Source: Oscillospiraceae bacterium
GTDB taxonomy: Bacteria; Bacillota; Clostridia; Oscillospirales; Ruminococcaceae
Length of the DNA: 58,460 nucleotides
Reading direction: 5' to 3'
NCBI GenBank assembly: GCA_009777445.1
Contig: WRLV01000005.1
Span: 1 to 58,460 of the forward strand
This document shows, piece after piece, positions 1-58,460 of the stretch. The notes below the pieces were generated by a model. The model did not search any database. It was not told the origin of the DNA and saw only the letters and a list, made by a program, of their open reading frames with translations. The translations under genes were made by a program, and so were the position numbers. Position 1 is the stretch's first letter, and each line of letters begins with the position of its first letter.

Positions 1-366
1 GGGGCGATTATCGCCACCTATCAAGCAATGGGCTCAACGCACGATTTCAAGATGTATAAAGATGAAATCGGTGCAGCAATTTTGGAAAGGATTAAGTTTC
101 AAGGCGACAGTGGTTTTCAAGGAATTTTGGAGTTTCATAAAAACAGCGAAACTCCTAAGAAAAAACCCAAGAATGGTAAATTGACGAGAAGCGAAAAGGC
201 TGATAACAAACGTATTTCGCAAGAGAGAATCTTAGTCGAGAATGTTAATGCTAAAATTAAAGTATTTAAAATTATGGCGAATAAATATCGCAACCGCAGA
301 AAAAGACACAGCCTTCGCATGAATTTAATTTGCGGTATTATTAATTTTGAATTATTTTATGGGTAG
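1..366 (+). mobile_element. IS5-like DDE transposase, 3' part only
   Basis: The reading frame is open from the first base of the window to a TAG stop, so the gene starts outside. The visible C-terminal part has the HDF motif seen before the helix that carries the last acidic residue in DDE_Tnp_4/HARBI1-like transposases. It then shows the typical basic tail: GFQGI, LT-EK--N--IS--R-LVENVNAKIK-F, YRNRRKRH and a final LICGIINFEL. These families cut and rejoin DNA at insertion sequence ends. No terminal inverted repeat is recognisable downstream before the hairpin at 401. An ATG at 28 could restart translation but is almost certainly internal. Whether the copy is intact cannot be decided here. 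Confidence 0.8.
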
Positions 367-400
367 TTTCCGAAGAGGTCTATTTATTTTTGAAATAAAA

Positions 401-504
401 CGCCCGACACAAAAACTGCCGGGCGGTGTAGCTGTTATAATTTCAAATACGTCCGCGCAAGCGGACACCAAAATTGTCAATTGTCAATTGTCAACTGTCA
501 ACTG
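401..504. repeat. Intergenic cassette 1 (T-H-W)
   Basis: T hairpin at 401-425 (CGCCCG...CGGGCG), an AT-rich linker TATAATTTCAAATA, H hairpin at 451-466 (GTCCGC-GCAA-GCGGAC), and W heptamers TCAATTG/TCAACTG at 472-504. The cassette lies between the convergent transposase and rnhA genes, with its W end touching the rnhA stop codon. Confidence 0.9.
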
Positions 505-507
505 CCG

Positions 508-957
508 TCAGTTGTACATCGCTATTTGCTCATCTCGTTGCTTAACCGCTAATGTATCACATCTCTCGTTTTCAACATGGCCGGCGTGGCCTTTTACCCA
601 CTTGAACTGAACTTTATGCCGTGCTATTAGGTTTAGAAGTCGCCCCCATAAGTCGGTGTTGAGCGCGGGCATTTTGTCGGCTTTGAGCCAGCCGTTTGCG
701 CGCCAACGCGCCGCCCAGCCCTTGTTGATTCCGTCAACGACATATTTTGAATCTGTCTGAATTATTACGTCACAGCTGTATTTTAAAGCATCTAATGCCT
801 CTATGACACCTGTGAGTTCCATTCGATTGTTAGTGGTAATAGGCTCACCGCCGGATAATTCTCGTTCTTTGCCCTCACAGCGCAAAATCGCGCCCCACCC
901 TCCGGGCCCGGGGTTGCCGGAACAAGCCCCGTCAGTAAATATATAAACTTTACGCAT
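508..957 (-). CDS. rnhA: Ribonuclease HI
   Basis: This 149-residue protein matches RNase HI over its full length. It degrades the RNA strand of RNA:DNA hybrids in the cytoplasm. Visible catalytic residues are the Asp of [11 protein letters not shown] near the N-terminus, the Glu of NNRMEL, the Asp of TDSKYV and the Asp of ENERCDTLA. The handle region WRANGWLK is present, and WVKGHAGH carries the conserved His. It is transcribed divergently from glgP. Its leader (971-1000) contains a degenerate run of AACTCTCA/GCTCTCAA units like the W repeats found elsewhere. The TGA stop sits directly beside cassette 1. Confidence 0.97.
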
Positions 958-1012
958 TTCACAAATCCTTTCTCAACACTGAACTCTCAGCTCTCAAGAG
1001 CCCACACTAAAT

Positions 1013-1040
1013 ATAATACCATAAATTTTTAAAATGTCAA
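1013..1040 (-). promoter_or_regulatory. rnhA promoter
   Basis: On the minus strand, TTGACA (1040-1035) and TATTAT (1018-1013) are separated by 16 nt, upstream of rnhA. Its -35 box lies 7 nt from the -35 box of the divergent glgP promoter. Confidence 0.65.
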
Positions 1041-1047
1041 GTCACAG

Positions 1048-1076
1048 TTGACAAAATTTGATTTATATGGTAAAAT
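1048..1076 (+). promoter_or_regulatory. glgP promoter
   Basis: TTGACA (1048-1053), a 17-nt spacer and TAAAAT (1071-1076), about 38 nt before the glgP start codon. Confidence 0.75.
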
Positions 1077-1113
1077 TAATCTAATATATTAATCAAGCTT
1101 TGGAGGAGAGTAT

Positions 1114-3576
1114 ATGTTCGATAAATTTCGACTTAATAAAAAATCTAAAAAAAGCCAAAACAAAGATGAAATTCCCGTTTCAGCAACGCCTGTAGAGGAG
1201 CAAGAGCCTGCCGCCAAAATGCCGTCTCAAGAAGAGGGGCAACACATTCCCCCAAAACCGCGCAACACAAAACTGCCGCATCAAATCCACGATGCGTTGG
1301 CTTTGGCGTTGTTGAAAGAAATTGACGGTGATTGGCAAACAAGCAAAGCCGCTCACGCCGAAAAGCGCAGGGCTTTCTATCTGTCGATTGAGTTTTTAAT
1401 GGGCAGGGCGATTTACAACAACTTTGCGGCTGTGGATAAGTCGCAAGAAGCACGAGAAATTCTTGCTGAGGAAGGTCTTGAGTACCTGTGTTTTTTAGAG
1501 GATATAGGCGATATGGCGTTAGGCAACGGGGGGTTGGGCAGACTTGCCGCCTGTTTTCTTGAAAGCGCGGCGACTCATGCTTTGCCGTTAGACGGTTATG
1601 GAATTCGCTATAAATACGGGCTGTTCAAGCAGACAATTGAGGACGGCTTTCAAAAAGAACAACCCGATAACTGGTTAGAACACGGCGACCCGTGGAGTGT
1701 GAGGGTTGAGGATGAGAGCGTGCAAATTTGCTTTGCCGACCAAACGGTTAAAGCCGTTCCCTACGACATGCCGATAATCGGTTATGTCGGCGAGAGTGGT
1801 AAACGCCATGTAGGGACGTTGCGGCTATGGCAGGCAGAAGCTGAAAATGAGTTCGATTTCGCCGCGTTTGACAGCGGCGACTATATAGGCGCGAGCAGTT
1901 CTAAAATCTTAGCTGAAGATATTTCGCGCTGTCTTTATCCTAACGACAACACAAGAGAGGGCAAGTTTTTAAGGTTAAAGCAAGAATACTTCTTTGCGGC
2001 GGCATCAATGAAAGATGCTCTGAACAAGCATGTTGCCAATAACCGAAACGTAACACAGTTCCACGAATTTAACAGCGTTCAGCTTAACGATACCCACCCC
2101 GTAATCGCAACAGCAGAGCTTATAAGGCTTCTCGTTGATGAGTGCGCGCTTTCGTTTGAACACGCTCTTGACATTGCCAAAAAAACATTTAGCTACACCA
2201 ATCACACCATAATGGCAGAGGCTTTAGAAAAATGGGACGTTGATTATTTTAAAGAGTTGTTGCCCCGAATTTACGAAATAATCATTCAAATAAACGAGGC
2301 TCTTGTCGCCGAATTATATGCCGCGCCCATGTTGCCTTATCCGATTGAAAGTTATAAAATCGTCAGCGGCGATGTTGTTCATATGGCAAGAATGGCAGTT
2401 TATTGTTCGGGGAATGTCAACGGCGTCGCCGAAATCCACAGCGAGATTATCAAAAACTCCGTGCTTAAAGAGTGGTACGCGATTTACCCCGAAAAGTTTC
2501 AAAACAAAACCAACGGAATTACACCTCGCCGCTGGCTGAAACTCTGCAACCCCGAACTGTCCACGCAAATCACGGATTTATTGGGTACGCAAAACTGGGT
2601 ACGCGAACTGAACCTTTTAAAAGGCTTAGAAAAATATAAAGACGACAACACGCAAATCGAACGCTTCATCACAATAAAACAGCAAAAGAAAATCCAACTT
2701 GCCGAGTATATACAAAAATACGAGGGGGTAAAAATCGACCCCTGCAGTATCTTTGATATACAAATCAAGCGTTTTCACGAATACAAGCGACAACTCTTAA
2801 ATGCAATGGGAATATTGTATTTATATTACGAAATAAAAGAGGGTAATGTCAAAGACTTTTATCCGACAACCTTCATTTTCGGCGGCAAATCCGCGCCCGG
2901 CTATGCGCGCGCAAAAGGCATAATCAAATATATCAACGAAATAGGCTCTCTTGTAAACTCTGACCCTCAAACTGCCGCCCTTTTAAAGGTGGTGTTTGTT
3001 CAAAACTATTCGGTGTCATACGCCGAGAAACTTATTCCGGCGGCAGACATTTCAGAGCAAATCTCAACGGCGGGAACTGAGGCGAGCGGCACAGGGAACA
3101 TGAAGTTTATGCTCAACGGGGCGGTAACTTTAGGAACTTATGACGGCGCGAATATAGAAATAGTCAAAGAGGCGGGTGAAGAAAACAACTATATTTTCGG
3201 CGCGCGAGTAGAAGAATTAGAAGAGATTATGAAAACCTACAAGCCACGCGCTCAAATGGCTAAATTCCCGAAAACGGCGAGGGTGACGCGCTCTTTGATT
3301 GACGGCACGGTGAGCGACAACGGCAGCGGAATTTTCCGCGAACTCTATTTCTCGCTGACAGACGGCGCATCATGGCACAGCCCCGACAACTATTACCTGT
3401 TGGGCGACCTTGAAAGCTATATCGAAGCACGACTGAAATCAAATGTCGACTATAAAACAGACAGGCTGAATTTTGCAAAGAAATGCTGGCTAAACATCTC
3501 AAACGCCGGAAAATTCAGCTCAGACAGAACTGTTTTGGAGTATGCGGATAGGATTTGGCAGGTGACGAACAATTGA
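1114..3576 (+). CDS. glgP: Glycogen/maltodextrin phosphorylase
   Basis: This 820-residue GT35 family enzyme releases glucose-1-phosphate from alpha-1,4-glucans. The signature EASGTGNMKFMLNGA contains the Lys that binds pyridoxal phosphate. SIEFLMGR and NGGLGRLAACFLES are the usual N-terminal blocks, and QIKRFHEYKRQ and YDGANIEI are present. The first 50 or so residues are a charged, Pro/Gln/Glu-rich extension ahead of the catalytic fold. The start is supported by GGAGGAGAG 4 nt upstream. The gene stands alone; other glycogen genes are not in the window. The last codons and TGA run into a W repeat, so the final Asn-Asn is repeat-derived. Confidence 0.97.
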   Translation: MFDKFRLNKKSKKSQNKDEIPVSATPVEEQEPAAKMPSQEEGQHIPPKPRNTKLPHQIHDALALALLKEIDGDWQTSKAAHAEKRRAFYLSIEFLMGRAIYNNFAAVDKSQEAREILAEEGLEYLCFLEDIGDMALGNGGLGRLAACFLESAATHALPLDGYGIRYKYGLFKQTIEDGFQKEQPDNWLEHGDPWSVRVEDESVQICFADQTVKAVPYDMPIIGYVGESGKRHVGTLRLWQAEAENEFDFAAFDSGDYIGASSSKILAEDISRCLYPNDNTREGKFLRLKQEYFFAAASMKDALNKHVANNRNVTQFHEFNSVQLNDTHPVIATAELIRLLVDECALSFEHALDIAKKTFSYTNHTIMAEALEKWDVDYFKELLPRIYEIIIQINEALVAELYAAPMLPYPIESYKIVSGDVVHMARMAVYCSGNVNGVAEIHSEIIKNSVLKEWYAIYPEKFQNKTNGITPRRWLKLCNPELSTQITDLLGTQNWVRELNLLKGLEKYKDDNTQIERFITIKQQKKIQLAEYIQKYEGVKIDPCSIFDIQIKRFHEYKRQLLNAMGILYLYYEIKEGNVKDFYPTTFIFGGKSAPGYARAKGIIKYINEIGSLVNSDPQTAALLKVVFVQNYSVSYAEKLIPAADISEQISTAGTEASGTGNMKFMLNGAVTLGTYDGANIEIVKEAGEENNYIFGARVEELEEIMKTYKPRAQMAKFPKTARVTRSLIDGTVSDNGSGIFRELYFSLTDGASWHSPDNYYLLGDLESYIEARLKSNVDYKTDRLNFAKKCWLNISNAGKFSSDRTVLEYADRIWQVTNN

Positions 3577-3623
3577 CAATGTACAATTGACAATTGACAA
3601 TTGTGGAGTCGCCTTGCGGCGAC
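3570..3623. repeat. Intergenic cassette 2 (W-H)
   Basis: Inverse orientation to cassette 1. TTGACAA-type heptamers at 3570-3604 start inside the end of glgP, followed by the H hairpin GTCGCC-TTGC-GGCGAC at 3608-3623. Confidence 0.88.
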
Positions 3624-3645
3624 GGATTTGAATCAGAAATTTTTC

Positions 3646-3675
3646 TTGACTTTTGAGTAGTGAATGTGTTATACT
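3646..3675 (+). promoter_or_regulatory. tex promoter
   Basis: TTGACT (3646-3651), an 18-nt spacer and an extended -10 TGTTATACT ending at 3675. The transcript leader would contain cassette 3. Confidence 0.65.
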
Positions 3676-3704
3676 GATACAGTTGACATTTAAAATTCAA
3701 ATAC

Positions 3705-3750
3705 GTCGCCAACGGCGACACCAAAACTGTCAACTGTCAACTATCCACTG
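3705..3750. repeat. Intergenic cassette 3 (H-W) in the tex leader
   Basis: H hairpin GTCGCC-AAC-GGCGAC (3705-3719), then TCAACTG heptamers to 3750. It lies between the predicted tex promoter and the tex start, so it would be transcribed into the 5' untranslated region. Confidence 0.85.
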
Positions 3751-3768
3751 TATGAAAGGGAAAGTAAT

Positions 3769-6009
3769 TTGGAAAAACTTATATCTCAGCTGTCGCTTGA
3801 GTTTAACCGTGCTTATGAGCAGGTTGAAAATGTAATAACCCTGATTGAAGAAGGTTGTACCATTCCGTTTATTGCGCGTTATCGCAAAGAGCTACACGGT
3901 TCAATGGATGATGAATTATTGAGAAACTTAGCGGACAGGCACGACTATCTGTGTAACATGAACACACGCCGCAATGAAATCATCTCATCAATCGACAAAC
4001 AGGGTAAACTCACCGATGAGCTTATAGCCGCCATTGAGCAGGCCACAACACTCGCAAAACTTGAAGACATCTATCGCCCCTATAAACAAAAACGCCGCAC
4101 AAGAGCAACGGTTGCGCGTGAGAAGGGGCTTGAACCCCTTGCCGCCGCCATTTTTGCCCATGAGGTGAAAACCACCTTAGAAGAGTTGGCGGCAGAATAT
4201 ATCGACATTGAAAAAGGGGTAGAAACAGTTGAAGACGCGTTGCGTGGTGCTTCGGACATAATAGCAGAGGACATCTCTGACAACGCCGAAATTCGCGGTC
4301 TTTTGCGAACTGCTGTTATGGAAAGAGGAACGCTGAACTCAACGGCAACCCGTGATGAAGATTCGGTTTATCGTCTTTATTACGACTTTAAAGAGACACT
4401 TCCGCGCCTTCAAAGCCACAGAATTTTAGCAATAAATCGCGCCGAAAAAGAAAAATACTTAAAAGTCTCAATCCAAATAGATAACGAAGCCGCCCTGAGA
4501 ATTATATATAGTAAATTAGGGTTATCTTCGCGGTCTGCCACCGGCGGCTCGCCGCAAAAAGCTCAAGTGCAACCCGCGAGTGAGCTATTGCAAACAAAAC
4601 AAACTTCTTCACGGTCTGACGGCGGCGGTTCGCCGCAGTTTGTTGCTAATTCGGCTAAGGATTCTTATGAGAGGCTTCTCTTTCCTTCTATAGAAAGAGA
4701 GGCGCGCACGGCACTTACCGATACTGCTTCTGAGCAGGCGATTAAGATGTTCGCTCTTAATTTAAAGCCCACTTTAATGCAACCGCCTGTTAAGAATATG
4801 GTGACAATGGGGTTTGACCCTGCTTATCGAACCGGCTGTAAAATTGCCGTTGTTGACGAAACAGGGAAATTGTTGGAAACCGGAGTAGTTTATCCCACCG
4901 CACCCCACAACAAAACAGAGCAGGCAGCCATTACATTAACATCTATGATTAAAAGACATAAAGTTAAGGCAATCGCCATCGGAAATGGGACAGCATCAAA
5001 AGAATCAGAAATATTCATAGCCGATATGCTTAAAGGGCTTAACGGCGTGTCTTATATGATGGTTAACGAAGCGGGCGCATCGGTTTATTCGGCATCGAAA
5101 TTAGCGACAACCGAGTTCCCTGATTTAGATGTGTCGTTGAGGAGCGCGGTTTCGATTGCGCGAAGGCTTCAAGACCCACTCGCCGAGTTAGTTAAAATTG
5201 ACCCGAAAAGCATAGGCGTGGGGCAGTATCAACATGATATGCCTGCCGCGCGGTTAGACAGCGCGCTTGGTGATGTTGTTGAGGATTGTGTAAATGCGGT
5301 TGGCGTAGACATGAACACGGCGAGTCCCGCGCTCTTGTCATACGTTTCGGGGCTTAATTCAACCACAGCTAATAATATTGTGGCTTATCGCGAAGAAAAC
5401 GGCGTGTTCACATCACGCAGTCAAATCAAAAAAGTCCCCAAAATCGGGAAGAAGGCGTTTGAACAATGCGCCGGGTTCTTGCGTATTCCCGAAAGCAAAA
5501 ATGTGTTAGACAATACAGGGGTTCACCCCGAGTCTTATAAGGCGGCGGAGAAAATCCTTGAAATATGCGGCTCATCGCTGAAAGATGTCACCGGCACGGG
5601 AGTAGTCAAGGATTTAAATGACAAAATAAAAGAGGTTGGAATGTCTAAAGTCGCTGAATTCAGCGGTGTGGGAACACCGACAGTCATTGACATTATAAAC
5701 GAGCTGAAAAAACCCGGGCGCGACCCACGCGATGAACTACCCCCCACAATGCTTCGCACTGATGTAATGGACATAAAAGATTTAGCGAGCGGCATGGTTA
5801 TGAAAGGCACAGTGCGTAACGTTATAGACTTCGGCGCATTCGTGGATATAGGCGTTCACCAAGACGGATTAGTGCATGTATCAGAGTTGGCAAACCGTTT
5901 TGTGAAACACCCGTCCGAAGTGGTTAAAGTGGGCGATATTGTTGACGTTAGGGTTGTATCAGTTGACGAAGGCAAGAAACGCATTTCATTAAGCATGAAA
6001 GAAATTTAA
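3769..6009 (+). CDS. tex: Tex-family RNA-binding protein with an inserted repeat peptide
   Basis: This 746-residue protein matches Tex, a nucleic-acid-binding factor with an N-terminal helical region, a YqgF-like RNase H fold (MGFDPAYRTGCKIAVVD), a helix-hairpin-helix pair (SYVSGLNSTTANNIVAYRE) and a C-terminal S1 domain (GMVMKGTVRNVIDFGAFVD). The start is TTG, preceded by GAAAGGGAAAG; no in-frame ATG fits the family better. Residues about 253-290, between the end of the helical part and DSYERLLFPSIERE, form an insert that related Tex proteins lack. It is low in hydrophobic residues and is a copy of the coding repeat also present in rsmA and ispH. Confidence 0.95.
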   Translation: MEKLISQLSLEFNRAYEQVENVITLIEEGCTIPFIARYRKELHGSMDDELLRNLADRHDYLCNMNTRRNEIISSIDKQGKLTDELIAAIEQATTLAKLEDIYRPYKQKRRTRATVAREKGLEPLAAAIFAHEVKTTLEELAAEYIDIEKGVETVEDALRGASDIIAEDISDNAEIRGLLRTAVMERGTLNSTATRDEDSVYRLYYDFKETLPRLQSHRILAINRAEKEKYLKVSIQIDNEAALRIIYSKLGLSSRSATGGSPQKAQVQPASELLQTKQTSSRSDGGGSPQFVANSAKDSYERLLFPSIEREARTALTDTASEQAIKMFALNLKPTLMQPPVKNMVTMGFDPAYRTGCKIAVVDETGKLLETGVVYPTAPHNKTEQAAITLTSMIKRHKVKAIAIGNGTASKESEIFIADMLKGLNGVSYMMVNEAGASVYSASKLATTEFPDLDVSLRSAVSIARRLQDPLAELVKIDPKSIGVGQYQHDMPAARLDSALGDVVEDCVNAVGVDMNTASPALLSYVSGLNSTTANNIVAYREENGVFTSRSQIKKVPKIGKKAFEQCAGFLRIPESKNVLDNTGVHPESYKAAEKILEICGSSLKDVTGTGVVKDLNDKIKEVGMSKVAEFSGVGTPTVIDIINELKKPGRDPRDELPPTMLRTDVMDIKDLASGMVMKGTVRNVIDFGAFVDIGVHQDGLVHVSELANRFVKHPSEVVKVGDIVDVRVVSVDEGKKRISLSMKEI
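4525..4637 (+). repeat. Coding repeat element inside tex
   Basis: Two imperfect copies of a CGGTCTG...GGCGG-TCGCCG stem (about 4530-4554 and 4612-4636) flank a core GCTCAAGTGCAACCCGCGAG...GAGCTATTGCAAACA. The core aligns base for base with the rsmA copy except for scattered changes. The frame read is AQVQPASELLQT followed by SRSDGGGSP. Confidence 0.85.
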
Positions 6010-6031
6010 GCCAATTTCAAGGAGAATAATA

Positions 6032-7810
6032 ATGCCGGTGAAAATATTAATTGCGCTAAGCTTGCTCTTATTAACCGCTTGCACGCAATCTGAAAGCCCT
6101 CAAGCGCGCGATGTTTTTTTAAATGGGATTATCTATACAGCAGACGATGAAAATTGGCACCAAAATCCGCAAGAAAGCATAGCTGTAGGCGATGATGGGC
6201 GCATACTCTTCGTGGGCAAAAGCGAGCAAGCAAGCCTTTTTATAGGCGAAAACACTCGCGTGCATGAGCTTGACGGAAAGGTTGTGTTTCCGGGTTTTTT
6301 AGACACGCACACTCACCCGCCCGGCACGTCATTGTCTGTTATGTTCAACATTTACATACCTGTGATGGCAGAAAAAGAAGAAGCTCTTTCAATCATACGT
6401 GAATATATAGCAAATAACCCCGAGCAAGACAGTTATTGGGGAATGGGTTTTTCGTTAGGCATTGGTGATGACGAAACCGGCCCTAAAAAAGAATGGTTAG
6501 ACGAAATAGAAAGCGAGAAAGCAATTATTCTTACATCTTCTGACGGGCATAGTATGTGGCTTAACAGCAAGGCTTTTGAGCTAAACGGCATTACAAAAGA
6601 CAGCACTTATCCCACGGGAATTATTCATAAAAACGAAGAGGGCGAACTCTCGGGTATGCTTACCAGCACTTATAATATTTTAACTATGCAAAAGGTTTTT
6701 ACCCCGGAGCAACGAAAATCAGCACTTGAAGATTATCTTAAAAACATGCACAAGTGGGGGTATACGGGCGGTCAATATGTGCTTAAGTCCTTGGAAGAAG
6801 CAAATGTGGGCCCTGCATATGCCGATTATTTTATCGAGATGGCACAAACCGGCAGCTTGCAGACACGCGCTTCTCTCATGCACGTGTTTAACCCGGAGGA
6901 CGATTTTGACGAAGCATTAGACTATGTATTGAAAACGCAAGAAAAGTTAGTGGGCTTTGACACCGTTGCTATTAACACGGCAAAATTTTTTGTAGATGGC
7001 GTGGTAGAAGGCGGCACCGCTTATTTGTGGGAACCCTATGACAACAACCAAGAACGCGGCTTTTCATCGGACTATGTTTCTGATTTATTGTGGGACAACA
7101 ATGTGTTAAAAGAGCATTTCAGCACCCTTATGCATAACTCAATTCAATTACATATACATTCCATTGGCGACCGCGCCACCTCTGAAACATTAGATGCCTT
7201 AGCCTATGCGCATGAAAATAATCCCGAAGTGCATACGCGCAACACTATAACCCACCTGCAATTAGTGACAGAAGCGGACAAAATACGTATGGGCGAAATG
7301 AAAATCATCGGCTCTACCCAACCGTTTTGGCATTCTAAAGCACCGGGCTTTTATCACGAGGTAGAGCAACCTTTCTTAGGTGAAGAACGCGGGCTTATTG
7401 CATATCCGGTTAAAAGTTTAATTGATAAGGGGGTGTTAGTTACCTTTTCCTCAGATGCGCCGGTTACGCCTGAACCGCACCCTTTTACGGCAATTGAGTT
7501 GTCTGTCACTCGAAACCTTGAAAGCGGCGAGTATGGTGTGCCGGATATTGCCGATATTGACGAGCCTACGTGGCTTCGCAACCCTCCTGAACGCGTAAGT
7601 GTGAAAGAAGCTATTGAGGCTTTCACTATCAACAGCGCGTTTCAAATGGGCATGGAAGAACACATCGGTTCGTTAGCAGTGGGCAAATTTGCTGACATGG
7701 TTATTGTTAGTCAAGACCCATTCCACATTGAACCAATTAGGCTCAATGAAATAAAAATAATCGCAACTCTCTTTGCGGGAGAAATAATTTATGAAGGAGA
7801 AATAACATGA
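6032..7810 (+). CDS. Amidohydrolase family 3 lipoprotein
   Basis: This 592-residue protein has a lipoprotein signal (basic N-terminus, hydrophobic stretch, LLTAC lipobox with Cys about 17). An amidohydrolase of the YtcJ/Amidohydro_3 type follows: DTHTHPPG supplies metal-binding histidines, HSIGDRA is the usual mid-protein His motif, and SSDAPVTPEPHPF holds the catalytic Asp. The C-terminus returns to the beta-sandwich with SLAVGKFADMVIVSQDPF. It should hydrolyse an amide or cyclic amide outside the membrane; the substrate cannot be named. GGAG at 6020 supports the start. The stop overlaps the next lipoprotein gene by 4 nt (ATGA), so the two are probably translationally coupled. Confidence 0.9.
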   Translation: MPVKILIALSLLLLTACTQSESPQARDVFLNGIIYTADDENWHQNPQESIAVGDDGRILFVGKSEQASLFIGENTRVHELDGKVVFPGFLDTHTHPPGTSLSVMFNIYIPVMAEKEEALSIIREYIANNPEQDSYWGMGFSLGIGDDETGPKKEWLDEIESEKAIILTSSDGHSMWLNSKAFELNGITKDSTYPTGIIHKNEEGELSGMLTSTYNILTMQKVFTPEQRKSALEDYLKNMHKWGYTGGQYVLKSLEEANVGPAYADYFIEMAQTGSLQTRASLMHVFNPEDDFDEALDYVLKTQEKLVGFDTVAINTAKFFVDGVVEGGTAYLWEPYDNNQERGFSSDYVSDLLWDNNVLKEHFSTLMHNSIQLHIHSIGDRATSETLDALAYAHENNPEVHTRNTITHLQLVTEADKIRMGEMKIIGSTQPFWHSKAPGFYHEVEQPFLGEERGLIAYPVKSLIDKGVLVTFSSDAPVTPEPHPFTAIELSVTRNLESGEYGVPDIADIDEPTWLRNPPERVSVKEAIEAFTINSAFQMGMEEHIGSLAVGKFADMVIVSQDPFHIEPIRLNEIKIIATLFAGEIIYEGEIT

Positions 7811-9369
7811 AAACTATTAAAATTACTGCATTAATTCTTGTGGGGGTAATGGCTTTGTCGGCTTGCGAAACTCAAACAGCTCAACCAGTCGTTCAGACAG
7901 AAACACCTACGCAAACACAATCAGAACAAAGGGTTGAACCCCCGATTATTCAACCCGATGAACTAATCGCACCCGAGGTTGCGAGAGAATTTTTAGAAGA
8001 AAATTTCAGCGAATTTAACATTGACGGCTCGACTTCAATGCTTCCTTTGCATGAGTCGCTTAACGAGGAGTTCGGCGATGAAGAATACATTTCTCACAGC
8101 AGAACGGTTGAAGCTTTTGAAAAGCTGATTGCCGGTGAAAACGATATTTTGTTAGGCGTTGATTTCAGCGATGAATTGCTTAAAATGGCTGAAGATGCCG
8201 GTGTTGATTTAGAAATGAAAGCAATCACAAGAGAAGCGTTTGTTTTCTTGATTAACGTTAACAACCCCGTTAAGAGCTTGACAATGCAACAAATCAAAGA
8301 TATTTACAGCGGTCAAGTGACAAACTGGAGTGAGGTCGGCGGCGATGACGAACCCATTGCGGCGTTCCAAAGAAACAGCGACTCCGGCTCACAAATAAGA
8401 ATGGTGAAATTCATGGGCGACACCCCCTTAGCCGAAGTTGATGTTGTGTATCACAACATGATGGGCACCGTGATTGAATCCATAGGGGACTATGACGAGG
8501 GTAAATATTCAATCGCCTATAATATGTATACTTTCACAGAAAAACAGTTTTATAACGAAGATGTTATTATGTTAGAAGTTGACGGCATTGCCCCCACCGA
8601 TGAAACAATATTCAGCGATGCTTATCCGCTTGTAATATTCAATTATCTCTACTATGATAAAAACAACGAAAAAGCAGCTGAATTTGCCGAAAATCTGTAC
8701 GCTTTCTTAATGGGCGATGAAGGGCAAAAACTAATCAGCGAAGCAGGATATGTCAATTTAAACGTTAATTATGACAGAAACTTAGATGTTTCCGCGCCAT
8801 TTGAATATGCCGACGGAACGGCAATTGAATTTTATGACGAAGAAACCGGCTTATTCTATGATGCCGAGGATAATGAGCTGTTAGTTTTTGAAAGCTACCC
8901 CGATTATGTGTTGCGCGACTCTGAGTATAAAGACAACGCAAAGGCACGCGAGTTTTTGAACGACGTGTTTGACAATCCCGAAATAGCGGTAACTTCATTT
9001 TCCGTAAGGCTCAACCCCGAAGAAGGAACGCTCAGGGTAAACTTCTGGTCTCCTGTCGTGTTTGAGGTTGAGAATTTCTTCAACTATTTGTATGAAGATA
9101 AATATTATTCTTTCTTGGAATATCATATCGAAACCGAAAAGTTTGTGCTTGAATCGGGAGGACAGCTCACATTAGACAGTTATTCAGAGCTTCTCGCGCC
9201 GTTTTCGGAATATCTGGAAGGTTTTGAACCCGACATAACCATCGAACTCACAAGAGAAGATTTAAGCAACCTGTATGTCAGAACAGTTGAATACCACGAC
9301 TACAGCGTCGAATACCCCGACTACAGCGAAGGCGAAACCGTTGAACTTACGTATGTTTTGCCTTTTTAA
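7807..9369 (+). CDS. PstS-like substrate-binding lipoprotein
   Basis: This 520-residue protein begins with a lipoprotein signal whose lipobox is ALSAC. Residues about 50-320 look like a phosphate-type periplasmic binding domain (PBP_like_2): the ligand loop IDGSTSMLPLHESL, the domain crossover TMQQIKDIYSGQVTNWSEVGG, and FQRNSDSGSQ, which in PstS lines the anion site. The last 190 residues are acidic and unassigned. No ABC permease or ATPase follows, so it may act as an orphan binding or sensing protein. It overlaps the amidohydrolase gene by 4 nt. Confidence 0.8.
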   Translation: MKTIKITALILVGVMALSACETQTAQPVVQTETPTQTQSEQRVEPPIIQPDELIAPEVAREFLEENFSEFNIDGSTSMLPLHESLNEEFGDEEYISHSRTVEAFEKLIAGENDILLGVDFSDELLKMAEDAGVDLEMKAITREAFVFLINVNNPVKSLTMQQIKDIYSGQVTNWSEVGGDDEPIAAFQRNSDSGSQIRMVKFMGDTPLAEVDVVYHNMMGTVIESIGDYDEGKYSIAYNMYTFTEKQFYNEDVIMLEVDGIAPTDETIFSDAYPLVIFNYLYYDKNNEKAAEFAENLYAFLMGDEGQKLISEAGYVNLNVNYDRNLDVSAPFEYADGTAIEFYDEETGLFYDAEDNELLVFESYPDYVLRDSEYKDNAKAREFLNDVFDNPEIAVTSFSVRLNPEEGTLRVNFWSPVVFEVENFFNYLYEDKYYSFLEYHIETEKFVLESGGQLTLDSYSELLAPFSEYLEGFEPDITIELTREDLSNLYVRTVEYHDYSVEYPDYSEGETVELTYVLPF

Positions 9370-9390
9370 AGGGTGATTTCGGAGGTTGCC

Positions 9391-10599
9391 ATGTATTATC
9401 ACAGACATATTGAACCTGTTATAGCACGCATAGCAAAACGCAAGTCGGTCATTGTTCTCACGGGCGCAAGGCAGGTTGGGAAGTCAACCATGCTTAAAAA
9501 GGCTTATCAAAATATAAACTATATAACCCTTAACAATCCGCTCGTTCGGGAAAGCGCGAAAGAAAACCCATCGATGTTTTTCGGCATGAACAAGCCGCCT
9601 GTTATTGTTGATGAAATCCAAAAGGCGGCTGAACTGTTCGATTATATCAAAGACATCGTAGACGAGGAAAAGGCTAAAGGGCAATTTTACTTGACAGGTT
9701 CACAGAGCTTGAAATTGATGAGCAACATCAGTGAAAGTCTTGCGGGGCGTGCAGGGGTGGTTAAGTTGCTTTGTTTGTCTGTGCGCGAGTTAGAGCAGAG
9801 TGTTCACAGGAAGCCGTTTTTACCAACGGAACAACGTGCATCAACCCTTGATTATTCGCAGATTGTTTCTTTTATTCACAAGGGCTTTTTCCCCGAACTG
9901 CACGAGACCGAAAGCGACTTATACGACCGGTCGGATTTTTACAGCTCATATTTTCAGACCTACATTGAAAAGGACATTAAAGACGTTCTTGCCATCAGAA
10001 ATGAATCGGCTTTTATTAAATTCGTTAAAGCCTGTGCTTCGCTCACGGGTGAAGTGCTAAATATGAGTACAATCGCCGAAATCTGCGGCATGGACAACAA
10101 GACAGTCCGCGCATGGCTTTCTTTGTTAGAATCAAGCGGCTTGGTCTATTTATTAGAGCCGTATTACAATAATTTAAATAAGCGTTTAGTTAAATCGCCT
10201 AAACTTTACTTTCTTGATACAGGGCTTGCTTGTTGGCTTCTCGGTTGGAATACCCCGGAGCAGTTAGTCAACGGCGCGATGTGGGGGCATATTTTCGAGA
10301 GCTTTGTGTTCACAGAAATATTAAAAAGCTATTACAATGACGGCATTGTAAAGCCGCCTTTGTATTACTACCGCGATGCAGATAAGAATGAGATTGATTT
10401 ACTGATTGAAAACGGCGATAAACTTCACCCAATTGAGATTAAGACAACAAGCGACCCAAATAAATCCATGATTAAGGCTTTTCGCCACATTGAAAAAATC
10501 CCGAACAAAAAAGCAGGAACAGGCGCGCTAATTTGCCTTGCAAAGCAACGACTGCCACTCACCGAGAACGTCTGGATTTTACCGGCGCAGATGATTTAA
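9391..10599 (+). CDS. AAA ATPase with DUF4143 domain
   Basis: This 402-residue protein belongs to the AAA_14/DUF4143 group, which is common in anaerobes. Its cellular role is not established. The Walker A is LTGARQVGKST, the Walker B is PVIVDEIQ, and the sensor is YLTGSQS. The C-terminal DUF4143 part contains FLDTGLACWLLG and an Rpn/REase-like YYRDADKNEIDLLIENGDKLHPIEIK, which has the D-E-x-K pattern of a PD-(D/E)XK fold. The ATG at 9391 is preferred over the upstream GTG at 9373 because GGAGGT sits 4 nt before it. It follows the PBP gene by 21 nt, and cassette 4 follows its stop. Confidence 0.9.
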   Translation: MYYHRHIEPVIARIAKRKSVIVLTGARQVGKSTMLKKAYQNINYITLNNPLVRESAKENPSMFFGMNKPPVIVDEIQKAAELFDYIKDIVDEEKAKGQFYLTGSQSLKLMSNISESLAGRAGVVKLLCLSVRELEQSVHRKPFLPTEQRASTLDYSQIVSFIHKGFFPELHETESDLYDRSDFYSSYFQTYIEKDIKDVLAIRNESAFIKFVKACASLTGEVLNMSTIAEICGMDNKTVRAWLSLLESSGLVYLLEPYYNNLNKRLVKSPKLYFLDTGLACWLLGWNTPEQLVNGAMWGHIFESFVFTEILKSYYNDGIVKPPLYYYRDADKNEIDLLIENGDKLHPIEIKTTSDPNKSMIKAFRHIEKIPNKKAGTGALICLAKQRLPLTENVWILPAQMI

Positions 10600-10607
10600 A
10601 ACGCAAC

Positions 10608-10706
10608 ACCGCCCGACACTTTTGTGCCGGGCGGTGTATAATTTCAAATCCGTCGCCGCAAGGCGACACCACAATTGTCAATTGTCAATTGTGCATTGTC
10701 AATTGT
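10608..10706. repeat. Intergenic cassette 4 (T-H-W)
   Basis: T hairpin ACCGCCCGACAC-TTTT-GTGCCGGGCGGT (10608-10635), linker TATAATTTCAAATC, H hairpin GTCGCC-GCAA-GGCGAC (10652-10667), W heptamers 10672-10706. It separates two convergent genes and could terminate both. Confidence 0.9.
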
Positions 10707-10709
10707 TCG

Positions 10710-11264
10710 TCACGTTACAAAACTAAACTTCCTATGTTTGTCTAAGTTGGCGGTATTATTGAGAAGTGCATCGTAATACCCGTCAACTTTATATTTTGTG
10801 TTGGTTCTTGTTTCGCCGCCGGAGACATAGTGTTGCCCACACTCTTTACAGTTGCGCGTATAAATTCTGACACTTTGAGAAATAACTTTGTTTCCCTCGT
10901 TCTTAGCCTTATACTGCTCGCGCCTTACGTGCTCATTTTCGTGGCTCTTTACCATATATTCGGCTTCTTTGGGTTTCATTTTGATGGCACTTTTAAAAGA
11001 AACACCTGAATCATTTGAGATGTCCTTATAACGCCTGTTCTTACAGGCTTCGCACTCACAAGGCGCGAAGTCATCGTCAATCACATCGTGCCTATTCAGC
11101 TTTTCGTTTAAGGCATCTATTTTCTCCCGAGACTTTACAACCCGTGTCTCCAAACCCCCAGGTTTGGAGGTTAGCTTAGAGAAATCTGTGTTTCCCTCTC
11201 TGAACTTGTTATGAGTGTTCAGAACTCTATCGCCAACCCCAAAAGACATTCCCTTGTCTGACAC
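10710..11264 (-). CDS. SprA-related family protein (putative metallopeptidase-like)
   Basis: This 184-residue protein resembles SprA-related proteins. The recognised block is CECEACKNRRY-D-S-D-GVSFKSA, then a helix with SHENEHVRREQ, then KVISQSVRIYTRNCKECGQHYVSGGETRT. The HENEHV segment resembles an HExxH zinc site and the CxxC pairs may also bind metal, but no catalytic activity is proven for the family. The start is GTG, supported by AGGAGGG 6 nt upstream. A consensus promoter lies upstream, back to back with the aroB promoter region. The TGA stop is beside the W repeat of cassette 4. Confidence 0.75.
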   Translation of the reverse strand: MSDKGMSFGVGDRVLNTHNKFREGNTDFSKLTSKPGGLETRVVKSREKIDALNEKLNRHDVIDDDFAPCECEACKNRRYKDISNDSGVSFKSAIKMKPKEAEYMVKSHENEHVRREQYKAKNEGNKVISQSVRIYTRNCKECGQHYVSGGETRTNTKYKVDGYYDALLNNTANLDKHRKFSFVT

Positions 11265-11337
11265 AAAAATCCCTCCTTCTTTTCCTATTAATTTGTTCTA
11301 CTATATTTTTAGCCCTCTTCGTGGCCTCTGTACTTCA

Positions 11338-11366
11338 ATTATACCCTACTTTCACTTTTTTGTCAA
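11338..11366 (-). promoter_or_regulatory. Promoter of the SprA-related gene
   Basis: Minus-strand TTGACA (11366-11361), a 17-nt spacer and TATAAT (11343-11338). Both hexamers match consensus exactly. Confidence 0.8.
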
Positions 11367-11403
11367 CAATTTCAAAAAAAGCATTTATTTTTTTGTTGGA
11401 ATG

Positions 11404-11412
11404 TGTTATAAT
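11404..11412 (+). promoter_or_regulatory. Extended -10 element for the aro operon
   Basis: TGTTATAAT is an extended -10 about 60 nt before aroB. No good -35 hexamer is seen at the normal distance, which fits an extended -10 promoter. Confidence 0.55.
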
Positions 11413-11472
11413 TAATCTGATGAGTGTAGTTAAGACGAAAAACGAATATGTGAAAGGGGCAAATCTAAAAAT

Positions 11473-12546
11473 ATGAAAAAGATTGAAATTGCGGTTGAGC
11501 CTGCTTATAATGTCTTTATCGGCGAGAATATACTTGACAAAACGGGGGAGTTGCTAACGGCGAGCAAGCCGGGTGTTTCGAGCGTTTATATCATAACCGA
11601 TGACAACGTGAGTGCTTTATATCTTCAGCGCGTAAAAGATTCTCTAACTATGTTTAAAACGTTCCAATATATTCTACCCCACGGTGAGGGTTCAAAATCA
11701 GGTGTGTCGCTGTTGAAAATAGTTGAAAGCATGGCGAAAAACCAAATATGCCGCGACGATGTTATAATTGCCTTAGGGGGAGGAGTTGTGGGCGATATAG
11801 CAGGTTTTGCGGCGGCGGTTTATCTGAGAGGAATTGACTACGTTCAAGTTCCAACGACATTCTTGTCAGCAATTGACTCATCTGTGGGCGGCAAAACCGC
11901 CGTCAATTTAACAGCAGGAAAAAATCTGATGGGGGCTTTTAAACAGCCGCTGTGCGTAATATTCGACCCACTAACCCTGAACACCCTGTCAGACAAGGTG
12001 TTCGCCGACGGAACAGCCGAGGCGATAAAATACGCCGTCTTGAAAAGCCCTTCGCTATTTGAAACCTTAAGCAAGACTTCACGCGACTCGCTTATGAATA
12101 TTATATCCGACATAGTTTCGGAATGTGTTTGCATAAAAGGCGACATTGTCAGTCGTGACGAATTCGACCGCGGTGAACGGCAACTTTTAAACTTAGGACA
12201 CACGATAGGACATGCGATTGAGAAGTGCAGTAACTACGAAATATCGCACGGTCACGCCATAGCAACGGGCATGGCGATTATGATAAACGGTGCCTCAAAG
12301 TTAGCTCTCACAAGTAATATCGACATAAAAAGACAAATCTTTAGTCTTTTAGAGAAATATTTTTTTAAAACTACCTGTGAATTTTCAACGGACGAAATTT
12401 ATAACGCCGTATTATCAGACAAGAAGAGACATTCCCAAAATATAAACATAATACTGCCAACCCAAATCGGGCAGTGCGAAATAAGAAAAATTACACTTGA
12501 AACTATGAAAGACATTATCAGAGAAGGGAACTTTAAAAATGGCTAA
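11473..12546 (+). CDS. aroB: 3-dehydroquinate synthase
   Basis: This 357-residue enzyme makes 3-dehydroquinate from DAHP, the second step of the shikimate pathway. The NAD-binding segment IALGGGVVGDIAGFAAAVYLRGI and the following VPTTFLSAIDSSVGGKTAVN are diagnostic. Metal-binding residues are the Glu of DGTAEAIKYA and the histidines of NLGHTIGHAIE and SHGHAIATGM. AAAGGGGC upstream of the ATG is the likely ribosome binding site. It overlaps aroA by 8 nt and is the first gene of a four-gene shikimate operon. Confidence 0.97.
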   Translation: MKKIEIAVEPAYNVFIGENILDKTGELLTASKPGVSSVYIITDDNVSALYLQRVKDSLTMFKTFQYILPHGEGSKSGVSLLKIVESMAKNQICRDDVIIALGGGVVGDIAGFAAAVYLRGIDYVQVPTTFLSAIDSSVGGKTAVNLTAGKNLMGAFKQPLCVIFDPLTLNTLSDKVFADGTAEAIKYAVLKSPSLFETLSKTSRDSLMNIISDIVSECVCIKGDIVSRDEFDRGERQLLNLGHTIGHAIEKCSNYEISHGHAIATGMAIMINGASKLALTSNIDIKRQIFSLLEKYFFKTTCEFSTDEIYNAVLSDKKRHSQNINIILPTQIGQCEIRKITLETMKDIIREGNFKNG

Positions 12547-13810
12547 GGCAATAATTAAGCCGGTGTTTACTGAATCCGGCAGGAGATTGAGCGGCGTGAT
12601 AAGGGCTGTTTCAAGCAAATCTTATGCGCATAGATTTTATATCGCCGCCGCTTTGGCAAATGCCGACACGCAGGTTATTTGCAACGATATTTCAGAAGAT
12701 ATTGAGGCAACGCGTGATTGTGTCAACGGCTTGAAAAGTTTGAAAAGAGCGCGTGAGGCTCTTGCCGGCGAGTTTTTGTCGTCTGATGAGTCGGTGCTTA
12801 TACATTGTCGTGAAAGCGGCTCTACTTTGCGTTTCTTATTGCCGGTTGCCGCCGCGCTTCTTGAAAACGAGAGTAGTTTTAAATTCACCGGCACGGGCAA
12901 TCTGCCCGAACGCCCGATTGGTGAGCTTATGGACGTTTTGTCCTGGAAATCGGTTGAGTTCAGCTCTGAGAAACTGCCATTTTCGGTTAGCGGTAAACTA
13001 AGAAGCGGTGACTTTAAAATTTCAGGCAACATAAGCTCTCAGTATATTTCGGGGCTTTTGCTCGCGCTTCCGCTACTTAAAGGCGACAGCAGAATAATAC
13101 TTGAGAATAAGCAGATTCAATCAGAAAGCTATGTCGAAATAACTCGAGATGTTTTACGCCGCTTTGGAATTTTAACTATGCGAACTGAATACGGATATTA
13201 CGTGAAAGGCTCACAAACCTATAAATCACCCGGCAGAATAGAAGTTGAGGGCGACTGGTCAAACGCCGCTTTTTTCTATGCCGCCAATAAATTAGGCAGC
13301 AGCGTTGAACTAACAGGGCTTAATCACAACAGCAATCAAGGCGACATGAAAATTGTTAAGCTTTTAGAAAATTGGGGCGAGCCTGAATTTAAAAACGATG
13401 AGTTTGATATGGTCATCGACCTCACCGATATTCCCGACCTTTTCCCCATTTTAGCTGTAGTTGCCGCTTTTCAACCGGGAACAACCGTCTTTAAAAACGT
13501 TGAACGGCTAAAACTGAAAGAAAGCGACAGGATTGAAAGCACAAAGGCTATGCTTATCTCTTTGGGCTTGTGGCGTAATGGCTTTGAACTCTTTAAAAAC
13601 AGCTTGGTAATAGAGGGCGGCTTCGAGTATTTAAAAGGCGGCATTGTGAAAAGTTTCAACGACCACAGAATCGTCATGGCGGCGGCAATTGCCGCCACAC
13701 GTTGCAAAGGCCCGACAGTTATAGAGGGTTGCGAGGCGGTTAAGAAATCTTATCCGCGTTTCTTTGAGGATTATAAAAAATTGGGGGGTGACGTGGTTGT
13801 CTCTTTATAA
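12539..13810 (+). CDS. aroA: 5-enolpyruvylshikimate-3-phosphate synthase
   Basis: This 423-residue EPSP synthase transfers enolpyruvate from PEP to shikimate-3-phosphate. Recognised blocks are the N-terminal SSKSYAHRFYIAAALA (substrate Lys and Ser), RESGSTLRFLLPVAAAL, SSQYISGLLLALPLL, VEGDWSNAAFFYAA and the C-terminal FNDHRIVMAAAIAA. The sequence has the class II type pattern SGNISSQYISG. It is coupled to aroB by an 8-nt overlap and to aroC by about 14 nt. Confidence 0.96.
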   Translation: MAKAIIKPVFTESGRRLSGVIRAVSSKSYAHRFYIAAALANADTQVICNDISEDIEATRDCVNGLKSLKRAREALAGEFLSSDESVLIHCRESGSTLRFLLPVAAALLENESSFKFTGTGNLPERPIGELMDVLSWKSVEFSSEKLPFSVSGKLRSGDFKISGNISSQYISGLLLALPLLKGDSRIILENKQIQSESYVEITRDVLRRFGILTMRTEYGYYVKGSQTYKSPGRIEVEGDWSNAAFFYAANKLGSSVELTGLNHNSNQGDMKIVKLLENWGEPEFKNDEFDMVIDLTDIPDLFPILAVVAAFQPGTTVFKNVERLKLKESDRIESTKAMLISLGLWRNGFELFKNSLVIEGGFEYLKGGIVKSFNDHRIVMAAAIAATRCKGPTVIEGCEAVKKSYPRFFEDYKKLGGDVVVSL

Positions 13811-14810
13811 GGGAGAGCGATTGTCGATAAATGTGTTCGGCGAATCTCATGGAAAGGCAATTGGCGTGGTAATCAACGGCTTTCCGGCGGGTGAGGTTGT
13901 TAATATTGACGAGTTACAAAAGTTTTTGGCGCGCCGCGCACCGGGGCAAAGCGCGCTGTCCACAGCGCGAAAAGAGCCTGACATTCCCCAATTTTTATCG
14001 GGAATAAAAGACGACATTATCGGCGGCACACCAATTTGCGCGGTTATAACCAATACCGACCAACGCTCGCGCGACTATGAAGCTATGAGATATACTCCAC
14101 GTCCGGGACACGCCGACTTCGGCGCGTTTGAGCGGTTTTCGGGACACGCAGACATGCGCGGCGGCGGCCATTTTTCGGGTAGGTTAACCGCCCCTTTATG
14201 CGTTGCAGGTGGAATAGCAAAGCAAATCTTAGCAAGGCAAAACATAGAAATAACCGCGAGAATTAAGTCCATTGGCGGCGTTGTTGCTCAAAAGCCGCAG
14301 TGTGAGCCGACACCGCAAATGAAAGAGCGAATCTTAGAGGCAAAATCGCAAGGCGACTCGGTGGGCGGTATAGTCGAGTGCGAAATAAACGGCATTAAAG
14401 CCGGTGTGGGCGGTCTTATGTTTGAGAGTCTCGAAAGCAAAATAGCCGCGATGATTTTCGCAATCCCTGCTATAAAGGGCATAGAGTTCGGCAACGGTTT
14501 CGCCGCCGCCGCACTTATAGGTTCTGAAAATAACGACGAGTTTGTCTTTAATAAAGAGATAGTCAGCACAAAAACCAACAATCACGGTGGAATTTTAGGG
14601 GGCTTAACCACGGGAATGCCTATCGTATTTTCGGTTGCCGTAAAGCCAACGCCCTCAATCGCTAAAACACAAGATACAATTAACTTAGACACAAAGCAAG
14701 CGGTTAAACTAAGCATAGACGGCCGACACGACCCCTGCATAGTTCCACGCATACTACCATGTATCGAGTCCGCCGCCGCTATAGTCGCACTTGATACAAT
14801 TGACAATTGA
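13797..14810 (+). CDS. aroC: Chorismate synthase
   Basis: This enzyme of about 337 residues uses reduced FMN to convert EPSP to chorismate. Signatures are FGESHGKAIGVVI, RRAPGQSALST, RPGHADFGAFERF, GHADMRGGGHFSGRLTA and GGLTTGMPI. The TTG at 13797 is chosen because GGGGGGTG lies 6 nt before it and the product then begins MSLYKGERLSINVFGESHG, which matches family length. TTG at 13821 with AAGGGAGAG is the alternative. The last codons (Thr-Ile-Asp-Asn-stop) are supplied by the W heptamers of cassette 5. Confidence 0.95.
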   Translation: MSLYKGERLSINVFGESHGKAIGVVINGFPAGEVVNIDELQKFLARRAPGQSALSTARKEPDIPQFLSGIKDDIIGGTPICAVITNTDQRSRDYEAMRYTPRPGHADFGAFERFSGHADMRGGGHFSGRLTAPLCVAGGIAKQILARQNIEITARIKSIGGVVAQKPQCEPTPQMKERILEAKSQGDSVGGIVECEINGIKAGVGGLMFESLESKIAAMIFAIPAIKGIEFGNGFAAAALIGSENNDEFVFNKEIVSTKTNNHGGILGGLTTGMPIVFSVAVKPTPSIAKTQDTINLDTKQAVKLSIDGRHDPCIVPRILPCIESAAAIVALDTIDN

Positions 14811-14850
14811 CAATGGACAATTGACAATTATTGTGTCCGCTTACGCGGAC
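14797..14850. repeat. Intergenic cassette 5 (W-H)
   Basis: TTGACAA heptamers from 14797, inside the aroC 3' end, to about 14830. The H hairpin GTCCGC-TTAC-GCGGAC follows at 14835-14850. It sits inside the aro operon between aroC and the aroE-aroK fusion. Confidence 0.88.
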
Positions 14851-14882
14851 GGATTTTGAATTTATAACGAGAAGGTGGTTTT

Positions 14883-16142
14883 ATGAAGAAGTTCTTTGGT
14901 CTCATCGGCGAGAAGCTTTCTCATAGTTTTTCGCCGTTCATTCAAAACGGCTTTGCCGCGTCGTTGGGAATTGATTGGTATAACTATCAAAAATATGAGT
15001 TGCGCTGTGATGAGTTAGATGGTTTTTTTAATGCCCCCGATTTTGGTGGGGTTAATGTGACTATTCCCTATAAAAAGGCGGCGTTGAAATATTGCGATGA
15101 GCTGTCTGATGTTGCGCGTGAAATTGGCTGTGTAAACTTAGTTTATAAGAGAGACGGCAAATTTTACGGCGACAACTGTGATTATTACGGGCTGTCACAG
15201 GCTCTCGCCGAGCAAAATATAGACTTAAAGGACAAAAATATATTGATTTTGGGAACAGGGGCTACCTCTTTGACTGCCGCCGCGCTATGTAAAAACTTAA
15301 ACGCGCGCGAAATTTTGAAAGTCTCAAGAAGCGGCAGTCTATGTTACGAAAACGTTCACGAGCAAACGCAGGCGCAGGTTATAATAAACACCTCCCCCGC
15401 CGGAATGTACCCCGACACCGCAACGTCTCTTATTCAACTCGAGCGTTTTCCTAATCTTTACGCGGTTGTGGACGTAGTAGCCAATCCACTAAAAACACGA
15501 TTACTCTTACAGGCGCAAGAGCGCGGAGTGAAATTTGTCGGCGGTCTTTCAATGATGGTGCACCAAGCCCGAAAGAGCGCGGAAATATTGCTGAATAGCA
15601 AAATATCAGACACAACAGTAAAGCAAACCATGAACGCCCTCTTTAACATTAATCGAAACATAGTGTTAGTCGGAATGCCCGGCAGCGGCAAGACCGAAAT
15701 CGGCAAAATTTTAGCCGCCAAATTGCCAAGCGCGAAATTTACAGACACCGACAGCGAAATAGAAAGAAACGAGAACATGCCTATTTCTGAAATATTCAAG
15801 CAAAAAGGTGAAGAATATTTTAGGGAATGTGAAAAGCGTGTCATCGAAAAGTGTGGCAAAGAGCATAACCTCATTATTTCAACCGGCGGCGGAGCAGTTC
15901 TCGACAGAGAAAACCGCCACAACCTAAGGCAAAACGGAGTTGTTTTTTACATCGAACGTGCTATAGAAAAGTTGGCATGCGACCAAAGACCGCTCTCAAA
16001 AGACACAAAAACACTAAAAAAACTCCTCGCTCAAAGAGAGCCGTTGTATAAAGAGTGCGCCGACAAACACATCGAAAACAATGCCGATATCGAGTCGGCA
16101 GCAAAAGAGATATTGACAGTTGACGAGAAAGGAAATTCTTAG
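14883..16142 (+). CDS. aroE-aroK: Shikimate dehydrogenase-shikimate kinase fusion
   Basis: This 419-residue bifunctional protein has two complete domains. Residues 1 to about 250 are AroE: GEKLSHSFSP, the catalytic Lys region GGVNVTIPYKKAAL, GDNCDYYG (usually N-T-D), and the NADP site ILGTGATS. Residues about 258-419 are AroK: P-loop GMPGSGKTEIG, FTDTDSEIER, the EYFRECEKRVI helix, STGGGAV and the lid DQRPLS. The fusion would reduce dehydroshikimate and then phosphorylate the shikimate formed. GAGAAGGTGG precedes the ATG. With aroB, aroA and aroC, only dehydroquinase and DAHP synthase are missing here. Confidence 0.95.
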   Translation: MKKFFGLIGEKLSHSFSPFIQNGFAASLGIDWYNYQKYELRCDELDGFFNAPDFGGVNVTIPYKKAALKYCDELSDVAREIGCVNLVYKRDGKFYGDNCDYYGLSQALAEQNIDLKDKNILILGTGATSLTAAALCKNLNAREILKVSRSGSLCYENVHEQTQAQVIINTSPAGMYPDTATSLIQLERFPNLYAVVDVVANPLKTRLLLQAQERGVKFVGGLSMMVHQARKSAEILLNSKISDTTVKQTMNALFNINRNIVLVGMPGSGKTEIGKILAAKLPSAKFTDTDSEIERNENMPISEIFKQKGEEYFRECEKRVIEKCGKEHNLIISTGGGAVLDRENRHNLRQNGVVFYIERAIEKLACDQRPLSKDTKTLKKLLAQREPLYKECADKHIENNADIESAAKEILTVDEKGNS

Positions 16143-16143
16143 A

Positions 16144-17043
16144 ATGAAAGTTCAAAACAATGAAAAGCTTGGGCTTAGGGTCTCGCGCAATACAATTATC
16201 GTGAATTCTATTATTTCAGTGTTTAAGCTGTTTGCCGGGGTGTTCGCCAATTCAACGGCTATGATTTCAGACTCAATACACTCTATGTCTGACTCTTTAA
16301 GCACAATCATTGTTATGGTTGGGATTAAAATAGCGGGGAAAGAGGCTGACGAAGAACACCCTTACGGACATGAACGTTTTGAATGTATGGCGGCGTTAAT
16401 TTTAGCAGGCATTTTGTTTTCAGTCGGAATCGGCATAGGGTGGGCAGGGGTTGATAAAATTATCGACTTGAGTAAAGGGGAAACCGTTCTCGAACAACCG
16501 GGGTTGCTCGCGCTTATTGCCGCTTTAGTTTCAATCGCCGCCAAAGAATGGATGTATTGGTATACTTTAGATGCCGCTAAAAAAACGGGGCTTACCTCTC
16601 TTAAAGCCGATGCATGGCATCACCGCTCAGACGCGCTGTCTTCAATCGGAAGCTTTGTGGGTATTCTTTTCGCAATGAACGGATTCTTGGTTATGGACCC
16701 GTTGGTTTGTGTCGTGATTTGCGTGTTTATTATCAAGGTCTCGTATGACATATTCAAAGATGCGGCAGACAAAATGGTGGATAAAACTTGTGATGCCACA
16801 ACAACTGCCGCGGTGAGAGCGGCAATACTTGAACAAGAAGGGGTAATTCAAATCGACCTGCTTCACACGCGCCGTTTCGCAAGCAGAATATACGTTGACA
16901 TAGAAATCGCCGTTGATGCCAACTTAAGCGTAGTCGCCGCGCACGACATATCTCAAAGAGTGCAAGACAGCGTGCAAGCAAAATTTGAAAAGGTTAAACA
17001 TTGCATGGTGCATATTAACCCTTATGAGCCGCCAAATGAATAA
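16144..17043 (+). CDS. Cation diffusion facilitator transporter
   Basis: This 299-residue CDF/FieF-like efflux protein should exchange Zn2+, Fe2+ or Mn2+ for protons across the membrane. The metal site residues are visible: D in AMISDSIHSMSD and the paired D in KADAWHHRSDALSS. HPYGHERFECMAAL is the family signature after helix 2. About six membrane helices are followed by a cytoplasmic ferredoxin-like domain with GVIQIDLLHTRRF. The ATG at 16144, one base past the aroE-aroK stop, is preferred over an upstream TTG because AAAGGA precedes it. It may be cotranscribed with the aro genes. Its stop abuts the stop of the convergent MFS gene. Confidence 0.93.
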   Translation: MKVQNNEKLGLRVSRNTIIVNSIISVFKLFAGVFANSTAMISDSIHSMSDSLSTIIVMVGIKIAGKEADEEHPYGHERFECMAALILAGILFSVGIGIGWAGVDKIIDLSKGETVLEQPGLLALIAALVSIAAKEWMYWYTLDAAKKTGLTSLKADAWHHRSDALSSIGSFVGILFAMNGFLVMDPLVCVVICVFIIKVSYDIFKDAADKMVDKTCDATTTAAVRAAILEQEGVIQIDLLHTRRFASRIYVDIEIAVDANLSVVAAHDISQRVQDSVQAKFEKVKHCMVHINPYEPPNE

Positions 17044-18231
17044 TTAATTATCTTTTGATTTCAAATCTCTTATCTTCAAAAACACGGCGCAAATCACGGT
17101 TAAGACGGCTGTCATGCTGACAAAGCCTAAACCCACGGTTATGTCAAAAACAGTTGCCACGAACCCTACAGCCATAGGGGTGATAATTCCTCCCGTGCTT
17201 GCGATTGCCAACAGCGTTCCCATTGCCGCGCCTGAACCTTTCAGAATTTTCCCTGTCGCCCCGATGGTGGTCGGATATATTCCGGCGAAAAAGAACCCGA
17301 ATAAAATTATTGCCGCCGCCGTAAGAGCCTGATTAACGCTTGTGATAAACACAATAAACATAACCGCCGCACAAAAAGAACAGATTAGAATCAATGTCTT
17401 ACTGTTAAATTTGAGCGAAAGAAATGCTGTAGTCAGTCGCCCGACTATAATAACCGCCCATAAGAGAGACAATATGAGTTGCGCCAACCCTGAGTCCATT
17501 CTGCCAGAATCCACTAAATATGTAACCACCCACCCATTGACTGCTGTTTCTGTTCCCAAATAGAAAAACATGACTCCTGCGGCAAGATAAAAATCGATGT
17601 TCTTGTAAAACTTCGGTTTGTTTTGGTCGGGGGGCGGTGTTTTTTCTGTTGCCACCTGAGGATTTCCGGCTGCCACCGGAGGCTCTCCGGTTTTGGGTAA
17701 AAGCAGAGAATATACTATTAAGATGCTGAGTGAGAAAACTACACCCACTAAGACAACTGTTTTCCAGTCGTGGCCCATGTTGAGAAGAATTGATGCCATG
17801 AGCGGAGAGACAAATGCCCCCACGGCAAAAAACATGTGCAGAAGGTTAAGATAAACAGACTTTCCTGCCGACATGTCGTTAACTATGGCGTTATTGACGT
17901 TGCTAATACTGCCCCTGCCTATCCCCGTCAAGAGGAAGGCGGGCAGCAGAACGAATATATGAGAGCTTAAGACAATCCCCAAATAAGACAGGAAAAGCAA
18001 AGACGAAAGGGCGATTATGGTTTTTTTGCGCCCGACTCGCCCCAACAAAAATAACACCGCGAAACCGGCGACTAAATTGCCTATTGAATGGGCTGACAAA
18101 AAAATCCCGGCGGTGTCGTAGTCTATTTTATAGTCTGCCATCAAAAACGGCATTACCGCCCCCATGACGAGAGCCATCATTCCGTTAACAAAAAATGTGT
18201 AATATACACAAAAGAATGCTCGTTTCTTCAT
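17044..18231 (-). CDS. MFS transporter, fucose-permease-like
   Basis: This 395-residue protein has about 12 hydrophobic helices and an MFS loop 2-3 motif (GRVGRKKTI), with GIGRGSISNVNNA in helix 4-5. The substrate cannot be assigned; sugar or drug export are both possible. The central loop after helix 6 (residues about 180-195, TGEPPVAAGNPQVATEKTPP) is encoded by two tandem GCCACC-type units related to the stem of the coding repeat in tex, but inserted antisense to the gene. The start codon overlaps the nadE stop by 4 nt, so the two are coupled. Confidence 0.9.
   Translation of the reverse strand: MKKRAFFCVYYTFFVNGMMALVMGAVMPFLMADYKIDYDTAGIFLSAHSIGNLVAGFAVLFLLGRVGRKKTIIALSSLLFLSYLGIVLSSHIFVLLPAFLLTGIGRGSISNVNNAIVNDMSAGKSVYLNLLHMFFAVGAFVSPLMASILLNMGHDWKTVVLVGVVFSLSILIVYSLLLPKTGEPPVAAGNPQVATEKTPPPDQNKPKFYKNIDFYLAAGVMFFYLGTETAVNGWVVTYLVDSGRMDSGLAQLILSLLWAVIIVGRLTTAFLSLKFNSKTLILICSFCAAVMFIVFITSVNQALTAAAIILFGFFFAGIYPTTIGATGKILKGSGAAMGTLLAIASTGGIITPMAVGFVATVFDITVGLGFVSMTAVLTVICAVFLKIRDLKSKDN
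17648..17692 (-). repeat. Degenerate coding repeat inside the MFS gene
   Basis: On the plus strand, CTGCCACCGGAGGCTCTCCG differs at two positions from CTGCCACCGGCGGCTCGCCG in tex. A second degraded unit GCCACCTGAGGATTTCCGG lies just before it. The core ELLQT segment is missing. Confidence 0.5.
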
Positions 18232-18959
18232 ACTTTAAATGAAGGAATGGCGGCACTTTTATGGAAACTCATTTCATGCCTACGGTCGATTTCGTTTTTT
18301 AAGCGTGTGTCCTCACAAACTTTTTCGCGAATATATTTGTCTAAAACGTCATAACTAAACCCCAAATTTTCCTCGTCTGTTTTGCCGCTCAACCCATCTT
18401 CAGGAGTTTTGTCTGTAAATTTGTGGGCTAACCCCAACTCTTTGCCGAGCAATTTTATTTCGCTAACGGTAAGTTGAGAAAGTGGGCTGAAATCGCCCGC
18501 CGCATCACCGAATTTAGTGGAATATCCAACCCAACTTTCGCTGAGGTTGCAGGTATTAGCCACCCTGCCCCCTACAATCGCGCTGACGGCATAAAGTGTT
18601 GTCATTCGTATTCGCGCAGGGGTATTAGAGGTGGCGTTGTCGTTTAATTTAAGCCCTGTTTTGGCTATTTCATCGTATAACGAGAGAGTCGGATTTCCGA
18701 TATTGACTTCAATGCAAGGAATGTCTAATTCCTCGCAAAGAGCGCGTGCCACGTCAATATCCCACTGTTCTCCTTGCGGCATGAGAACGCCTAAAACACG
18801 CTCTTTTCCCAACGCTTCTTTGCACAGCGCGGCAACCACACTGCTGTCTTTGCCGCCGCTTATTCCTATAATTGCCTTTGTCTGAGAACAAGCGTTAGTT
18901 TTAAAATAGTCTTTAATCCACTCAACGAGCTGTTGTTTTACTGTTTTTGCGTTAAACAT
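18228..18959 (-). CDS. nadE: NAD+ synthetase, ammonia-type
   Basis: This 243-residue enzyme amidates nicotinic acid adenine dinucleotide to NAD+ using ATP. The PP-loop is IIGISGGKDSSVVAALC. LYAVSA, NTCNLSESWVGYSTKFGDAAGDFSPL and KTPEDGLSGKTDEENLGFSYDVLD are the usual substrate and ATP contacts. It lacks the amidotransferase domain, so it should use ammonia. It overlaps the MFS start by 4 nt and the upstream small gene by 22 nt, forming a tight minus-strand group. Confidence 0.95.
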   Translation of the reverse strand: MFNAKTVKQQLVEWIKDYFKTNACSQTKAIIGISGGKDSSVVAALCKEALGKERVLGVLMPQGEQWDIDVARALCEELDIPCIEVNIGNPTLSLYDEIAKTGLKLNDNATSNTPARIRMTTLYAVSAIVGGRVANTCNLSESWVGYSTKFGDAAGDFSPLSQLTVSEIKLLGKELGLAHKFTDKTPEDGLSGKTDEENLGFSYDVLDKYIREKVCEDTRLKNEIDRRHEMSFHKSAAIPSFKV

Positions 18960-19198
18960 AAAGGCTCCTTTCTACTTTCAACTCCACGCGGATAGATTAA
19001 AGGTGGGTTGAACTCAAACATTTTCCATTCTTCCTCGGTTAAATCAGCCTTTTTAATGCCTTTCTCACGGCAATAAATATTCGCCGCATGATAGTCGTAA
19101 TCGAGTATTAGTTTTTTCCCCGGATAATACGCTACATAACCCCCTGCTTTGGCGGCGGCTTCGTCTAATGTTAAACCATTATATCTATCATCGAACAT
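18938..19198 (-). CDS. Small hypothetical protein upstream of nadE
   Basis: This 86-residue soluble protein is unassigned. It starts MFDDRYNGLTLDEAAAKAGGY, has GKKLILDYDYHAANIYCREKG in the middle and LTEEEWKMFEFNPP near the end. Most of the reading frame is polar with a mixed helix/strand pattern. Its end overlaps the nadE start by 22 nt, and its start overlaps the end of the frameshifted gene upstream, so the three look cotranscribed. The last dozen residues may be non-native if an earlier stop was lost. Confidence 0.6.
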   Translation of the reverse strand: MFDDRYNGLTLDEAAAKAGGYVAYYPGKKLILDYDYHAANIYCREKGIKKADLTEEEWKMFEFNPPLIYPRGVESRKEPLCLTQKQ

Positions 19199-19369
19199 TC
19201 AAATCACCCTCTAACGTGTATTTTTCAATTAGTTCTTGTGCTTGTTCCATTTCAATTTCTTCGTAATTTCATCAGCCGTTGTAATAGAAAATGTTGTCTG
19301 CAAAATTTCCCCTGTTGCGACTTCTTCAAGACAAGGAGTTAACTTGTCTATTAATAGAGCTATTCTCAT
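19188..19369 (-). pseudogene. Small gene with an apparent frameshift
   Basis: From an ATG at 19369 the frame reads MRIALLIDKLTPCLEEVATG, then ILQTTFSITTADEI, and stops after 46 codons at 19229. From about 19270 another frame continues sensibly as YEEIEMEQAQELIEKYTLEG and stops at 19188, overlapping the next gene. One extra A in the run at GAAATT would join the two into a protein of about 60 residues. It is either a real pseudogene or a single-base sequence error. I do not recognise the family. Confidence 0.5.
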
Positions 19370-19395
19370 TTTCTCGGTAATTCCTCTCTACATTA

Positions 19396-19425
19396 TTGTA
19401 TCATTCCGCTTAAAGTGCATATAAT
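19396..19425 (+). promoter_or_regulatory. Promoter of the 40-residue gene
   Basis: TTGTAT (19396-19401), an 18-nt spacer and TATAAT (19420-19425), about 29 nt before the start codon. Confidence 0.55.
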
Positions 19426-19453
19426 AAGGAAAAGAAGAAAGCGGAGGAATTTT

Positions 19454-19576
19454 ATGATTATAGTGGTCTTTTCTGTACTCTCGGTAATTTCGGCGTTCAC
19501 TTTGTTGGCTTGTATAAGAATGGGTGATATTACCGAACTGATTTCAAGCGGCGACAGCCCTGTTGGAAAATCATAG
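19454..19576 (+). CDS. Small single-pass membrane protein (40 residues)
   Basis: ATG at 19454 follows GGAGGAA by 4 nt. The product begins MIIVVFSVLSVISAFTLLAC, one hydrophobic helix with a lipobox-like end, then a short polar tail MGDITELISS. It overlaps the 3' end of the convergent tsaD gene by 6 nt. The good ribosome binding site plus promoter argue that it is real. Possible roles are a small membrane regulator or a toxin-like peptide; nothing decides between them. Confidence 0.5.
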   Translation: MIIVVFSVLSVISAFTLLACIRMGDITELISSGDSPVGKS

Positions 19577-20557
19577 TTGTTGATTAGCGACAGCGTTTAA
19601 AGTCATGTCCCCGACTGTCCCATTAAGATATTCATAATAGCCCTGACACCCAATCATAGCCGCGTTATCGCCGCATAATGAGAGCGGCGGATAATAAAAT
19701 TCTAAACCGTGAGCGGCAATTTTCTCTCTCAAAAGAGAGTTTGCCGCAACGCCACCCGAGAGCGCGAGAGTTTTATATCCGTGCTCTCTTGCTGCGTTCA
19801 CGAACTTTTCTGACAATATCTCGCAAACTGTATGCTGAAAGCTTGCCGCCAATGAAGGTATGTCTAATTCAACCTTCTTTTGTTTCGCATTGTGGATTAG
19901 GTTGAGCGTTGCCGTTTTAAGCCCTGAAAAACTAAAGTCGTATTTGTTAGCAGTCTTCGGAAAGGGAAGCTTATATTTTTTCGAGTCACCGTTCAAAGCC
20001 GCCTTCTCAATGTGAATTCCGCCGGGATAAGCCAACCCCATAGCGCGCGCCGCCTTGTCAAACGCTTCGCCTGCCGCATCGTCAATGGTTCTCCCGATTG
20101 TGGTGAAGCGTGTGTAGTCGTCAACCTTCATAATTTGGGTATGGCCGCCTGATACAACCATTGCAAGATAAGGGGGGCTAAGCGATTTGTGGGCGATATA
20201 ATTTGATGCGATATGCCCTTTTATGTGATGCACAGGAATAAGCGGTTTATTCGCCCCCAAGGCAAAACCTTTTGCAAAGTTCACCCCGACTAACAAAGCC
20301 CCGACAAGCCCGGGCGCGAAAGTCACGGCAATTGCGTCTATATCCTTTTTCCCAACCCCTGCCGCGCTTAATGCCGATTCGCAGACCGATGAAATGCACT
20401 CACAATGCAGCCGTGAGGCAAGCTCAGGTACCACGCCGCCGTAAAGACTGTGTTCGTCAAGCTGGGTTGCTGTTATATTTGACAAGACATTCCTACCATC
20501 TTCAACAACAGCGCAAGACGTTTCATCACAAGATGATTCAATTGCTAATATGAGCAT
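19571..20557 (-). CDS. tsaD: tRNA threonylcarbamoyltransferase TsaD
   Basis: This protein of about 328 residues is the universal Kae1/TsaD enzyme, which attaches threonylcarbamoyl to A37 of ANN-decoding tRNAs. It shows LAIESSCDETSCAVV, the metal-binding PVHHIKGHIASNY, LAMVVSGGHTQIM, DDAAGEAFDKAARAMGL and the C-terminal LSGGVAANSLLR. The ATG at 20557 is preferred to the upstream TTG at 20563 because GGGAG lies 8 nt before it. The start lies inside the 3' end of rsmA, so the two genes are coupled. Confidence 0.96.
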   Translation of the reverse strand: MLILAIESSCDETSCAVVEDGRNVLSNITATQLDEHSLYGGVVPELASRLHCECISSVCESALSAAGVGKKDIDAIAVTFAPGLVGALLVGVNFAKGFALGANKPLIPVHHIKGHIASNYIAHKSLSPPYLAMVVSGGHTQIMKVDDYTRFTTIGRTIDDAAGEAFDKAARAMGLAYPGGIHIEKAALNGDSKKYKLPFPKTANKYDFSFSGLKTATLNLIHNAKQKKVELDIPSLAASFQHTVCEILSEKFVNAAREHGYKTLALSGGVAANSLLREKIAAHGLEFYYPPLSLCGDNAAMIGCQGYYEYLNGTVGDMTLNAVANQQL

Positions 20558-21510
20558 ATACAACTCCCAATATCCAAAAAGTTTTCTAACTTTAAATTTT
20601 CAGCGCGTGAAGCAGGGTTTATTCCGCATTGCAACAGCAACTCTCTCAATTTTTCTTTTGGAATGTCAAAATCAGATGACAGAGGGTTTATGATTTGTTT
20701 TCGCCGCTGTGAAAAAACCGACTTCACGACTTTAAAAAACCGTTTTTTGTGAACCTCGTCAAGATTATGTTTCCCCGTAATTGTGATTTTAATTACCGTG
20801 CTGTCTACCTTCGGGGCAGGGAAAAAACTGCGCGCCGAAACATCAAACAATCTTTCAGCCTCACCGTAATACCTAACCGCCGCACTGATTGCCCCACACT
20901 CTCTTGTTCCGGGCAAAGCGACAAGCCGTGTCGCCACCTCACTTTGAACCATAACAGTGACTGCTCTTATCGCAGGCGAGCCGCCTGTTTCAAACCGAGA
21001 ACAGGTTTGTTCTGTTTGCAACAGCTCACGCGCTGGTTGAACTTGAGCTTCCGGCAGAGCCTCTATCTCAAGCAAACGCATAATAACAGGGGTGGTAATA
21101 TAATAAGGCAGGTTAGCGCAGCACACAACGTCCATTCCTTTAAAATGCGACTCTAACAGCTCTTTTAAGTCCAACTCTAATATATCGCCGTAAATAATCT
21201 TTGTGTTTGTGTCTAAAAATTCAGCCAACGTTTCTTCTAACACAGGGGCGAGGGTTTTGTCAATTTCTACCACAACAACTTTTTTATATCGCAAAGCCAA
21301 CTCTCTTGTCAACACCCCGACACCAGCCCCGATTTCAAGAACCCCGACATTTTCGTTTGTTTCGCCGACACCACCCAAGCGTGCGATTTTCGGGCAAACT
21401 GACGGGTTAATCAGAAAATTTTGCCCCAAAGAACGGCTGAACGAAAAGCCATGCTTTTGAAGCAGGGCTTTTATTGTTTTAATGTTAGTTAAATTCAATT
21501 CGCCACTCAT
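20545..21510 (-). CDS. rsmA: 16S rRNA dimethyltransferase RsmA/KsgA with an inserted repeat peptide
   Basis: This 321-residue enzyme dimethylates the two adjacent adenines near the 3' end of 16S rRNA. SAM motif I is LEIGAGVGVLTRELA and the catalytic motif IV is NLPYYITTPVIM, after SLGQNFLINP. Between MRLLE and IRAVTVMVQSEVATRL, where relatives have a few residues, this protein has about 32 extra (149-180) containing AQVQPARELLQTEQTCSRF. This is the coding repeat also in tex. It sits on the face following the catalytic loop and should be a surface loop, since all core motifs are intact. Family length is about 270-290. Confidence 0.95.
   Translation of the reverse strand: MSGELNLTNIKTIKALLQKHGFSFSRSLGQNFLINPSVCPKIARLGGVGETNENVGVLEIGAGVGVLTRELALRYKKVVVVEIDKTLAPVLEETLAEFLDTNTKIIYGDILELDLKELLESHFKGMDVVCCANLPYYITTPVIMRLLEIEALPEAQVQPARELLQTEQTCSRFETGGSPAIRAVTVMVQSEVATRLVALPGTRECGAISAAVRYYGEAERLFDVSARSFFPAPKVDSTVIKITITGKHNLDEVHKKRFFKVVKSVFSQRRKQIINPLSSDFDIPKEKLRELLLQCGINPASRAENLKLENFLDIGSCICSY
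20972..21062 (-). repeat. Coding repeat element inside rsmA
   Basis: Read on the gene strand it contains GAAGCTCAAGTTCAACCAGC, GAGCTGTTGCAAACAGAACA and a terminal GAAACAGGCGGCTCGCC. The first two blocks match the tex copy with a few changes and are read in the same frame. Confidence 0.88.
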
Positions 21511-21529
21511 TTCTCATTATTTCAAATAT

Positions 21530-21583
21530 GTCGCCAACGGCGACACCAAAACTGTCAACTGTCAATTGTCAATTGTCAACTGT
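21530..21583. repeat. Intergenic cassette 6 (H-W)
   Basis: H hairpin GTCGCC-AAC-GGCGAC (21530-21544) and TCAACTG/TCAATTG heptamers (21551-21583). The W part holds the TGA stop of the GNAT gene. The cassette lies between that gene and rsmA in the same transcription direction. Confidence 0.88.
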
Positions 21584-22115
21584 AAAAGTCTTGCTTGGTT
21601 ATATCCATATGAATCAAGTCGTGATATTGGTTATTCAAATAATATGCCGCTCTTCTTCGCCCAAACTCGCGAAAGCCCAATCGTGTGTATGCTTTGATTG
21701 CGGCCTCGTTAAAGGGCAACACCCTGAGCATTAAGTTGTTCAAATTCAACACGCCAAAACAATAGCCCATCATAAGGCTTAACGCCTCGCTTCCGTAGCC
21801 CATTGAGCGGTCGCCTTGTTCGCCTATGAAAATCCCCACTGTTGCCACTCTTTGAATATGGCAAAGCTCTTCAAGCCCGATATGCCCGACAAGCCTGTTT
21901 TCTTTGAGCGTTATGATTGAATATTGCTGGCTTTCGTTTTCTAACGACTCTGTGAGCCATTTCTTTTCAGACAAAAGGTTAACCTGAAAATGGCTTGTTG
22001 CTAATCCGTCAGAGACCGCGCTGTCATTGAGCCATTTTGTATAACTCTCAACAGAATCTTCGCTCATCGGCGAAAGATAGACCTTCTCTCCGACAATTTT
22101 TTTGTAGTGGCTCAT
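21576..22115 (-). CDS. GNAT N-acetyltransferase, RimJ/RimL type
   Basis: This 179-residue acetyltransferase has the acceptor-side VYLSPMSEDSVESYTKWLND, a middle strand RLVGHIGL, the acetyl-CoA loop IGEQGDRSMGYGSEAL (Q-x-x-x-G-x-G/A pattern) and NEAAIKAYTRLGFREFGRRR. RimJ/RimL relatives acetylate ribosomal protein N-termini, antibiotics or small amines; the substrate here is unknown. It ends 3 nt from the yqgF start region in a minus-strand group. Its last residues and stop codon are formed by cassette 6. Confidence 0.85.
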   Translation of the reverse strand: MSHYKKIVGEKVYLSPMSEDSVESYTKWLNDSAVSDGLATSHFQVNLLSEKKWLTESLENESQQYSIITLKENRLVGHIGLEELCHIQRVATVGIFIGEQGDRSMGYGSEALSLMMGYCFGVLNLNNLMLRVLPFNEAAIKAYTRLGFREFGRRRAAYYLNNQYHDLIHMDITKQDFYS

Positions 22116-22118
22116 TTT

Positions 22119-22556
22119 TTAAACATGTCCTTTTCTATAATTAAGATAAGATTCTAACAAAACAGCGGCGGCTAAAGCATCTACACACTCTTTTCGCTTT
22201 TTGCCACGGCGGTTAAGTTCGTTCATGATATTGTTAGCCGAAACAGTAGTCGAACGCTCATCCCACATAATCACCGGCGTGCCTTCGGTTTCAGACCGCT
22301 TTATTTCTTCGCGCAACTTATCGGCAAACATTTCGCACTTTTGACTTCGTGGGCCTTTGGTTCCGTTCATGTTGATGGGGTTTCCGACAATTATTTCTTC
22401 AACCTTATATTCTATAGCCGCCGCCGCGACTTGTTTAACACAAAGAGCAAAATCTTTCTCGCGGATAGTCTTAGCCGGACTTGCTATAGTCGCGGTTAAG
22501 TCGCTGACAGCCAAACCCGTTCGCGCATCCCCATAATCAACTGCCATAATTCTCAT
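22119..22556 (-). CDS. yqgF: YqgF/RuvX Holliday-junction-resolvase-like protein
   Basis: This 145-residue RNase H-fold protein is a putative pre-16S rRNA nuclease. Active-site blocks are the N-terminal MAVDYGDARTGLAVSD, VGNPINMNG with the downstream Glu of the helix, and IMWDERSTT. Residues about 87-94 (KRSETEGTP) form a slightly long turn just before the DER strand. The DNA there shares CGGTTTCAGACCG exactly with the coding repeat in ispH, so it may be a decayed copy. The gene precedes the GNAT gene in the same direction. Confidence 0.92.
   Translation of the reverse strand: MRIMAVDYGDARTGLAVSDLTATIASPAKTIREKDFALCVKQVAAAAIEYKVEEIIVGNPINMNGTKGPRSQKCEMFADKLREEIKRSETEGTPVIMWDERSTTVSANNIMNELNRRGKKRKECVDALAAAVLLESYLNYRKGHV
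22276..22300 (-). repeat. Possible short coding repeat remnant inside yqgF
   Basis: Plus-strand GGCGTGCCTTCGGTTTCAGA then CCGC resembles GGCAAGCCGCCGGTTTCAGA then CCGG in ispH. It reads RSETEGTP against RSETGGLP. It is short enough that chance cannot be excluded. Confidence 0.4.
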
Positions 22557-22589
22557 TTTCAGGAGTAACCTTTCAATATATAGGATTTT

Positions 22590-22925
22590 TCAACTGTCGC
22601 TTTTTTCAAGACTGCTAATCGTTTTGTTCAAAACTTCGGTTAAAATGTCATCAGGGAGTTCTTCAACGAAGGAGTATTTTCTTGCTTTTAAATCTACGGT
22701 TCTAAAGTGGTCGCAAAAAATGAAACCCGTTGTTTTTGTTCGTTTGTCAAGAGGAACATGCATAGGAAAACCCTTAGAGGTGTTGCTAATGGGACAAATA
22801 CAAATGATATTTGTGATATTAACCATAAAATTGTTAGAAATGACAACAGCAGGACGATAGCCGCCTTGCTCATGCCCTTTAATCGGGTCAAAGTCGATTT
22901 TGATTATGTCTCCTTGTTTCAGCAT
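22590..22925 (-). CDS. mazF: MazF/PemK-family toxin
   Basis: This 111-residue protein has the MazF beta-barrel pattern: GDIIKIDFDP, the conserved GYRPAVVISNN, ICICPISNTSKGFPMHV and CDHFRTVDLKARK, whose T/S and R residues lie in the RNase site of characterised relatives. MazF toxins cut mRNA at short sequences when the antitoxin is lost. It overlaps the mazE-like gene by 7 nt (ATGCTGA), the usual toxin-antitoxin arrangement. Confidence 0.9.
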   Translation of the reverse strand: MLKQGDIIKIDFDPIKGHEQGGYRPAVVISNNFMVNITNIICICPISNTSKGFPMHVPLDKRTKTTGFIFCDHFRTVDLKARKYSFVEELPDDILTEVLNKTISSLEKSDS

Positions 22926-23173
22926 ATTTCGTCACCCACAGGTTTTCCCCAGTCAAATTCTTCTTGATGAAAGAATTTATCGGTTGGGTAGTCTTTAAAG
23001 TATTCTTGTATGCTTTTTCGTGTCTGCCCTTTTGAGCGAGTGAGAATAATTTTATCACCGTCAACCATTACATCAAGTTTTGTTTTGTCGGTAATCCCAA
23101 GAGAAGAAAGAAAGTTTTTGTTAAATATCACACCATATTGTGTGCCCCAACGATTTACTGTTGTGGTAGTCAT
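22919..23173 (-). CDS. mazE: MazE-like AbrB-fold antitoxin
   Basis: This 84-residue protein starts MTTTTVNRWGTQYGVIFNKN, an AbrB/SpoVT swapped-hairpin DNA-binding fold. It continues with LDVMVDGDKIILTRSKGQTRKSI and an acidic tail that would wrap the toxin. The ATG at 23173 is chosen because AAGGAGGGTGTC stands directly before it; the longer frame to 23197 lacks a site. It should neutralise MazF and repress the pair. Only 30 nt separate it from the EAL gene upstream, and no clear promoter is seen there. Confidence 0.88.
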   Translation of the reverse strand: MTTTTVNRWGTQYGVIFNKNFLSSLGITDKTKLDVMVDGDKIILTRSKGQTRKSIQEYFKDYPTDKFFHQEEFDWGKPVGDEIC

Positions 23174-23203
23174 GACACCCTCCTTATAATCCGCCACCGC
23201 CGG

Positions 23204-25525
23204 TTATATTTTTTGTACCAACAACAAGAACACGTCACTTTCTATGTTGTTTTTGATTAGAGTGGCTCTGTGCCATTGATAGACACCGCCGAAACATTCT
23301 TTTCTGTATTCAAAATGGGTTACTTCAGAGGCTGACTTTCTAAAGACCCCGAGACTTTCGGGCGACATGAGTTGTCTTACGGTCTCAGCATCTTCAGGGT
23401 GAATGTGTTTTCTGAAAAAGAAGGTCAAAGTCGCATCAAGGTCGCCTTCTTTCACAAACGGGTCGTCAAGCGAATTGTTTTGAACTAAAACGATTTTGTG
23501 ATTTTTTATGTTCAATTCATAAAACGCACCGCTTAAATTGCTGAAAGCAAGCTTCAAGTTTTGTTGAAGTTCCATCGGCTTATCGGCGTATTTGAAGTAA
23601 ATCAAAGCTAAGCGTGACGATTCTTGCGATTTGCCTATTTTAGCTACTGTTATGGTATAGTTTGCATATTCCTCTTTAAGACATAAAAGACGGCTGTCAA
23701 AAACCTTTGCACGATATTCGTGGGTTATGGTTTTGTCTCCTCTTTCAAAACACGCCATGATGTTGTCTGCCGCGATTGTTTTCAAGAACTCAAACCTATC
23801 TTCCGGCAAAAGCTGTGTTTCGGCAAACGCTTGAATTTCACGCGAGAAGATGCCGCTTTTGCCCATGTGTGCGAATTTATTATTGCCGTTTGAGACGATT
23901 TTAACGGTGTCTCTTCTTAAGTCAGTCTCCCAGACCATTTGCTCGGTGTTTTTCAACAACGATGAATATTTCATATAAACATCGTCTATCCCCGGGCTTT
24001 GAAGTTGTGCCGTTGAGCTTGTTTCGATTTTTTCCGACTCTTCTATTTTGTCGTAACCTCTAAACGATTTAGCGTATTCAATAAAATCGGCAACGCACAG
24101 TGGCTTTGAATAGACATAGCCTTGAACTATTCCGCAGCCTATTTTGCGCAGAAACTCAATTTGTTCTTCGTCCTCAATGCCTTCGGCGACAATCTCCATG
24201 TCTAAACCTCTGCCCATGGCGATTACCGATGCAATAAGAGAGTTATTACGCCTTAGGTTTTCTTTGTCGCCTATGAAAAACTTTCGGTCCATCTTAAGCG
24301 TGTCAACGGGAAGCTCTTTAAGAACGTTAAGGGACGAGTGCCCCGAGCCAAAGTCGTCAAGCGAGCAATAAAATCCGTTAGCCTTAAGAGTATGTATAAT
24401 GCGTTGAAAAGTTTGATAATCTTCAAATGCGGCACTTTCGGTAAACTCAAGCTCAAGTCTTTTGTCGGGAATGTGATATTTGTTCTTGGTTTTAGTATAA
24501 AATTCAACGAAATCACTCTTGTATATGTCAATCCGCGAAACATTAACTGCCACTCTCATGCCTTCAAACCAGTCCTCGTTCAAAGAACTCGCCACAAATT
24601 CACAGACCTTCTCGAAAATATAGCGGTCTAACTCAATCACAAAGCCATTCTTTTCAAAAATCGAAATAAAAGAACCGGGTAAAACAATCGTTCCGTTGGG
24701 TTTTTTCCACCGCACCAAAGCCTCAGCACTCATAATTTCGTCATGCTTCATCAAATAATATTGAGGTTGAAGATAAAAACAGAACTCGTCGTTGCTCAAC
24801 GCCTCTTTCATGGTGTCGATAATTTCACTCTCACGCAAGGCATTCGAGCGCATATCCTCGTCATAAACGACACAACTTGTTTTCTTCTCGCCGGCAACTC
24901 GCAAGGCTATAAGCGCGCAGTTGACAAAGTCAAAAATGTTTATTGCTTCACAGTCGTTTAAAGTATAAATCCCACAATAAATCTCACCAATGTTTTCATC
25001 AAGAGAGAGCGTGCTGTTTCTTTTGATTATTATCCTAAGCTCTTTGAAAAAGTTGAGCAGCTGATTTAAATCGTTTCGGCGAAGCAAAATAACAAAGTTA
25101 TCAGCGGTGAATCGCGCTTGAATTTCACCCGGCATAAGAACCTTAGCTATGCTTTTAGCGAGACACTTAATCAATCGGTCACCCTCTTTAGTGCCGAAAA
25201 CTTCGTTGATATATTTAAAATTGCGAATATTGATTTGCATAATCGAATAGTTTTTATGCCCATGTTTAAACAGAATCTTTTCGGCATCATACAAGAAACA
25301 CTTTCTGTTCCTCACACCGGTGAGCAGGTCGGTATTCTCAAGATTATAAGCATGAAGCCGGTATCTCTTTCTTTGAAGGAATATAATTACCCCAAAGACA
25401 ATCAACACCAAAATAATAACAGACAGCAAAATAACCAAATGGGTAACGCTCAACCGCGCAACCGGCGAAACATCGCCGGCAGAAGAACCCACAGCCAAAT
25501 TAATAATATTTCCGAAAACTTTCAT
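23204..25525 (-). CDS. Membrane GGDEF-EAL protein, likely c-di-GMP phosphodiesterase
   Basis: This protein of about 773 residues has one N-terminal transmembrane helix (LVILLSVIILVLIVFGVIIF). A GGDEF domain follows whose catalytic motif is degraded to FTADNF, then an EAL domain with EALVRWKKP, VNVSR, ELEFTES, LDDFGSG, DTLKMDRKF and AEGIED. The EAL residues needed for metal binding and hydrolysis look intact, so it should break down c-di-GMP with the GGDEF part as a sensor. The last 240 residues contain one or two PAS-like segments. The ATG at 25525 is preferred over 25552 because GGGAGTGTC precedes it. Confidence 0.9.
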   Translation of the reverse strand: MKVFGNIINLAVGSSAGDVSPVARLSVTHLVILLSVIILVLIVFGVIIFLQRKRYRLHAYNLENTDLLTGVRNRKCFLYDAEKILFKHGHKNYSIMQINIRNFKYINEVFGTKEGDRLIKCLAKSIAKVLMPGEIQARFTADNFVILLRRNDLNQLLNFFKELRIIIKRNSTLSLDENIGEIYCGIYTLNDCEAINIFDFVNCALIALRVAGEKKTSCVVYDEDMRSNALRESEIIDTMKEALSNDEFCFYLQPQYYLMKHDEIMSAEALVRWKKPNGTIVLPGSFISIFEKNGFVIELDRYIFEKVCEFVASSLNEDWFEGMRVAVNVSRIDIYKSDFVEFYTKTKNKYHIPDKRLELEFTESAAFEDYQTFQRIIHTLKANGFYCSLDDFGSGHSSLNVLKELPVDTLKMDRKFFIGDKENLRRNNSLIASVIAMGRGLDMEIVAEGIEDEEQIEFLRKIGCGIVQGYVYSKPLCVADFIEYAKSFRGYDKIEESEKIETSSTAQLQSPGIDDVYMKYSSLLKNTEQMVWETDLRRDTVKIVSNGNNKFAHMGKSGIFSREIQAFAETQLLPEDRFEFLKTIAADNIMACFERGDKTITHEYRAKVFDSRLLCLKEEYANYTITVAKIGKSQESSRLALIYFKYADKPMELQQNLKLAFSNLSGAFYELNIKNHKIVLVQNNSLDDPFVKEGDLDATLTFFFRKHIHPEDAETVRQLMSPESLGVFRKSASEVTHFEYRKECFGGVYQWHRATLIKNNIESDVFLLLVQKI

Positions 25526-25571
25526 GCTGACACTCCCAACAGAATTAATCATAACTGTTATATGTTATTCT

Positions 25572-25600
25572 ATTATAACCTATTCTCATCTCAAAGTCAA
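25572..25600 (-). promoter_or_regulatory. Promoter of the GGDEF-EAL gene
   Basis: Minus-strand TTGACT (25600-25595), a 17-nt spacer and TATAAT (25577-25572), about 47 nt before the start codon. Confidence 0.7.
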
Positions 25601-25644
25601 ACAAATTCTAAAATTTAACAAAGTTTTTAACTATTTTTAAAAAC

Positions 25645-25698
25645 GTCGCCAAAGGCGACACCATAACTGTCAATTGTCAATTGTCAATTGTCAACTGT
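25645..25698. repeat. Intergenic cassette 7 (H-W)
   Basis: H hairpin GTCGCC-AAA-GGCGAC (25645-25659), then four or five TCAATTG/TCAACTG heptamers to 25698. W overlaps the last codons of the response regulator. Confidence 0.88.
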
Positions 25699-26405
25699 TC
25701 GTCAACTGTCTCAAACTTATACCCCACGCCCCACACTGTTTTGAGTTTCCATTTTGCTGTTACTTTTGAAAGTTTGTTGCGGATTCGCCTGATATGCACA
25801 TCAATTGTTCGCGAGTCGCCGTAATATTCAAAGCCCCAAACATCGTCAAGCAGTTGGTCGCGAGTGAAAACTTTGTTTGGGCTTGACACTAAGTAAAAAA
25901 GAAGTTCTAACTCTTTCGGTGGCGTGCTAATCATTTCACCGTCAAGCCATAGCTCATAGCGGTTCATGTCAATTCGCAACTTATCATGCTCAACTGTTTT
26001 GCTTTTCTTTGAACCCGAATGTTGCCAACCGCGATTTATTCTTCTGAAAATCGCTTTTATTTTCTCGCAGAGAGTTTCAAGCTCGAACGGTTTTATGAGA
26101 TAGTCGTCCACCGCGAACTCAAGCCCTGAAATTTTATCGAACTCTTCTTCTTTGTGGGCAGTCATTATAATAGCGACATCAGAAAACCGCCTCACCTCAC
26201 GGCAGACCTCACCCCCATTTTTGTCGGGTAATGTCTCGCTCAAAATCATCACGCCGGGGTTAAACTGAACACACTTTCTCAATGCCTCGTCAGCAGTATT
26301 AGCCAACACAACACCAAACCCCACATTCATAAGATGAAGTTGGAGCAAATCGCAAACATTTTTATCCGCTTCGGCAATTAAAATCTTTTCTAAATTTTCC
26401 GGCAT
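25677..26405 (-). CDS. OmpR/PhoB-family response regulator with an altered receiver site
   Basis: This 242-residue regulator has a receiver domain (1 to about 125) and a winged-helix DNA-binding domain (about 145-235: ELELLFYLVSSPNKVFTRDQLL, RTIDVHIRRIRNKL, VWGVGYKF). In the receiver the acidic pocket reads LIAEADKN rather than D-D. The phosphoacceptor position reads MILSETLPDKNG, with Ser where Asp is expected. The Thr (MTAH) and Lys (LIKPF) are kept. It therefore probably works without phosphorylation by a kinase, and none is adjacent. The last five residues (LTIDN) come from the W repeat of cassette 7. Confidence 0.9.
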   Translation of the reverse strand: MPENLEKILIAEADKNVCDLLQLHLMNVGFGVVLANTADEALRKCVQFNPGVMILSETLPDKNGGEVCREVRRFSDVAIIMTAHKEEEFDKISGLEFAVDDYLIKPFELETLCEKIKAIFRRINRGWQHSGSKKSKTVEHDKLRIDMNRYELWLDGEMISTPPKELELLFYLVSSPNKVFTRDQLLDDVWGFEYYGDSRTIDVHIRRIRNKLSKVTAKWKLKTVWGVGYKFETVDEQLTIDN

Positions 26406-26422
26406 AGTTTCAAAACCTTAAT

Positions 26423-26439
26423 TGTTAAATTTTTGTTAA
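26423..26439 (-). promoter_or_regulatory. Pho-box-like direct repeat before the response regulator
   Basis: On the minus strand, two TTAACA hexamers are separated by 5 nt (26439-26434 and 26428-26423). This is the spacing of PhoP boxes in Bacillus. They lie just downstream of the predicted -10, so autorepression by the encoded regulator is plausible. Confidence 0.45.
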
Positions 26440-26442
26440 TTT

Positions 26443-26471
26443 ATTATAACATATTCAAAATCGTTTATCAA
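26443..26471 (-). promoter_or_regulatory. Response regulator promoter
   Basis: Minus-strand TTGATA (26471-26466), a 17-nt spacer and TATAAT (26448-26443). Confidence 0.65.
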
Positions 26472-26575
26472 TAGTTTTGCCATATTTTCAATTATTAATT
26501 TTTCATATAAATTCAAGTCATTTTAGCCTAAATTTTGTTAAATTTCACAAAATTTAAAAAAGTTTTATAAAACGC

Positions 26576-26603
26576 TTGATTTTTTTTTAAAATCAGTTAA
26601 AAT
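26576..26603 (+). promoter_or_regulatory. groESL promoter
   Basis: TTGATT (26576-26581), a 16-nt spacer and TAAAAT (26598-26603), directly followed by the CIRCE operator. Confidence 0.6.
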
Positions 26604-26615
26604 ATTAAATAGTGG

Positions 26616-26642
26616 TTAGCACTCAAAGCCAAAGAGTGCTAA
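26616..26642 (+). promoter_or_regulatory. CIRCE operator (HrcA binding site)
   Basis: TTAGCACTC, 9 nt, GAGTGCTAA: a perfect CIRCE inverted repeat between the promoter and groES. It implies HrcA repression and heat induction of the operon. Confidence 0.97.
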
Positions 26643-26963
<321 letters not shown>

Positions 26964-26972
26964 GGAGGATAG

Positions 26973-28607
<1,635 letters not shown>

Positions 28608-28609
28608 GG

Positions 28610-28719
28610 CAGTTGACAGTGTACAGTTGAGAGTTGACAGTTTTGATGTCGCCTTGCGGCGACGAAATTAAAATAATAAGCCCGTCCCAAATCAGCGCAC
28701 TATTGCAGGGGGCGGGCTT
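28610..28719. repeat. Intergenic cassette 8 (W-H plus GC stem) after groEL
   Basis: Degenerate TTGACAG/TTGAGAG heptamers at 28610-28642 and H hairpin GTCGCC-TTGC-GGCGAC at 28648-28663. A longer stem AAGCCCGTCCC...GGGGGCGGGCTT (28678-28719) follows and resembles a diverged P/T module. This part of the 334-nt gap may also serve as the groESL terminator. Confidence 0.8.
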
Positions 28720-28811
28720 GCCCGTTAAAGTGAAGGCAGGGGGTATGTTTAGTATTTTCGTCTGTCCGTCTCCCCTCTACCCACCATCGGAAAAACAATT
28801 TTGAAAAAGTC

Positions 28812-28840
28812 TTGACAAAACAACGTTTACGTTGTATACT
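28812..28840 (+). promoter_or_regulatory. Promoter with operator-like palindrome for the HigA-like gene
   Basis: TTGACA (28812-28817), a 17-nt spacer and TATACT (28835-28840). The spacer and -10 edge hold ACAACGT-TT-ACGTTGT (28820-28835), a 7+7 inverted repeat well placed for autorepression by the Xre regulator that follows. Confidence 0.7.
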
Positions 28841-28941
28841 ATATATTAGCAACCGAAAAAACCGACAGTGAAATTGTAATCAAACGTGCCAAAGAAATAG
28901 GCACAAAACTAAACAAGACTTTCATTTAGGAGGAAATAGCT

Positions 28942-29235
28942 ATGTTTGTACACGTCCCTTTTGAAGAAATTTTTAACAGCACAATTGCAACAGACCCCGA
29001 ACTAAAGAAGATGTGGGACGAGAGCAGAACCGAGTATCAAGTGTTAGGCGAATTAATCAAGATGCGAAAAGAAAAGGGTATGTCGCAATCAGAGTTAGCC
29101 GCAAAAGCAGGAAGCAAGCAACAAGTCATTTCACGGATTGAAAACAAAGAGAGCAGTCCGACTTTGAAGACCATGTGCCGTATGCTTGACGTGTTAGGTT
29201 ATGATATTCAATTTGTCCCACGAAAAAAAGCATAA
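28942..29235 (+). CDS. Xre-family regulator, HigA-like antitoxin
   Basis: This 97-residue protein has a central helix-turn-helix: GELIKMRKEKGMSQSELAAKAG, QQVISRIENKESSPTLKTMCRML. The N-terminal helix (FEEIFNSTIATDPELKKMWDE) is the type seen in HigA/RelB-linked antitoxins. AGGAGGAAA precedes the ATG. No intact toxin gene precedes it; only a 26-codon open tail (28849-28929, ending KRAKEIGTKLNKTF-I) without a start codon is visible, possibly what remains of a deleted toxin. The palindromic operator upstream fits self-regulation. Confidence 0.8.
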   Translation: MFVHVPFEEIFNSTIATDPELKKMWDESRTEYQVLGELIKMRKEKGMSQSELAAKAGSKQQVISRIENKESSPTLKTMCRMLDVLGYDIQFVPRKKA

Positions 29236-29322
29236 TAAAGCTCTAAAAACGAGGTAGCGTAATATGTTTTGGAAAAAGAAGGAGATTTACCTACAAGTGC
29301 AGTGTAGACATTGGAGAACTCC

Positions 29323-30753
29323 ATGATAACAGAATTAAATAAATTGATAAAAGCCGAATCTAAAAAATTCTTAATAGGATTGTTCGGCTTAAATATAGCT
29401 GTTTTTGCCGCTTTAGCCTTAGTGGTTGTTCAGTATATGATGGGTTTAGAGTTTATTGTGTTTCATGTCATATTGGCTTATTTACTGTTTTTGCCTTTTA
29501 TCACAATATGCGGTCTTGTTATCTGCATTATGCGAACAATTAAACCAAATGCTGAAAAGGGCATAAAACTGTTCTGCAACAAAACTGACAGTCCACAAGA
29601 AACTTTTAGGCGTTTGGAGCAGACTTGGGAACATGGCACTGCTTTTGTGCAAAATCAAGCAAACGGGACACTCACAGAGCAATTACCCATTCGCATAGAC
29701 AGAGACTACCTCATAGGCATTATGGGTTTTTGGTTAAATGTAAAAATCATACCTTTTGAAAATGCCGTTTGGGTTCACGCAGGCAAGCCGGATAAAGAGA
29801 CCGGAATAGCTGACCGATTGTATATTTACAGTGTAAAAGATAGCATATATAGTCGAAAAAAATATAAAATAAAACCGATGGCAAATGTAGATTTGACAGA
29901 AGGTATACTTGATTACATAGTAGATAACTGCCCGAATATTGCGGTTGGGAAATACAAAGAAGCCGAGAACCTTTGGAATAATAAAAATATAGATGGATTG
30001 CGTGAATTTGCCGTGGGCAATCGTTCGCGCATTTTCGAAAAGCATAAATCGCAACAGCGCAAAGACAAGGCAGTAATTAAAAGTTTTTGGCATGGCTTTA
30101 TACAGTTTTGCTCCTTGTTACCGGCATTGGCAATTATAGCCTTGGCGGTGTTTTTAGGTTCCGGAAATGTTAATGATTCTACTACTGTATTTGAGATATT
30201 ACAAGCATACGAAGCATGGTCGAAGACAGTATTCACTGCTTGCATCGTGGCAATATTGATGATTGTTTTAGTTAATGTTTTTATCATAGTAAAAATGACA
30301 GCAACCAAAAAGTTTACACGCTTTACTTTAATAGCTGCTGTTATTTCTATTGGGCTTGTATTTTTTATATATCGGCTGACTACCCCACTTTTTGACACAA
30401 ATGCATTTAGGGAAGATATTTATGCGATTGAGAATAATACATTGACAACGGGGCTTTATTGGATTGACTTAAACTCATTAAGAGATGATTTAGGAGGAAT
30501 CATACCGTTTAATGATTTTGGAGAAAGAGTTGTTTATCGACAAGATATGAGCGGTCGCCCCGATGCTCAATGGTGGCTCAGCAGCCTGTATTTCACCGAG
30601 AGTCATAACCCCGATTATTTACGCGCCATCGCCGAGTCGAATGAATATCAAGTATGGGAGAGAACACCCGACAGGCGTTACTTCATAGTAACACACACAC
30701 CCAACTTTAGGTTAGTTGTAGATATAATGCCAACAGCCGATGTTGACAAATAA
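29323..30753 (+). CDS. Hypothetical membrane protein
   Basis: This protein of about 476 residues is not recognised. Two membrane helices lie near the N-terminus (FLIGLFGLNIAVFAALALVV and FHVILAYLLFLPFITICGLV). A soluble segment of about 190 residues follows, then three helices around residues 260-360, then a C-terminal domain of about 120 residues, Trp- and acid-rich (MSGRPDAQWWLSSLYF). The ATG at 29323 follows GGAGAACTCC; the TTG at 29311 is less likely. It stands between the HigA-like gene and a terminator. Confidence 0.6.
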   Translation: MITELNKLIKAESKKFLIGLFGLNIAVFAALALVVVQYMMGLEFIVFHVILAYLLFLPFITICGLVICIMRTIKPNAEKGIKLFCNKTDSPQETFRRLEQTWEHGTAFVQNQANGTLTEQLPIRIDRDYLIGIMGFWLNVKIIPFENAVWVHAGKPDKETGIADRLYIYSVKDSIYSRKKYKIKPMANVDLTEGILDYIVDNCPNIAVGKYKEAENLWNNKNIDGLREFAVGNRSRIFEKHKSQQRKDKAVIKSFWHGFIQFCSLLPALAIIALAVFLGSGNVNDSTTVFEILQAYEAWSKTVFTACIVAILMIVLVNVFIIVKMTATKKFTRFTLIAAVISIGLVFFIYRLTTPLFDTNAFREDIYAIENNTLTTGLYWIDLNSLRDDLGGIIPFNDFGERVVYRQDMSGRPDAQWWLSSLYFTESHNPDYLRAIAESNEYQVWERTPDRRYFIVTHTPNFRLVVDIMPTADVDK

Positions 30754-30779
30754 GCATAGGGCAAAGGGCAGCTTAAATG

Positions 30780-30818
30780 CCGCCCGGCACAAATAAGTGT
30801 CGGGCGGTGTGTTTTTTT
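30780..30818 (+). terminator. Rho-independent terminator
   Basis: Stem CCGCCCG-GCAC / GTGT-CGGGCGG (30780-30807) with an AAATAA loop, followed by a run of seven T at 30812-30818. It is related in sequence to the T module but has a true T-tract. Confidence 0.88.
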
Positions 30819-30859
30819 GGAATGTCTTGCGGAAATGGGTTCAGGTGGTTATGATTTCG

Positions 30860-31180
30860 TCATCTTTGTTTTTGCCAAATAATTCCTTTTCCTTTTTCTT
30901 CAATTCTTATAGGTTCATTTAATACAGATAGTTCTATTAAGTCGCCAATTTCGCCTTTAAAAGTTGCCCCTTCCGATAATTCTATTATATCAGATATTTC
31001 CATAATACCCATATAATATTCAAGGTAATTAGGGTCATCTTCTTCCAATTCACAAGTGCTGGTTTCGGAGATAGTGTCCATAAATCCTTCAATAATTACG
31101 CCATTTGACCAATAGACTACTAATTTTTTTTCATCATCGCGAGCATCATTTAATACATTCATCATACTCGTCCATTCCAT
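30860..31180 (-). CDS. Hypothetical acidic protein, possible immunity protein
   Basis: This 106-residue acidic protein (pattern LVVYWSNGVIIEGFMDTISET, then PNYLEYYMGIMEISDI) is not recognised. It lies 12 nt downstream of an Rhs remnant on the same strand. In Rhs and contact-dependent systems that slot is usually the cognate immunity gene, so this is the likeliest role, by position only. Confidence 0.5.
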   Translation of the reverse strand: MEWTSMMNVLNDARDDEKKLVVYWSNGVIIEGFMDTISETSTCELEEDDPNYLEYYMGIMEISDIIELSEGATFKGEIGDLIELSVLNEPIRIEEKGKGIIWQKQR

Positions 31181-31192
31181 AAACCTTACCCC

Positions 31193-31325
31193 TTATTTCT
31201 TAGCAGTCGTGCCGTCAGCCACGGTTTTTGTTCGCTGATTGCCGTCAAGATAGTATGTGTAGGTATACTCGGAGATTGTGCCGTTTCCACTCGCGTTTTT
31301 CACCGAAGTGACTAATCCGGCAAGG
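31193..31325 (-). pseudogene. Rhs/YD-repeat protein remnant
   Basis: On the minus strand a frame ending in TAA at 31193 reads LAGLVTSVKNASGNGTISEY, then TYTYYLDGNQRTKTVADGT. This is a typical YD/Rhs repeat unit. Only about 43 codons remain. The upstream part is replaced at about 31325 by the cupin-like gene, which reads into the remnant in another frame. Full-length Rhs proteins are polymorphic toxin carriers. Confidence 0.75.
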
Positions 31326-31598
31326 TGCATTAATTAAATAGAATTGGTCACCTGCCTTGAAAGGAACAGTGTTATGAGAAGTAATAAATTTACCAATGCC
31401 ATTTAAAATGATGATTAAAATTTCAAATGAATTGTCCCAATCTTTGTGTTGCCATTTCGTTTGATAATCTTTTTCAAGTCGAACTGTACACATTCTAACA
31501 AAATCTTCGCTTATAAGATGTCCACCGCTATTCTCGAATAAATCCGATTTTTTGATAAGCTTGAAAGATAATGTTTTGTTTTTGTTATATTTTATCAA
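31245..31598 (-). CDS. Cupin-like protein truncated by fusion to the Rhs remnant
   Basis: This 117-residue frame begins MIKYNKNKTLSFKLIKKSDL and shows a cupin-like strand pattern (FEILIIILNGIGKFITSHNT, then PFKAGDQFYLINAP). Such domains occur as the sensor half of AraC-type regulators. After about residue 95 the sequence (RISHFGEKREWKRHNLRVYL) is the Rhs remnant read out of frame, so the native C-terminus is lost. It is probably not functional in its original role. Confidence 0.55.
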   Translation of the reverse strand: MIKYNKNKTLSFKLIKKSDLFENSGGHLISEDFVRMCTVRLEKDYQTKWQHKDWDNSFEILIIILNGIGKFITSHNTVPFKAGDQFYLINAPCRISHFGEKREWKRHNLRVYLHILS

Positions 31599-31624
31599 GG
31601 CAGATACCCCCTATTTTCACAAAA

Positions 31625-31996
31625 TCATACAATCATTCCGTTGTCCTTTCGTATATAAAAACTCAAGGAAAAACATACAGCACTTGTAATAAACCCATCA
31701 TCGGTATATCCCGGGTGAGGGTGATACAAAACTTGCCATAAATTATCTTCTTCCATAAAATTAACTTCGTATATATCATAGTATAATTCAGGGTCATAGG
31801 AAGGAGTTGTTCCAATAATTATATCAGCTATTTTTTTTGCGGTCTCTGCATCAGGAACACGGTCTATTTCTACCGGAGCATCAGTCTCATAATCAAGATG
31901 CAAGCGTTCACATACCGGTTTCTGAAATATAAGACAGAGGCTTAATGAAATATTTGTTATAAATAAAATTGATATAACAACGTATAAGATTTTCAT
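31625..31996 (-). CDS. YbbC/YhhH-like NTF2-fold immunity protein
   Basis: This protein of about 123 residues begins with a hydrophobic segment (ILYVVISILFITNISLSLCL), then the block VPDAETAKKIADIIIGTTP, a middle EVNFMEEDNLWQVLYH and a final FYIRKDNGMI. This order resembles the NTF2-fold immunity proteins linked to Rhs toxins. The ATG at 31996 is preferred because GGAG lies 9 nt before it; an in-frame ATG at 32011 has no site. Its position beside an Rhs remnant supports the reading. Confidence 0.6.
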   Translation of the reverse strand: MKILYVVISILFITNISLSLCLIFQKPVCERLHLDYETDAPVEIDRVPDAETAKKIADIIIGTTPSYDPELYYDIYEVNFMEEDNLWQVLYHPHPGYTDDGFITSAVCFSLSFYIRKDNGMIV

Positions 31997-32135
31997 AGTT
32001 TTGAACTCCATGTTTTTATGATATTATTTTAGCATATTTACATTCAAAAGTCAAGGGCGATGGAAGGCTGACATTCATGGTTTATTCGCAAAACTCGCTA
32101 TTGTTTTTAACTTAAAAAAGACCCGAAAATACACC

Positions 32136-32164
32136 TTGTATGTTCCAAAAAAATATGTTATAAT
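32136..32164 (+). promoter_or_regulatory. Promoter of the RhuM-like gene
   Basis: TTGTAT (32136-32141), a 17-nt spacer and an extended -10 TGTTATAAT ending at 32164. The transcript would have a leader of about 100 nt. Confidence 0.6.
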
Positions 32165-32270
32165 AAATCTAAAACCTTGAGAAAAAAGATACAGGCAGTT
32201 ATTGGACAGTTGATTTTATAGAATATATTAAAAACAAGGCGAATGATGATGAATAGAGGAGTTCAAGTCT

Positions 32271-33290
32271 ATGTCCCTAAAAGAAAACAAACTGACAATC
32301 CGTAACACAACCGCCGAGTTTCTGACTTTCGCCTACCAAACGGGCGGTGACGGAATCGAAGTGCGTGTGCAAGACGGCACGGTGTGGCTTTCGCAAAAGC
32401 TGATTGCAAGCCTTTTTGATACACAATTAGCGAACATAAACATGCACATTACTAACATTATTACAGAAACTGAAATAAACGAAACGGCAACTATTAAGGA
32501 TTTCTTAATAGTTCAAAAAGAGGGCGACCGTGCGGTTAATCGCAAAATCAAGCACTATAATCTTGATATGATTATCGCCGTCGGGTATCGCGTTAATTCC
32601 GCTAAGGCGACCGAATTTCGGCGTTGGGCAACTGTCGTTCTGCGAGAGTTTGCCTTGCGTGGTTATTTAATCGACAAAAAGCGCATGGAAAACGGTATGT
32701 TTTTAGACGATGATTACTTTGAACGCTTACTTGAGGAAATCCGTGAAATTCGCCTGTCCGAACGGCGATTTTATCAGAAAATAACCGATATTTACTCGAC
32801 TTCTATGGACTACGATAAATCCGCCGTGACTACTAAAAATTTCTTTGCAAAAGTTCAAAACAAGCTACATTGGGCAGTTCATCATCATACGGCGGCAGAG
32901 TTGATTTACAAACGTGCAGACAGCACAAAAGAGCATATGGGGCTTACGATGTGGGAAAAAGCACCGTCCGGGAAGATTGTAAAGAGCGATGTTTCGATTG
33001 CGAAAAATTATCTCACCGAGCATGAAATGCAAGATTTAGAGCTGATTGTTTCGGGATATTTAGACTTGGCTGAGGGTATGGCGCGGCGTAAAATCCCGAT
33101 GACGATGGCGGATTGGGCAGAGCAGTTGGACATGGTTCTTAAAGCGAGCAAGTATGAGATTTTGGATAATTTGGGGAGGATTACTGCTGAAATCGCAAAG
33201 GCTCATGCGGAGAATGAGTTTGAGAAGTATCGAGTTATTCAAGACCGCTTGTTTAAGAGTGACTATGATGAGTTTTTGTCGAGGGTATGA
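32271..33290 (+). CDS. RhuM-family protein
   Basis: This 339-residue protein matches the RhuM family over its length. The N-terminal half has VWLSQKLIASLFDTQLANIN, VNRKIKHYNLDMIIAVGYRVNS (read in two pieces) and ATEFRRWATVVLREF, which resemble the KilA-N/Bro-N DNA-binding fold. The C-terminal part has FFAKVQNKLHWAVHHHTAAE. RhuM was first named in Salmonella SPI-3; its biochemical role is unclear, and it is frequent on islands and near restriction genes. GAGGAG precedes the ATG. Its 3' end overlaps the convergent transglutaminase gene by 38 nt. Confidence 0.88.
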   Translation: MSLKENKLTIRNTTAEFLTFAYQTGGDGIEVRVQDGTVWLSQKLIASLFDTQLANINMHITNIITETEINETATIKDFLIVQKEGDRAVNRKIKHYNLDMIIAVGYRVNSAKATEFRRWATVVLREFALRGYLIDKKRMENGMFLDDDYFERLLEEIREIRLSERRFYQKITDIYSTSMDYDKSAVTTKNFFAKVQNKLHWAVHHHTAAELIYKRADSTKEHMGLTMWEKAPSGKIVKSDVSIAKNYLTEHEMQDLELIVSGYLDLAEGMARRKIPMTMADWAEQLDMVLKASKYEILDNLGRITAEIAKAHAENEFEKYRVIQDRLFKSDYDEFLSRV

Positions 33291-33990
33291 TTTTATTCCG
33301 GATTCTATTTACATTCCTATTCATAAAATGGCGCACGATATAGCGAAACATAAAAGTCTTAAATCGCCCCACTTTCTGCCGCTCTTTTCCGAACAATTCA
33401 TCAGGGCTGTCAAAAACGCCAAGGTCTGCTATAATGCCGTCTTTTTGAATGTAGGTGTTACCCCCGTTCCATTCCACAGGTGGGTTTTGAAAGTCGGGTG
33501 TAGCCACCGCATAGCCGCAGAATGAGCCTGTGCAGTCTTTGAATTGAGCTTGCAAGCCGCCTAAATAGCGCATATCTAAGATAAACCCCTCTAAATTCAG
33601 CCATTGAGCGTTGTAATAAACCTCAACCCACGAATGGAGTATTTCTTTGGGCGACTGCCCGTAATAAAACCCTTTCAGCGTACCCTTTTGTATGATTTTA
33701 TCCACGAAAAACCCGTGTATACGGCAGGGAATTTGCACGGCGCGGAGCAGAGCCATGAACAGCGTTCCTTTAGTATTGCACTGTCCATAGCCGTCACGCA
33801 AAACATCGGCGGCTGAAAGAGTGTCGGCTTTGTTATAGCCGAACGCAATCTCATCGCGGACATAGTTATAAATGGCTAAAATACGCTCTTTTTCGCTTAG
33901 TTCACGCCAGTTTCTTTTATGTATGAGGGAGCGTATTTCCGGCGCATTGTAATTGAGCAGAGCGGTTTCGTTTAATAGATTTTCTATCAC
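33253..33990 (-). CDS. Transglutaminase-like cysteine peptidase-fold protein
   Basis: This 245-residue protein has a transglutaminase core: the catalytic Cys in DGYGQCNTKGTLFMALLRA, the His in LHSWVEVYYNAQWLNLEG and the downstream Asp in LDMRYLG. Family members include proteases and cross-linking enzymes; many small bacterial ones are cytoplasmic. No signal peptide is visible. It overlaps the methyltransferase gene upstream by 4 nt and should be cotranslated with it. Confidence 0.85.
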   Translation of the reverse strand: MIENLLNETALLNYNAPEIRSLIHKRNWRELSEKERILAIYNYVRDEIAFGYNKADTLSAADVLRDGYGQCNTKGTLFMALLRAVQIPCRIHGFFVDKIIQKGTLKGFYYGQSPKEILHSWVEVYYNAQWLNLEGFILDMRYLGGLQAQFKDCTGSFCGYAVATPDFQNPPVEWNGGNTYIQKDGIIADLGVFDSPDELFGKERQKVGRFKTFMFRYIVRHFMNRNVNRIRNKIIPSTKTHHSHS

Positions 33991-34604
33991 GTCTTTTCCC
34001 CCTTCACAATCTGCATAGTGCCTTTTTTGTAGATTTCGGTTATGCGAAAACCATTGTCGGTAAAGAGTTTTTTCAGCCGCTTATGGCTGAACAGTTTGTT
34101 ATCACCCGCTTTATACAGTGGGGACAAAAGGTTAAAAATCTGTCTTATCCCGAACGGCAGCCATATTTCAGCCACAATCAAAGTTCCGTTTGTTTTAAGA
34201 ACTCGATTTGCCTCCCGAAAAAAGTTGCCCGGGGCGTTTAAGTGATGAAGCGCACAGCAAATCGTGAGAATGTCAAAGCGATTATTCTCAAAAGGGAGTT
34301 TCTCGCCGCTTGTTACATAAAAATCAATGTCCGCATACTTTCGGCGACACTCGTCAATCATTTTCGGTGAAATATCAATGCCTAATGCCTGTGCGTTACC
34401 TTTGCGTTTCAGCGCGCCGATAAGCGTTCCGTTTCCACAGCCAACGTCAAGCACCGTAGCCCCGTTTGGCACCTCGCAGAGTTCAAGGATTTTTGCCTTA
34501 TAACCTGCTGACATTCTGCCGTCAGGTGTATTGTCATAATCAAATGCGAGACTGTTATACTTTTCGATAGAATATTTTTCGTGTTTATTCATGTTTTTAG
34601 CCAT
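33987..34604 (-). CDS. Class I SAM-dependent methyltransferase
   Basis: This 205-residue methyltransferase of the UbiE/Methyltransf_11 type has motif I VLDVGCGNGTLIGAL, the acidic residue in ALGIDISPKMI, ENNRFDILTICCALHHLNAP and LIVAEIWLP. The acceptor is unknown. It starts the two-gene unit with the transglutaminase-like gene, behind a consensus-like promoter. Confidence 0.88.
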   Translation of the reverse strand: MAKNMNKHEKYSIEKYNSLAFDYDNTPDGRMSAGYKAKILELCEVPNGATVLDVGCGNGTLIGALKRKGNAQALGIDISPKMIDECRRKYADIDFYVTSGEKLPFENNRFDILTICCALHHLNAPGNFFREANRVLKTNGTLIVAEIWLPFGIRQIFNLLSPLYKAGDNKLFSHKRLKKLFTDNGFRITEIYKKGTMQIVKGEKT

Positions 34605-34629
34605 GTCCTTTCTTGTGTTTTATAGTATC

Positions 34630-34658
34630 ATTATATCAATAATATTTTCAATATACAA
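34630..34658 (-). promoter_or_regulatory. Methyltransferase promoter
   Basis: Minus-strand TTGTAT (34658-34653), a 17-nt spacer and TATAAT (34635-34630). Confidence 0.65.
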
Positions 34659-34701
34659 GTACGCACTTTAATGTGGTATAGGAACTAAAAAGTAACTAAA
34701 C

Positions 34702-34729
34702 TGCCCCGACACTCTAAAGTGCCGGGGCA
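34702..34729 (-). terminator. Hairpin terminator after ispH-S1 (T-module relative)
   Basis: TGCCCCGACAC-TCTAAA-GTGCCGGGGCA forms a perfect long stem apart from one mismatch. It lies 23 nt past the ispH-S1 stop and before the methyltransferase promoter. A T-tract is weak in this direction. Confidence 0.65.
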
Positions 34730-34751
34730 AATATATTTATAGGTTGTTCGG

Positions 34752-36938
34752 TTATTTGTTTTCAGCCACAGGCTCATCGGTCACGACTTCTTCAGCCGCA
34801 GGCTCTTCAGTTGCAACTTCTTCAGCCGCAACATCGTCATCAGAGTAGACAAGTGCATCTGGTTGAGATTCGGGTTGCTCGTTTGAGTCGTCATCGGTTG
34901 TCTCTTGGGGAATTTCTTTTACTGACAGTGCTTTGACGGAAAGACTGACTCTACATTTCTCTTCGTTTATTTCTGTGATTTTACATTCCACATCTTGACC
35001 GATTTGTAACTCTTTGGCAACGTTTGTTACGCGCTCAACAGAAATCTGTGAAATGTGAATAAGCCCGTCAACGCCGGGAATAATGCGCGCGAACGCCCCG
35101 AACGGAGTTATGCTCACCACGTTAGCGGTTATAACATCGCCGATATTAAAGTCGTTTAAGAACTTAGTCCATGGGTTGTCGTTAGGGTCTTTAACCCCCA
35201 ATGAAACCCTTCTCTTAATAGGGTCGAAGTTTTTAACGTATACATCTAACTTTTCGCCGACAGAGACAACTTCTTTCGGGTGTTTGATTCTGTTCCAGGT
35301 GAGTTCGGTTAAATGCACCATGCCGTCTACGCCGCCGAGGTCGACAAAAACGCCGTAGCTTTCCATAGACTTCACTTCGCCGGTATAGCGTTGACCGACT
35401 TCAATTTGGTTCCAGAAGGCTTCTCTCTTTGCATCAAGTTCTTCTCTGAGAGTCGCTCTTATTGAGCCGACAACACGGTTTCTCTCTTTGTTGACTTCAA
35501 TAACTTTGAACTTGACAATCTGTTTTTGAAGTTCTTCAAGTTTTCCCGTACGCGGAACGCCCGATTGTGAAGCGGGGACGAAAATTCGCGCCCCTTTATA
35601 AATCAAAATCAGACCGCCCTTAACCACCGCCGTTACGGGGGCAGAAAGCGTTTCGCCGCTTTCAAGGGCTTTTTCGATTGTTTCAAGACCCAATACCGCA
35701 TCTATGCGTTTTTTAGACAGATAAACAACGCCCTCAGCATCGTTTATTGAGGTGACAATACATTCAATTTCATCGCCGACTTTAACCACTTCTTCGGGTT
35801 CAAGCCCGGGTTCGGCACTCAACTCATCGGCAGGTATGTAGCCCGAGTGTTTGGTGCCCACGTCAACAACAGCTTCAGTTCTGTTGACCGCAACAACGCA
35901 GGCCTTGACCCTGTTCCCTATATATACTCTTTTGAAGGTTCGGTCCACCTCCGCCATGAAATCAATGTCAGAGCCGCTTTCCGTACTCTCGACGACCTTG
36001 TTTTTCAATTCTTCGTTCATAAAATTATGAACCTCCTTAATAATCCTCGCGGGCGTTGAAGCACCGGCGGTAATGCCTATTAAAATATCCTTTTGAGGGG
36101 ATAACAGCATACATATTTGTTCAAGCGACAGCTGACTTTTGTCTTCAACAAAAAAAGTGGGGGTAATGTCAGCGCATATTTGCGCAAGCTTTCTTGAATT
36201 GCTGCTACGGCTTGAACCGACAACAATCATCAAGTTACATTCTGCGGCTAATTTACGTGCCTCTTGCTGACGATTAACAGTCGCTCTACATATTGTATCA
36301 AATTTTTCGCCGTTTGTACAGTATTTTTTTATAATTTCTTTACAATATCGCCATTGTGCTACATCAAAGGTGGTTTGAGCCATTAAAATTAGTGCATTTT
36401 GACGAAAAATTTTTTCGCGCTTCAACAAATCCTCTAATAAAACGGCAGATTTTACTACTTTCACTACGCTGTCACCAAGAGCGTGACCCAACACCGCAGT
36501 TATTTCGGGGTGTTCAATATCACCCATTATTATGACATTTTTTCCCAACGCAGTTTGTTCGCTGATAATTTTGTGTAATTTTTTCACATCAGGGCAGGTA
36601 GCATCAATATAACGTATTCCCTTCTCGTTCAACAACTCATAAACCCCACGCGAAACACCATGACTTCTTATTATGACCGGCAAGCCGCCGGTTTCAGACC
36701 GGGAAAAGTCATTTTTTGTTTGCAACAGTTCTCTCTCATCAATCGAAAACACACCGCGCGCTTCAAGTTCGCGCTTGACGGTGTCGTTATGGATTAGTTC
36801 GCCGAGGGTGTAGCCGCCTCCCGCTTGCGCGACTTGCTCGGCAATTTCAACCGCGCGCCTCACGCCGTAACACATTCCAGCCGTTTTAGCAATTCGGCAA
36901 TCAACCTTCAATTGTCCGCTTAAGCTCTTTAATTTCAT
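34752..36938 (-). CDS. ispH-rpsA: IspH-ribosomal protein S1 fusion with an inserted repeat peptide
   Basis: This protein of about 728 residues joins HMBPP reductase, the last step of the MEP isoprenoid pathway, to S1-type RNA-binding domains, a fusion known in Clostridia. IspH iron-sulfur cysteines are in AGMCYGVRRAV, DATCPDVKKLH and DTICRATVNRQQE. Four S1 domains follow, e.g. GQRYTGEVKSMESYGVFVDL and GDVITANVVSITPFGAFARI, then an acidic tail. Residues about 70-87 (ELLQTKNDFSRSETGGLP) are an insert before VIIRSHGV and match the tex and rsmA inserts. The ATG at 36938 has no good binding site; TTG at 36911 would also suit the family. Confidence 0.95.
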   Translation of the reverse strand: MKLKSLSGQLKVDCRIAKTAGMCYGVRRAVEIAEQVAQAGGGYTLGELIHNDTVKRELEARGVFSIDERELLQTKNDFSRSETGGLPVIIRSHGVSRGVYELLNEKGIRYIDATCPDVKKLHKIISEQTALGKNVIIMGDIEHPEITAVLGHALGDSVVKVVKSAVLLEDLLKREKIFRQNALILMAQTTFDVAQWRYCKEIIKKYCTNGEKFDTICRATVNRQQEARKLAAECNLMIVVGSSRSSNSRKLAQICADITPTFFVEDKSQLSLEQICMLLSPQKDILIGITAGASTPARIIKEVHNFMNEELKNKVVESTESGSDIDFMAEVDRTFKRVYIGNRVKACVVAVNRTEAVVDVGTKHSGYIPADELSAEPGLEPEEVVKVGDEIECIVTSINDAEGVVYLSKKRIDAVLGLETIEKALESGETLSAPVTAVVKGGLILIYKGARIFVPASQSGVPRTGKLEELQKQIVKFKVIEVNKERNRVVGSIRATLREELDAKREAFWNQIEVGQRYTGEVKSMESYGVFVDLGGVDGMVHLTELTWNRIKHPKEVVSVGEKLDVYVKNFDPIKRRVSLGVKDPNDNPWTKFLNDFNIGDVITANVVSITPFGAFARIIPGVDGLIHISQISVERVTNVAKELQIGQDVECKITEINEEKCRVSLSVKALSVKEIPQETTDDDSNEQPESQPDALVYSDDDVAAEEVATEEPAAEEVVTDEPVAENK
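36676..36732 (-). repeat. Coding repeat element inside ispH
   Basis: On the gene strand GAACTGTTGCAAACAAAAAA then CGGTCTGAAACCGGCGGC then TTGCCGG. It matches the second half of the tex element in sequence, length and frame. The upstream GCTCAAGT part is absent. Confidence 0.82.
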
Positions 36939-37503
36939 TAGTTATTTTCTCACATATACTTCTCAATGTTTTGCGGTTTTCTATATCAAGCTCTATATGA
37001 TTTAAAGTAATGGGTTTGCCTATCGCGACATCAGCCCTGCTTTCGTCGCCGCCCTTTGCGTACACTATGCAAACAGGGACTATGGGGGCATTAACTTTTG
37101 CCGCAATAACGGCAATACCTGAGCGCGCCCTGCCTATTTCGCCGTTTTTTGAGCGCGTTCCTTCAGGAAAAATAACTAAAATTCGCCCCTTTTTGACTTG
37201 AGCGGCGGCGTTTTCAAGCGCGCTTGTATCGCCCGTACCCCTATTCACCGGAAACGCACCGCAACAGCGTATGAGCCAGCCGAAAATCGGGTTCTTGAAA
37301 AGCTCTGATTTCGCCATAAACGAAAACTTTCCGCGAAACACCGCCCCGACAACCGGAGGGTCTGAATAGCTTTGGTGGTTGCAGGCGATAATATAGCCGC
37401 CCTTAGGCAAGAAAGCATAATTTTCTTTACCGTGTACAACAAGCTTATATCGCAACTTAACATAAATCTCAACTAATTTTCTGACAAAAAAATACATACC
37501 CAT
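36901..37503 (-). CDS. plsC: 1-acyl-glycerol-3-phosphate acyltransferase
   Basis: This 200-residue PlsC-type enzyme makes phosphatidic acid at the membrane. The H(x)4D catalytic motif is NHQSYSDPPVVG and the acceptor motif is FPEGTRSKNG. The N-terminus is amphipathic (YFFVRKLVEIYVKLRYKLVV). Its 3' end overlaps the ispH-S1 start by up to 38 nt. The plsC-ispH-S1 order is common in Clostridia. Confidence 0.94.
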   Translation of the reverse strand: MGMYFFVRKLVEIYVKLRYKLVVHGKENYAFLPKGGYIIACNHQSYSDPPVVGAVFRGKFSFMAKSELFKNPIFGWLIRCCGAFPVNRGTGDTSALENAAAQVKKGRILVIFPEGTRSKNGEIGRARSGIAVIAAKVNAPIVPVCIVYAKGGDESRADVAIGKPITLNHIELDIENRKTLRSICEKITNEIKELKRTIEG

Positions 37504-37564
37504 TCCCCGTCACAAGCTAATTATATAGTCAAAAAGTTTATCTGTCATGAAGACTATAATGCAG

Positions 37565-38380
37565 TTACCCTCGCAACCCCGCGACTTCTTTTTTGGATAA
37601 ACCTGTCATACGCACAACTTTCTCTATAGAATCGCCATCGGCAAGTAAGTTTTTGGCGATTTCAATGCTGTTCCTTTTCCTTGCATTCCGCAAAGCCGAT
37701 GCTTCGTTAAATCTCGCGCGTTCACGAAGACGTGCGACTTCCTTGAACTCGGAAGTGGCGGCAACTGTTTTATAAGCTTGAATCGCTTCTTGCATTTCAT
37801 CAACCCCCAACTCTTCAATTTGTTTCAAATCTTCTTCAGTTTTCGCTTTGAACAATGCAAGCCATAATCTGAGCCTATCGGTTTTAGACAGGGCATCTAA
37901 TGGCAATTTAGGCAACTCGAAATAATGCAGACAAAATTTATCGGTTAACTGTGTATGACGAGTGGCTTCAAGAGCGTGAAACTCTGAATGAAAGCCGGAA
38001 TAATCTTTAAACATCGTGAAATTTACTATGCTGATAATAATCGTCTTCGGTAAATCCGAGTAGGTCTCTCCTTCTTGTAAAGCTGTGGAATACTCACGAG
38101 CCCAATAATAAAGCGAGCGTTCCGGAAAGTCACCCTCATCATTGATTTGAATTTCAAGGTCAACTCGCAGACCGTTTACTATCATGTTGATGTCAAGACG
38201 ACAAAACTTGTCACCCCACGTCTCAGGTGGAATTTCGGGGTTGCGAATTTGAAACAGCTCAATGCTGTCAAGAGCAAGCCCAAGTAGCGTGGCTACGAGA
38301 CTTTTCAGCAATTTAACATGCTTTGTGAAGACCATCTTGAACAGCAGGTCATAAGTGAATTTATATTCGAGTTCAGTCAT
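37565..38380 (-). CDS. Rpn-family PD-(D/E)XK nuclease
   Basis: This protein of about 271 residues belongs to the Rpn/PDDEXK_2 family, linked to RecA-independent DNA transfer. It opens YKFTYDLLFKMVFTKHVKLL. The nuclease core is LDINMIVNGLRVDLEIQIND (D...ExQ), followed by ERSLYYWAREYSTALQEGE. The C-terminus holds charged helices and SIEIAKNLLADGDSIEKVVRMTG, a short helix-turn-helix-like tail. The ATG at 38380 is preferred over TTG at 38389 because GAGAGGTGA fits its spacing. It differs clearly from the two near-identical copies at 45.8 and 51.2 kb. Confidence 0.88.
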   Translation of the reverse strand: MTELEYKFTYDLLFKMVFTKHVKLLKSLVATLLGLALDSIELFQIRNPEIPPETWGDKFCRLDINMIVNGLRVDLEIQINDEGDFPERSLYYWAREYSTALQEGETYSDLPKTIIISIVNFTMFKDYSGFHSEFHALEATRHTQLTDKFCLHYFELPKLPLDALSKTDRLRLWLALFKAKTEEDLKQIEELGVDEMQEAIQAYKTVAATSEFKEVARLRERARFNEASALRNARKRNSIEIAKNLLADGDSIEKVVRMTGLSKKEVAGLRG

Positions 38381-38411
38381 GAAAAGCAATCACCTCTCTT
38401 TTAAATCTTAT

Positions 38412-38440
38412 TGTAACAGATTTTCGGTGATATGTCAAGA
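38412..38440 (-). promoter_or_regulatory. Promoter of the first Rpn gene
   Basis: Minus-strand TTGACA (38440-38435), a 17-nt spacer and TACAAT (38417-38412). Confidence 0.68.
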
Positions 38441-38451
38441 GTGAATTCTTA

Positions 38452-39621
38452 TTAGCTACAAATTCGGCATTTTGCCTTTTCCTTACGCAACAGCCCAACC
38501 ACAATCAGCGCAATACCAACCGCGCAACTTGAAAGTAATATGAGTGCCGCAATATTGGCGTTGACGTTCGCATTACTGCTCCAGTCGCTGAAATTTGCAT
38601 TAAAAACTTGTGTTAGACTTGTGTTTGCGTTTGCATCCACATTTATGATTAGTGGAATAATATCATTCATAAACAGCGAATATACCCCACCGAAAATCGT
38701 GCAGATTCCGGCTCTTGTGAACGCGCTTGTTTTGAGATAGCGAATCACAAGGAATAACACCCATGGGAAAACCGCCCCAGTCGTTGTGCTTAGTAATGCC
38801 TCGCCAACGCCCCCGCTCTGTGCGTAATTCATACTAACTACGACTACGGCATACAAAAGCACTGTATCAATCGTCATTGCAAGCAATCCTTTATGCCGCA
38901 ATTTTGGCAGTAGCTTGGGGGCGACTTTCGTCTTGCCGATTACAAACGGCGCGAATATGAGCGACAGCCCAAAAATAACAGATATTATCGCGACAAAGAA
39001 CCAGTCGCCACCGCTGTATATCGCACAAGTTGCCAACAGCAGAGTAAGGCTTGCTGTGAAGCTCCCTAAAGCCCACAGGAGTTTTTCTTTCCCGAAAACG
39101 AGAGGTATGACCGTGAGCGATGCGAATGTCATCAGCGCGGTTAGCACGATAAAAAACCAGTCCAAAGCGTGAGCCGTCGCTAAGTTGACAATAAAACATA
39201 CTAATATAGGAATTGACATAACTGAAGCTATACTGATTCCTGTAATGCGGGATTTTCGCCTAACTGCTTGTTTGTGATGTTCTACCACATTATTACGTTC
39301 CCCCGTACACTCACCAATCCACCCCAAATACGCCGCAGAACCGCCTGTAATCGGAATCTGCACAATCTCCGGCACTTCATAAGTGTGATTTTCTTTTATA
39401 ACTTCAGCGATTTCATCAAACAACTCAGACCGCGATTTAATCAACAACTTGACTTCATTTTCATCGCAGATTTGACCCTGCCATGAGTATAAACTTTCAA
39501 TCGGCAAAATCTGAACACACGCCGCCAAATTCCGCTCTACAAGCAGTTTTGCGGTGTGTTTTGCGGAGTCTTTATCGGGGTAGGTTGTGGTTATAATTGT
39601 TTGTTCGGGATTACGCATCAT
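38452..39621 (-). CDS. CutA1 domain fused to a multi-pass membrane domain
   Basis: Residues 1 to about 105 are a CutA1 trimer-forming domain: TIITTTYPDKDSAKHTAKLL, ERNLAACVQILPIESLYSWQ, EVKLLIKSR and HTYEVPEIVQIPI. The remaining 280 residues hold about eight hydrophobic helices (IASVMSIPILVCFIVNL, DWFFIVLTALMTFASLTVIP, then similar GGDWFFVAIISVIFGLSLIF). That membrane domain looks like the one attached to helix-turn-helix regulators in Clostridia. CutA1 is usually about 105-110 residues alone. The fusion may tether a metal- or ligand-sensing trimer to the membrane. GGAGG within the preceding mini-gene serves as ribosome binding site. Confidence 0.82.
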   Translation of the reverse strand: MMRNPEQTIITTTYPDKDSAKHTAKLLVERNLAACVQILPIESLYSWQGQICDENEVKLLIKSRSELFDEIAEVIKENHTYEVPEIVQIPITGGSAAYLGWIGECTGERNNVVEHHKQAVRRKSRITGISIASVMSIPILVCFIVNLATAHALDWFFIVLTALMTFASLTVIPLVFGKEKLLWALGSFTASLTLLLATCAIYSGGDWFFVAIISVIFGLSLIFAPFVIGKTKVAPKLLPKLRHKGLLAMTIDTVLLYAVVVVSMNYAQSGGVGEALLSTTTGAVFPWVLFLVIRYLKTSAFTRAGICTIFGGVYSLFMNDIIPLIINVDANANTSLTQVFNANFSDWSSNANVNANIAALILLSSCAVGIALIVVGLLRKEKAKCRICS

Positions 39622-39691
39622 TGCTTTTTTCCTCCAATATTTCTTTCTGGGCTTTCTTACCGATGCCGGGGATTTGAGTTAGGTCTGTCAT
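39611..39691 (-). pseudogene. Truncated helix-hairpin-helix mini-gene (Cdd1-like)
   Basis: An ATG at 39691 behind GGAGGTG encodes 26 residues, MTDLTQIPGIGKKAQKEIL, then a short tail and TAA. The LTQIPGIGKK start is the helix-hairpin-helix of Cdd1-like proteins (about 90 residues), so most of the domain is gone. Its end overlaps the cutA start, so it may persist as a leader that couples translation. Confidence 0.5.
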
Positions 39692-39725
39692 TTTTACACC
39701 TCCGCCCATGCCTTGCAGGCTCACA

Positions 39726-40232
39726 TTACTCCCCCTCAAGGTAATTCGCTTCATCGCTCAATTTGAACGCTTTTCGCAACTCATTTTTCCAAATCATAAC
39801 TTTCCTCGAATCGGGATAAACAGCCGCTTCCGGTGCGGTTAAGTCCACGGTGTCAACATCGAGATAGACAAGCGGTGCATTTGAAGTGTTAATCAGCATA
39901 TGCGCGCCCGATTCGTTCGCGGGCATGACAATTACATCGCCCTGTGAAACGGGCTTATCACCGTCCGGAGTCTTCAACGTGCCACTACCGCTAATAATGT
40001 AGAACACTTCCTCGCTCCCCAAGTGATAATGATACGGATAGTTGGCTTTCCCCGGTTGCAAGGTGTAAAAGCAGACAGAGAGCTTGCCAGTGCCTGCTGT
40101 AAAGGGGTTGCTCACTGCACTTTTTTGATACTCGAAAGAGCGTTTGTGTTCCTTTCCGGGTTCAAAAAACTCGTTAAGATTTGTGGTTGTAAATTCCGCG
40201 CTTTTTACATTTGAAATAGTTATTTTTTGCAT
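39726..40232 (-). CDS. Cupin-domain protein
   Basis: This 168-residue single-cupin protein has the metal-binding motif pair: PYHYHLGSEEVFYIISGSG (motif 1 with H-x-H and Glu) and GDVIVMPANESGAHMLINTS (motif 2 with His). Cupins of this size bind sugars, metals or small acids; no substrate can be inferred. It is part of a run of small minus-strand genes from 42.0 to 39.7 kb. Confidence 0.85.
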   Translation of the reverse strand: MQKITISNVKSAEFTTTNLNEFFEPGKEHKRSFEYQKSAVSNPFTAGTGKLSVCFYTLQPGKANYPYHYHLGSEEVFYIISGSGTLKTPDGDKPVSQGDVIVMPANESGAHMLINTSNAPLVYLDVDTVDLTAPEAAVYPDSRKVMIWKNELRKAFKLSDEANYLEGE

Positions 40233-40240
40233 GACTTTAC

Positions 40241-40429
40241 CTACTTTCTATCTTTAATCAACGCCGCAAAACTGCGGTCGTACTGCCGTTCTGCTTCTTT
40301 CGAGAAAAAGCAAGCAGGGAACTCGCCCGAACGTGTATGATACGCCAAACATTCGCAACATTTGCCGCGCCGTGAACATGAATATGTACACGGGCATTTC
40401 ATCGATTTGTTTTCTTTACAAGTTGACAT
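40241..40429 (-). CDS. DUF6485-type cysteine-rich small protein
   Basis: This 62-residue protein has seven or more cysteines in the pattern C-x8-C-x-C-x3-C-x5-CC-x2-C (MKCPCTYSCSRRGKCCECLA), then CFFSKEAERQYDRSF. It resembles the DUF6485 family, likely a metal-binding protein of unknown role. It lies between the cupin and the 59-residue gene with short gaps, so the genes look cotranscribed. Confidence 0.78.
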   Translation of the reverse strand: MSTCKENKSMKCPCTYSCSRRGKCCECLAYHTRSGEFPACFFSKEAERQYDRSFAALIKDRK

Positions 40430-40432
40430 AGT

Positions 40433-40612
40433 TTATATCCTCCCTGTTTCCCTTTCAATCAATTCCAAAGCCAACCGCAACGCTCTGATTCTTCGTTCAA
40501 GTAATGTCTTCTGCGATTTACCAAAGTTAGATGTGTCAATTTTCTCGCACTTTTTGAGCGTAGATAAAAGCGCGGTGTGGGCTTCTTCGAGTTGTTCTTT
40601 TGTATAGTTCAT
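40433..40612 (-). CDS. Small helical hypothetical protein (59 residues)
   Basis: An ATG at 40612 opens a 59-residue frame: MNYTKEQLEEAHTALLSTLK, then KIDTSNFGKSQKTLLERRI and RALRLALELIERETG. It is a two-helix, charged protein of a type often found next to DUF6485 genes. Its start overlaps the 3' end of the ferredoxin gene by 4 nt and it ends 4 nt before the DUF6485 gene. Function is unknown. Confidence 0.75.
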   Translation of the reverse strand: MNYTKEQLEEAHTALLSTLKKCEKIDTSNFGKSQKTLLERRIRALRLALELIERETGRI

Positions 40613-41382
40613 GATGTGCCGCCTTTCTCAAACACATACTGCCCATAAACCTTATCCCCCAACACCGTCAACGCCTGTGTCGGACAGTTCCCGAAACATC
40701 GATAACAAACAGTGCATTTATCGCCCGAAACCGCCTTTTCATCAGCGATTGTCAAGTTTTTCATCGGGCATAATTTCACGCATAAGCCGCAACTGTTACA
40801 CTTTTCTGTGTCAACTTTCGGGGCAGTAATATAACTATCGGTATTGGGATAAAACCACAGAATTTTCAAGAAGAATCCGATTATGTAATTCAGCGGATTC
40901 AAGCCGCTTTTCTGCCGCTTACTCGCTTTGAATTTATCGGCGGCTTTTGCGATTTTCTTATCTGTTTTTTCGAGTATTTTACCGTCTTTGCTGTAATCGA
41001 AAGCGACTTCCATAATCTTCAAATCTCTAATATTATCGGGCATATTAAACTGCGAACTTCCGATAAATTCTGCTCCACAGTCGGCAAATATTCTTCTTGC
41101 ATAACCCACGCCAAACGCGTTAAACAAGCCTTTCGTGGCGATGATGAATACTTTCTTGCCTTTGAAAGAAGCCTTGTTTTCGATAATAAAATCCTTTGCG
41201 ATTTTCGGGATATTGCTGTAATATACAGGAAAGCCAAACACGAACATTTCATTCTTTTCAAGTTCGTCTAAAATGCCGCCGTCTTCGATTGAGAGGGATT
41301 TTGCCGTGCTGTCAACTTCCGACACAAACCGCTCAACCGCGTGGCGTGTATTTCCTGTTCCGCTGAAATAGATTCCGAGCAT
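40609..41382 (-). CDS. EFR1-type flavodoxin-ferredoxin protein
   Basis: This 257-residue protein joins an N-terminal flavodoxin fold (GIYFSGTGNTRHAVERFV for FMN phosphate; FGFPVYYSNIPKI) to a C-terminal 2[4Fe-4S] ferredoxin (CNSCGLCVKLCPMKN and CTVCYRCFGNCPTQAL). It should shuttle electrons between FMN and iron-sulfur partners in the cytoplasm, as expected in an anaerobe. It overlaps the 59-residue gene by 4 nt. Confidence 0.93.
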   Translation of the reverse strand: MLGIYFSGTGNTRHAVERFVSEVDSTAKSLSIEDGGILDELEKNEMFVFGFPVYYSNIPKIAKDFIIENKASFKGKKVFIIATKGLFNAFGVGYARRIFADCGAEFIGSSQFNMPDNIRDLKIMEVAFDYSKDGKILEKTDKKIAKAADKFKASKRQKSGLNPLNYIIGFFLKILWFYPNTDSYITAPKVDTEKCNSCGLCVKLCPMKNLTIADEKAVSGDKCTVCYRCFGNCPTQALTVLGDKVYGQYVFEKGGTS

Positions 41383-41410
41383 ATCATTCCTCTTTTCTTG
41401 AAATTATAGA

Positions 41411-41977
41411 TTACTCCGCAATCTCCTTAATAACCCGACACGGATTCCCAGCCGCGACAACACCGCTCGGCACATCTTTTGTCACAACCGAACCTGCACC
41501 GATAACGCTCCCATCGCCGATTGTAACGCCCGGCAGAACAATCACGCCGCCGCCAAGCCACACGCTGTTGCCGATTGTCACGGGCTTGCCGTATTCCAAA
41601 AGCGAGTTGCGAATTTCCGCTTCAAGCGGATGGGTGGCAGTATAAATATGCACTCCCGGCGCGAGAAAAACGTTGTCACCGATGTTGACTTCGCAAACGT
41701 CAAGAATAACGCAATCGTAATTCGCGTAGAAGTTATTCCCGACTTTGATGTTATAACCGTAGTCACACTTGAAACTCGGCTCAATGTAACACCTATCACC
41801 GATTGCGCCGAATAACTCGTGCAGAATTTCGGTGCGGCGGTGAAATTCTTCTTCGGTTGTGGCGTTGAAAAGCCGTGTAAGTCGTTGGGCGTTTCTCCGC
41901 TCGTTAGTCAGCGTTAAATCGTTTTCGGTGTAGGCTAAGTAGAGTTCACCTGCAAGCATTTTTTGTTTCTCGCTCAT
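41411..41977 (-). CDS. Sugar O-acetyltransferase (maltose/galactoside type)
   Basis: This 188-residue left-handed beta-helix enzyme transfers acetyl from acetyl-CoA to sugars. It has the Mac N-terminal helix (KMLAGELYLAYTENDLTLTNER), FKCDYGYNIKVGNNFYANYD, the catalytic His region HIYTATHPLEAEIR and hexapeptide repeats IGNSVWLGGGVIVLPGVTIG and GAGSVVTKDVPSGVVAAGNP. The true sugar is unknown; these enzymes often detoxify unmetabolised sugars. It heads the small-gene run behind the peptidase-like gene. Confidence 0.93.
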   Translation of the reverse strand: MSEKQKMLAGELYLAYTENDLTLTNERRNAQRLTRLFNATTEEEFHRRTEILHELFGAIGDRCYIEPSFKCDYGYNIKVGNNFYANYDCVILDVCEVNIGDNVFLAPGVHIYTATHPLEAEIRNSLLEYGKPVTIGNSVWLGGGVIVLPGVTIGDGSVIGAGSVVTKDVPSGVVAAGNPCRVIKEIAE

Positions 41978-42017
41978 ATAAAATACTCCTATTTATAATT
42001 TTCAAAACAAGATAGTT

Positions 42018-42617
42018 TTAATCCCAATCTTGAACACTTAAAACTTTCTGTAACTGCTTTAATTTTAACTGTCTTGTTTTATAGTCGGGCAGTATATTTT
42101 CGACAATTGCCCAAAACCTCGGCGAGTGATTCATCTCTGTGATATGCGCCAATTCGTGAACAACAACATAGTCAATTACATCATCATCAGCCATAATCAG
42201 CCGCCACGAAAAGTTGAGGCTTTTTCGCCCACTGCAACTGCCCCAACGAGTTTTCGCAGAGTTGATTTTTACCGCAATCGGCGTGACATTCATCAACTTT
42301 GAAAAATACATTACTCGTGTGGGAATATATGATTTTGCTTTTGCAATATATTCTGTTTTCAACTGAGGAATAAAAGCGGAATTATTCTGCACAAATTCAT
42401 CACGCTTTGATTGCAATTCCCGCGATTCTGCCAATCTGTCACTAATCCACTTTTCTTTTGACTGCACAAACTTGTCAATTTCGCACTTTGAAGCTCTCAT
42501 CGGCGCGCGAACATCGACTATACCGTTACGGACATAGATTGCGATTGTGCGGCGTTTTGAGCGAGTTAGTGTGTAGTTGGTCTTTGTAATCATAAAAGAA
42601 ACCATTGCCTTCATCAA
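42018..42617 (-). CDS. YgjP/SprT-like zinc metallopeptidase
   Basis: This protein of about 199 residues has the DUF45/M48-like signature: the zinc site VVHELAHITEMNHSPRFWAIV (HExxH plus a downstream H), preceded by RWGSCSGRKSLNFSWRLIMA. The N-terminal part is a basic wing (LTRSKRRTIAIYVRNGIVDV). The substrate is unknown. ATGs at 42617, 42614 and 42593 are all possible starts; none has a strong binding site. Cassette 9 ends just upstream. Confidence 0.88.
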   Translation of the reverse strand: MMKAMVSFMITKTNYTLTRSKRRTIAIYVRNGIVDVRAPMRASKCEIDKFVQSKEKWISDRLAESRELQSKRDEFVQNNSAFIPQLKTEYIAKAKSYIPTRVMYFSKLMNVTPIAVKINSAKTRWGSCSGRKSLNFSWRLIMADDDVIDYVVVHELAHITEMNHSPRFWAIVENILPDYKTRQLKLKQLQKVLSVQDWD

Positions 42618-42628
42618 TATACATTGCC

Positions 42629-42748
42629 ACCGCCCAACAAAAACTGCCGGGCGGTGTTATAATTTTCGGTGTTCATTCGGGACGGGCAAGCCCGCCCCCT
42701 ACAATCATTGTCAATTGTCAATTGTACATTGTCAATTGTTCGTCAACT
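42629..42748. repeat. Intergenic cassette 9 (T-P-W)
   Basis: T hairpin ACCGCCCAAC...GCCGGGCGGT (42629-42655), linker TATAATTTTCGGTGTTCATT, P palindrome GGGACGGGCAAGCCCGCCCC (42679-42698) plus CTAC, and W heptamers 42705-42748 reaching the rplL stop. The T stem and linker match cassette 14 closely. Confidence 0.9.
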
Positions 42749-42749
42749 G

Positions 42750-43121
42750 TCATTTAATCTCAACCGACGCTCCAGCAGCTTCAAGTTTTTCTTTTAACTC
42801 GTCCGCTTCTGCTTTAGAAACGGCTTCTTTTAAGGCTTTGGGGGCTGATTCAACAAATTCTTTTGCTTCTTTGAGCCCTAAACCGCAAATGTCTTTTACG
42901 GCTTTGATGACGTTCATTTTAGATTCGCCGAAGCCCATGAGCATTACGTCGAACTCTGTTTTTTCAGCTTCGGCAGCACCGCCTGCTGCGGGGCCTGCTG
43001 ATACCATTGCTGCGGCTGAAACGCCGAATTCTTCTTCAAAGGCTTTTACCAAATCGTTAAGTTCTAAAACAGTTAACTTCTTTACATCTTCGACAATAGC
43101 CAAAACTTTTTCTGATGCCAT
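42750..43121 (-). CDS. rplL: Ribosomal protein L7/L12
   Basis: This 123-residue stalk protein recruits translation factors to the ribosome. It has the N-terminal helical part ([20 protein letters not shown]), an Ala-Gly hinge ([20 protein letters not shown]) and the C-terminal domain ([39 protein letters not shown]). It follows rplJ by 30 nt with GGAGG at the start. The order rplJ-rplL with a leader is conserved. Confidence 0.98.
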
Positions 43122-43151
43122 TATAATTTTCCTCCATAAATGTAATTTTTA

Positions 43152-43664
43152 TTAGGCAGCATCGCCGCCGTCTTTTTTCTTTGCGATTTCGCTTATCGCA
43201 ATCGCCGCTCTTTGCATGGGCGACTGTAACATAAACAGCAGTTTGGAAATAAGAACTTCTTTTGACGGAAGCTTTGCATATTCCTCAAGAACCGATATTT
43301 GAGCCGCTTTGCCTTCAATAAAGCCGCCTTTGACATTAAAGAGTTCGCCCGAACTCTCGCTTTGCTTGAACAAAATTTTAGGCGCGATGATAATGTCTTG
43401 GTCTGAAAGCCCTATTGCGGTTGAGCCTTCAAGCAGGGTGTCAAGCCCCTCAATTCCCGCGTGTTCAAGGGCTTTTTTGAGAAGCGTGTTCTTGACAACC
43501 GCATAATAGACATTATTTTCGCGAAGCTCACGTCTTAGTTTTGTGTCGTCGGCAACGGCAATTCCCTTATAGTCAACTAATACGCCGCAGACGGCACTTT
43601 TAAGCTTGTCAGACAACTCGGCAACATACGCCTCTTTAGCCTGCAAAATTTTTGCACTTGGCAT
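43152..43664 (-). CDS. rplJ: Ribosomal protein L10
   Basis: This 170-residue protein anchors the L7/L12 stalk to 23S rRNA. The N-terminal RNA-binding region (KEAYVAELSDKLKSAVCGVL, VDYKGIAVADDTKLRRELRE) and NNVYYAVVKNTLLKKALEHA are typical. The C-terminal helix that binds L12 is present (LEEYAKLPSKEVLISKLLFM). AAGGAGGATAATC precedes the ATG. Regulation is likely by L10-L12 binding to the leader upstream. Confidence 0.98.
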   Translation of the reverse strand: MPSAKILQAKEAYVAELSDKLKSAVCGVLVDYKGIAVADDTKLRRELRENNVYYAVVKNTLLKKALEHAGIEGLDTLLEGSTAIGLSDQDIIIAPKILFKQSESSGELFNVKGGFIEGKAAQISVLEEYAKLPSKEVLISKLLFMLQSPMQRAAIAISEIAKKKDGGDAA

Positions 43665-43710
43665 TGATTATCCTCCTTCATAATTTTTTGCTGTTCAAAT
43701 ATTTCTTTAA

Positions 43711-43747
43711 CGAGAAAAACCCCTCTCTGCAAAAGACAGAAAAGAGG
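43711..43747 (-). terminator. Attenuator-like hairpin in the rplJ leader
   Basis: On the minus strand CCTCTTTTCTG...CAGAGAGGGG (43747-43720) forms a stem followed by TTTTT (43719-43715). It lies between the L10 leader fold and rplJ, where a regulated terminator is expected. Confidence 0.65.
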
Positions 43748-43751
43748 AATA

Positions 43752-43847
43752 AATCAAAATTCACCTCTATTCCTCGGCAGGCGCGAAACGCTTTAACGCA
43801 ACGACTGTAATGCCGCAACGACCTGCTGTCTTTAGAACAGCAATGCC
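43752..43847 (-). promoter_or_regulatory. Ribosomal protein L10 leader
   Basis: The minus strand carries AAAGACAGCAGGTCG and, 40 nt later, CGCCTGCCGAGGAA. These are the conserved L10-binding parts of the L10 leader, with GCAGG and CCTGC able to pair. Binding of L10-(L12)4 should reduce rplJL expression. Confidence 0.8.
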
Positions 43848-43876
43848 AGTATATCATATTTTTTTTGGAATGTCAA
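43848..43876 (-). promoter_or_regulatory. rplJ-rplL promoter
   Basis: Minus-strand TTGACA (43876-43871), a 17-nt spacer and TATACT (43853-43848), just before the L10 leader. Confidence 0.8.
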
Positions 43877-43895
43877 GTCTTTTTTCAAAATTCGC

Positions 43896-43924
43896 TTGAC
43901 ATTTTGTTCAAAACCCTGTAGAAT
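43896..43924 (+). promoter_or_regulatory. Promoter of the NlpC/P60-like gene
   Basis: TTGACA (43896-43901), a 17-nt spacer and TAGAAT (43919-43924). It is divergent from the rplJ promoter. Confidence 0.75.
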
Positions 43925-43964
43925 AGAGCTATACTTCTTAAAATATACCGTGCAAAGAAAGGAC

Positions 43965-44663
43965 ATGTTTAAAATGATGAAAAGATTTATACCACTATTG
44001 TTGGCTTTTTCGGGATTGGCGTTATACGGGTGTGACAGCTCTAATAGCTCCGATAGTTCTGATAATAAGGCGACAAGCGAAACCACCCCCTTTGTAACGA
44101 CTCAATTAGAGACATTCCAACAAACGACACAAGAAGCCGAAACAGAAATTTTCTGGGAAGACGAGCCTGTTTTGGTTGACGAAAACGATGATGAAATTTT
44201 CGGGCCGGAGGACATAATCATAGGCTTAGACGATGAAGACGAGACTCAACTCGAGCCGGAAGTTGTCGTGCGCCCCGATTTTGAGGCGACTGAAAATGGC
44301 ATTACCACCGCCGCATCGTCACTCTTAGGAATTGGCTTCACTCAAGGCGGTTCTTCGCCGTCTGAGGGCTTTGACAATTCGGGTTTCATTTACTACGTTT
44401 TAAATCAAAACGGCTTCTTAAACGCACCGCGCCGCATTTCAGAGCAAGCGCAAATGGGCGACAGGGTGTCGGAATTTGACGAGCTTCAACCGGGAGATTT
44501 GGTTTTCTTCTCTGAAAGTGGGGCGGCAGCAGAATACGGCGGCATTTATATGGGCAACAACACGATGATTTTCAGCTCAAGCCTTAACGAGGTTGTGAGA
44601 GAGCAAGACATTTCAGGCGACTATTGGAAAAACGCTTTCTTCAACGGAATTAGAGTTTTATGA
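43965..44663 (+). CDS. NlpC/P60-like lipoprotein lacking catalytic residues
   Basis: This protein of about 232 residues begins MFKMMKRFIPLLLAFSGLAL with lipobox ALYGC. An acidic, Thr/Glu-rich linker follows, then a C-terminal NlpC/P60 fold. In active peptidoglycan peptidases the motif is GFDCSG; here it is GFDNSGFIYYVL, with Asn in place of the nucleophile Cys. The His of the HVGIYIG strand is replaced (AEYGGIYMGNN) and the following IHA reads IFS. The fold marker LQPGDLVFF is kept. It is probably a non-enzymatic cell-wall binder. The ATG at 43965 follows GAAAGGAC; the longer frame runs back into the promoter. Confidence 0.85.
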   Translation: MFKMMKRFIPLLLAFSGLALYGCDSSNSSDSSDNKATSETTPFVTTQLETFQQTTQEAETEIFWEDEPVLVDENDDEIFGPEDIIIGLDDEDETQLEPEVVVRPDFEATENGITTAASSLLGIGFTQGGSSPSEGFDNSGFIYYVLNQNGFLNAPRRISEQAQMGDRVSEFDELQPGDLVFFSESGAAAEYGGIYMGNNTMIFSSSLNEVVREQDISGDYWKNAFFNGIRVL

Positions 44664-44688
44664 TTTTTAGTAAATTTGACAAAAATAC

Positions 44689-44717
44689 TTGATTTTTGTG
44701 GGAATGTGTAGTATAAT
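44689..44717 (+). promoter_or_regulatory. cheV promoter
   Basis: TTGATT (44689-44694), a 17-nt spacer and TATAAT (44712-44717). Confidence 0.68.
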
Positions 44718-44765
44718 TAGCAAAAGTGGTTATTTGCCACAACCGGAAAGGATGGGTACAGTCTG

Positions 44766-45686
44766 ATGGAAGACAGAAGAGAGGTTTCTTTTGAAGCGGG
44801 GAATAACGAGTTACAGTTGCTTGATTTTTTGGTGGGGGACGAATTTTTTGGCATTAACATTGCCAAAGTCAGCGAGATTATAAGATACGTTGAACTCACT
44901 CCTATGCCGTCGGCTCCGCCGGAGATTGAGGGCGTGTTTATGCATAGGGATAAACTTGTCACGGTAATCGACCTGCACAAGGTTCTCAATTGCGGCTCTG
45001 ACGAGGACGGCAACGGACTGTTAATCGTCTGCGATTTTCAACAGATGAGCGTTGCTTTTCACGTTACCACCGTTAACGGCATTCAGGCTTTGAGTTGGTC
45101 TGAAATTGAAAAGCCGCCTTCTGTGCGCCACCAGGGCACCGAAAGCGTTGCTACGGGCGTTGCCAAACTTGATAATCGTATGATTATGATATTAGACTTT
45201 GAAAAGATTATCTGCGACTTAAATTATGGGCAAGAATTTGAGGTTAGCGACATAGACCTTACCACTGTATCTAAAGACTTAGATTATTCTGTTCAAATTA
45301 TCGTGGTTGAGGACAGCTCTTTCCTCTGCAAGGTTTTAGTCGATGCCTTAAAACAAACGGGCTTTAAAACCGTTCGTTCATTCGGCAACGGCTTAGAAGC
45401 ATGGGATTACATTCGCTCATTAAAAGGCACGCCCGATTTAAGAAAAAATGTTGCCGCCGTTGTTTCTGACATTGAAATGCCGCAAATGGACGGGCACAGT
45501 CTAACAAGGCTAATCAAAGAAGACAAAGAATTGCGCACCACACCGGTGTTGCTCTTCTCATCGCTTATACATGAAAACATGAGAATGCGCGGCGAATCAG
45601 CAGGGGCAGACGCACAATTCGCACGCTCACAAATCAACGAGCTAATCGTCGCTCTCTTTGAGTTTTTGGGGAGAGGAAGGAGATAG
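44766..45686 (+). CDS. cheV: Chemotaxis coupling protein CheV
   Basis: This 306-residue protein has an N-terminal CheW domain (LLDFLVGDEFFGINIAKVSE, MPSAPPEIEGVFMHRDKLVT) and a C-terminal receiver domain (IIVVEDSSFLCKVLV, the phosphoacceptor Asp in VVSDIEMPQMDGHSLT). The usual receiver Lys region reads GADAQFARSQINEL, with Arg or Ser in place of Lys. CheV couples receptors to CheA and helps adaptation, so the host is probably motile; no other chemotaxis gene is in the window. GGAAAGGATGGG lies upstream of the ATG. Confidence 0.92.
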   Translation: MEDRREVSFEAGNNELQLLDFLVGDEFFGINIAKVSEIIRYVELTPMPSAPPEIEGVFMHRDKLVTVIDLHKVLNCGSDEDGNGLLIVCDFQQMSVAFHVTTVNGIQALSWSEIEKPPSVRHQGTESVATGVAKLDNRMIMILDFEKIICDLNYGQEFEVSDIDLTTVSKDLDYSVQIIVVEDSSFLCKVLVDALKQTGFKTVRSFGNGLEAWDYIRSLKGTPDLRKNVAAVVSDIEMPQMDGHSLTRLIKEDKELRTTPVLLFSSLIHENMRMRGESAGADAQFARSQINELIVALFEFLGRGRR

Positions 45687-45687
45687 G

Positions 45688-45740
45688 CAGTTGACAATTG
45701 AGAGTTGAGAGTTATGTAGGGGACGGGCTTGCCCGTCCCC
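45688..45740. repeat. Intergenic cassette 10 (W-P)
   Basis: Degenerate heptamers TTGACAATTGAGAGTTGAGA (45688-45713) followed by P: GTAGGGGACGGGCTTGCCCG plus TCCCC (45716-45740). It lies just upstream of the first Rpn copy. Confidence 0.88.
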
Positions 45741-45770
45741 ACGTTTGCCCATATTAAATTTTTTAAAAAC

Positions 45771-45799
45771 TTGACTTTTAAAATCAAATATGATAGAAT
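45771..45799 (+). promoter_or_regulatory. Promoter of Rpn copy A
   Basis: TTGACT (45771-45776), a 17-nt spacer and TAGAAT (45794-45799). The same promoter with nearly the same flanks precedes copy B at 51147. Confidence 0.75.
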
Positions 45800-45830
45800 A
45801 ATATTATTAAAAACATCGGAGGTTAAAACT

Positions 45831-46673
45831 TTGAACGCTCAAGACAAAAACTTTGAACAAATACCCATCATACCGGAAATTCTTTCGCCGACTGATGATT
45901 ATATTTTCAAGCTCATATTCGGAGATGAAAACGATGTTGAGCAACTGACGAGTTTGTTGCAGTCGGTGGCGAAAGTTTCGATTGACGAGTATAAAGAAAT
46001 AGCGATTACCGACCCACACTTGCTTCGTGAACACAAAGGCGATAAACTCGGAATACTTGATGTTAGAGTCAAAACTAAATCCGGCAAAATCATAAATGTG
46101 GAAATCCAAGTCAAGCCTTCGCCTATGTTACGAGAACGGATTTTGTATTACGCTTCAAAAATGATTACGGGGCAGATGAAATCAGGTAACGACCATTCTG
46201 ACATTAAACAAGTGATTAGCATAGTAATTACCGACCACAATTTTATAGATGACAGCGAGAATTATCACAATTGTTATACGCTATATAATCCTGAAACAGG
46301 CTCTGAATTTTCTGATAAATTAGAAATACATACGATTGAGTTGCCGAAAATTCCGACCACAGATGACGGCACGCAATTATGGTGGTGGACGAAGTTTTTG
46401 TCTGCCAAAAGTAAGGAGGAATTTACCATGTTAGCAGAACAAAATCCACAAGTTGAAAAGGCCGTTGTTCGTCTTATGGAACTGTCCGCTGACGAGAAAA
46501 CGCGTTTGGTTTACGAGTCACGCCATAAAATGGAATGGGATAATTGGGCGCGTGAGAGGGCGGCTAGACAGGAAGGCAGACAAGAGGGCAGACAAGAATA
46601 CATGCAAGAAATCATTGAAAGGTTTAGACGGGGTGGCATGTCCGAAAACGAGATTGAGAAGTTCTTGCAGTAA
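45831..46673 (+). CDS. Rpn-family PD-(D/E)XK nuclease, copy A
   Basis: This 280-residue nuclease of the Rpn/PDDEXK_2 type starts with TTG, 8 nt after CGGAGG. It has SPTDDYIFKLIFGDENDVEQ, the nuclease core GILDVRVKTKSGKIINVEIQ (D...ExQ), then RERILYYASKMITGQMKSG. The C-terminus has ARQEGRQEGRQEY, a short in-frame repeat, and IIERFRRGGMSENEIEKFL. About nine in ten residues match copy B, in the same orientation 5.4 kb downstream. A longer upstream frame (from 45729) covers the promoter and is not used. Such proteins promote DNA rearrangement in E. coli. Confidence 0.9.
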   Translation: MNAQDKNFEQIPIIPEILSPTDDYIFKLIFGDENDVEQLTSLLQSVAKVSIDEYKEIAITDPHLLREHKGDKLGILDVRVKTKSGKIINVEIQVKPSPMLRERILYYASKMITGQMKSGNDHSDIKQVISIVITDHNFIDDSENYHNCYTLYNPETGSEFSDKLEIHTIELPKIPTTDDGTQLWWWTKFLSAKSKEEFTMLAEQNPQVEKAVVRLMELSADEKTRLVYESRHKMEWDNWARERAARQEGRQEGRQEYMQEIIERFRRGGMSENEIEKFLQ

Positions 46674-46695
46674 GTTTAATTGGTTTTTGAAAAAT

Positions 46696-46830
46696 GTAGG
46701 GGACGGGCTTGCCCGTCCCTTTTCTATATAAACATCTGCAAATTGCGGTACAAGTATATAAACATCTGCAAATTGCGGTACGGGTATATAAACATCTGCA
46801 AATTGCGGTACGGGCAAGCCCGTACCCTAC
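46696..46830. repeat. Intergenic cassette 11: P, three 30-bp tandem units, P
   Basis: Left P is GTAGGGGACGGGCTTGCCCG plus TCCC (46696-46719) and right P is GTACGGGCAAGCCCGTACCC plus TAC (46808-46830). The outer ends GTAGGG and CCCTAC are inverted. Between them are three 30-bp direct repeats, TATATAAACATCTGC plus AAATTGCGGTACGGG, at 46725-46754, 46755-46784 and 46785-46814. Confidence 0.9.
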
Positions 46831-46836
46831 AGCGTT

Positions 46837-49800
46837 CTATCGTAAACTACTAATTTTCCCTGTAAGGAAATTTCTAAGCAATGTTATATCTGCCGCGCCG
46901 ATAGTGTCTTTCCCTGCTATAAAACATTCCGGTGTTTCGGGCAACATTTTTACAATCGCCCACTTCAAATAAGTCAAATCAGCGATATTAATTCTGCCGT
47001 CATTATTGCAGTCACCAAGCGCGTATTCAGGTGGTGGTTCACACGGGTCGTCGCAATTCCCTTCACCCTTACAATCCTCACCGCAAGGCTCAAAAATTTC
47101 AACGATATTAAATGCACTCAATTGGCTAATCGCTTCATAAACCTCTATCGCGCCTTTAGGAACATATATTATCATGCTTGTCGAAACGTTGTAGAAAACA
47201 CCGTCTCCAAGCAACGGCGGCATATGAGATTTGAACGTTACGCTTGCTAACCCCGCGCAACCGTAAAATGCGGCAAAGCCTATGCTTGTCACGCTGTCGG
47301 GGATTTTTATTTCTGTCAACCCCGTGCAACCGGAAAATGCATCCTCGCCTATGCTTGTCACGCTGTCGGGGATTGTTATTTCTGTCAACCCCGTGCAAAC
47401 GGAAAATGCAAAATCACCTATACTCTCAACCTTGTTACCAATTGTCACACTCGTCAAGCCCTTGCAATTGTAAAATGCACCGCCGCCTATGCTTGTCACG
47501 CTGTCGGGGATTGTATAACTTCCTTGTCTTCCTTCCAGATATCGTATGAGTTCTGTTGCGTTTTTGTTAAACAGCACACCGTCTATATCGGTGAAATTTT
47601 GATTGGCGGCTGAAACTTTTATTTCCGTCAAACCCGTGCAATTGAAAAATGCCTGCGCGCCTATACTCTCAACCTTGTTACCAATAGTCACACTCGTCAA
47701 CTCCGTGCAATCTAAAAATGCATTAGTGCTTATACTTGTCACACCATCTTGAATAACAACTGTGAGAACTGCGTTTCTGTTAGCGGAAACGCTTCTCCCG
47801 TTATTTGTCCAATCAGTCATACCGGTATCGCTCTCTATAATCAGCAATCCGCTTTCGTTTAACTTCCAATCAATACCGGAAGCGATTATCCTTTCACACG
47901 GCTCATCACATTCACCCTCGCCTTTGCAATCGGGTCCGCAAGGCTCAAAAATTTCAACGATATTAAATGCACTCAATTGGCTAATCGCTTCATAAACCTC
48001 TATCGCGCCTTTAGGAACATATATTTTCATGCTTGTCGAAACGTCGTAGAAAACACCGGTTCCAAGCAACGGCGGCATTTGGGAGTCAAACGTCACGCTT
48101 GTTAACCCCGTGCAATTATAAAATGCGGCACCACCTATACTCGTCACGCTGTCGGGGATTTTTATTTCTGTCAACCCCGTGCAACCGAAAAATGCGGCAA
48201 AGCCTATGCTTGTCACGCTATCGGGAATGCTCACGTTTGTCAACCCCGTGCAATTGTAAAATGCAAAATCGCCTATACTTGTCACGCTGTCGGGGATTGT
48301 TATTTCTGTCAGCCCCCTGCAACCGTAAAATGCACCATCGCCTATACTTGTCACGCTGTCGGGGATTGTTATTTCTGTCAGCCCCGTGCAACTGAAAAAT
48401 GCTTCCCGACCTATACTTATCACGCTGTCGGGGATTGTTATTTCTGTCAATCCCGTGCAATTGTGAAATGCATAATCGCCTATACTTGTCACGCTGTCGG
48501 GGATTTCATAACTTCCTTGTCTTCCTTCCGGATATCGTATAAGTTCTGTTGCGTTTTTGTTAAACAACACGCCGTCTATATCGGCGAACCTTTGATTGGC
48601 GGCTGAAACTTTTATTTCTGTCAACCCTGTGTTATTAAATGCCTGCTCACCTATACTCTCAACTTTATTACCAATTGTCACACTCGTCAATCCCGTGCAA
48701 TTGTGAAATGCATAATCGCCTATACTTGTCACGCTGTCGGGGATTGTGATTTCAGTCAACCCCGCGCAACCGGTAAATGCATTAGCGTCTATACTTGTCA
48801 CGCTATCGGGGATTATTATTTCCGTCAACCCCGCGCAACCGGCAAATGCATTATTGCCTATACTCTCAACCTTATTACCAATTGTCACACTCGTCAACCC
48901 CGTGCAATCGTAAAATGCCAGGGTGCTTATACTTGTCACACCATCTTGAATAACAACTGTGAGAACTGCGTCTCTGTTAGCGGAAACGCTTCTCCCGTTA
49001 TTTGTCCAATCAGTCATACCGGCATCGCTCTCTATAACCAACAATCCGTCCTCATCTAAAGTCCAGTCAACACCGGAAGCGATTATCCTTTTACACGGCT
49101 CGTCACATTCGCCCTCGCCTTTGCAATGGTCGCCACAAGGCTCAAAAACTTTAAACGCGCTCAACTCACTTTCAGTTTCATAAGCCGCTTTCGCGCCTAT
49201 TGGGACATACACTATCATGCTTGACGGGACATTAACGAAAACAGAAGAGCCAAACGAAGGCGGTGTTTGAGATTTGAATGTCGCGCTTGTCAACCCCGTG
49301 CAAGAGGAAAATGCCCAACCGCCTATACTTGTAACATCATCTTGAATAACAACCTCGCGCACTGCTTCTATATTGCCGGAGGAGTTTCTCCCATTGTCAA
49401 TCCAGTCAGTCATTCCGGTATCGCTCTCTATAATCAACAATCCGTCCTCATCTAAAGTCCAGTCAACACCGGAAGCGATTATCCTTTTACACGGCTCGTC
49501 ACATTCGCCCTCGCCTTTGCAATGCTCACCGCAAGGCTCAAAAACCTTAAACGCACTCAACTCACTTTCAGTTTCATAAGCCACTTTCGCGCCCAACGGG
49601 ACATACACTATCATGCTTGATGGTACATTATCGAAAACAAAAGAGCCAAACAAAGGCGGTGTTTGAGATTTGAACGTCACGCTTGTCAACCCCGTGCAAA
49701 CGGAAAATGCCCAACCGCCTATACTTATCACGCTGTCAGGAATTGTTATTTCGGTCAAACCTGCGCAATTGGCAAATGCCAAACCGCCTATACTTGTCAC

Positions 49801-50097
49801 GCTGTCAGGAATTGTTATTTCGGTCAAACCTGCGCAATTGTCAAATGCATAAAGACCTATACTTATCACACCATCTTGAATAACAACCTCGCGCACTGCT
49901 TCTATATTGCCGGAGGAGTTTCTCCCATTGGCAATCCAGTCAGCCATACCAACATCATTTTCTATAGTAAGCAACCCATCATCATCTAACGACCACCCAT
50001 TGCCGGAGGCTGCTGCGCTCGCACTTAACATTCCACCCGGAATAAACCCTATGACTATCACCATTGTTAAAAATATTGATAAAACTCTCTTTTTCAT
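46837..50097 (-). CDS. Secreted BspA-like leucine-rich repeat protein with dockerin
   Basis: This 1086-residue surface or cellulosome-associated protein has a signal peptide (KKRVLSIFLTMVIVIGFIPG ... SASAAA). Four blocks follow, each opening with a W-LDEDGLL-IESDTGMTDW-NGR header, continuing with 23-residue BspA repeats (LTEITIPDSVTSIGDYAFHN-CTG type; about 4, 2, 12 and 7 units) and closing with a Cys linker (CGEHCKGEGECDEPC). The C-terminus is a type I dockerin: the first calcium loop GDCNNDGRINIADLTYL is good, the second (KDTIGAADITLLRN) is degraded. BspA domains mediate binding to host or polysaccharide. It lies between the two Rpn copies. Confidence 0.93.
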   Translation of the reverse strand: MKKRVLSIFLTMVIVIGFIPGGMLSASAAASGNGWSLDDDGLLTIENDVGMADWIANGRNSSGNIEAVREVVIQDGVISIGLYAFDNCAGLTEITIPDSVTSIGGLAFANCAGLTEITIPDSVISIGGWAFSVCTGLTSVTFKSQTPPLFGSFVFDNVPSSMIVYVPLGAKVAYETESELSAFKVFEPCGEHCKGEGECDEPCKRIIASGVDWTLDEDGLLIIESDTGMTDWIDNGRNSSGNIEAVREVVIQDDVTSIGGWAFSSCTGLTSATFKSQTPPSFGSSVFVNVPSSMIVYVPIGAKAAYETESELSAFKVFEPCGDHCKGEGECDEPCKRIIASGVDWTLDEDGLLVIESDAGMTDWTNNGRSVSANRDAVLTVVIQDGVTSISTLAFYDCTGLTSVTIGNKVESIGNNAFAGCAGLTEIIIPDSVTSIDANAFTGCAGLTEITIPDSVTSIGDYAFHNCTGLTSVTIGNKVESIGEQAFNNTGLTEIKVSAANQRFADIDGVLFNKNATELIRYPEGRQGSYEIPDSVTSIGDYAFHNCTGLTEITIPDSVISIGREAFFSCTGLTEITIPDSVTSIGDGAFYGCRGLTEITIPDSVTSIGDFAFYNCTGLTNVSIPDSVTSIGFAAFFGCTGLTEIKIPDSVTSIGGAAFYNCTGLTSVTFDSQMPPLLGTGVFYDVSTSMKIYVPKGAIEVYEAISQLSAFNIVEIFEPCGPDCKGEGECDEPCERIIASGIDWKLNESGLLIIESDTGMTDWTNNGRSVSANRNAVLTVVIQDGVTSISTNAFLDCTELTSVTIGNKVESIGAQAFFNCTGLTEIKVSAANQNFTDIDGVLFNKNATELIRYLEGRQGSYTIPDSVTSIGGGAFYNCKGLTSVTIGNKVESIGDFAFSVCTGLTEITIPDSVTSIGEDAFSGCTGLTEIKIPDSVTSIGFAAFYGCAGLASVTFKSHMPPLLGDGVFYNVSTSMIIYVPKGAIEVYEAISQLSAFNIVEIFEPCGEDCKGEGNCDDPCEPPPEYALGDCNNDGRINIADLTYLKWAIVKMLPETPECFIAGKDTIGAADITLLRNFLTGKISSLR

Positions 50098-50128
50098 TGC
50101 CTGCGCCCTCCGTTCGCTACTGTTTTTT

Positions 50129-50156
50129 ACTATAAAAAGGTGTACTTTTTTATAGT
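50129..50156. promoter_or_regulatory. 28-bp palindrome 1 in the BspA leader
   Basis: ACTATAAAAAGG-TGTA-CTTTTTTATAGT. It is nearly self-complementary and almost the reverse complement of palindrome 2. It falls just downstream of the predicted bspA transcription start, so it could be an operator or an RNA hairpin. Confidence 0.6.
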
Positions 50157-50173
50157 GATTTTGCTATTGTTAT

Positions 50174-50202
50174 ATTTTACCATTTATTTTGAGCAATGTC
50201 AA
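50174..50202 (-). promoter_or_regulatory. Promoter of the BspA-like gene
   Basis: Minus-strand TTGACA (50202-50197), a 17-nt spacer and TAAAAT (50179-50174). Confidence 0.65.
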
Positions 50203-50266
50203 GTGTTTTTTGTGAATGCTTTTAAAATATTTACTGTTTTGGTCTGTTTAACGCCCGAAAAAGCTT

Positions 50267-50294
50267 ACTATAAAAAAGTACAGGTTTTTATAGT
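50267..50294. promoter_or_regulatory. 28-bp palindrome 2 between bspA and relB
   Basis: ACTATAAAAAAG-TACA-GGTTTTTATAGT, the partner of palindrome 1 at 50129. It lies 45 nt before the relB-like -35 box and 65 nt before that of bspA. The rest of this 301-nt gap holds only the two promoters. Confidence 0.6.
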
Positions 50295-50319
50295 TCATTT
50301 TCTATCTTTCGCGGCGGTA

Positions 50320-50333
50320 TTGACAATTGACAA
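50320..50333. repeat. Minimal W repeat (two heptamers)
   Basis: TTGACAATTGACAA, two W units alone, without H, P or T, 5 nt before the relB-like -35 box. Confidence 0.7.
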
Positions 50334-50338
50334 TTTAT

Positions 50339-50367
50339 TTGACAAAGTTGGTGAAATAGGTTATAAT
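50339..50367 (+). promoter_or_regulatory. Promoter of the RelB-type antitoxin
   Basis: TTGACA (50339-50344), a 17-nt spacer and TATAAT (50362-50367). Confidence 0.8.
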
Positions 50368-50398
50368 ATAGATATTAATCAAGAAGTGAGGTGTTTTC

Positions 50399-50659
50399 AT
50401 GTCTAACATCAGACCGAGCGCGGATTTGCGTGATAAATATAACGAAATTTCTGATTTTTGTCATTCGAGAATGGAACCCGTTTTCATCACAAACAACGGG
50501 CGAGAAGATTTAGCAGTGATGAGCATTGAAGCTTATAGAAAAAATTATGCGCGTTATGAATTATATGGTCTGCTTGAAGAGGGCTTCGAGGATTTGAAAG
50601 CAGGGAGACATTCAAATTTTGATGAATTTATGGAAGATTTTTGGAAGGAATCGCAATGA
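50399..50659 (+). CDS. Phd/YefM-RelB type antitoxin
   Basis: This 86-residue protein has the Phd/YefM N-terminal DNA-binding pattern: RPSADLRDKYNEISDFCHSR, then EPVFITNNGREDLAVMSIEA, followed by the helical toxin-binding tail LLEEGFEDLKAGRHSNFDEF. It should bind its own promoter and neutralise the downstream toxin. GAAGTGAGGTG precedes the ATG. The stop overlaps the toxin start by 4 nt (ATGA). Confidence 0.88.
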   Translation: MSNIRPSADLRDKYNEISDFCHSRMEPVFITNNGREDLAVMSIEAYRKNYARYELYGLLEEGFEDLKAGRHSNFDEFMEDFWKESQ

Positions 50660-51066
50660 TGTATGAAGTCCAAATCATGGATTCTGCCAAAAAGGACATG
50701 CGTGATGTTTACAGATATATTTCAAGAGAATTGCAGAACGTTGTCGCGGCAGAACATCGAATTTCGCTAATACAAGATAAAATCAAATCGTTGCGTGAAA
50801 GCCCGTATCGTTATCCTCTTGTGCTTGATGAATATTTAGCTGCAAAAGGTGTTAGGTCTATTTCCGCAAAAAAACATATGGTGTTTTATATTATTTGCGA
50901 AAAAGGCTCTGTTGTCGAAAATGTTGTTGTCGAAAGACCAACGGTTTTTGCTATGCGTGTTTTATATTCACACAGAGACTGGGCTACCCTCTTGACAGTG
51001 GACAGTGGAGAGTGGACAGTTGAGAGTTGTGTAGGGGACGGGCTTGCCCGTCCCTTCTCTATATAA
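50656..51066 (+). CDS. RelE/ParE-family toxin with a repeat-derived C-terminal tail
   Basis: This 136-residue frame begins MMYEVQIMDSAKKDMRDVYR, a ParE/RelE fold. It has SPYRYPLVLDEYLAAKGVRS, KKHMVFYIICEKG and the terminal RVLYSHRDWATLL, where relatives normally end. The next 23 residues (TVDSGEWTVESCVGDGLARP-FSI) are cassette 13 DNA read in frame until a TAA. The toxin should either cut ribosome-bound mRNA or poison gyrase; which is unclear. GGAAGGAA precedes the ATG. The added tail may alter activity or stability. Confidence 0.85.
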   Translation: MMYEVQIMDSAKKDMRDVYRYISRELQNVVAAEHRISLIQDKIKSLRESPYRYPLVLDEYLAAKGVRSISAKKHMVFYIICEKGSVVENVVVERPTVFAMRVLYSHRDWATLLTVDSGEWTVESCVGDGLARPFSI

Positions 51067-51119
51067 ACATCTATTTCAGGACGGGCGAAAAAATCGGGAC
51101 GGGCAAGCCCGTCCCCTAC
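50992..51119. repeat. Intergenic cassette 13 (W-P-P), partly coding
   Basis: Degenerate heptamers 50992-51029 (TTGACAGTGGACAGTGGAGA...), left P 51031-51054, a middle part with CTATATAAACATCT shared with cassette 11, and right P GGGACGGGCAAGCCCGTCCC plus CTAC (51096-51119). The first half is translated as the tail of the RelE-type toxin. Confidence 0.88.
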
Positions 51120-51146
51120 GTTTGCCCATATTAAATTTTAAAAAAC

Positions 51147-51175
51147 TTGACTTTTAAAATCAAATATGATAGAAT
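51147..51175 (+). promoter_or_regulatory. Promoter of Rpn copy B
   Basis: TTGACT (51147-51152), a 17-nt spacer and TAGAAT (51170-51175). The flanks ACGTTTGCCCATATTAAATT match copy A. Confidence 0.75.
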
Positions 51176-51205
51176 AATATTATAAAAATACTGGAGGTCA
51201 AAATT

Positions 51206-52048
51206 TTGAACGCTCAAGACAAAAACTTTGTACAAATACCCATCATGCCGGAAATTCTTTCACCCACTGATGATTATATTTTCAAGCTCATATTCGGTGA
51301 CGAGAACGATGTTGAGCAACTGACGAGTTTGTTGCGTTCGGTGGTGAAAGTTTCGCTTGATGAATATAAAGAAATAGCGATTGCAGACCCGCACTTGCTT
51401 CGCGAACATAAAGGCGATAAACTTGGAATACTTGATGTTAAAGTCAAAACTAAATCCGGCAAAATCATAAATGTGGAGATTCAAGTTGGGCTGTCTCCGG
51501 TTTTGCGCGAGCGTATTTTGTACTACGCTTCTAAAATGATTACAGGACAGATGAAGTCGGGTAACGACCATTCTGACATTAAACAAGTGATTAGCATCGT
51601 GATTACCGACCACAATTTTATAGATGACAGCGAGAATTATCACAATTGTTATACGCTATATAATCCTGAAACAGGCTCGGAATTTTCTGATAAGTTAGAA
51701 ATACATACGATTGAGTTGCCGAAAATCCCGACCGCTGATGACGGTTCGCAATTATGGTGGTGGACTAAGTTTTTGTCCGCTAAGAGTAAGGAGGAATTCA
51801 CTATGTTAGCAGAACAAAACCCACAAGTTGAAAAAGCCGTTGTTCGTCTTATGGAGTTGTCCGCTGATGAGAAAACGCGTTTAGTTTACGAATCTCGCCA
51901 TAAAATGGAGTGGGATAATTGGGCGCGTGAGAGGGCGGCTATGCAGGAGGGCATGGAAAGAGGTATGGAAAAGGGTATACAAGAAACCATTGAAAGGTTT
52001 AGACGAGGCGGCATGTCTGATGAGGAAATTAATAAGTTCTTGCATTAA
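51206..52048 (+). CDS. Rpn-family PD-(D/E)XK nuclease, copy B
   Basis: This 280-residue near-duplicate of copy A starts with TTG after TGGAGG. The core GILDVKVKTKSGKIINVEIQ and the whole middle half are almost unchanged. Differences cluster in the first 110 residues and the tail, where copy A has RQEG repeats and copy B has MQEGMERGMEKGIQETIERF. Expected role: a Mg2+-dependent DNA nuclease promoting recombination. The copies are direct repeats with shared promoter and P element flanks, which suggests duplication of a unit. Confidence 0.9.
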   Translation: MNAQDKNFVQIPIMPEILSPTDDYIFKLIFGDENDVEQLTSLLRSVVKVSLDEYKEIAIADPHLLREHKGDKLGILDVKVKTKSGKIINVEIQVGLSPVLRERILYYASKMITGQMKSGNDHSDIKQVISIVITDHNFIDDSENYHNCYTLYNPETGSEFSDKLEIHTIELPKIPTADDGSQLWWWTKFLSAKSKEEFTMLAEQNPQVEKAVVRLMELSADEKTRLVYESRHKMEWDNWARERAAMQEGMERGMEKGIQETIERFRRGGMSDEEINKFLH

Positions 52049-52122
52049 GTTTTAATTGACTTTGTGAAAAACACACAAATTTATTCCACATTATATATAA
52101 TCACGAATTTTCTTTATCGCTA

Positions 52123-52151
52123 TTGCGCTTTTTGGGAAAATATGTTATAAT
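52123..52151 (+). promoter_or_regulatory. Promoter of the purine permease
   Basis: TTGCGC (52123-52128), a 17-nt spacer and TATAAT (52146-52151). There is no room for a purine riboswitch between it and the start codon. Confidence 0.5.
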
Positions 52152-52180
52152 AAATTAAAAAATCGGGTGGTGCGCGATAT

Positions 52181-53551
52181 TTGAAAACAAAAATAGAGAA
52201 TTATTTTAAGCTCAAAGAAAACAACACAAACATTCATACAGAACTGATAGCGGGCTTGACCACGTTTATGACAATGTCATACATAATTATTGTAAACCCT
52301 GATATTCTGTCGGTTGCGGGTATGGATTGGGGGGCTGTGTTTACGGCGACAATACTCGCATCAATAATTTCCACTTTAATTATGGCACTATATGCAAAAT
52401 ACCCGTTTGCGCTGGCACCCGGTATGGGTGTCAATGCGTTTTTTGCATTTACCGTGGGTTTAACTTTTGGTTGGCAAGTCGCGCTTATTGCAGTTTTTGT
52501 TGAGGGTATCATATTTCTGATTTTCTCTCTTTTTAAAATTCGTGAAACTATTTTTGATGTGATTCCAAAAAATTTAAAACTTGCGATTGGGACGGGAATA
52601 GGCTTGTTTATTGCATTTATCGGACTTGTCAACGGCGGAGTGGTGGTTGCAAATATACCCGATGTGCCTGTCGCACTTGGAGATTTAAGCGACATCAGAA
52701 TAGTTCTTACATTTGCCGGAATAATTATAACAATGTCGCTAATCTGCCTTAAAGTTAAGGGCGCGTTACTTTTCGGAATCCTGCTGACATGGTTGCTCGG
52801 TATTGTTTGTCAGCTTATCGGTCTGTACGTTGTCAATCCGGAAGTGGGAATGCATTCGCTTATCCCGACAGAATTTTTTTCGCCGCCGCCTTCAATAGCG
52901 GGTTCTAATTTATTTTCGGCTTTCAAGGATGTTAAAAACGGGTTTGGGATAGGTATTTTTGATTTCATAATAATATTGTTTTCTCTCCTGTTTATTGATG
53001 TATTTGATACAATAGGAGCTGTTATCGGGGTCTCGGGAAAAGCCGGATTCATCGATGAAAAAGGTAATCTTCCGCGAATAGGAAAGGTGTTTTTTTCAGA
53101 TGCTATAGGAACTGTTGTCGCCGCGGTACTCGGTACATCATCAACAGCAACCTACGCAGAAAGTGCTGCAGGGGTTTTGGAGGGCGGAAGAACAGGGCTC
53201 ACATCTTTGACGGTTGCCGCGCTTTTTGGATTGTCGCTTTTCTTCTCCCCTGTTTTCGCGGTAATTCCGGATTTTGCAACAGCACCGGTTCTGATACTTG
53301 TCGGTTTTATGATGGTGCAAAACATTGTAAAAATCAATTTCAACGAACCGACAGAGGGAATTCCCGCGTTTATAACAATTCTTATGATGCCGCTGACATA
53401 CAATATTGCCGAGGGAATTATGTTTGGCTTTTTAAGCTACGTAATATTAAAAACAGTCACAGGAAAACAAAAAGAAATCAACGCGGCAATGGCAATAATC
53501 GCAGTTTTTCTAATAATGAAACTTGTAACACAAGCATTAACAGGGTATTAA
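52181..53551 (+). CDS. NCS2 (AzgA/PbuG-type) purine permease
   Basis: This 456-residue transporter has 12-14 membrane helices and should import guanine, hypoxanthine or adenine with protons. AzgA-like markers are NIHTELIAGLTTFMTMSYII, IVNPDILSVAGMDWGAVFTA, APGMGVNAFFAFTV and FIDVFDTIGAVIGVSGKAGF, with LGTSSTATYAESAAGVLEGG. The start is TTG, preceded by GGGTGG; the ATG-less N-terminus fits the family. It is followed by pepD after 15 nt and the two may be cotranscribed. Confidence 0.92.
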   Translation: MKTKIENYFKLKENNTNIHTELIAGLTTFMTMSYIIIVNPDILSVAGMDWGAVFTATILASIISTLIMALYAKYPFALAPGMGVNAFFAFTVGLTFGWQVALIAVFVEGIIFLIFSLFKIRETIFDVIPKNLKLAIGTGIGLFIAFIGLVNGGVVVANIPDVPVALGDLSDIRIVLTFAGIIITMSLICLKVKGALLFGILLTWLLGIVCQLIGLYVVNPEVGMHSLIPTEFFSPPPSIAGSNLFSAFKDVKNGFGIGIFDFIIILFSLLFIDVFDTIGAVIGVSGKAGFIDEKGNLPRIGKVFFSDAIGTVVAAVLGTSSTATYAESAAGVLEGGRTGLTSLTVAALFGLSLFFSPVFAVIPDFATAPVLILVGFMMVQNIVKINFNEPTEGIPAFITILMMPLTYNIAEGIMFGFLSYVILKTVTGKQKEINAAMAIIAVFLIMKLVTQALTGY

Positions 53552-53566
53552 AAAGGAGGATTAACC

Positions 53567-55087
53567 ATGAAATCAACAATCGTTTTATCCGCTATTGTTT
53601 TAGGTTCGCTTGCACTTTTATCGGCATGCGACGAAACAACGCAAACGACAACACCGCAAAGCAAAATTGGAGAATCGGCGTATGCCTATTTTGTAGAAAT
53701 ATCGCAAATCCCGCGTACCTCGGGCAACGAACAGGCAATCAGCGATTATCTGAAAGCCTTCGGGGAGGAGCGCGACTTTGAAACGGTACAGGACGAGTGG
53801 CTTAACGTGCTTATTAAAAAGCCCGGTTCACCCGGACGTGAAGACGAGTCCCCAATTATTTTACAAGCACACATGGATATGGTCGGCGAAAAAAACAACG
53901 ATGTTGAGCATGACTTTTTAACCGACCCGATTGTTCCCGTTATAGATGGTGATTGGGTTACTGCTGAGAAAAAAACTAATCTCGGCGCGGATAACGGCGT
54001 AGGGCTTGCCATGATGTTGGCGATTTTAGATGCCAACGGACTTTCGCACCCGCCCATTGAAGCGTTAATTACCGTTGAAGAGGAAACTACGGCAATAGGC
54101 GCGATTGAATTTGATGTAACATTGCTTTTGGGCAACCGTATGATTAATGTAGACTCAACAGATGAAGGGCATTTTGTCGTAAGCAGCGCATCGGGAACAA
54201 CAGCGGTAATTTCAATTCCCATTGAAACGACAGCTCTTTCGGAAGACTTTACAACTTATGAATTAACGGTAAAAGGGCTGAACGGCGGTCATTCGGGCGA
54301 TGATATAAACAAGGGATTCGCCAACGCGAATGTTTTGATGGGTAAACTGCTTGAAGAATTAAACGCAACAGAATTTTACTTGACAGAAATCAACGGCGGC
54401 TCTGCCCATAACGCAATACCGCGTGAATCTGCCGCTGTTATATCGCTGAATGATTTAAGCACAGTAGAACCGATTATTGGGGAAATGCAGGCGGCATTTA
54501 TTGCGGAATATCCTGTTGAAACCGCATTGTCAATTACGCTTACCGAAACCGAAACGGCGGAAAGTGTCATGACCGCTGACTCTATGCAAAAAGTGATTAC
54601 AGGCATTACTCAAATGCCCAACGGCGTGCAAACGATGAGCGCGGATATTGAGGGGCTTGTTCAAACTTCCAATAACTTAGGCGTAATCGCAACCGAAGAC
54701 GGCAAGGTGATTCTTACGGCTTTTGCTCGCAGTTCCTTGCCGCAAGAGGAAGAAGAACTAATTGATTCGCTTAATTCGCTTGCCGCCTCAATAAATGCCG
54801 AAGCGGAAATTGAAAAAAGTGTTCCTGCCTGGCCTTACAAAGCCGATTCGCCTTTACAGGAAACAATGGTTGAGGTTTACACAGCCATGTACGGAACCGC
54901 TCCTATAGTAGAAGCAATACACGCGGGTCTTGAAACGGCTGAATTTGCTTTGAAAATGCCCGACTGCGACATAATTTCCATAGGCCCCGACATACAAAAT
55001 TATCACAGCCCCGACGAGAAATTCTCGCTTTCTTCTTTTAACCGAACTTGTGACTTCTTGGTTAGTGTTTTAGAGGCGTTATCTTAG
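53567..55087 (+). CDS. pepD: PepD-type Xaa-His dipeptidase with lipoprotein signal
   Basis: This 506-residue M20 peptidase matches cytosolic PepD (beta-alanyl-histidine dipeptidase): IPRTSGNEQAISDYL, the zinc His in ILQAHMDMVGEK, the bridging Asp in TNLGADNGVGLAMML, the catalytic Glu pair in ALITVEEETTAIG, NGGHSGDDI and HAGLETAEFALK. It differs by an N-terminal lipoprotein signal with lipobox LLSAC, so it would sit on the outer face of the membrane. AAAGGAGG precedes the ATG. Its 3' end overlaps the convergent hsdS gene by 26 nt. Confidence 0.92.
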   Translation: MKSTIVLSAIVLGSLALLSACDETTQTTTPQSKIGESAYAYFVEISQIPRTSGNEQAISDYLKAFGEERDFETVQDEWLNVLIKKPGSPGREDESPIILQAHMDMVGEKNNDVEHDFLTDPIVPVIDGDWVTAEKKTNLGADNGVGLAMMLAILDANGLSHPPIEALITVEEETTAIGAIEFDVTLLLGNRMINVDSTDEGHFVVSSASGTTAVISIPIETTALSEDFTTYELTVKGLNGGHSGDDINKGFANANVLMGKLLEELNATEFYLTEINGGSAHNAIPRESAAVISLNDLSTVEPIIGEMQAAFIAEYPVETALSITLTETETAESVMTADSMQKVITGITQMPNGVQTMSADIEGLVQTSNNLGVIATEDGKVILTAFARSSLPQEEEELIDSLNSLAASINAEAEIEKSVPAWPYKADSPLQETMVEVYTAMYGTAPIVEAIHAGLETAEFALKMPDCDIISIGPDIQNYHSPDEKFSLSSFNRTCDFLVSVLEALS

Positions 55088-56183
55088 TTTTAACAACCAT
55101 TTTTGTCACCGCAATCTCCAAATCAAGCCCACGAATAACATCATCTATAATCAGCTTTTGCTGTGCCTTGATGTATCGCTCCATATAAGCGAAGTCTGGG
55201 GTGTTGTTGAGAGTTGTGGGGAGGGTAACAAGCATATCGTGACTCTGCGAAGAACGCAATTTCTTCCCGAAGCTAAACTTTCCGAGTAACGCTAACTCAA
55301 GTGTCGTACAATAGTACAACATCACTTCACGGGAAAGCGGTTCTTTTTCGCATCGGTAAACACCGGTGTCATCACCGGCAGCGTATTTGTAATTTCGATA
55401 AAACACATTGCCGAATATGTCGATTGTTATCGAATTTTCGGAGAAACTACGCACATCAGTATTCCCCACGTACTTGACAAGCCCGGTATTGGTTGTACCT
55501 GCCATAATAAAAGGTAAATCACCATCAATTTGGTCCAACTTTTTCAAACGTGAACCTTGTTGAATATTGTCAAACAAATCACCAATCCTAAACTCACCCC
55601 ACGTTGGCTCGTGCGACAATACCTTTCTGTCGGTAGCGTTAAGAGCATAACTAACAAGCCCGGTTACTTTCAAATAGGCGTTTAATTGCAGATTGCGCTT
55701 TCTTGTCAGTTCTTCAATGTAATTGCTTTGTACATAGGAAATGTAATCCTCCATATAAGAGAAATCGGGAAAGTTGTCGAGGGTTACAGGAAGAAGAACA
55801 GGCACTTGTTCCAAATTCTTAACACTATAAGAACTGCTCCCCCAACTGAAAGTTGAGAATGCTTTTTTCATGCAAGTTATTAGGAAGTGTGCCGATAAAC
55901 GGTTCAATCTTTGAGCTTTCAAGTCAAAGATTTTTATTTTATCGCCTGTGAAATAGGGTTTGCTTTGATAAAACAGAGTTGCCGTGTCTTGACCGAATGA
56001 AATCGTGTTCTCTTTATTAAGGTAACACTCATCTTTGTCAATCCAACCTCGTATGCCGTTATTTACTTCGCCACGCGCAACATAAGGGTGTCCCCCATCA
56101 AAAGTCAGAGCATTCGCATTAAATTTAGCTTTGGGGGTTTCAATCTCAAACAAATCCCCGATTCTAAACTCCCCCCAACGCAC
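55062..56183 (-). CDS. Restriction-modification specificity subunit
   Basis: This 373-residue HsdS/BcgIB-like protein has two target recognition domains. Each starts with a nearly identical WGEFRIGDLF (residues about 3 and 195), and each ends in a helix with FPDFSYMEDYISYVQSNYIE or TPDFAYMERYIKAQQKLIID. Two half-sites, one per domain, should define a bipartite recognition sequence. It follows the fused R-M gene by 32 nt on the same strand. Subunit length is typical for BcgI-like S subunits. Confidence 0.88.
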   Translation of the reverse strand: MRWGEFRIGDLFEIETPKAKFNANALTFDGGHPYVARGEVNNGIRGWIDKDECYLNKENTISFGQDTATLFYQSKPYFTGDKIKIFDLKAQRLNRLSAHFLITCMKKAFSTFSWGSSSYSVKNLEQVPVLLPVTLDNFPDFSYMEDYISYVQSNYIEELTRKRNLQLNAYLKVTGLVSYALNATDRKVLSHEPTWGEFRIGDLFDNIQQGSRLKKLDQIDGDLPFIMAGTTNTGLVKYVGNTDVRSFSENSITIDIFGNVFYRNYKYAAGDDTGVYRCEKEPLSREVMLYYCTTLELALLGKFSFGKKLRSSQSHDMLVTLPTTLNNTPDFAYMERYIKAQQKLIIDDVIRGLDLEIAVTKMVVKTKITPLKH

Positions 56184-56215
56184 ATCTTTGTCGAGAATAT
56201 GGCTGTACGTTGGGG

Positions 56216-58267
56216 TTAGGCTTTTTTTAAGGAATCTGTCACCTCGCTATCCGTAAACCCGTTCTTGATTAGCTGACTGACTTCCCAAGCCAAATAATCA
56301 CCGACCGTCTTCTTGAAATCGCTCTCTACAGGCTTAGAATCGACTTTTTTGTGTTGCTCGAAATTCCAATCCGCGCCACTGTTAGTAATAAGAGAATCCA
56401 CACAAATAGCAGGCAAATCCCATAAACCCTCGTGGAAATCGGGATTTTGAGCGGCATTCAACCCTAAATCGAAAATAATCGGAATATCTGCATACCGCTC
56501 TTTGGGATTGTCAATTTCATAAATCCCTCTTTTGGTGCGCTTGTAACCATCTTGACGAAAATCAATAAACCTTACGCTGTGACGTTTGAAATCGTGCGGA
56601 GTGCCGACTTCAACAACATAAATGCTTGTCTGAACACCTGCATACGGCAGGAATAAGTCAACGGGCATTTTTATGCTCGCTATGAGACGGTTGTTTCGCA
56701 AAATCTCTTGATTGCTGTTGACCGCTCTTCCGCTCCCTGCCGAGTCTTGAATGATTATAGCGGCTTTTCCTCCCTTTTTCATGTGTCGCAAGCCGAAGGT
56801 TAAGAAAGGCATTCCGTTCTCGCTGTAAGTAAATGGTGGATTGAGCAACAACGCAGTCGCATTGAAATCTTTGTAGAGTTCTTCCGGTTGGTCAAACGAT
56901 GAGCCTTTCTCGATTTTCGCACTGCCGTCACCGCGCATAATCATATTAGTGGCGGCGAGTGTGTACATTTGCGAGTCACGCTCAATTCCCATAAGCTGAG
57001 AGTTCTTTATTTTGTCGATTTTGCTGTTAGCCCTCGTAGTTCCCTTGCCGTATTGTTCGTTTACTTGTTGGGTCATAATTTCCATACAAGAAATCAAGAA
57101 CCCTGCCGACCCGGTAGCAACATCAAGCACTCGTGAATCCTTGTTGATTCCGAGTATTTGAGCCATAAGTTTCGTAATGTACGGCGGAGTTAAAACTATG
57201 CCGATTTCTTTTCCGTCACCTAACGCATACTTCAAGAAAATCGAGTACATTTCGCCTAAAATGTCTAAGTGTCCTGCCGTACCCTCGATTTTTGTAAACA
57301 CGTTGTCATAAACGTACTGGAAAACCTGCCTTGTAATGGTGGCAGACTTACCTTTAATGTTTTTAGAAACAAGAGGCGACAGCTCGGTAGGCTTGTCCCT
57401 GTCCCCATCAATAGAAATGCGGTCAAACGATGACAGCATTAGTCGTTTTTTGTTGTCTGGGACATTCTTATTGGTTAAGTATTCGTTGATTTGAGTTAAA
57501 ATCTTAACCCCATCACGATGACTTTCGGTCTGCTTACCCTCTACATCAGCAGGAGTAAGGCCCTCTAACACTGTTTCGCCTGCTTTATCGACAATATCCT
57601 GCATAGCGAGCAACATTCCCGAAACGTAAATAACACGCTCGGCAACACCGATTGAATGGTCGTTCATCAGCTTGTTAAGACTGTTAGCGTGAATGCGCAG
57701 CTCTTCTTGCGATTTTATTAAGAGCGCGTGTTTTTCTTCTTCAGTGAGCGTAGCGTCAGCAATGAAATTTTTGAAAGTGTCTTTGTTTTCAAGAAAGTCA
57801 AACGTGGTGTAACTTTCCATCAGTTTTGGTTCAGCATCAAAGCCAAACACATAATAAACAACAACTTTTAAGTTTTCACTTGTGTCGCCGGACACACCAA
57901 CTGCAACAACGCTGTCGTATTTGCCGGAGCGAATCATGTTACGAGCATAGAAAACAGCACCATTAACAGCAAAATCACGCACATCTTTGTCGTTTCTGCT
58001 GAGTCCGTCTTTATTGAGTTTTTGCAACCGGTTAAGCCCGACTTTATTTTCAATGATTACAGGCAACTCCTTGTATTTTTCAACGTGAAAATCAGGCACA
58101 CCCATACCCGTTTTAGCCTCAGTCTTAGACGAGCCTCGAAGAGCCTCTTTTAAGTAATCGCTTACATTGCGTTGGTCATTGAAATCTTTTTTTAATTCAA
58201 GCCCTATATTAGTAAGTTGCGATTCGACATAACGGTCAACATCACGTTCATCTTGAAATTTAATCAT
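56216..58267 (-). CDS. Fused restriction nuclease-adenine methyltransferase (BcgI-like)
   Basis: This protein of about 683 residues has an N-terminal PD-(D/E)XK nuclease: GMGVPDFHVEKYKELPVIIE with E-N-K next. A helical linker follows, then a gamma-type N6-adenine methyltransferase: RVLDVATGSAGFLISCMEIM (SAM motif I) and LLNPPFTYSENG (catalytic NPPF). With the specificity gene beside it and no separate hsdR in view, it resembles BcgI-type systems, where one subunit cuts and methylates. The ATG at 58267 is preferred to 58285 because the predicted transcript starts only about 11 nt before the latter. Confidence 0.9.
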   Translation of the reverse strand: MIKFQDERDVDRYVESQLTNIGLELKKDFNDQRNVSDYLKEALRGSSKTEAKTGMGVPDFHVEKYKELPVIIENKVGLNRLQKLNKDGLSRNDKDVRDFAVNGAVFYARNMIRSGKYDSVVAVGVSGDTSENLKVVVYYVFGFDAEPKLMESYTTFDFLENKDTFKNFIADATLTEEEKHALLIKSQEELRIHANSLNKLMNDHSIGVAERVIYVSGMLLAMQDIVDKAGETVLEGLTPADVEGKQTESHRDGVKILTQINEYLTNKNVPDNKKRLMLSSFDRISIDGDRDKPTELSPLVSKNIKGKSATITRQVFQYVYDNVFTKIEGTAGHLDILGEMYSIFLKYALGDGKEIGIVLTPPYITKLMAQILGINKDSRVLDVATGSAGFLISCMEIMTQQVNEQYGKGTTRANSKIDKIKNSQLMGIERDSQMYTLAATNMIMRGDGSAKIEKGSSFDQPEELYKDFNATALLLNPPFTYSENGMPFLTFGLRHMKKGGKAAIIIQDSAGSGRAVNSNQEILRNNRLIASIKMPVDLFLPYAGVQTSIYVVEVGTPHDFKRHSVRFIDFRQDGYKRTKRGIYEIDNPKERYADIPIIFDLGLNAAQNPDFHEGLWDLPAICVDSLITNSGADWNFEQHKKVDSKPVESDFKKTVGDYLAWEVSQLIKNGFTDSEVTDSLKKA

Positions 58268-58302
58268 ATAAACAACCCCTATCATTTTGTACCTTATTAA
58301 TG

Positions 58303-58331
58303 ATTATACCACAACCCCTGCCAGTTGTCAA
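58303..58331 (-). promoter_or_regulatory. Promoter of the restriction-modification genes
   Basis: Minus-strand TTGACA (58331-58326), a 17-nt spacer and TATAAT (58308-58303), both exact consensus. Confidence 0.8.
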
Positions 58332-58365
58332 GCATTTCCTCAAAATATTTCCAAGCAAAAAACCA

Positions 58366-58460
58366 CCACCCGACACAAAAGTGCCGGGCGGTGTATAATT
58401 TTTCGGTGTTCATTCGGGACGGGCAAGCCCGTCCCCTACAAGTCGTCCGCGCAAGCGGAC
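58366..58460. repeat. Intergenic cassette 14 (T-P-H), cut by the window end
   Basis: T hairpin CCACCCGACACAAAAGTGCC plus GGGCGG (58366-58391), linker TATAATTTTTCGGTGTTCAT, P GGGACGGGCAAGCCCGTCCC plus CTAC (58416-58439), and H GTCCGC-GCAA-GCGGAC (58445-58460). A W part is expected just beyond the last base. Confidence 0.88.

Follow-up and report, generated by a model that had tools for sequence, protein, structure and literature searches.

A family of short hairpin repeats in two sizes is dispersed through the assembly of an Oscillospiraceae-type bacterium (1,983,484 bases in 91 contigs, 91.57% complete). It very probably consists of small non-autonomous elements that proliferate and survive mainly in genes, where they are read as stop-free loops. 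Coding palindromic repeats are a long-standing oddity, best known from Rickettsia and Wolbachia, and both their movement and their tolerance by genes are unsettled. The window, a stretch of 58,460 nucleotides, is one whole contig (C5) of this 1.98 Mb assembly. For this stretch, a first-pass annotation had claimed that tex, rsmA and ispH carry the same extra peptide, encoded by homologous DNA and read in the same frame, and had proposed that this peptide stems from a mobile element.

Copies in the window and the two forms of the repeat

The smaller form, S (TCTGCCACCGGCGGCTCGCCGG), comprises 21-22 bp or seven codons and is the 3' hairpin unit of the larger form, L. Its consensus TCTGCC (A)CCGGCG-GCT-CGCCGG(T) gives a 6-base stem with the loop GCT and a seventh A-T pair that is often broken; TT follows directly after S in 30 of the 90 copies listed. 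L has a length of about 78-81 bp (26-27 codons) and is composed of a segment of about 57 bases (AAAGCTCAAGTTCAACCCGCGCGTGAGCTATTGCAAATA...TCTCGG) terminating in S. S would thereby be the basic unit and L a unique segment capped by it. A remnant of S is often found upstream of L. Copies of L are shortened at either end, and the idea of L as a 5'-truncating retroelement was dropped in view of the 3'-truncated ones. No terminal inverted repeats were seen in L when the consensus ends were inspected by eye, and neither a GTAG tag nor a CGTC tag was present at the aligned ends of the repeat copies. A second short hairpin, GARCA-NNNN-TGYTC, was noticed by eye within L.

Within the window, tex (3769..6009, forward strand; Pfam Tex_N, Tex_central_region, Tex_YqgF, HHH and S1) contains an S unit made up of the hairpin and a few upstream bases (4524..4555, forward strand, frame SSRSATGGSP), followed by a long copy (4556..4636, forward strand, QKAQVQPASELLQTKQTSSRSDGGGSP). 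The element is located within the central region of the protein. The rsmA/ksgA gene (20545..21510, reverse strand) carries a long copy at 20971..21051, also on the reverse strand, as a clean 81-bp insertion that separates CTGCCG from ATAAGA and encodes residues 154-180; the Pfam domain RrnaAD extends across the insert. In the ispH-S1 fusion gene (34752..36938, reverse strand; Pfam LYTB and four S1 stretches), a 5'-shortened long copy was found at 36677..36735 on the reverse strand (RELLQTKNDFSRSETGGLP). The common extra peptide was thus confirmed, as the copies at 4524-4636, 21051-20971 and 36735-36677 all read ELLQT...SR.(E/D).GG.P. It is also true that all three are read in the same frame, yet this is little evidence for L, the consensus of which has a single stop-free sense frame, and the evidence on frame is that from S.

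Degraded partners had been suspected in two further genes, which was borne out in part. The MFS transporter gene (17044..18231, reverse strand) contains an antisense S unit with 3 mismatches at 17669-17690 and a poorer tandem neighbour with 7 mismatches at 17648-17669; together they occupy 17648..17690 on the forward strand and read TGEPPVAAGNPQVAT. The unit in RuvX/yqgF (22274..22295, reverse strand, SETEGTPV; gene at 22119..22556, reverse strand) is diverged, with 5 mismatches. The core 15-mer with at most 2 mismatches was matched five times in the window vs 0.85 expected, and S with at most 7 mismatches ten times vs 0-2 in each of five shuffled controls. Given these control counts, the three weak matches at 25462, 28206 and 45589 may be due to chance.

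Stem pairing was examined on 128 distinct S sequences, in which 22 double Watson-Crick changes fell on the six inner pairs, compared to a mean of 5.5 and a maximum of 15 in 5000 shuffles, and only 1-8 double changes were counted with the partners slid. The outermost A-T pair was broken in 80 of the 128 sequences. When this pair and G-U were included, the covariation was weak, with 27 double changes against a shuffle mean of 14.6 and maximum of 27, and with pairing of 79.8% vs 77.9%. One coding copy with a double change has the altered peptide SATVGST. The covariation would be explicable by either selection on the hairpin or quasi-palindrome correction at replication. A stem kept by compensatory changes would accordingly point to a role in copying at the DNA or RNA level, or to quasi-palindrome repair.

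Copy number, gene residence and reading frame

Statistics for the host genome were obtained from 939,472 bases, which correspond to 47% of the assembly and were partly picked for containing matches. In these, 800 genes were called with a simple codon-usage gene caller, and host gene names beyond the Pfam names are our own reading. With the tex copy as query, at least 45 genome matches were found at E ≤10 (40 of 82 candidates scored). The stem-unit pattern gave 62 genome matches vs 0 for the reversed pattern, and S with at most 2 mismatches gave 65 vs 0 in the control. In the 939,472 bases, S was counted 91 times with at most 4 mismatches and 109 times with at most 5, where the reversed control gave 1 and the shuffled control 0. 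The L consensus had at least 46 matches at E ≤0.01, and at least 27 spanned 60 bp or more; these are lower bounds, as 40 of 84 candidates were scored. The DNA homology described for the three inserts therefore extends to a dispersed repeat family in one assembly, larger than first reported.

S (at most 4 mismatches) or a long copy was contained in 51 of the 800 called genes. Pfam supports, among other hosts, Tex, RsmA, IspH, RsgA, GlmU, RNase R, PriA, DNA polymerase I, PurL and PurD, furthermore a dihydroorotase-type amidohydrolase, NFACT, a HisS/HisZ-type protein, a GalU-type nucleotidyl transferase and signal peptidase II, and also FliH, two P-type ATPases, an RlmCD-type methyltransferase, a pectate lyase and the small subunit of a phage terminase. 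Among the 31 long copies, 17 lie sense in genes, 7 antisense in genes and 7 are intergenic. Merged S sites (at most 3 mismatches) were in genes in 46 of 65 cases, with 16 intergenic and 3 at edges, and the merged sites of the L core were in genes in 19 of 25.

As internal controls, three further hairpin families of this genome were run through the same caller and lay in genes at 2/55, 1/32 and 0/33 sites (pooled 3/120). The pooled contrast is significant (Fisher p=2e-24), although it should be taken as large rather than exact since the copies are related. The best control is the hairpin with 2/55 alone, the conserved block of which is open in five of six frames, because the other two, though open in their cores, are linked to TTGACAA arrays carrying stop codons. 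The TTGACAA-type repeat itself had 3 of 143 sites in genes and 58 at edges. Three repeats that were found to 100% in genes were rejected as dispersed elements, as they are leucine-rich-repeat coding sequence. Assuming uniform insertion and survival of all non-genic copies, the apparent in-gene survival of the element is 0.27 relative to non-genic sites. This value is near the frame ceiling of 1/3. Either non-genic copies would also be removed, or genes would be favoured by insertion.

All six frames of the S consensus are free of stops. Nevertheless, the S-only in-gene copies (52) were read 29 times as SATGGSP, 18 times as GEPPVAD, three times as RRAAGGR, twice as LPPAARR and never in the other two frames, so that 47 of them use one of two frames; 18 further S-only copies are intergenic. 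When each gene and frame was counted once and S ends belonging to L were added, the two favoured frames accounted for 47 of 51 (p=2e-18 against 1/3). Like the Fisher value, this is optimistic, as related copies are not independent. For L, stops were analysed in the 27 of 31 long copies that could be phased. Stops in the sense frame occurred in none of the 15 sense in-gene copies vs 3 of 6 intergenic ones, and stops in the antisense frame in none of the 6 antisense in-gene copies vs 10 of the 11 sense in-gene copies with an identified antisense frame. We infer that the frame is restricted by stops for L and by peptide quality for S. A self-splicing intron was rejected, given that all 15 phased sense in-gene long copies are stop-free and that no Rfam intron match was obtained at E ≤1 in 4 loci of the host genome. 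An Rfam search of 11 loci gave nothing relevant, with two chance-level matches in L266 and L250.

Empty sites, gene fusions and distribution

RsmA was found in 54 of the 59 other sampled genomes of the genus (55 of 60 with the own genome), and among the matches listed for these 54 no relative covered residues 156-172. In the alignment with the best solved RsmA chain, query residues up to 151 and from 181 onwards are matched, with two chain residues in between. A predicted RsmA structure, modelled alone, had a pLDDT of 32 and was discarded. On the DNA level, 24 of 29 sister loci matched the search pattern for the rsmA loop, and in 21 of these 24 a codon for Ile, Leu or Val comes directly after CTN-CCN. 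In the own gene, 81 extra bases separate CTG CCG from ATA AGA, while the sister species keep the flanking codons adjacent. The flank CTGCCG and the insert end CCTGCG are suggestive only as a target-site duplication, the relatives being distant.

The joined flanks of 26 insertion sites were then sought in three relatives, and a relative aligned across the join at 21 of them. At two sites located at gene ends (priA start and RNase R end) only one side was alignable, and the three sites with no spanning match were the nspC start and two gene fusions. Among the alignments listed (one to four relatives each), the element peptide was seen in no relative. Large gains compared to the relatives were seen in DUF512, RsgA, one P-type ATPase, RlmCD (two sites), RsmA, Tex and GlmU, a gain of about 10 residues in IspH and small gains in purD, NFACT and altronate dehydratase. 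Almost no gain was seen in purL (first site), polA and hisZ, the relatives having there an unrelated segment of about the same length. Not every case is therefore a clean insertion, and these three appear to be replacements or diverged stretches. In the relative G069, one P-type ATPase site holds a different long insert. The identity of the relatives was 45-84% in the listed joined-flank matches with E <1e-20, which include no strain-level pair of filled and empty site, and at this distance target-site duplications are unreadable.

The sister-species orthologues that were examined, Tex, RsmA and IspH included, thus lack the peptide. With further copies abundant and no peptide shared with these orthologues, the account in the first-pass annotation is supported, neither of the two outcomes that it had named as refuting having occurred. 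Copy number and empty sites together suggest that the repeat is mobile. Both the frame bias and the internal control agree with the notion of a mobile element that codes for a harmless loop; mobility and harmlessness themselves we only infer.

Two copies of the element were also found between the parts of fused genes. In L093, an alpha-amylase and a pectinesterase are joined in one frame of 854 residues with two element copies between them, whereas G069 has them as separate frames of 468 and 331 codons with a third frame in between. In L084, a 148-residue part with no assigned identity, two element copies and HisI form one frame; HisI is separate in G069, G019 and G013 as a frame of 107-113 codons.

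L was not detected in any of 70 other members of the genus, four of which matched only its S end (20-25 bases), nor in 393 other members of the order at E ≤1e-6, with few candidates scored per genome. One gapped L pattern gave no matches in the genome_contigs collection, in which the own genome is possibly not included. S was present in 10 of 71 genus genomes, the own one included. In some of these relatives it lies in frame within genes, including PlsX-like, IorA-like and kinase-like genes and DnaE (names by reading), and the DnaE proteins of the own genome and the relative G027 share a loop with S-type units. A looser S pattern found at least 99 stretches in genome_contigs, with many Nitrospina among the 80 loci listed and with one Neomarinimicrobiota record as well as alphaproteobacterial and Oscillospirales records also bearing S. 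For most S loci of the Nitrospina type, the longest stop-free frame across S was shorter than 200 codons. The 14 S-bearing genomes had 1-49 copies each and 0 in the controls. Viral contigs contained no exact match to the L pattern or the S pattern, and a viral origin was rejected on these grounds.

Possible mechanism and relation to known repeats

Copies would arise through insertion of a hairpin-bearing unit, with a length that is a multiple of three, into DNA, and gene-breaking copies would be lost. The copies surviving in genes would mostly be those in one sense frame (EAQVQPARELLQIKQTCSRSATGGSP) or one antisense frame (GEPPVADRE...). According to the frame counts and stops, both favoured frames give stop-free loops rich in Gly, Pro and Ser, which are presumably harmless. 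Read as such loops in the surviving in-gene copies, the element would persist in the form of additional protein loops and would occasionally link fused genes.

Spread with no dedicated enzyme is possible, if doubtful. Copies would then result from template switching, microhomology repair or hairpin gene conversion, with in-frame tandem duplication as a second step. A stem perfected via compensatory changes is what is expected of quasi-palindrome correction, and the truncation at either end, the insert ends adjoining native Pro or Pro-Val codons in RsgA and NspC relatives and the tandem spacings within genes, multiples of three such as 72 and 78 bases for L or 21 bases for S, are in line with it as well. 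However, 51 host genes out of 800 and a species-specific burst of L are much for a passive process, and the rsmA insertion of 81 bp is precise.

It is unlikely that the repeat is of the REP/RAYT type, in which a Y1 (IS200/IS605-like) transposase would move a REP-like hairpin in the form of single-stranded DNA. The own genome gave no match to this transposase (PF01797), whereas one was obtained in 5 of 14 control genomes and in 4 of 14 S-bearing genomes (3 above the cut-off); with the assembly 91.57% complete, a Y1 gene may have been missed. The GTAG tag is absent and the repeat is mostly intragenic here, which speaks against this type in spite of the short GC-rich hairpin, its tens of copies in both orientations, the tandem units and the dispersal of S in Nitrospina and other genomes.

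Retention of the loop as a benefit to the host proteins, be it as linker, tag or interaction surface, is quite improbable. The host functions are unrelated (DNA polymerase I, RNase R, PurL, PyrC, GlmU, RsgA, RsmA, IspH and phage terminase), antisense copies encode a wholly different peptide and the relatives examined live without the insert. These points are to be weighed against the high in-gene share, the apparent survival near the frame ceiling and the elements at two gene fusions. Ordinary protein indels, a family trait or chance similarity can practically be dismissed: many sites do lie in loops that vary among relatives, but identity on the DNA level between unrelated genes, the intergenic copies, the copy counts vs zero controls and the absence from the sisters searched refute them.

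For the proliferating hairpin family preferred here, a wider history can be proposed tentatively. The S hairpin would be common to several phyla, lying mostly outside long frames in Nitrospina loci, and would have switched to coding in this genus because flexible, harmless loops are encoded in two of its frames. It would then have given rise to a larger coding form confined to the species and helped in gene fusions, and the mover would be other than a Y1 transposase.

Among known systems, Rickettsia palindromic elements (RPEs) are described as dispersed short repeats that lie in frame in unrelated, often conserved genes (PMC2229807, PMC10969869, PMC3767692). The same sources report that Gmk, a host enzyme with an RPE insert, is still active with a changed substrate affinity. 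The present repeat resembles RPEs and their Wolbachia counterparts in its in-frame residence in unrelated protein genes, and the parallel drawn by the first-pass annotation holds to this extent. It fails for the CGTC tag, the size of stem and loop and the long stem-loop. RPEs are given as 100-150 bp with long stem-loops and tabulated terminal inverted repeats (PMC2229807), whereas L has about 78-81 bp with covariation at the 15-base 3' hairpin only; as pairing is supported for this hairpin alone, L is not a long palindrome like an RPE. RPE-4/6 are described as CGTC-tagged repeats (PMC3733652). In contrast to RPEs and CGTC REPs, the present family has no CGTC tag, an Oscillospiraceae-type host and a dominant 7-codon unit. 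Its stem of 6-7 bp and loop of 3 bases also differ from the 8-9 bp and 4-5 bases stated for CGTC repeats (PMC3733652). That paper lists CGTC families in five phyla, Firmicutes not being among those listed there, and describes GTAG and CGTC REPs as hairpin units, some of them intragenic, in known protein genes of several species (PMC3733652). GTAG REP/RAYT systems differ by their tag, by the Y1 transposase, which was not found here, and by being predominantly extragenic compared to 46 of 65 merged sites in genes. The repeat was therefore filed as working like an RPE and not as a member, the structural marks of RPE/CGTC and GTAG REPs being absent.

PARCELs are coding repeats of 25 residues with dyad symmetry, which are described as tandem amphipathic arrays in ORFs of unassigned function, often membrane-targeted (PMC2996958), unlike the core enzymes seen here, which mostly carry one or two units. 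The MITEs ERIC and Correia are reported as small non-autonomous elements that form in-frame gene fusions, abundantly so for the 107-bp Correia form (PMC2229807). Bacterial MITEs are called primarily intergenic in the same source, and L has no visible terminal inverted repeats. In agreement with the first-pass annotation, no described Clostridia family of this kind was found in the open-licence literature. The kind as such is known already, as intragenic REPs have been described in several other species (PMC3733652), while the family, the lineage and the in-gene majority appear to be new.

The repeat represents an independent Oscillospiraceae-type case in which extragenic hairpin controls and six comparable S frames separate insertion from protein-level selection. 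It is also a natural experiment in the insertion of loops into essential enzymes and in gene fusion made by repeats.

Other repeats of the window

A hairpin repeat separate from the 21-22 bp hairpin unit S, TGTAGGGGACGGGCTTGCCCGTCCCGAAT, starts at positions 42679, 45719, 46699, 46807, 51034, 51095 and 58415 of the window. It was mostly found between genes, with 51 of 55 merged sites being intergenic in the fetched DNA of this genome (939,472 bases, partly chosen for matches to the S/L element). Two further hairpins, GTCCGCTTGCGCGGAC and CCGTCGCCGCAAGGCGAC, lie at 449, 3608, 10650, 28648 and 58443, and the consensus of each is joined to arrays built from a TTGACAA-like unit of 7 bases. Such arrays are located at 476, 3584, 10677, 14797, 21554, 25669 and 42710. 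Almost all copies of these hairpins with their arrays are extragenic.

Coding repeats of 69 bp were present in the gene of a leucine-rich-repeat protein of 1086 residues (46837-50097, minus strand), which appeared BspA-like when inspected by eye. Its repeat words were also found in several further stretches of the genome.

The S hairpin across phyla

Among the listed matches to a looser S pattern in the genome_contigs collection, the 21-base S hairpin also occurred in Nitrospina, Neomarinimicrobiota, alphaproteobacterial and Oscillospirales records (loci L226-L305), and the longer repeat context around it differs among them.

Insert junctions and shared sites

The last Pro or Pro-Val codons of the element fall where relatives of RsgA and NspC have Pro or Pro-Val codons of their own (loci L080 and L082). 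This hints at microhomology (CCGGT) at its 3' junction in both genes, judged from aligned sequences in which the aligner may favour such a placement. In DnaE (locus L326), the Pro-Val at the 3' end of the insert, which matches the final codons of the element, is presumably native to the family.

The P-type ATPase loop that holds the element in this genome contains a long unrelated insert in the related genome G069 (locus L160), and may therefore be a general insertion hot spot. The same DnaE loop bears S-type units in two species (L326, 13928-13970; L215, 1501), which would reflect either inheritance of a copy or repeated targeting of the loop.
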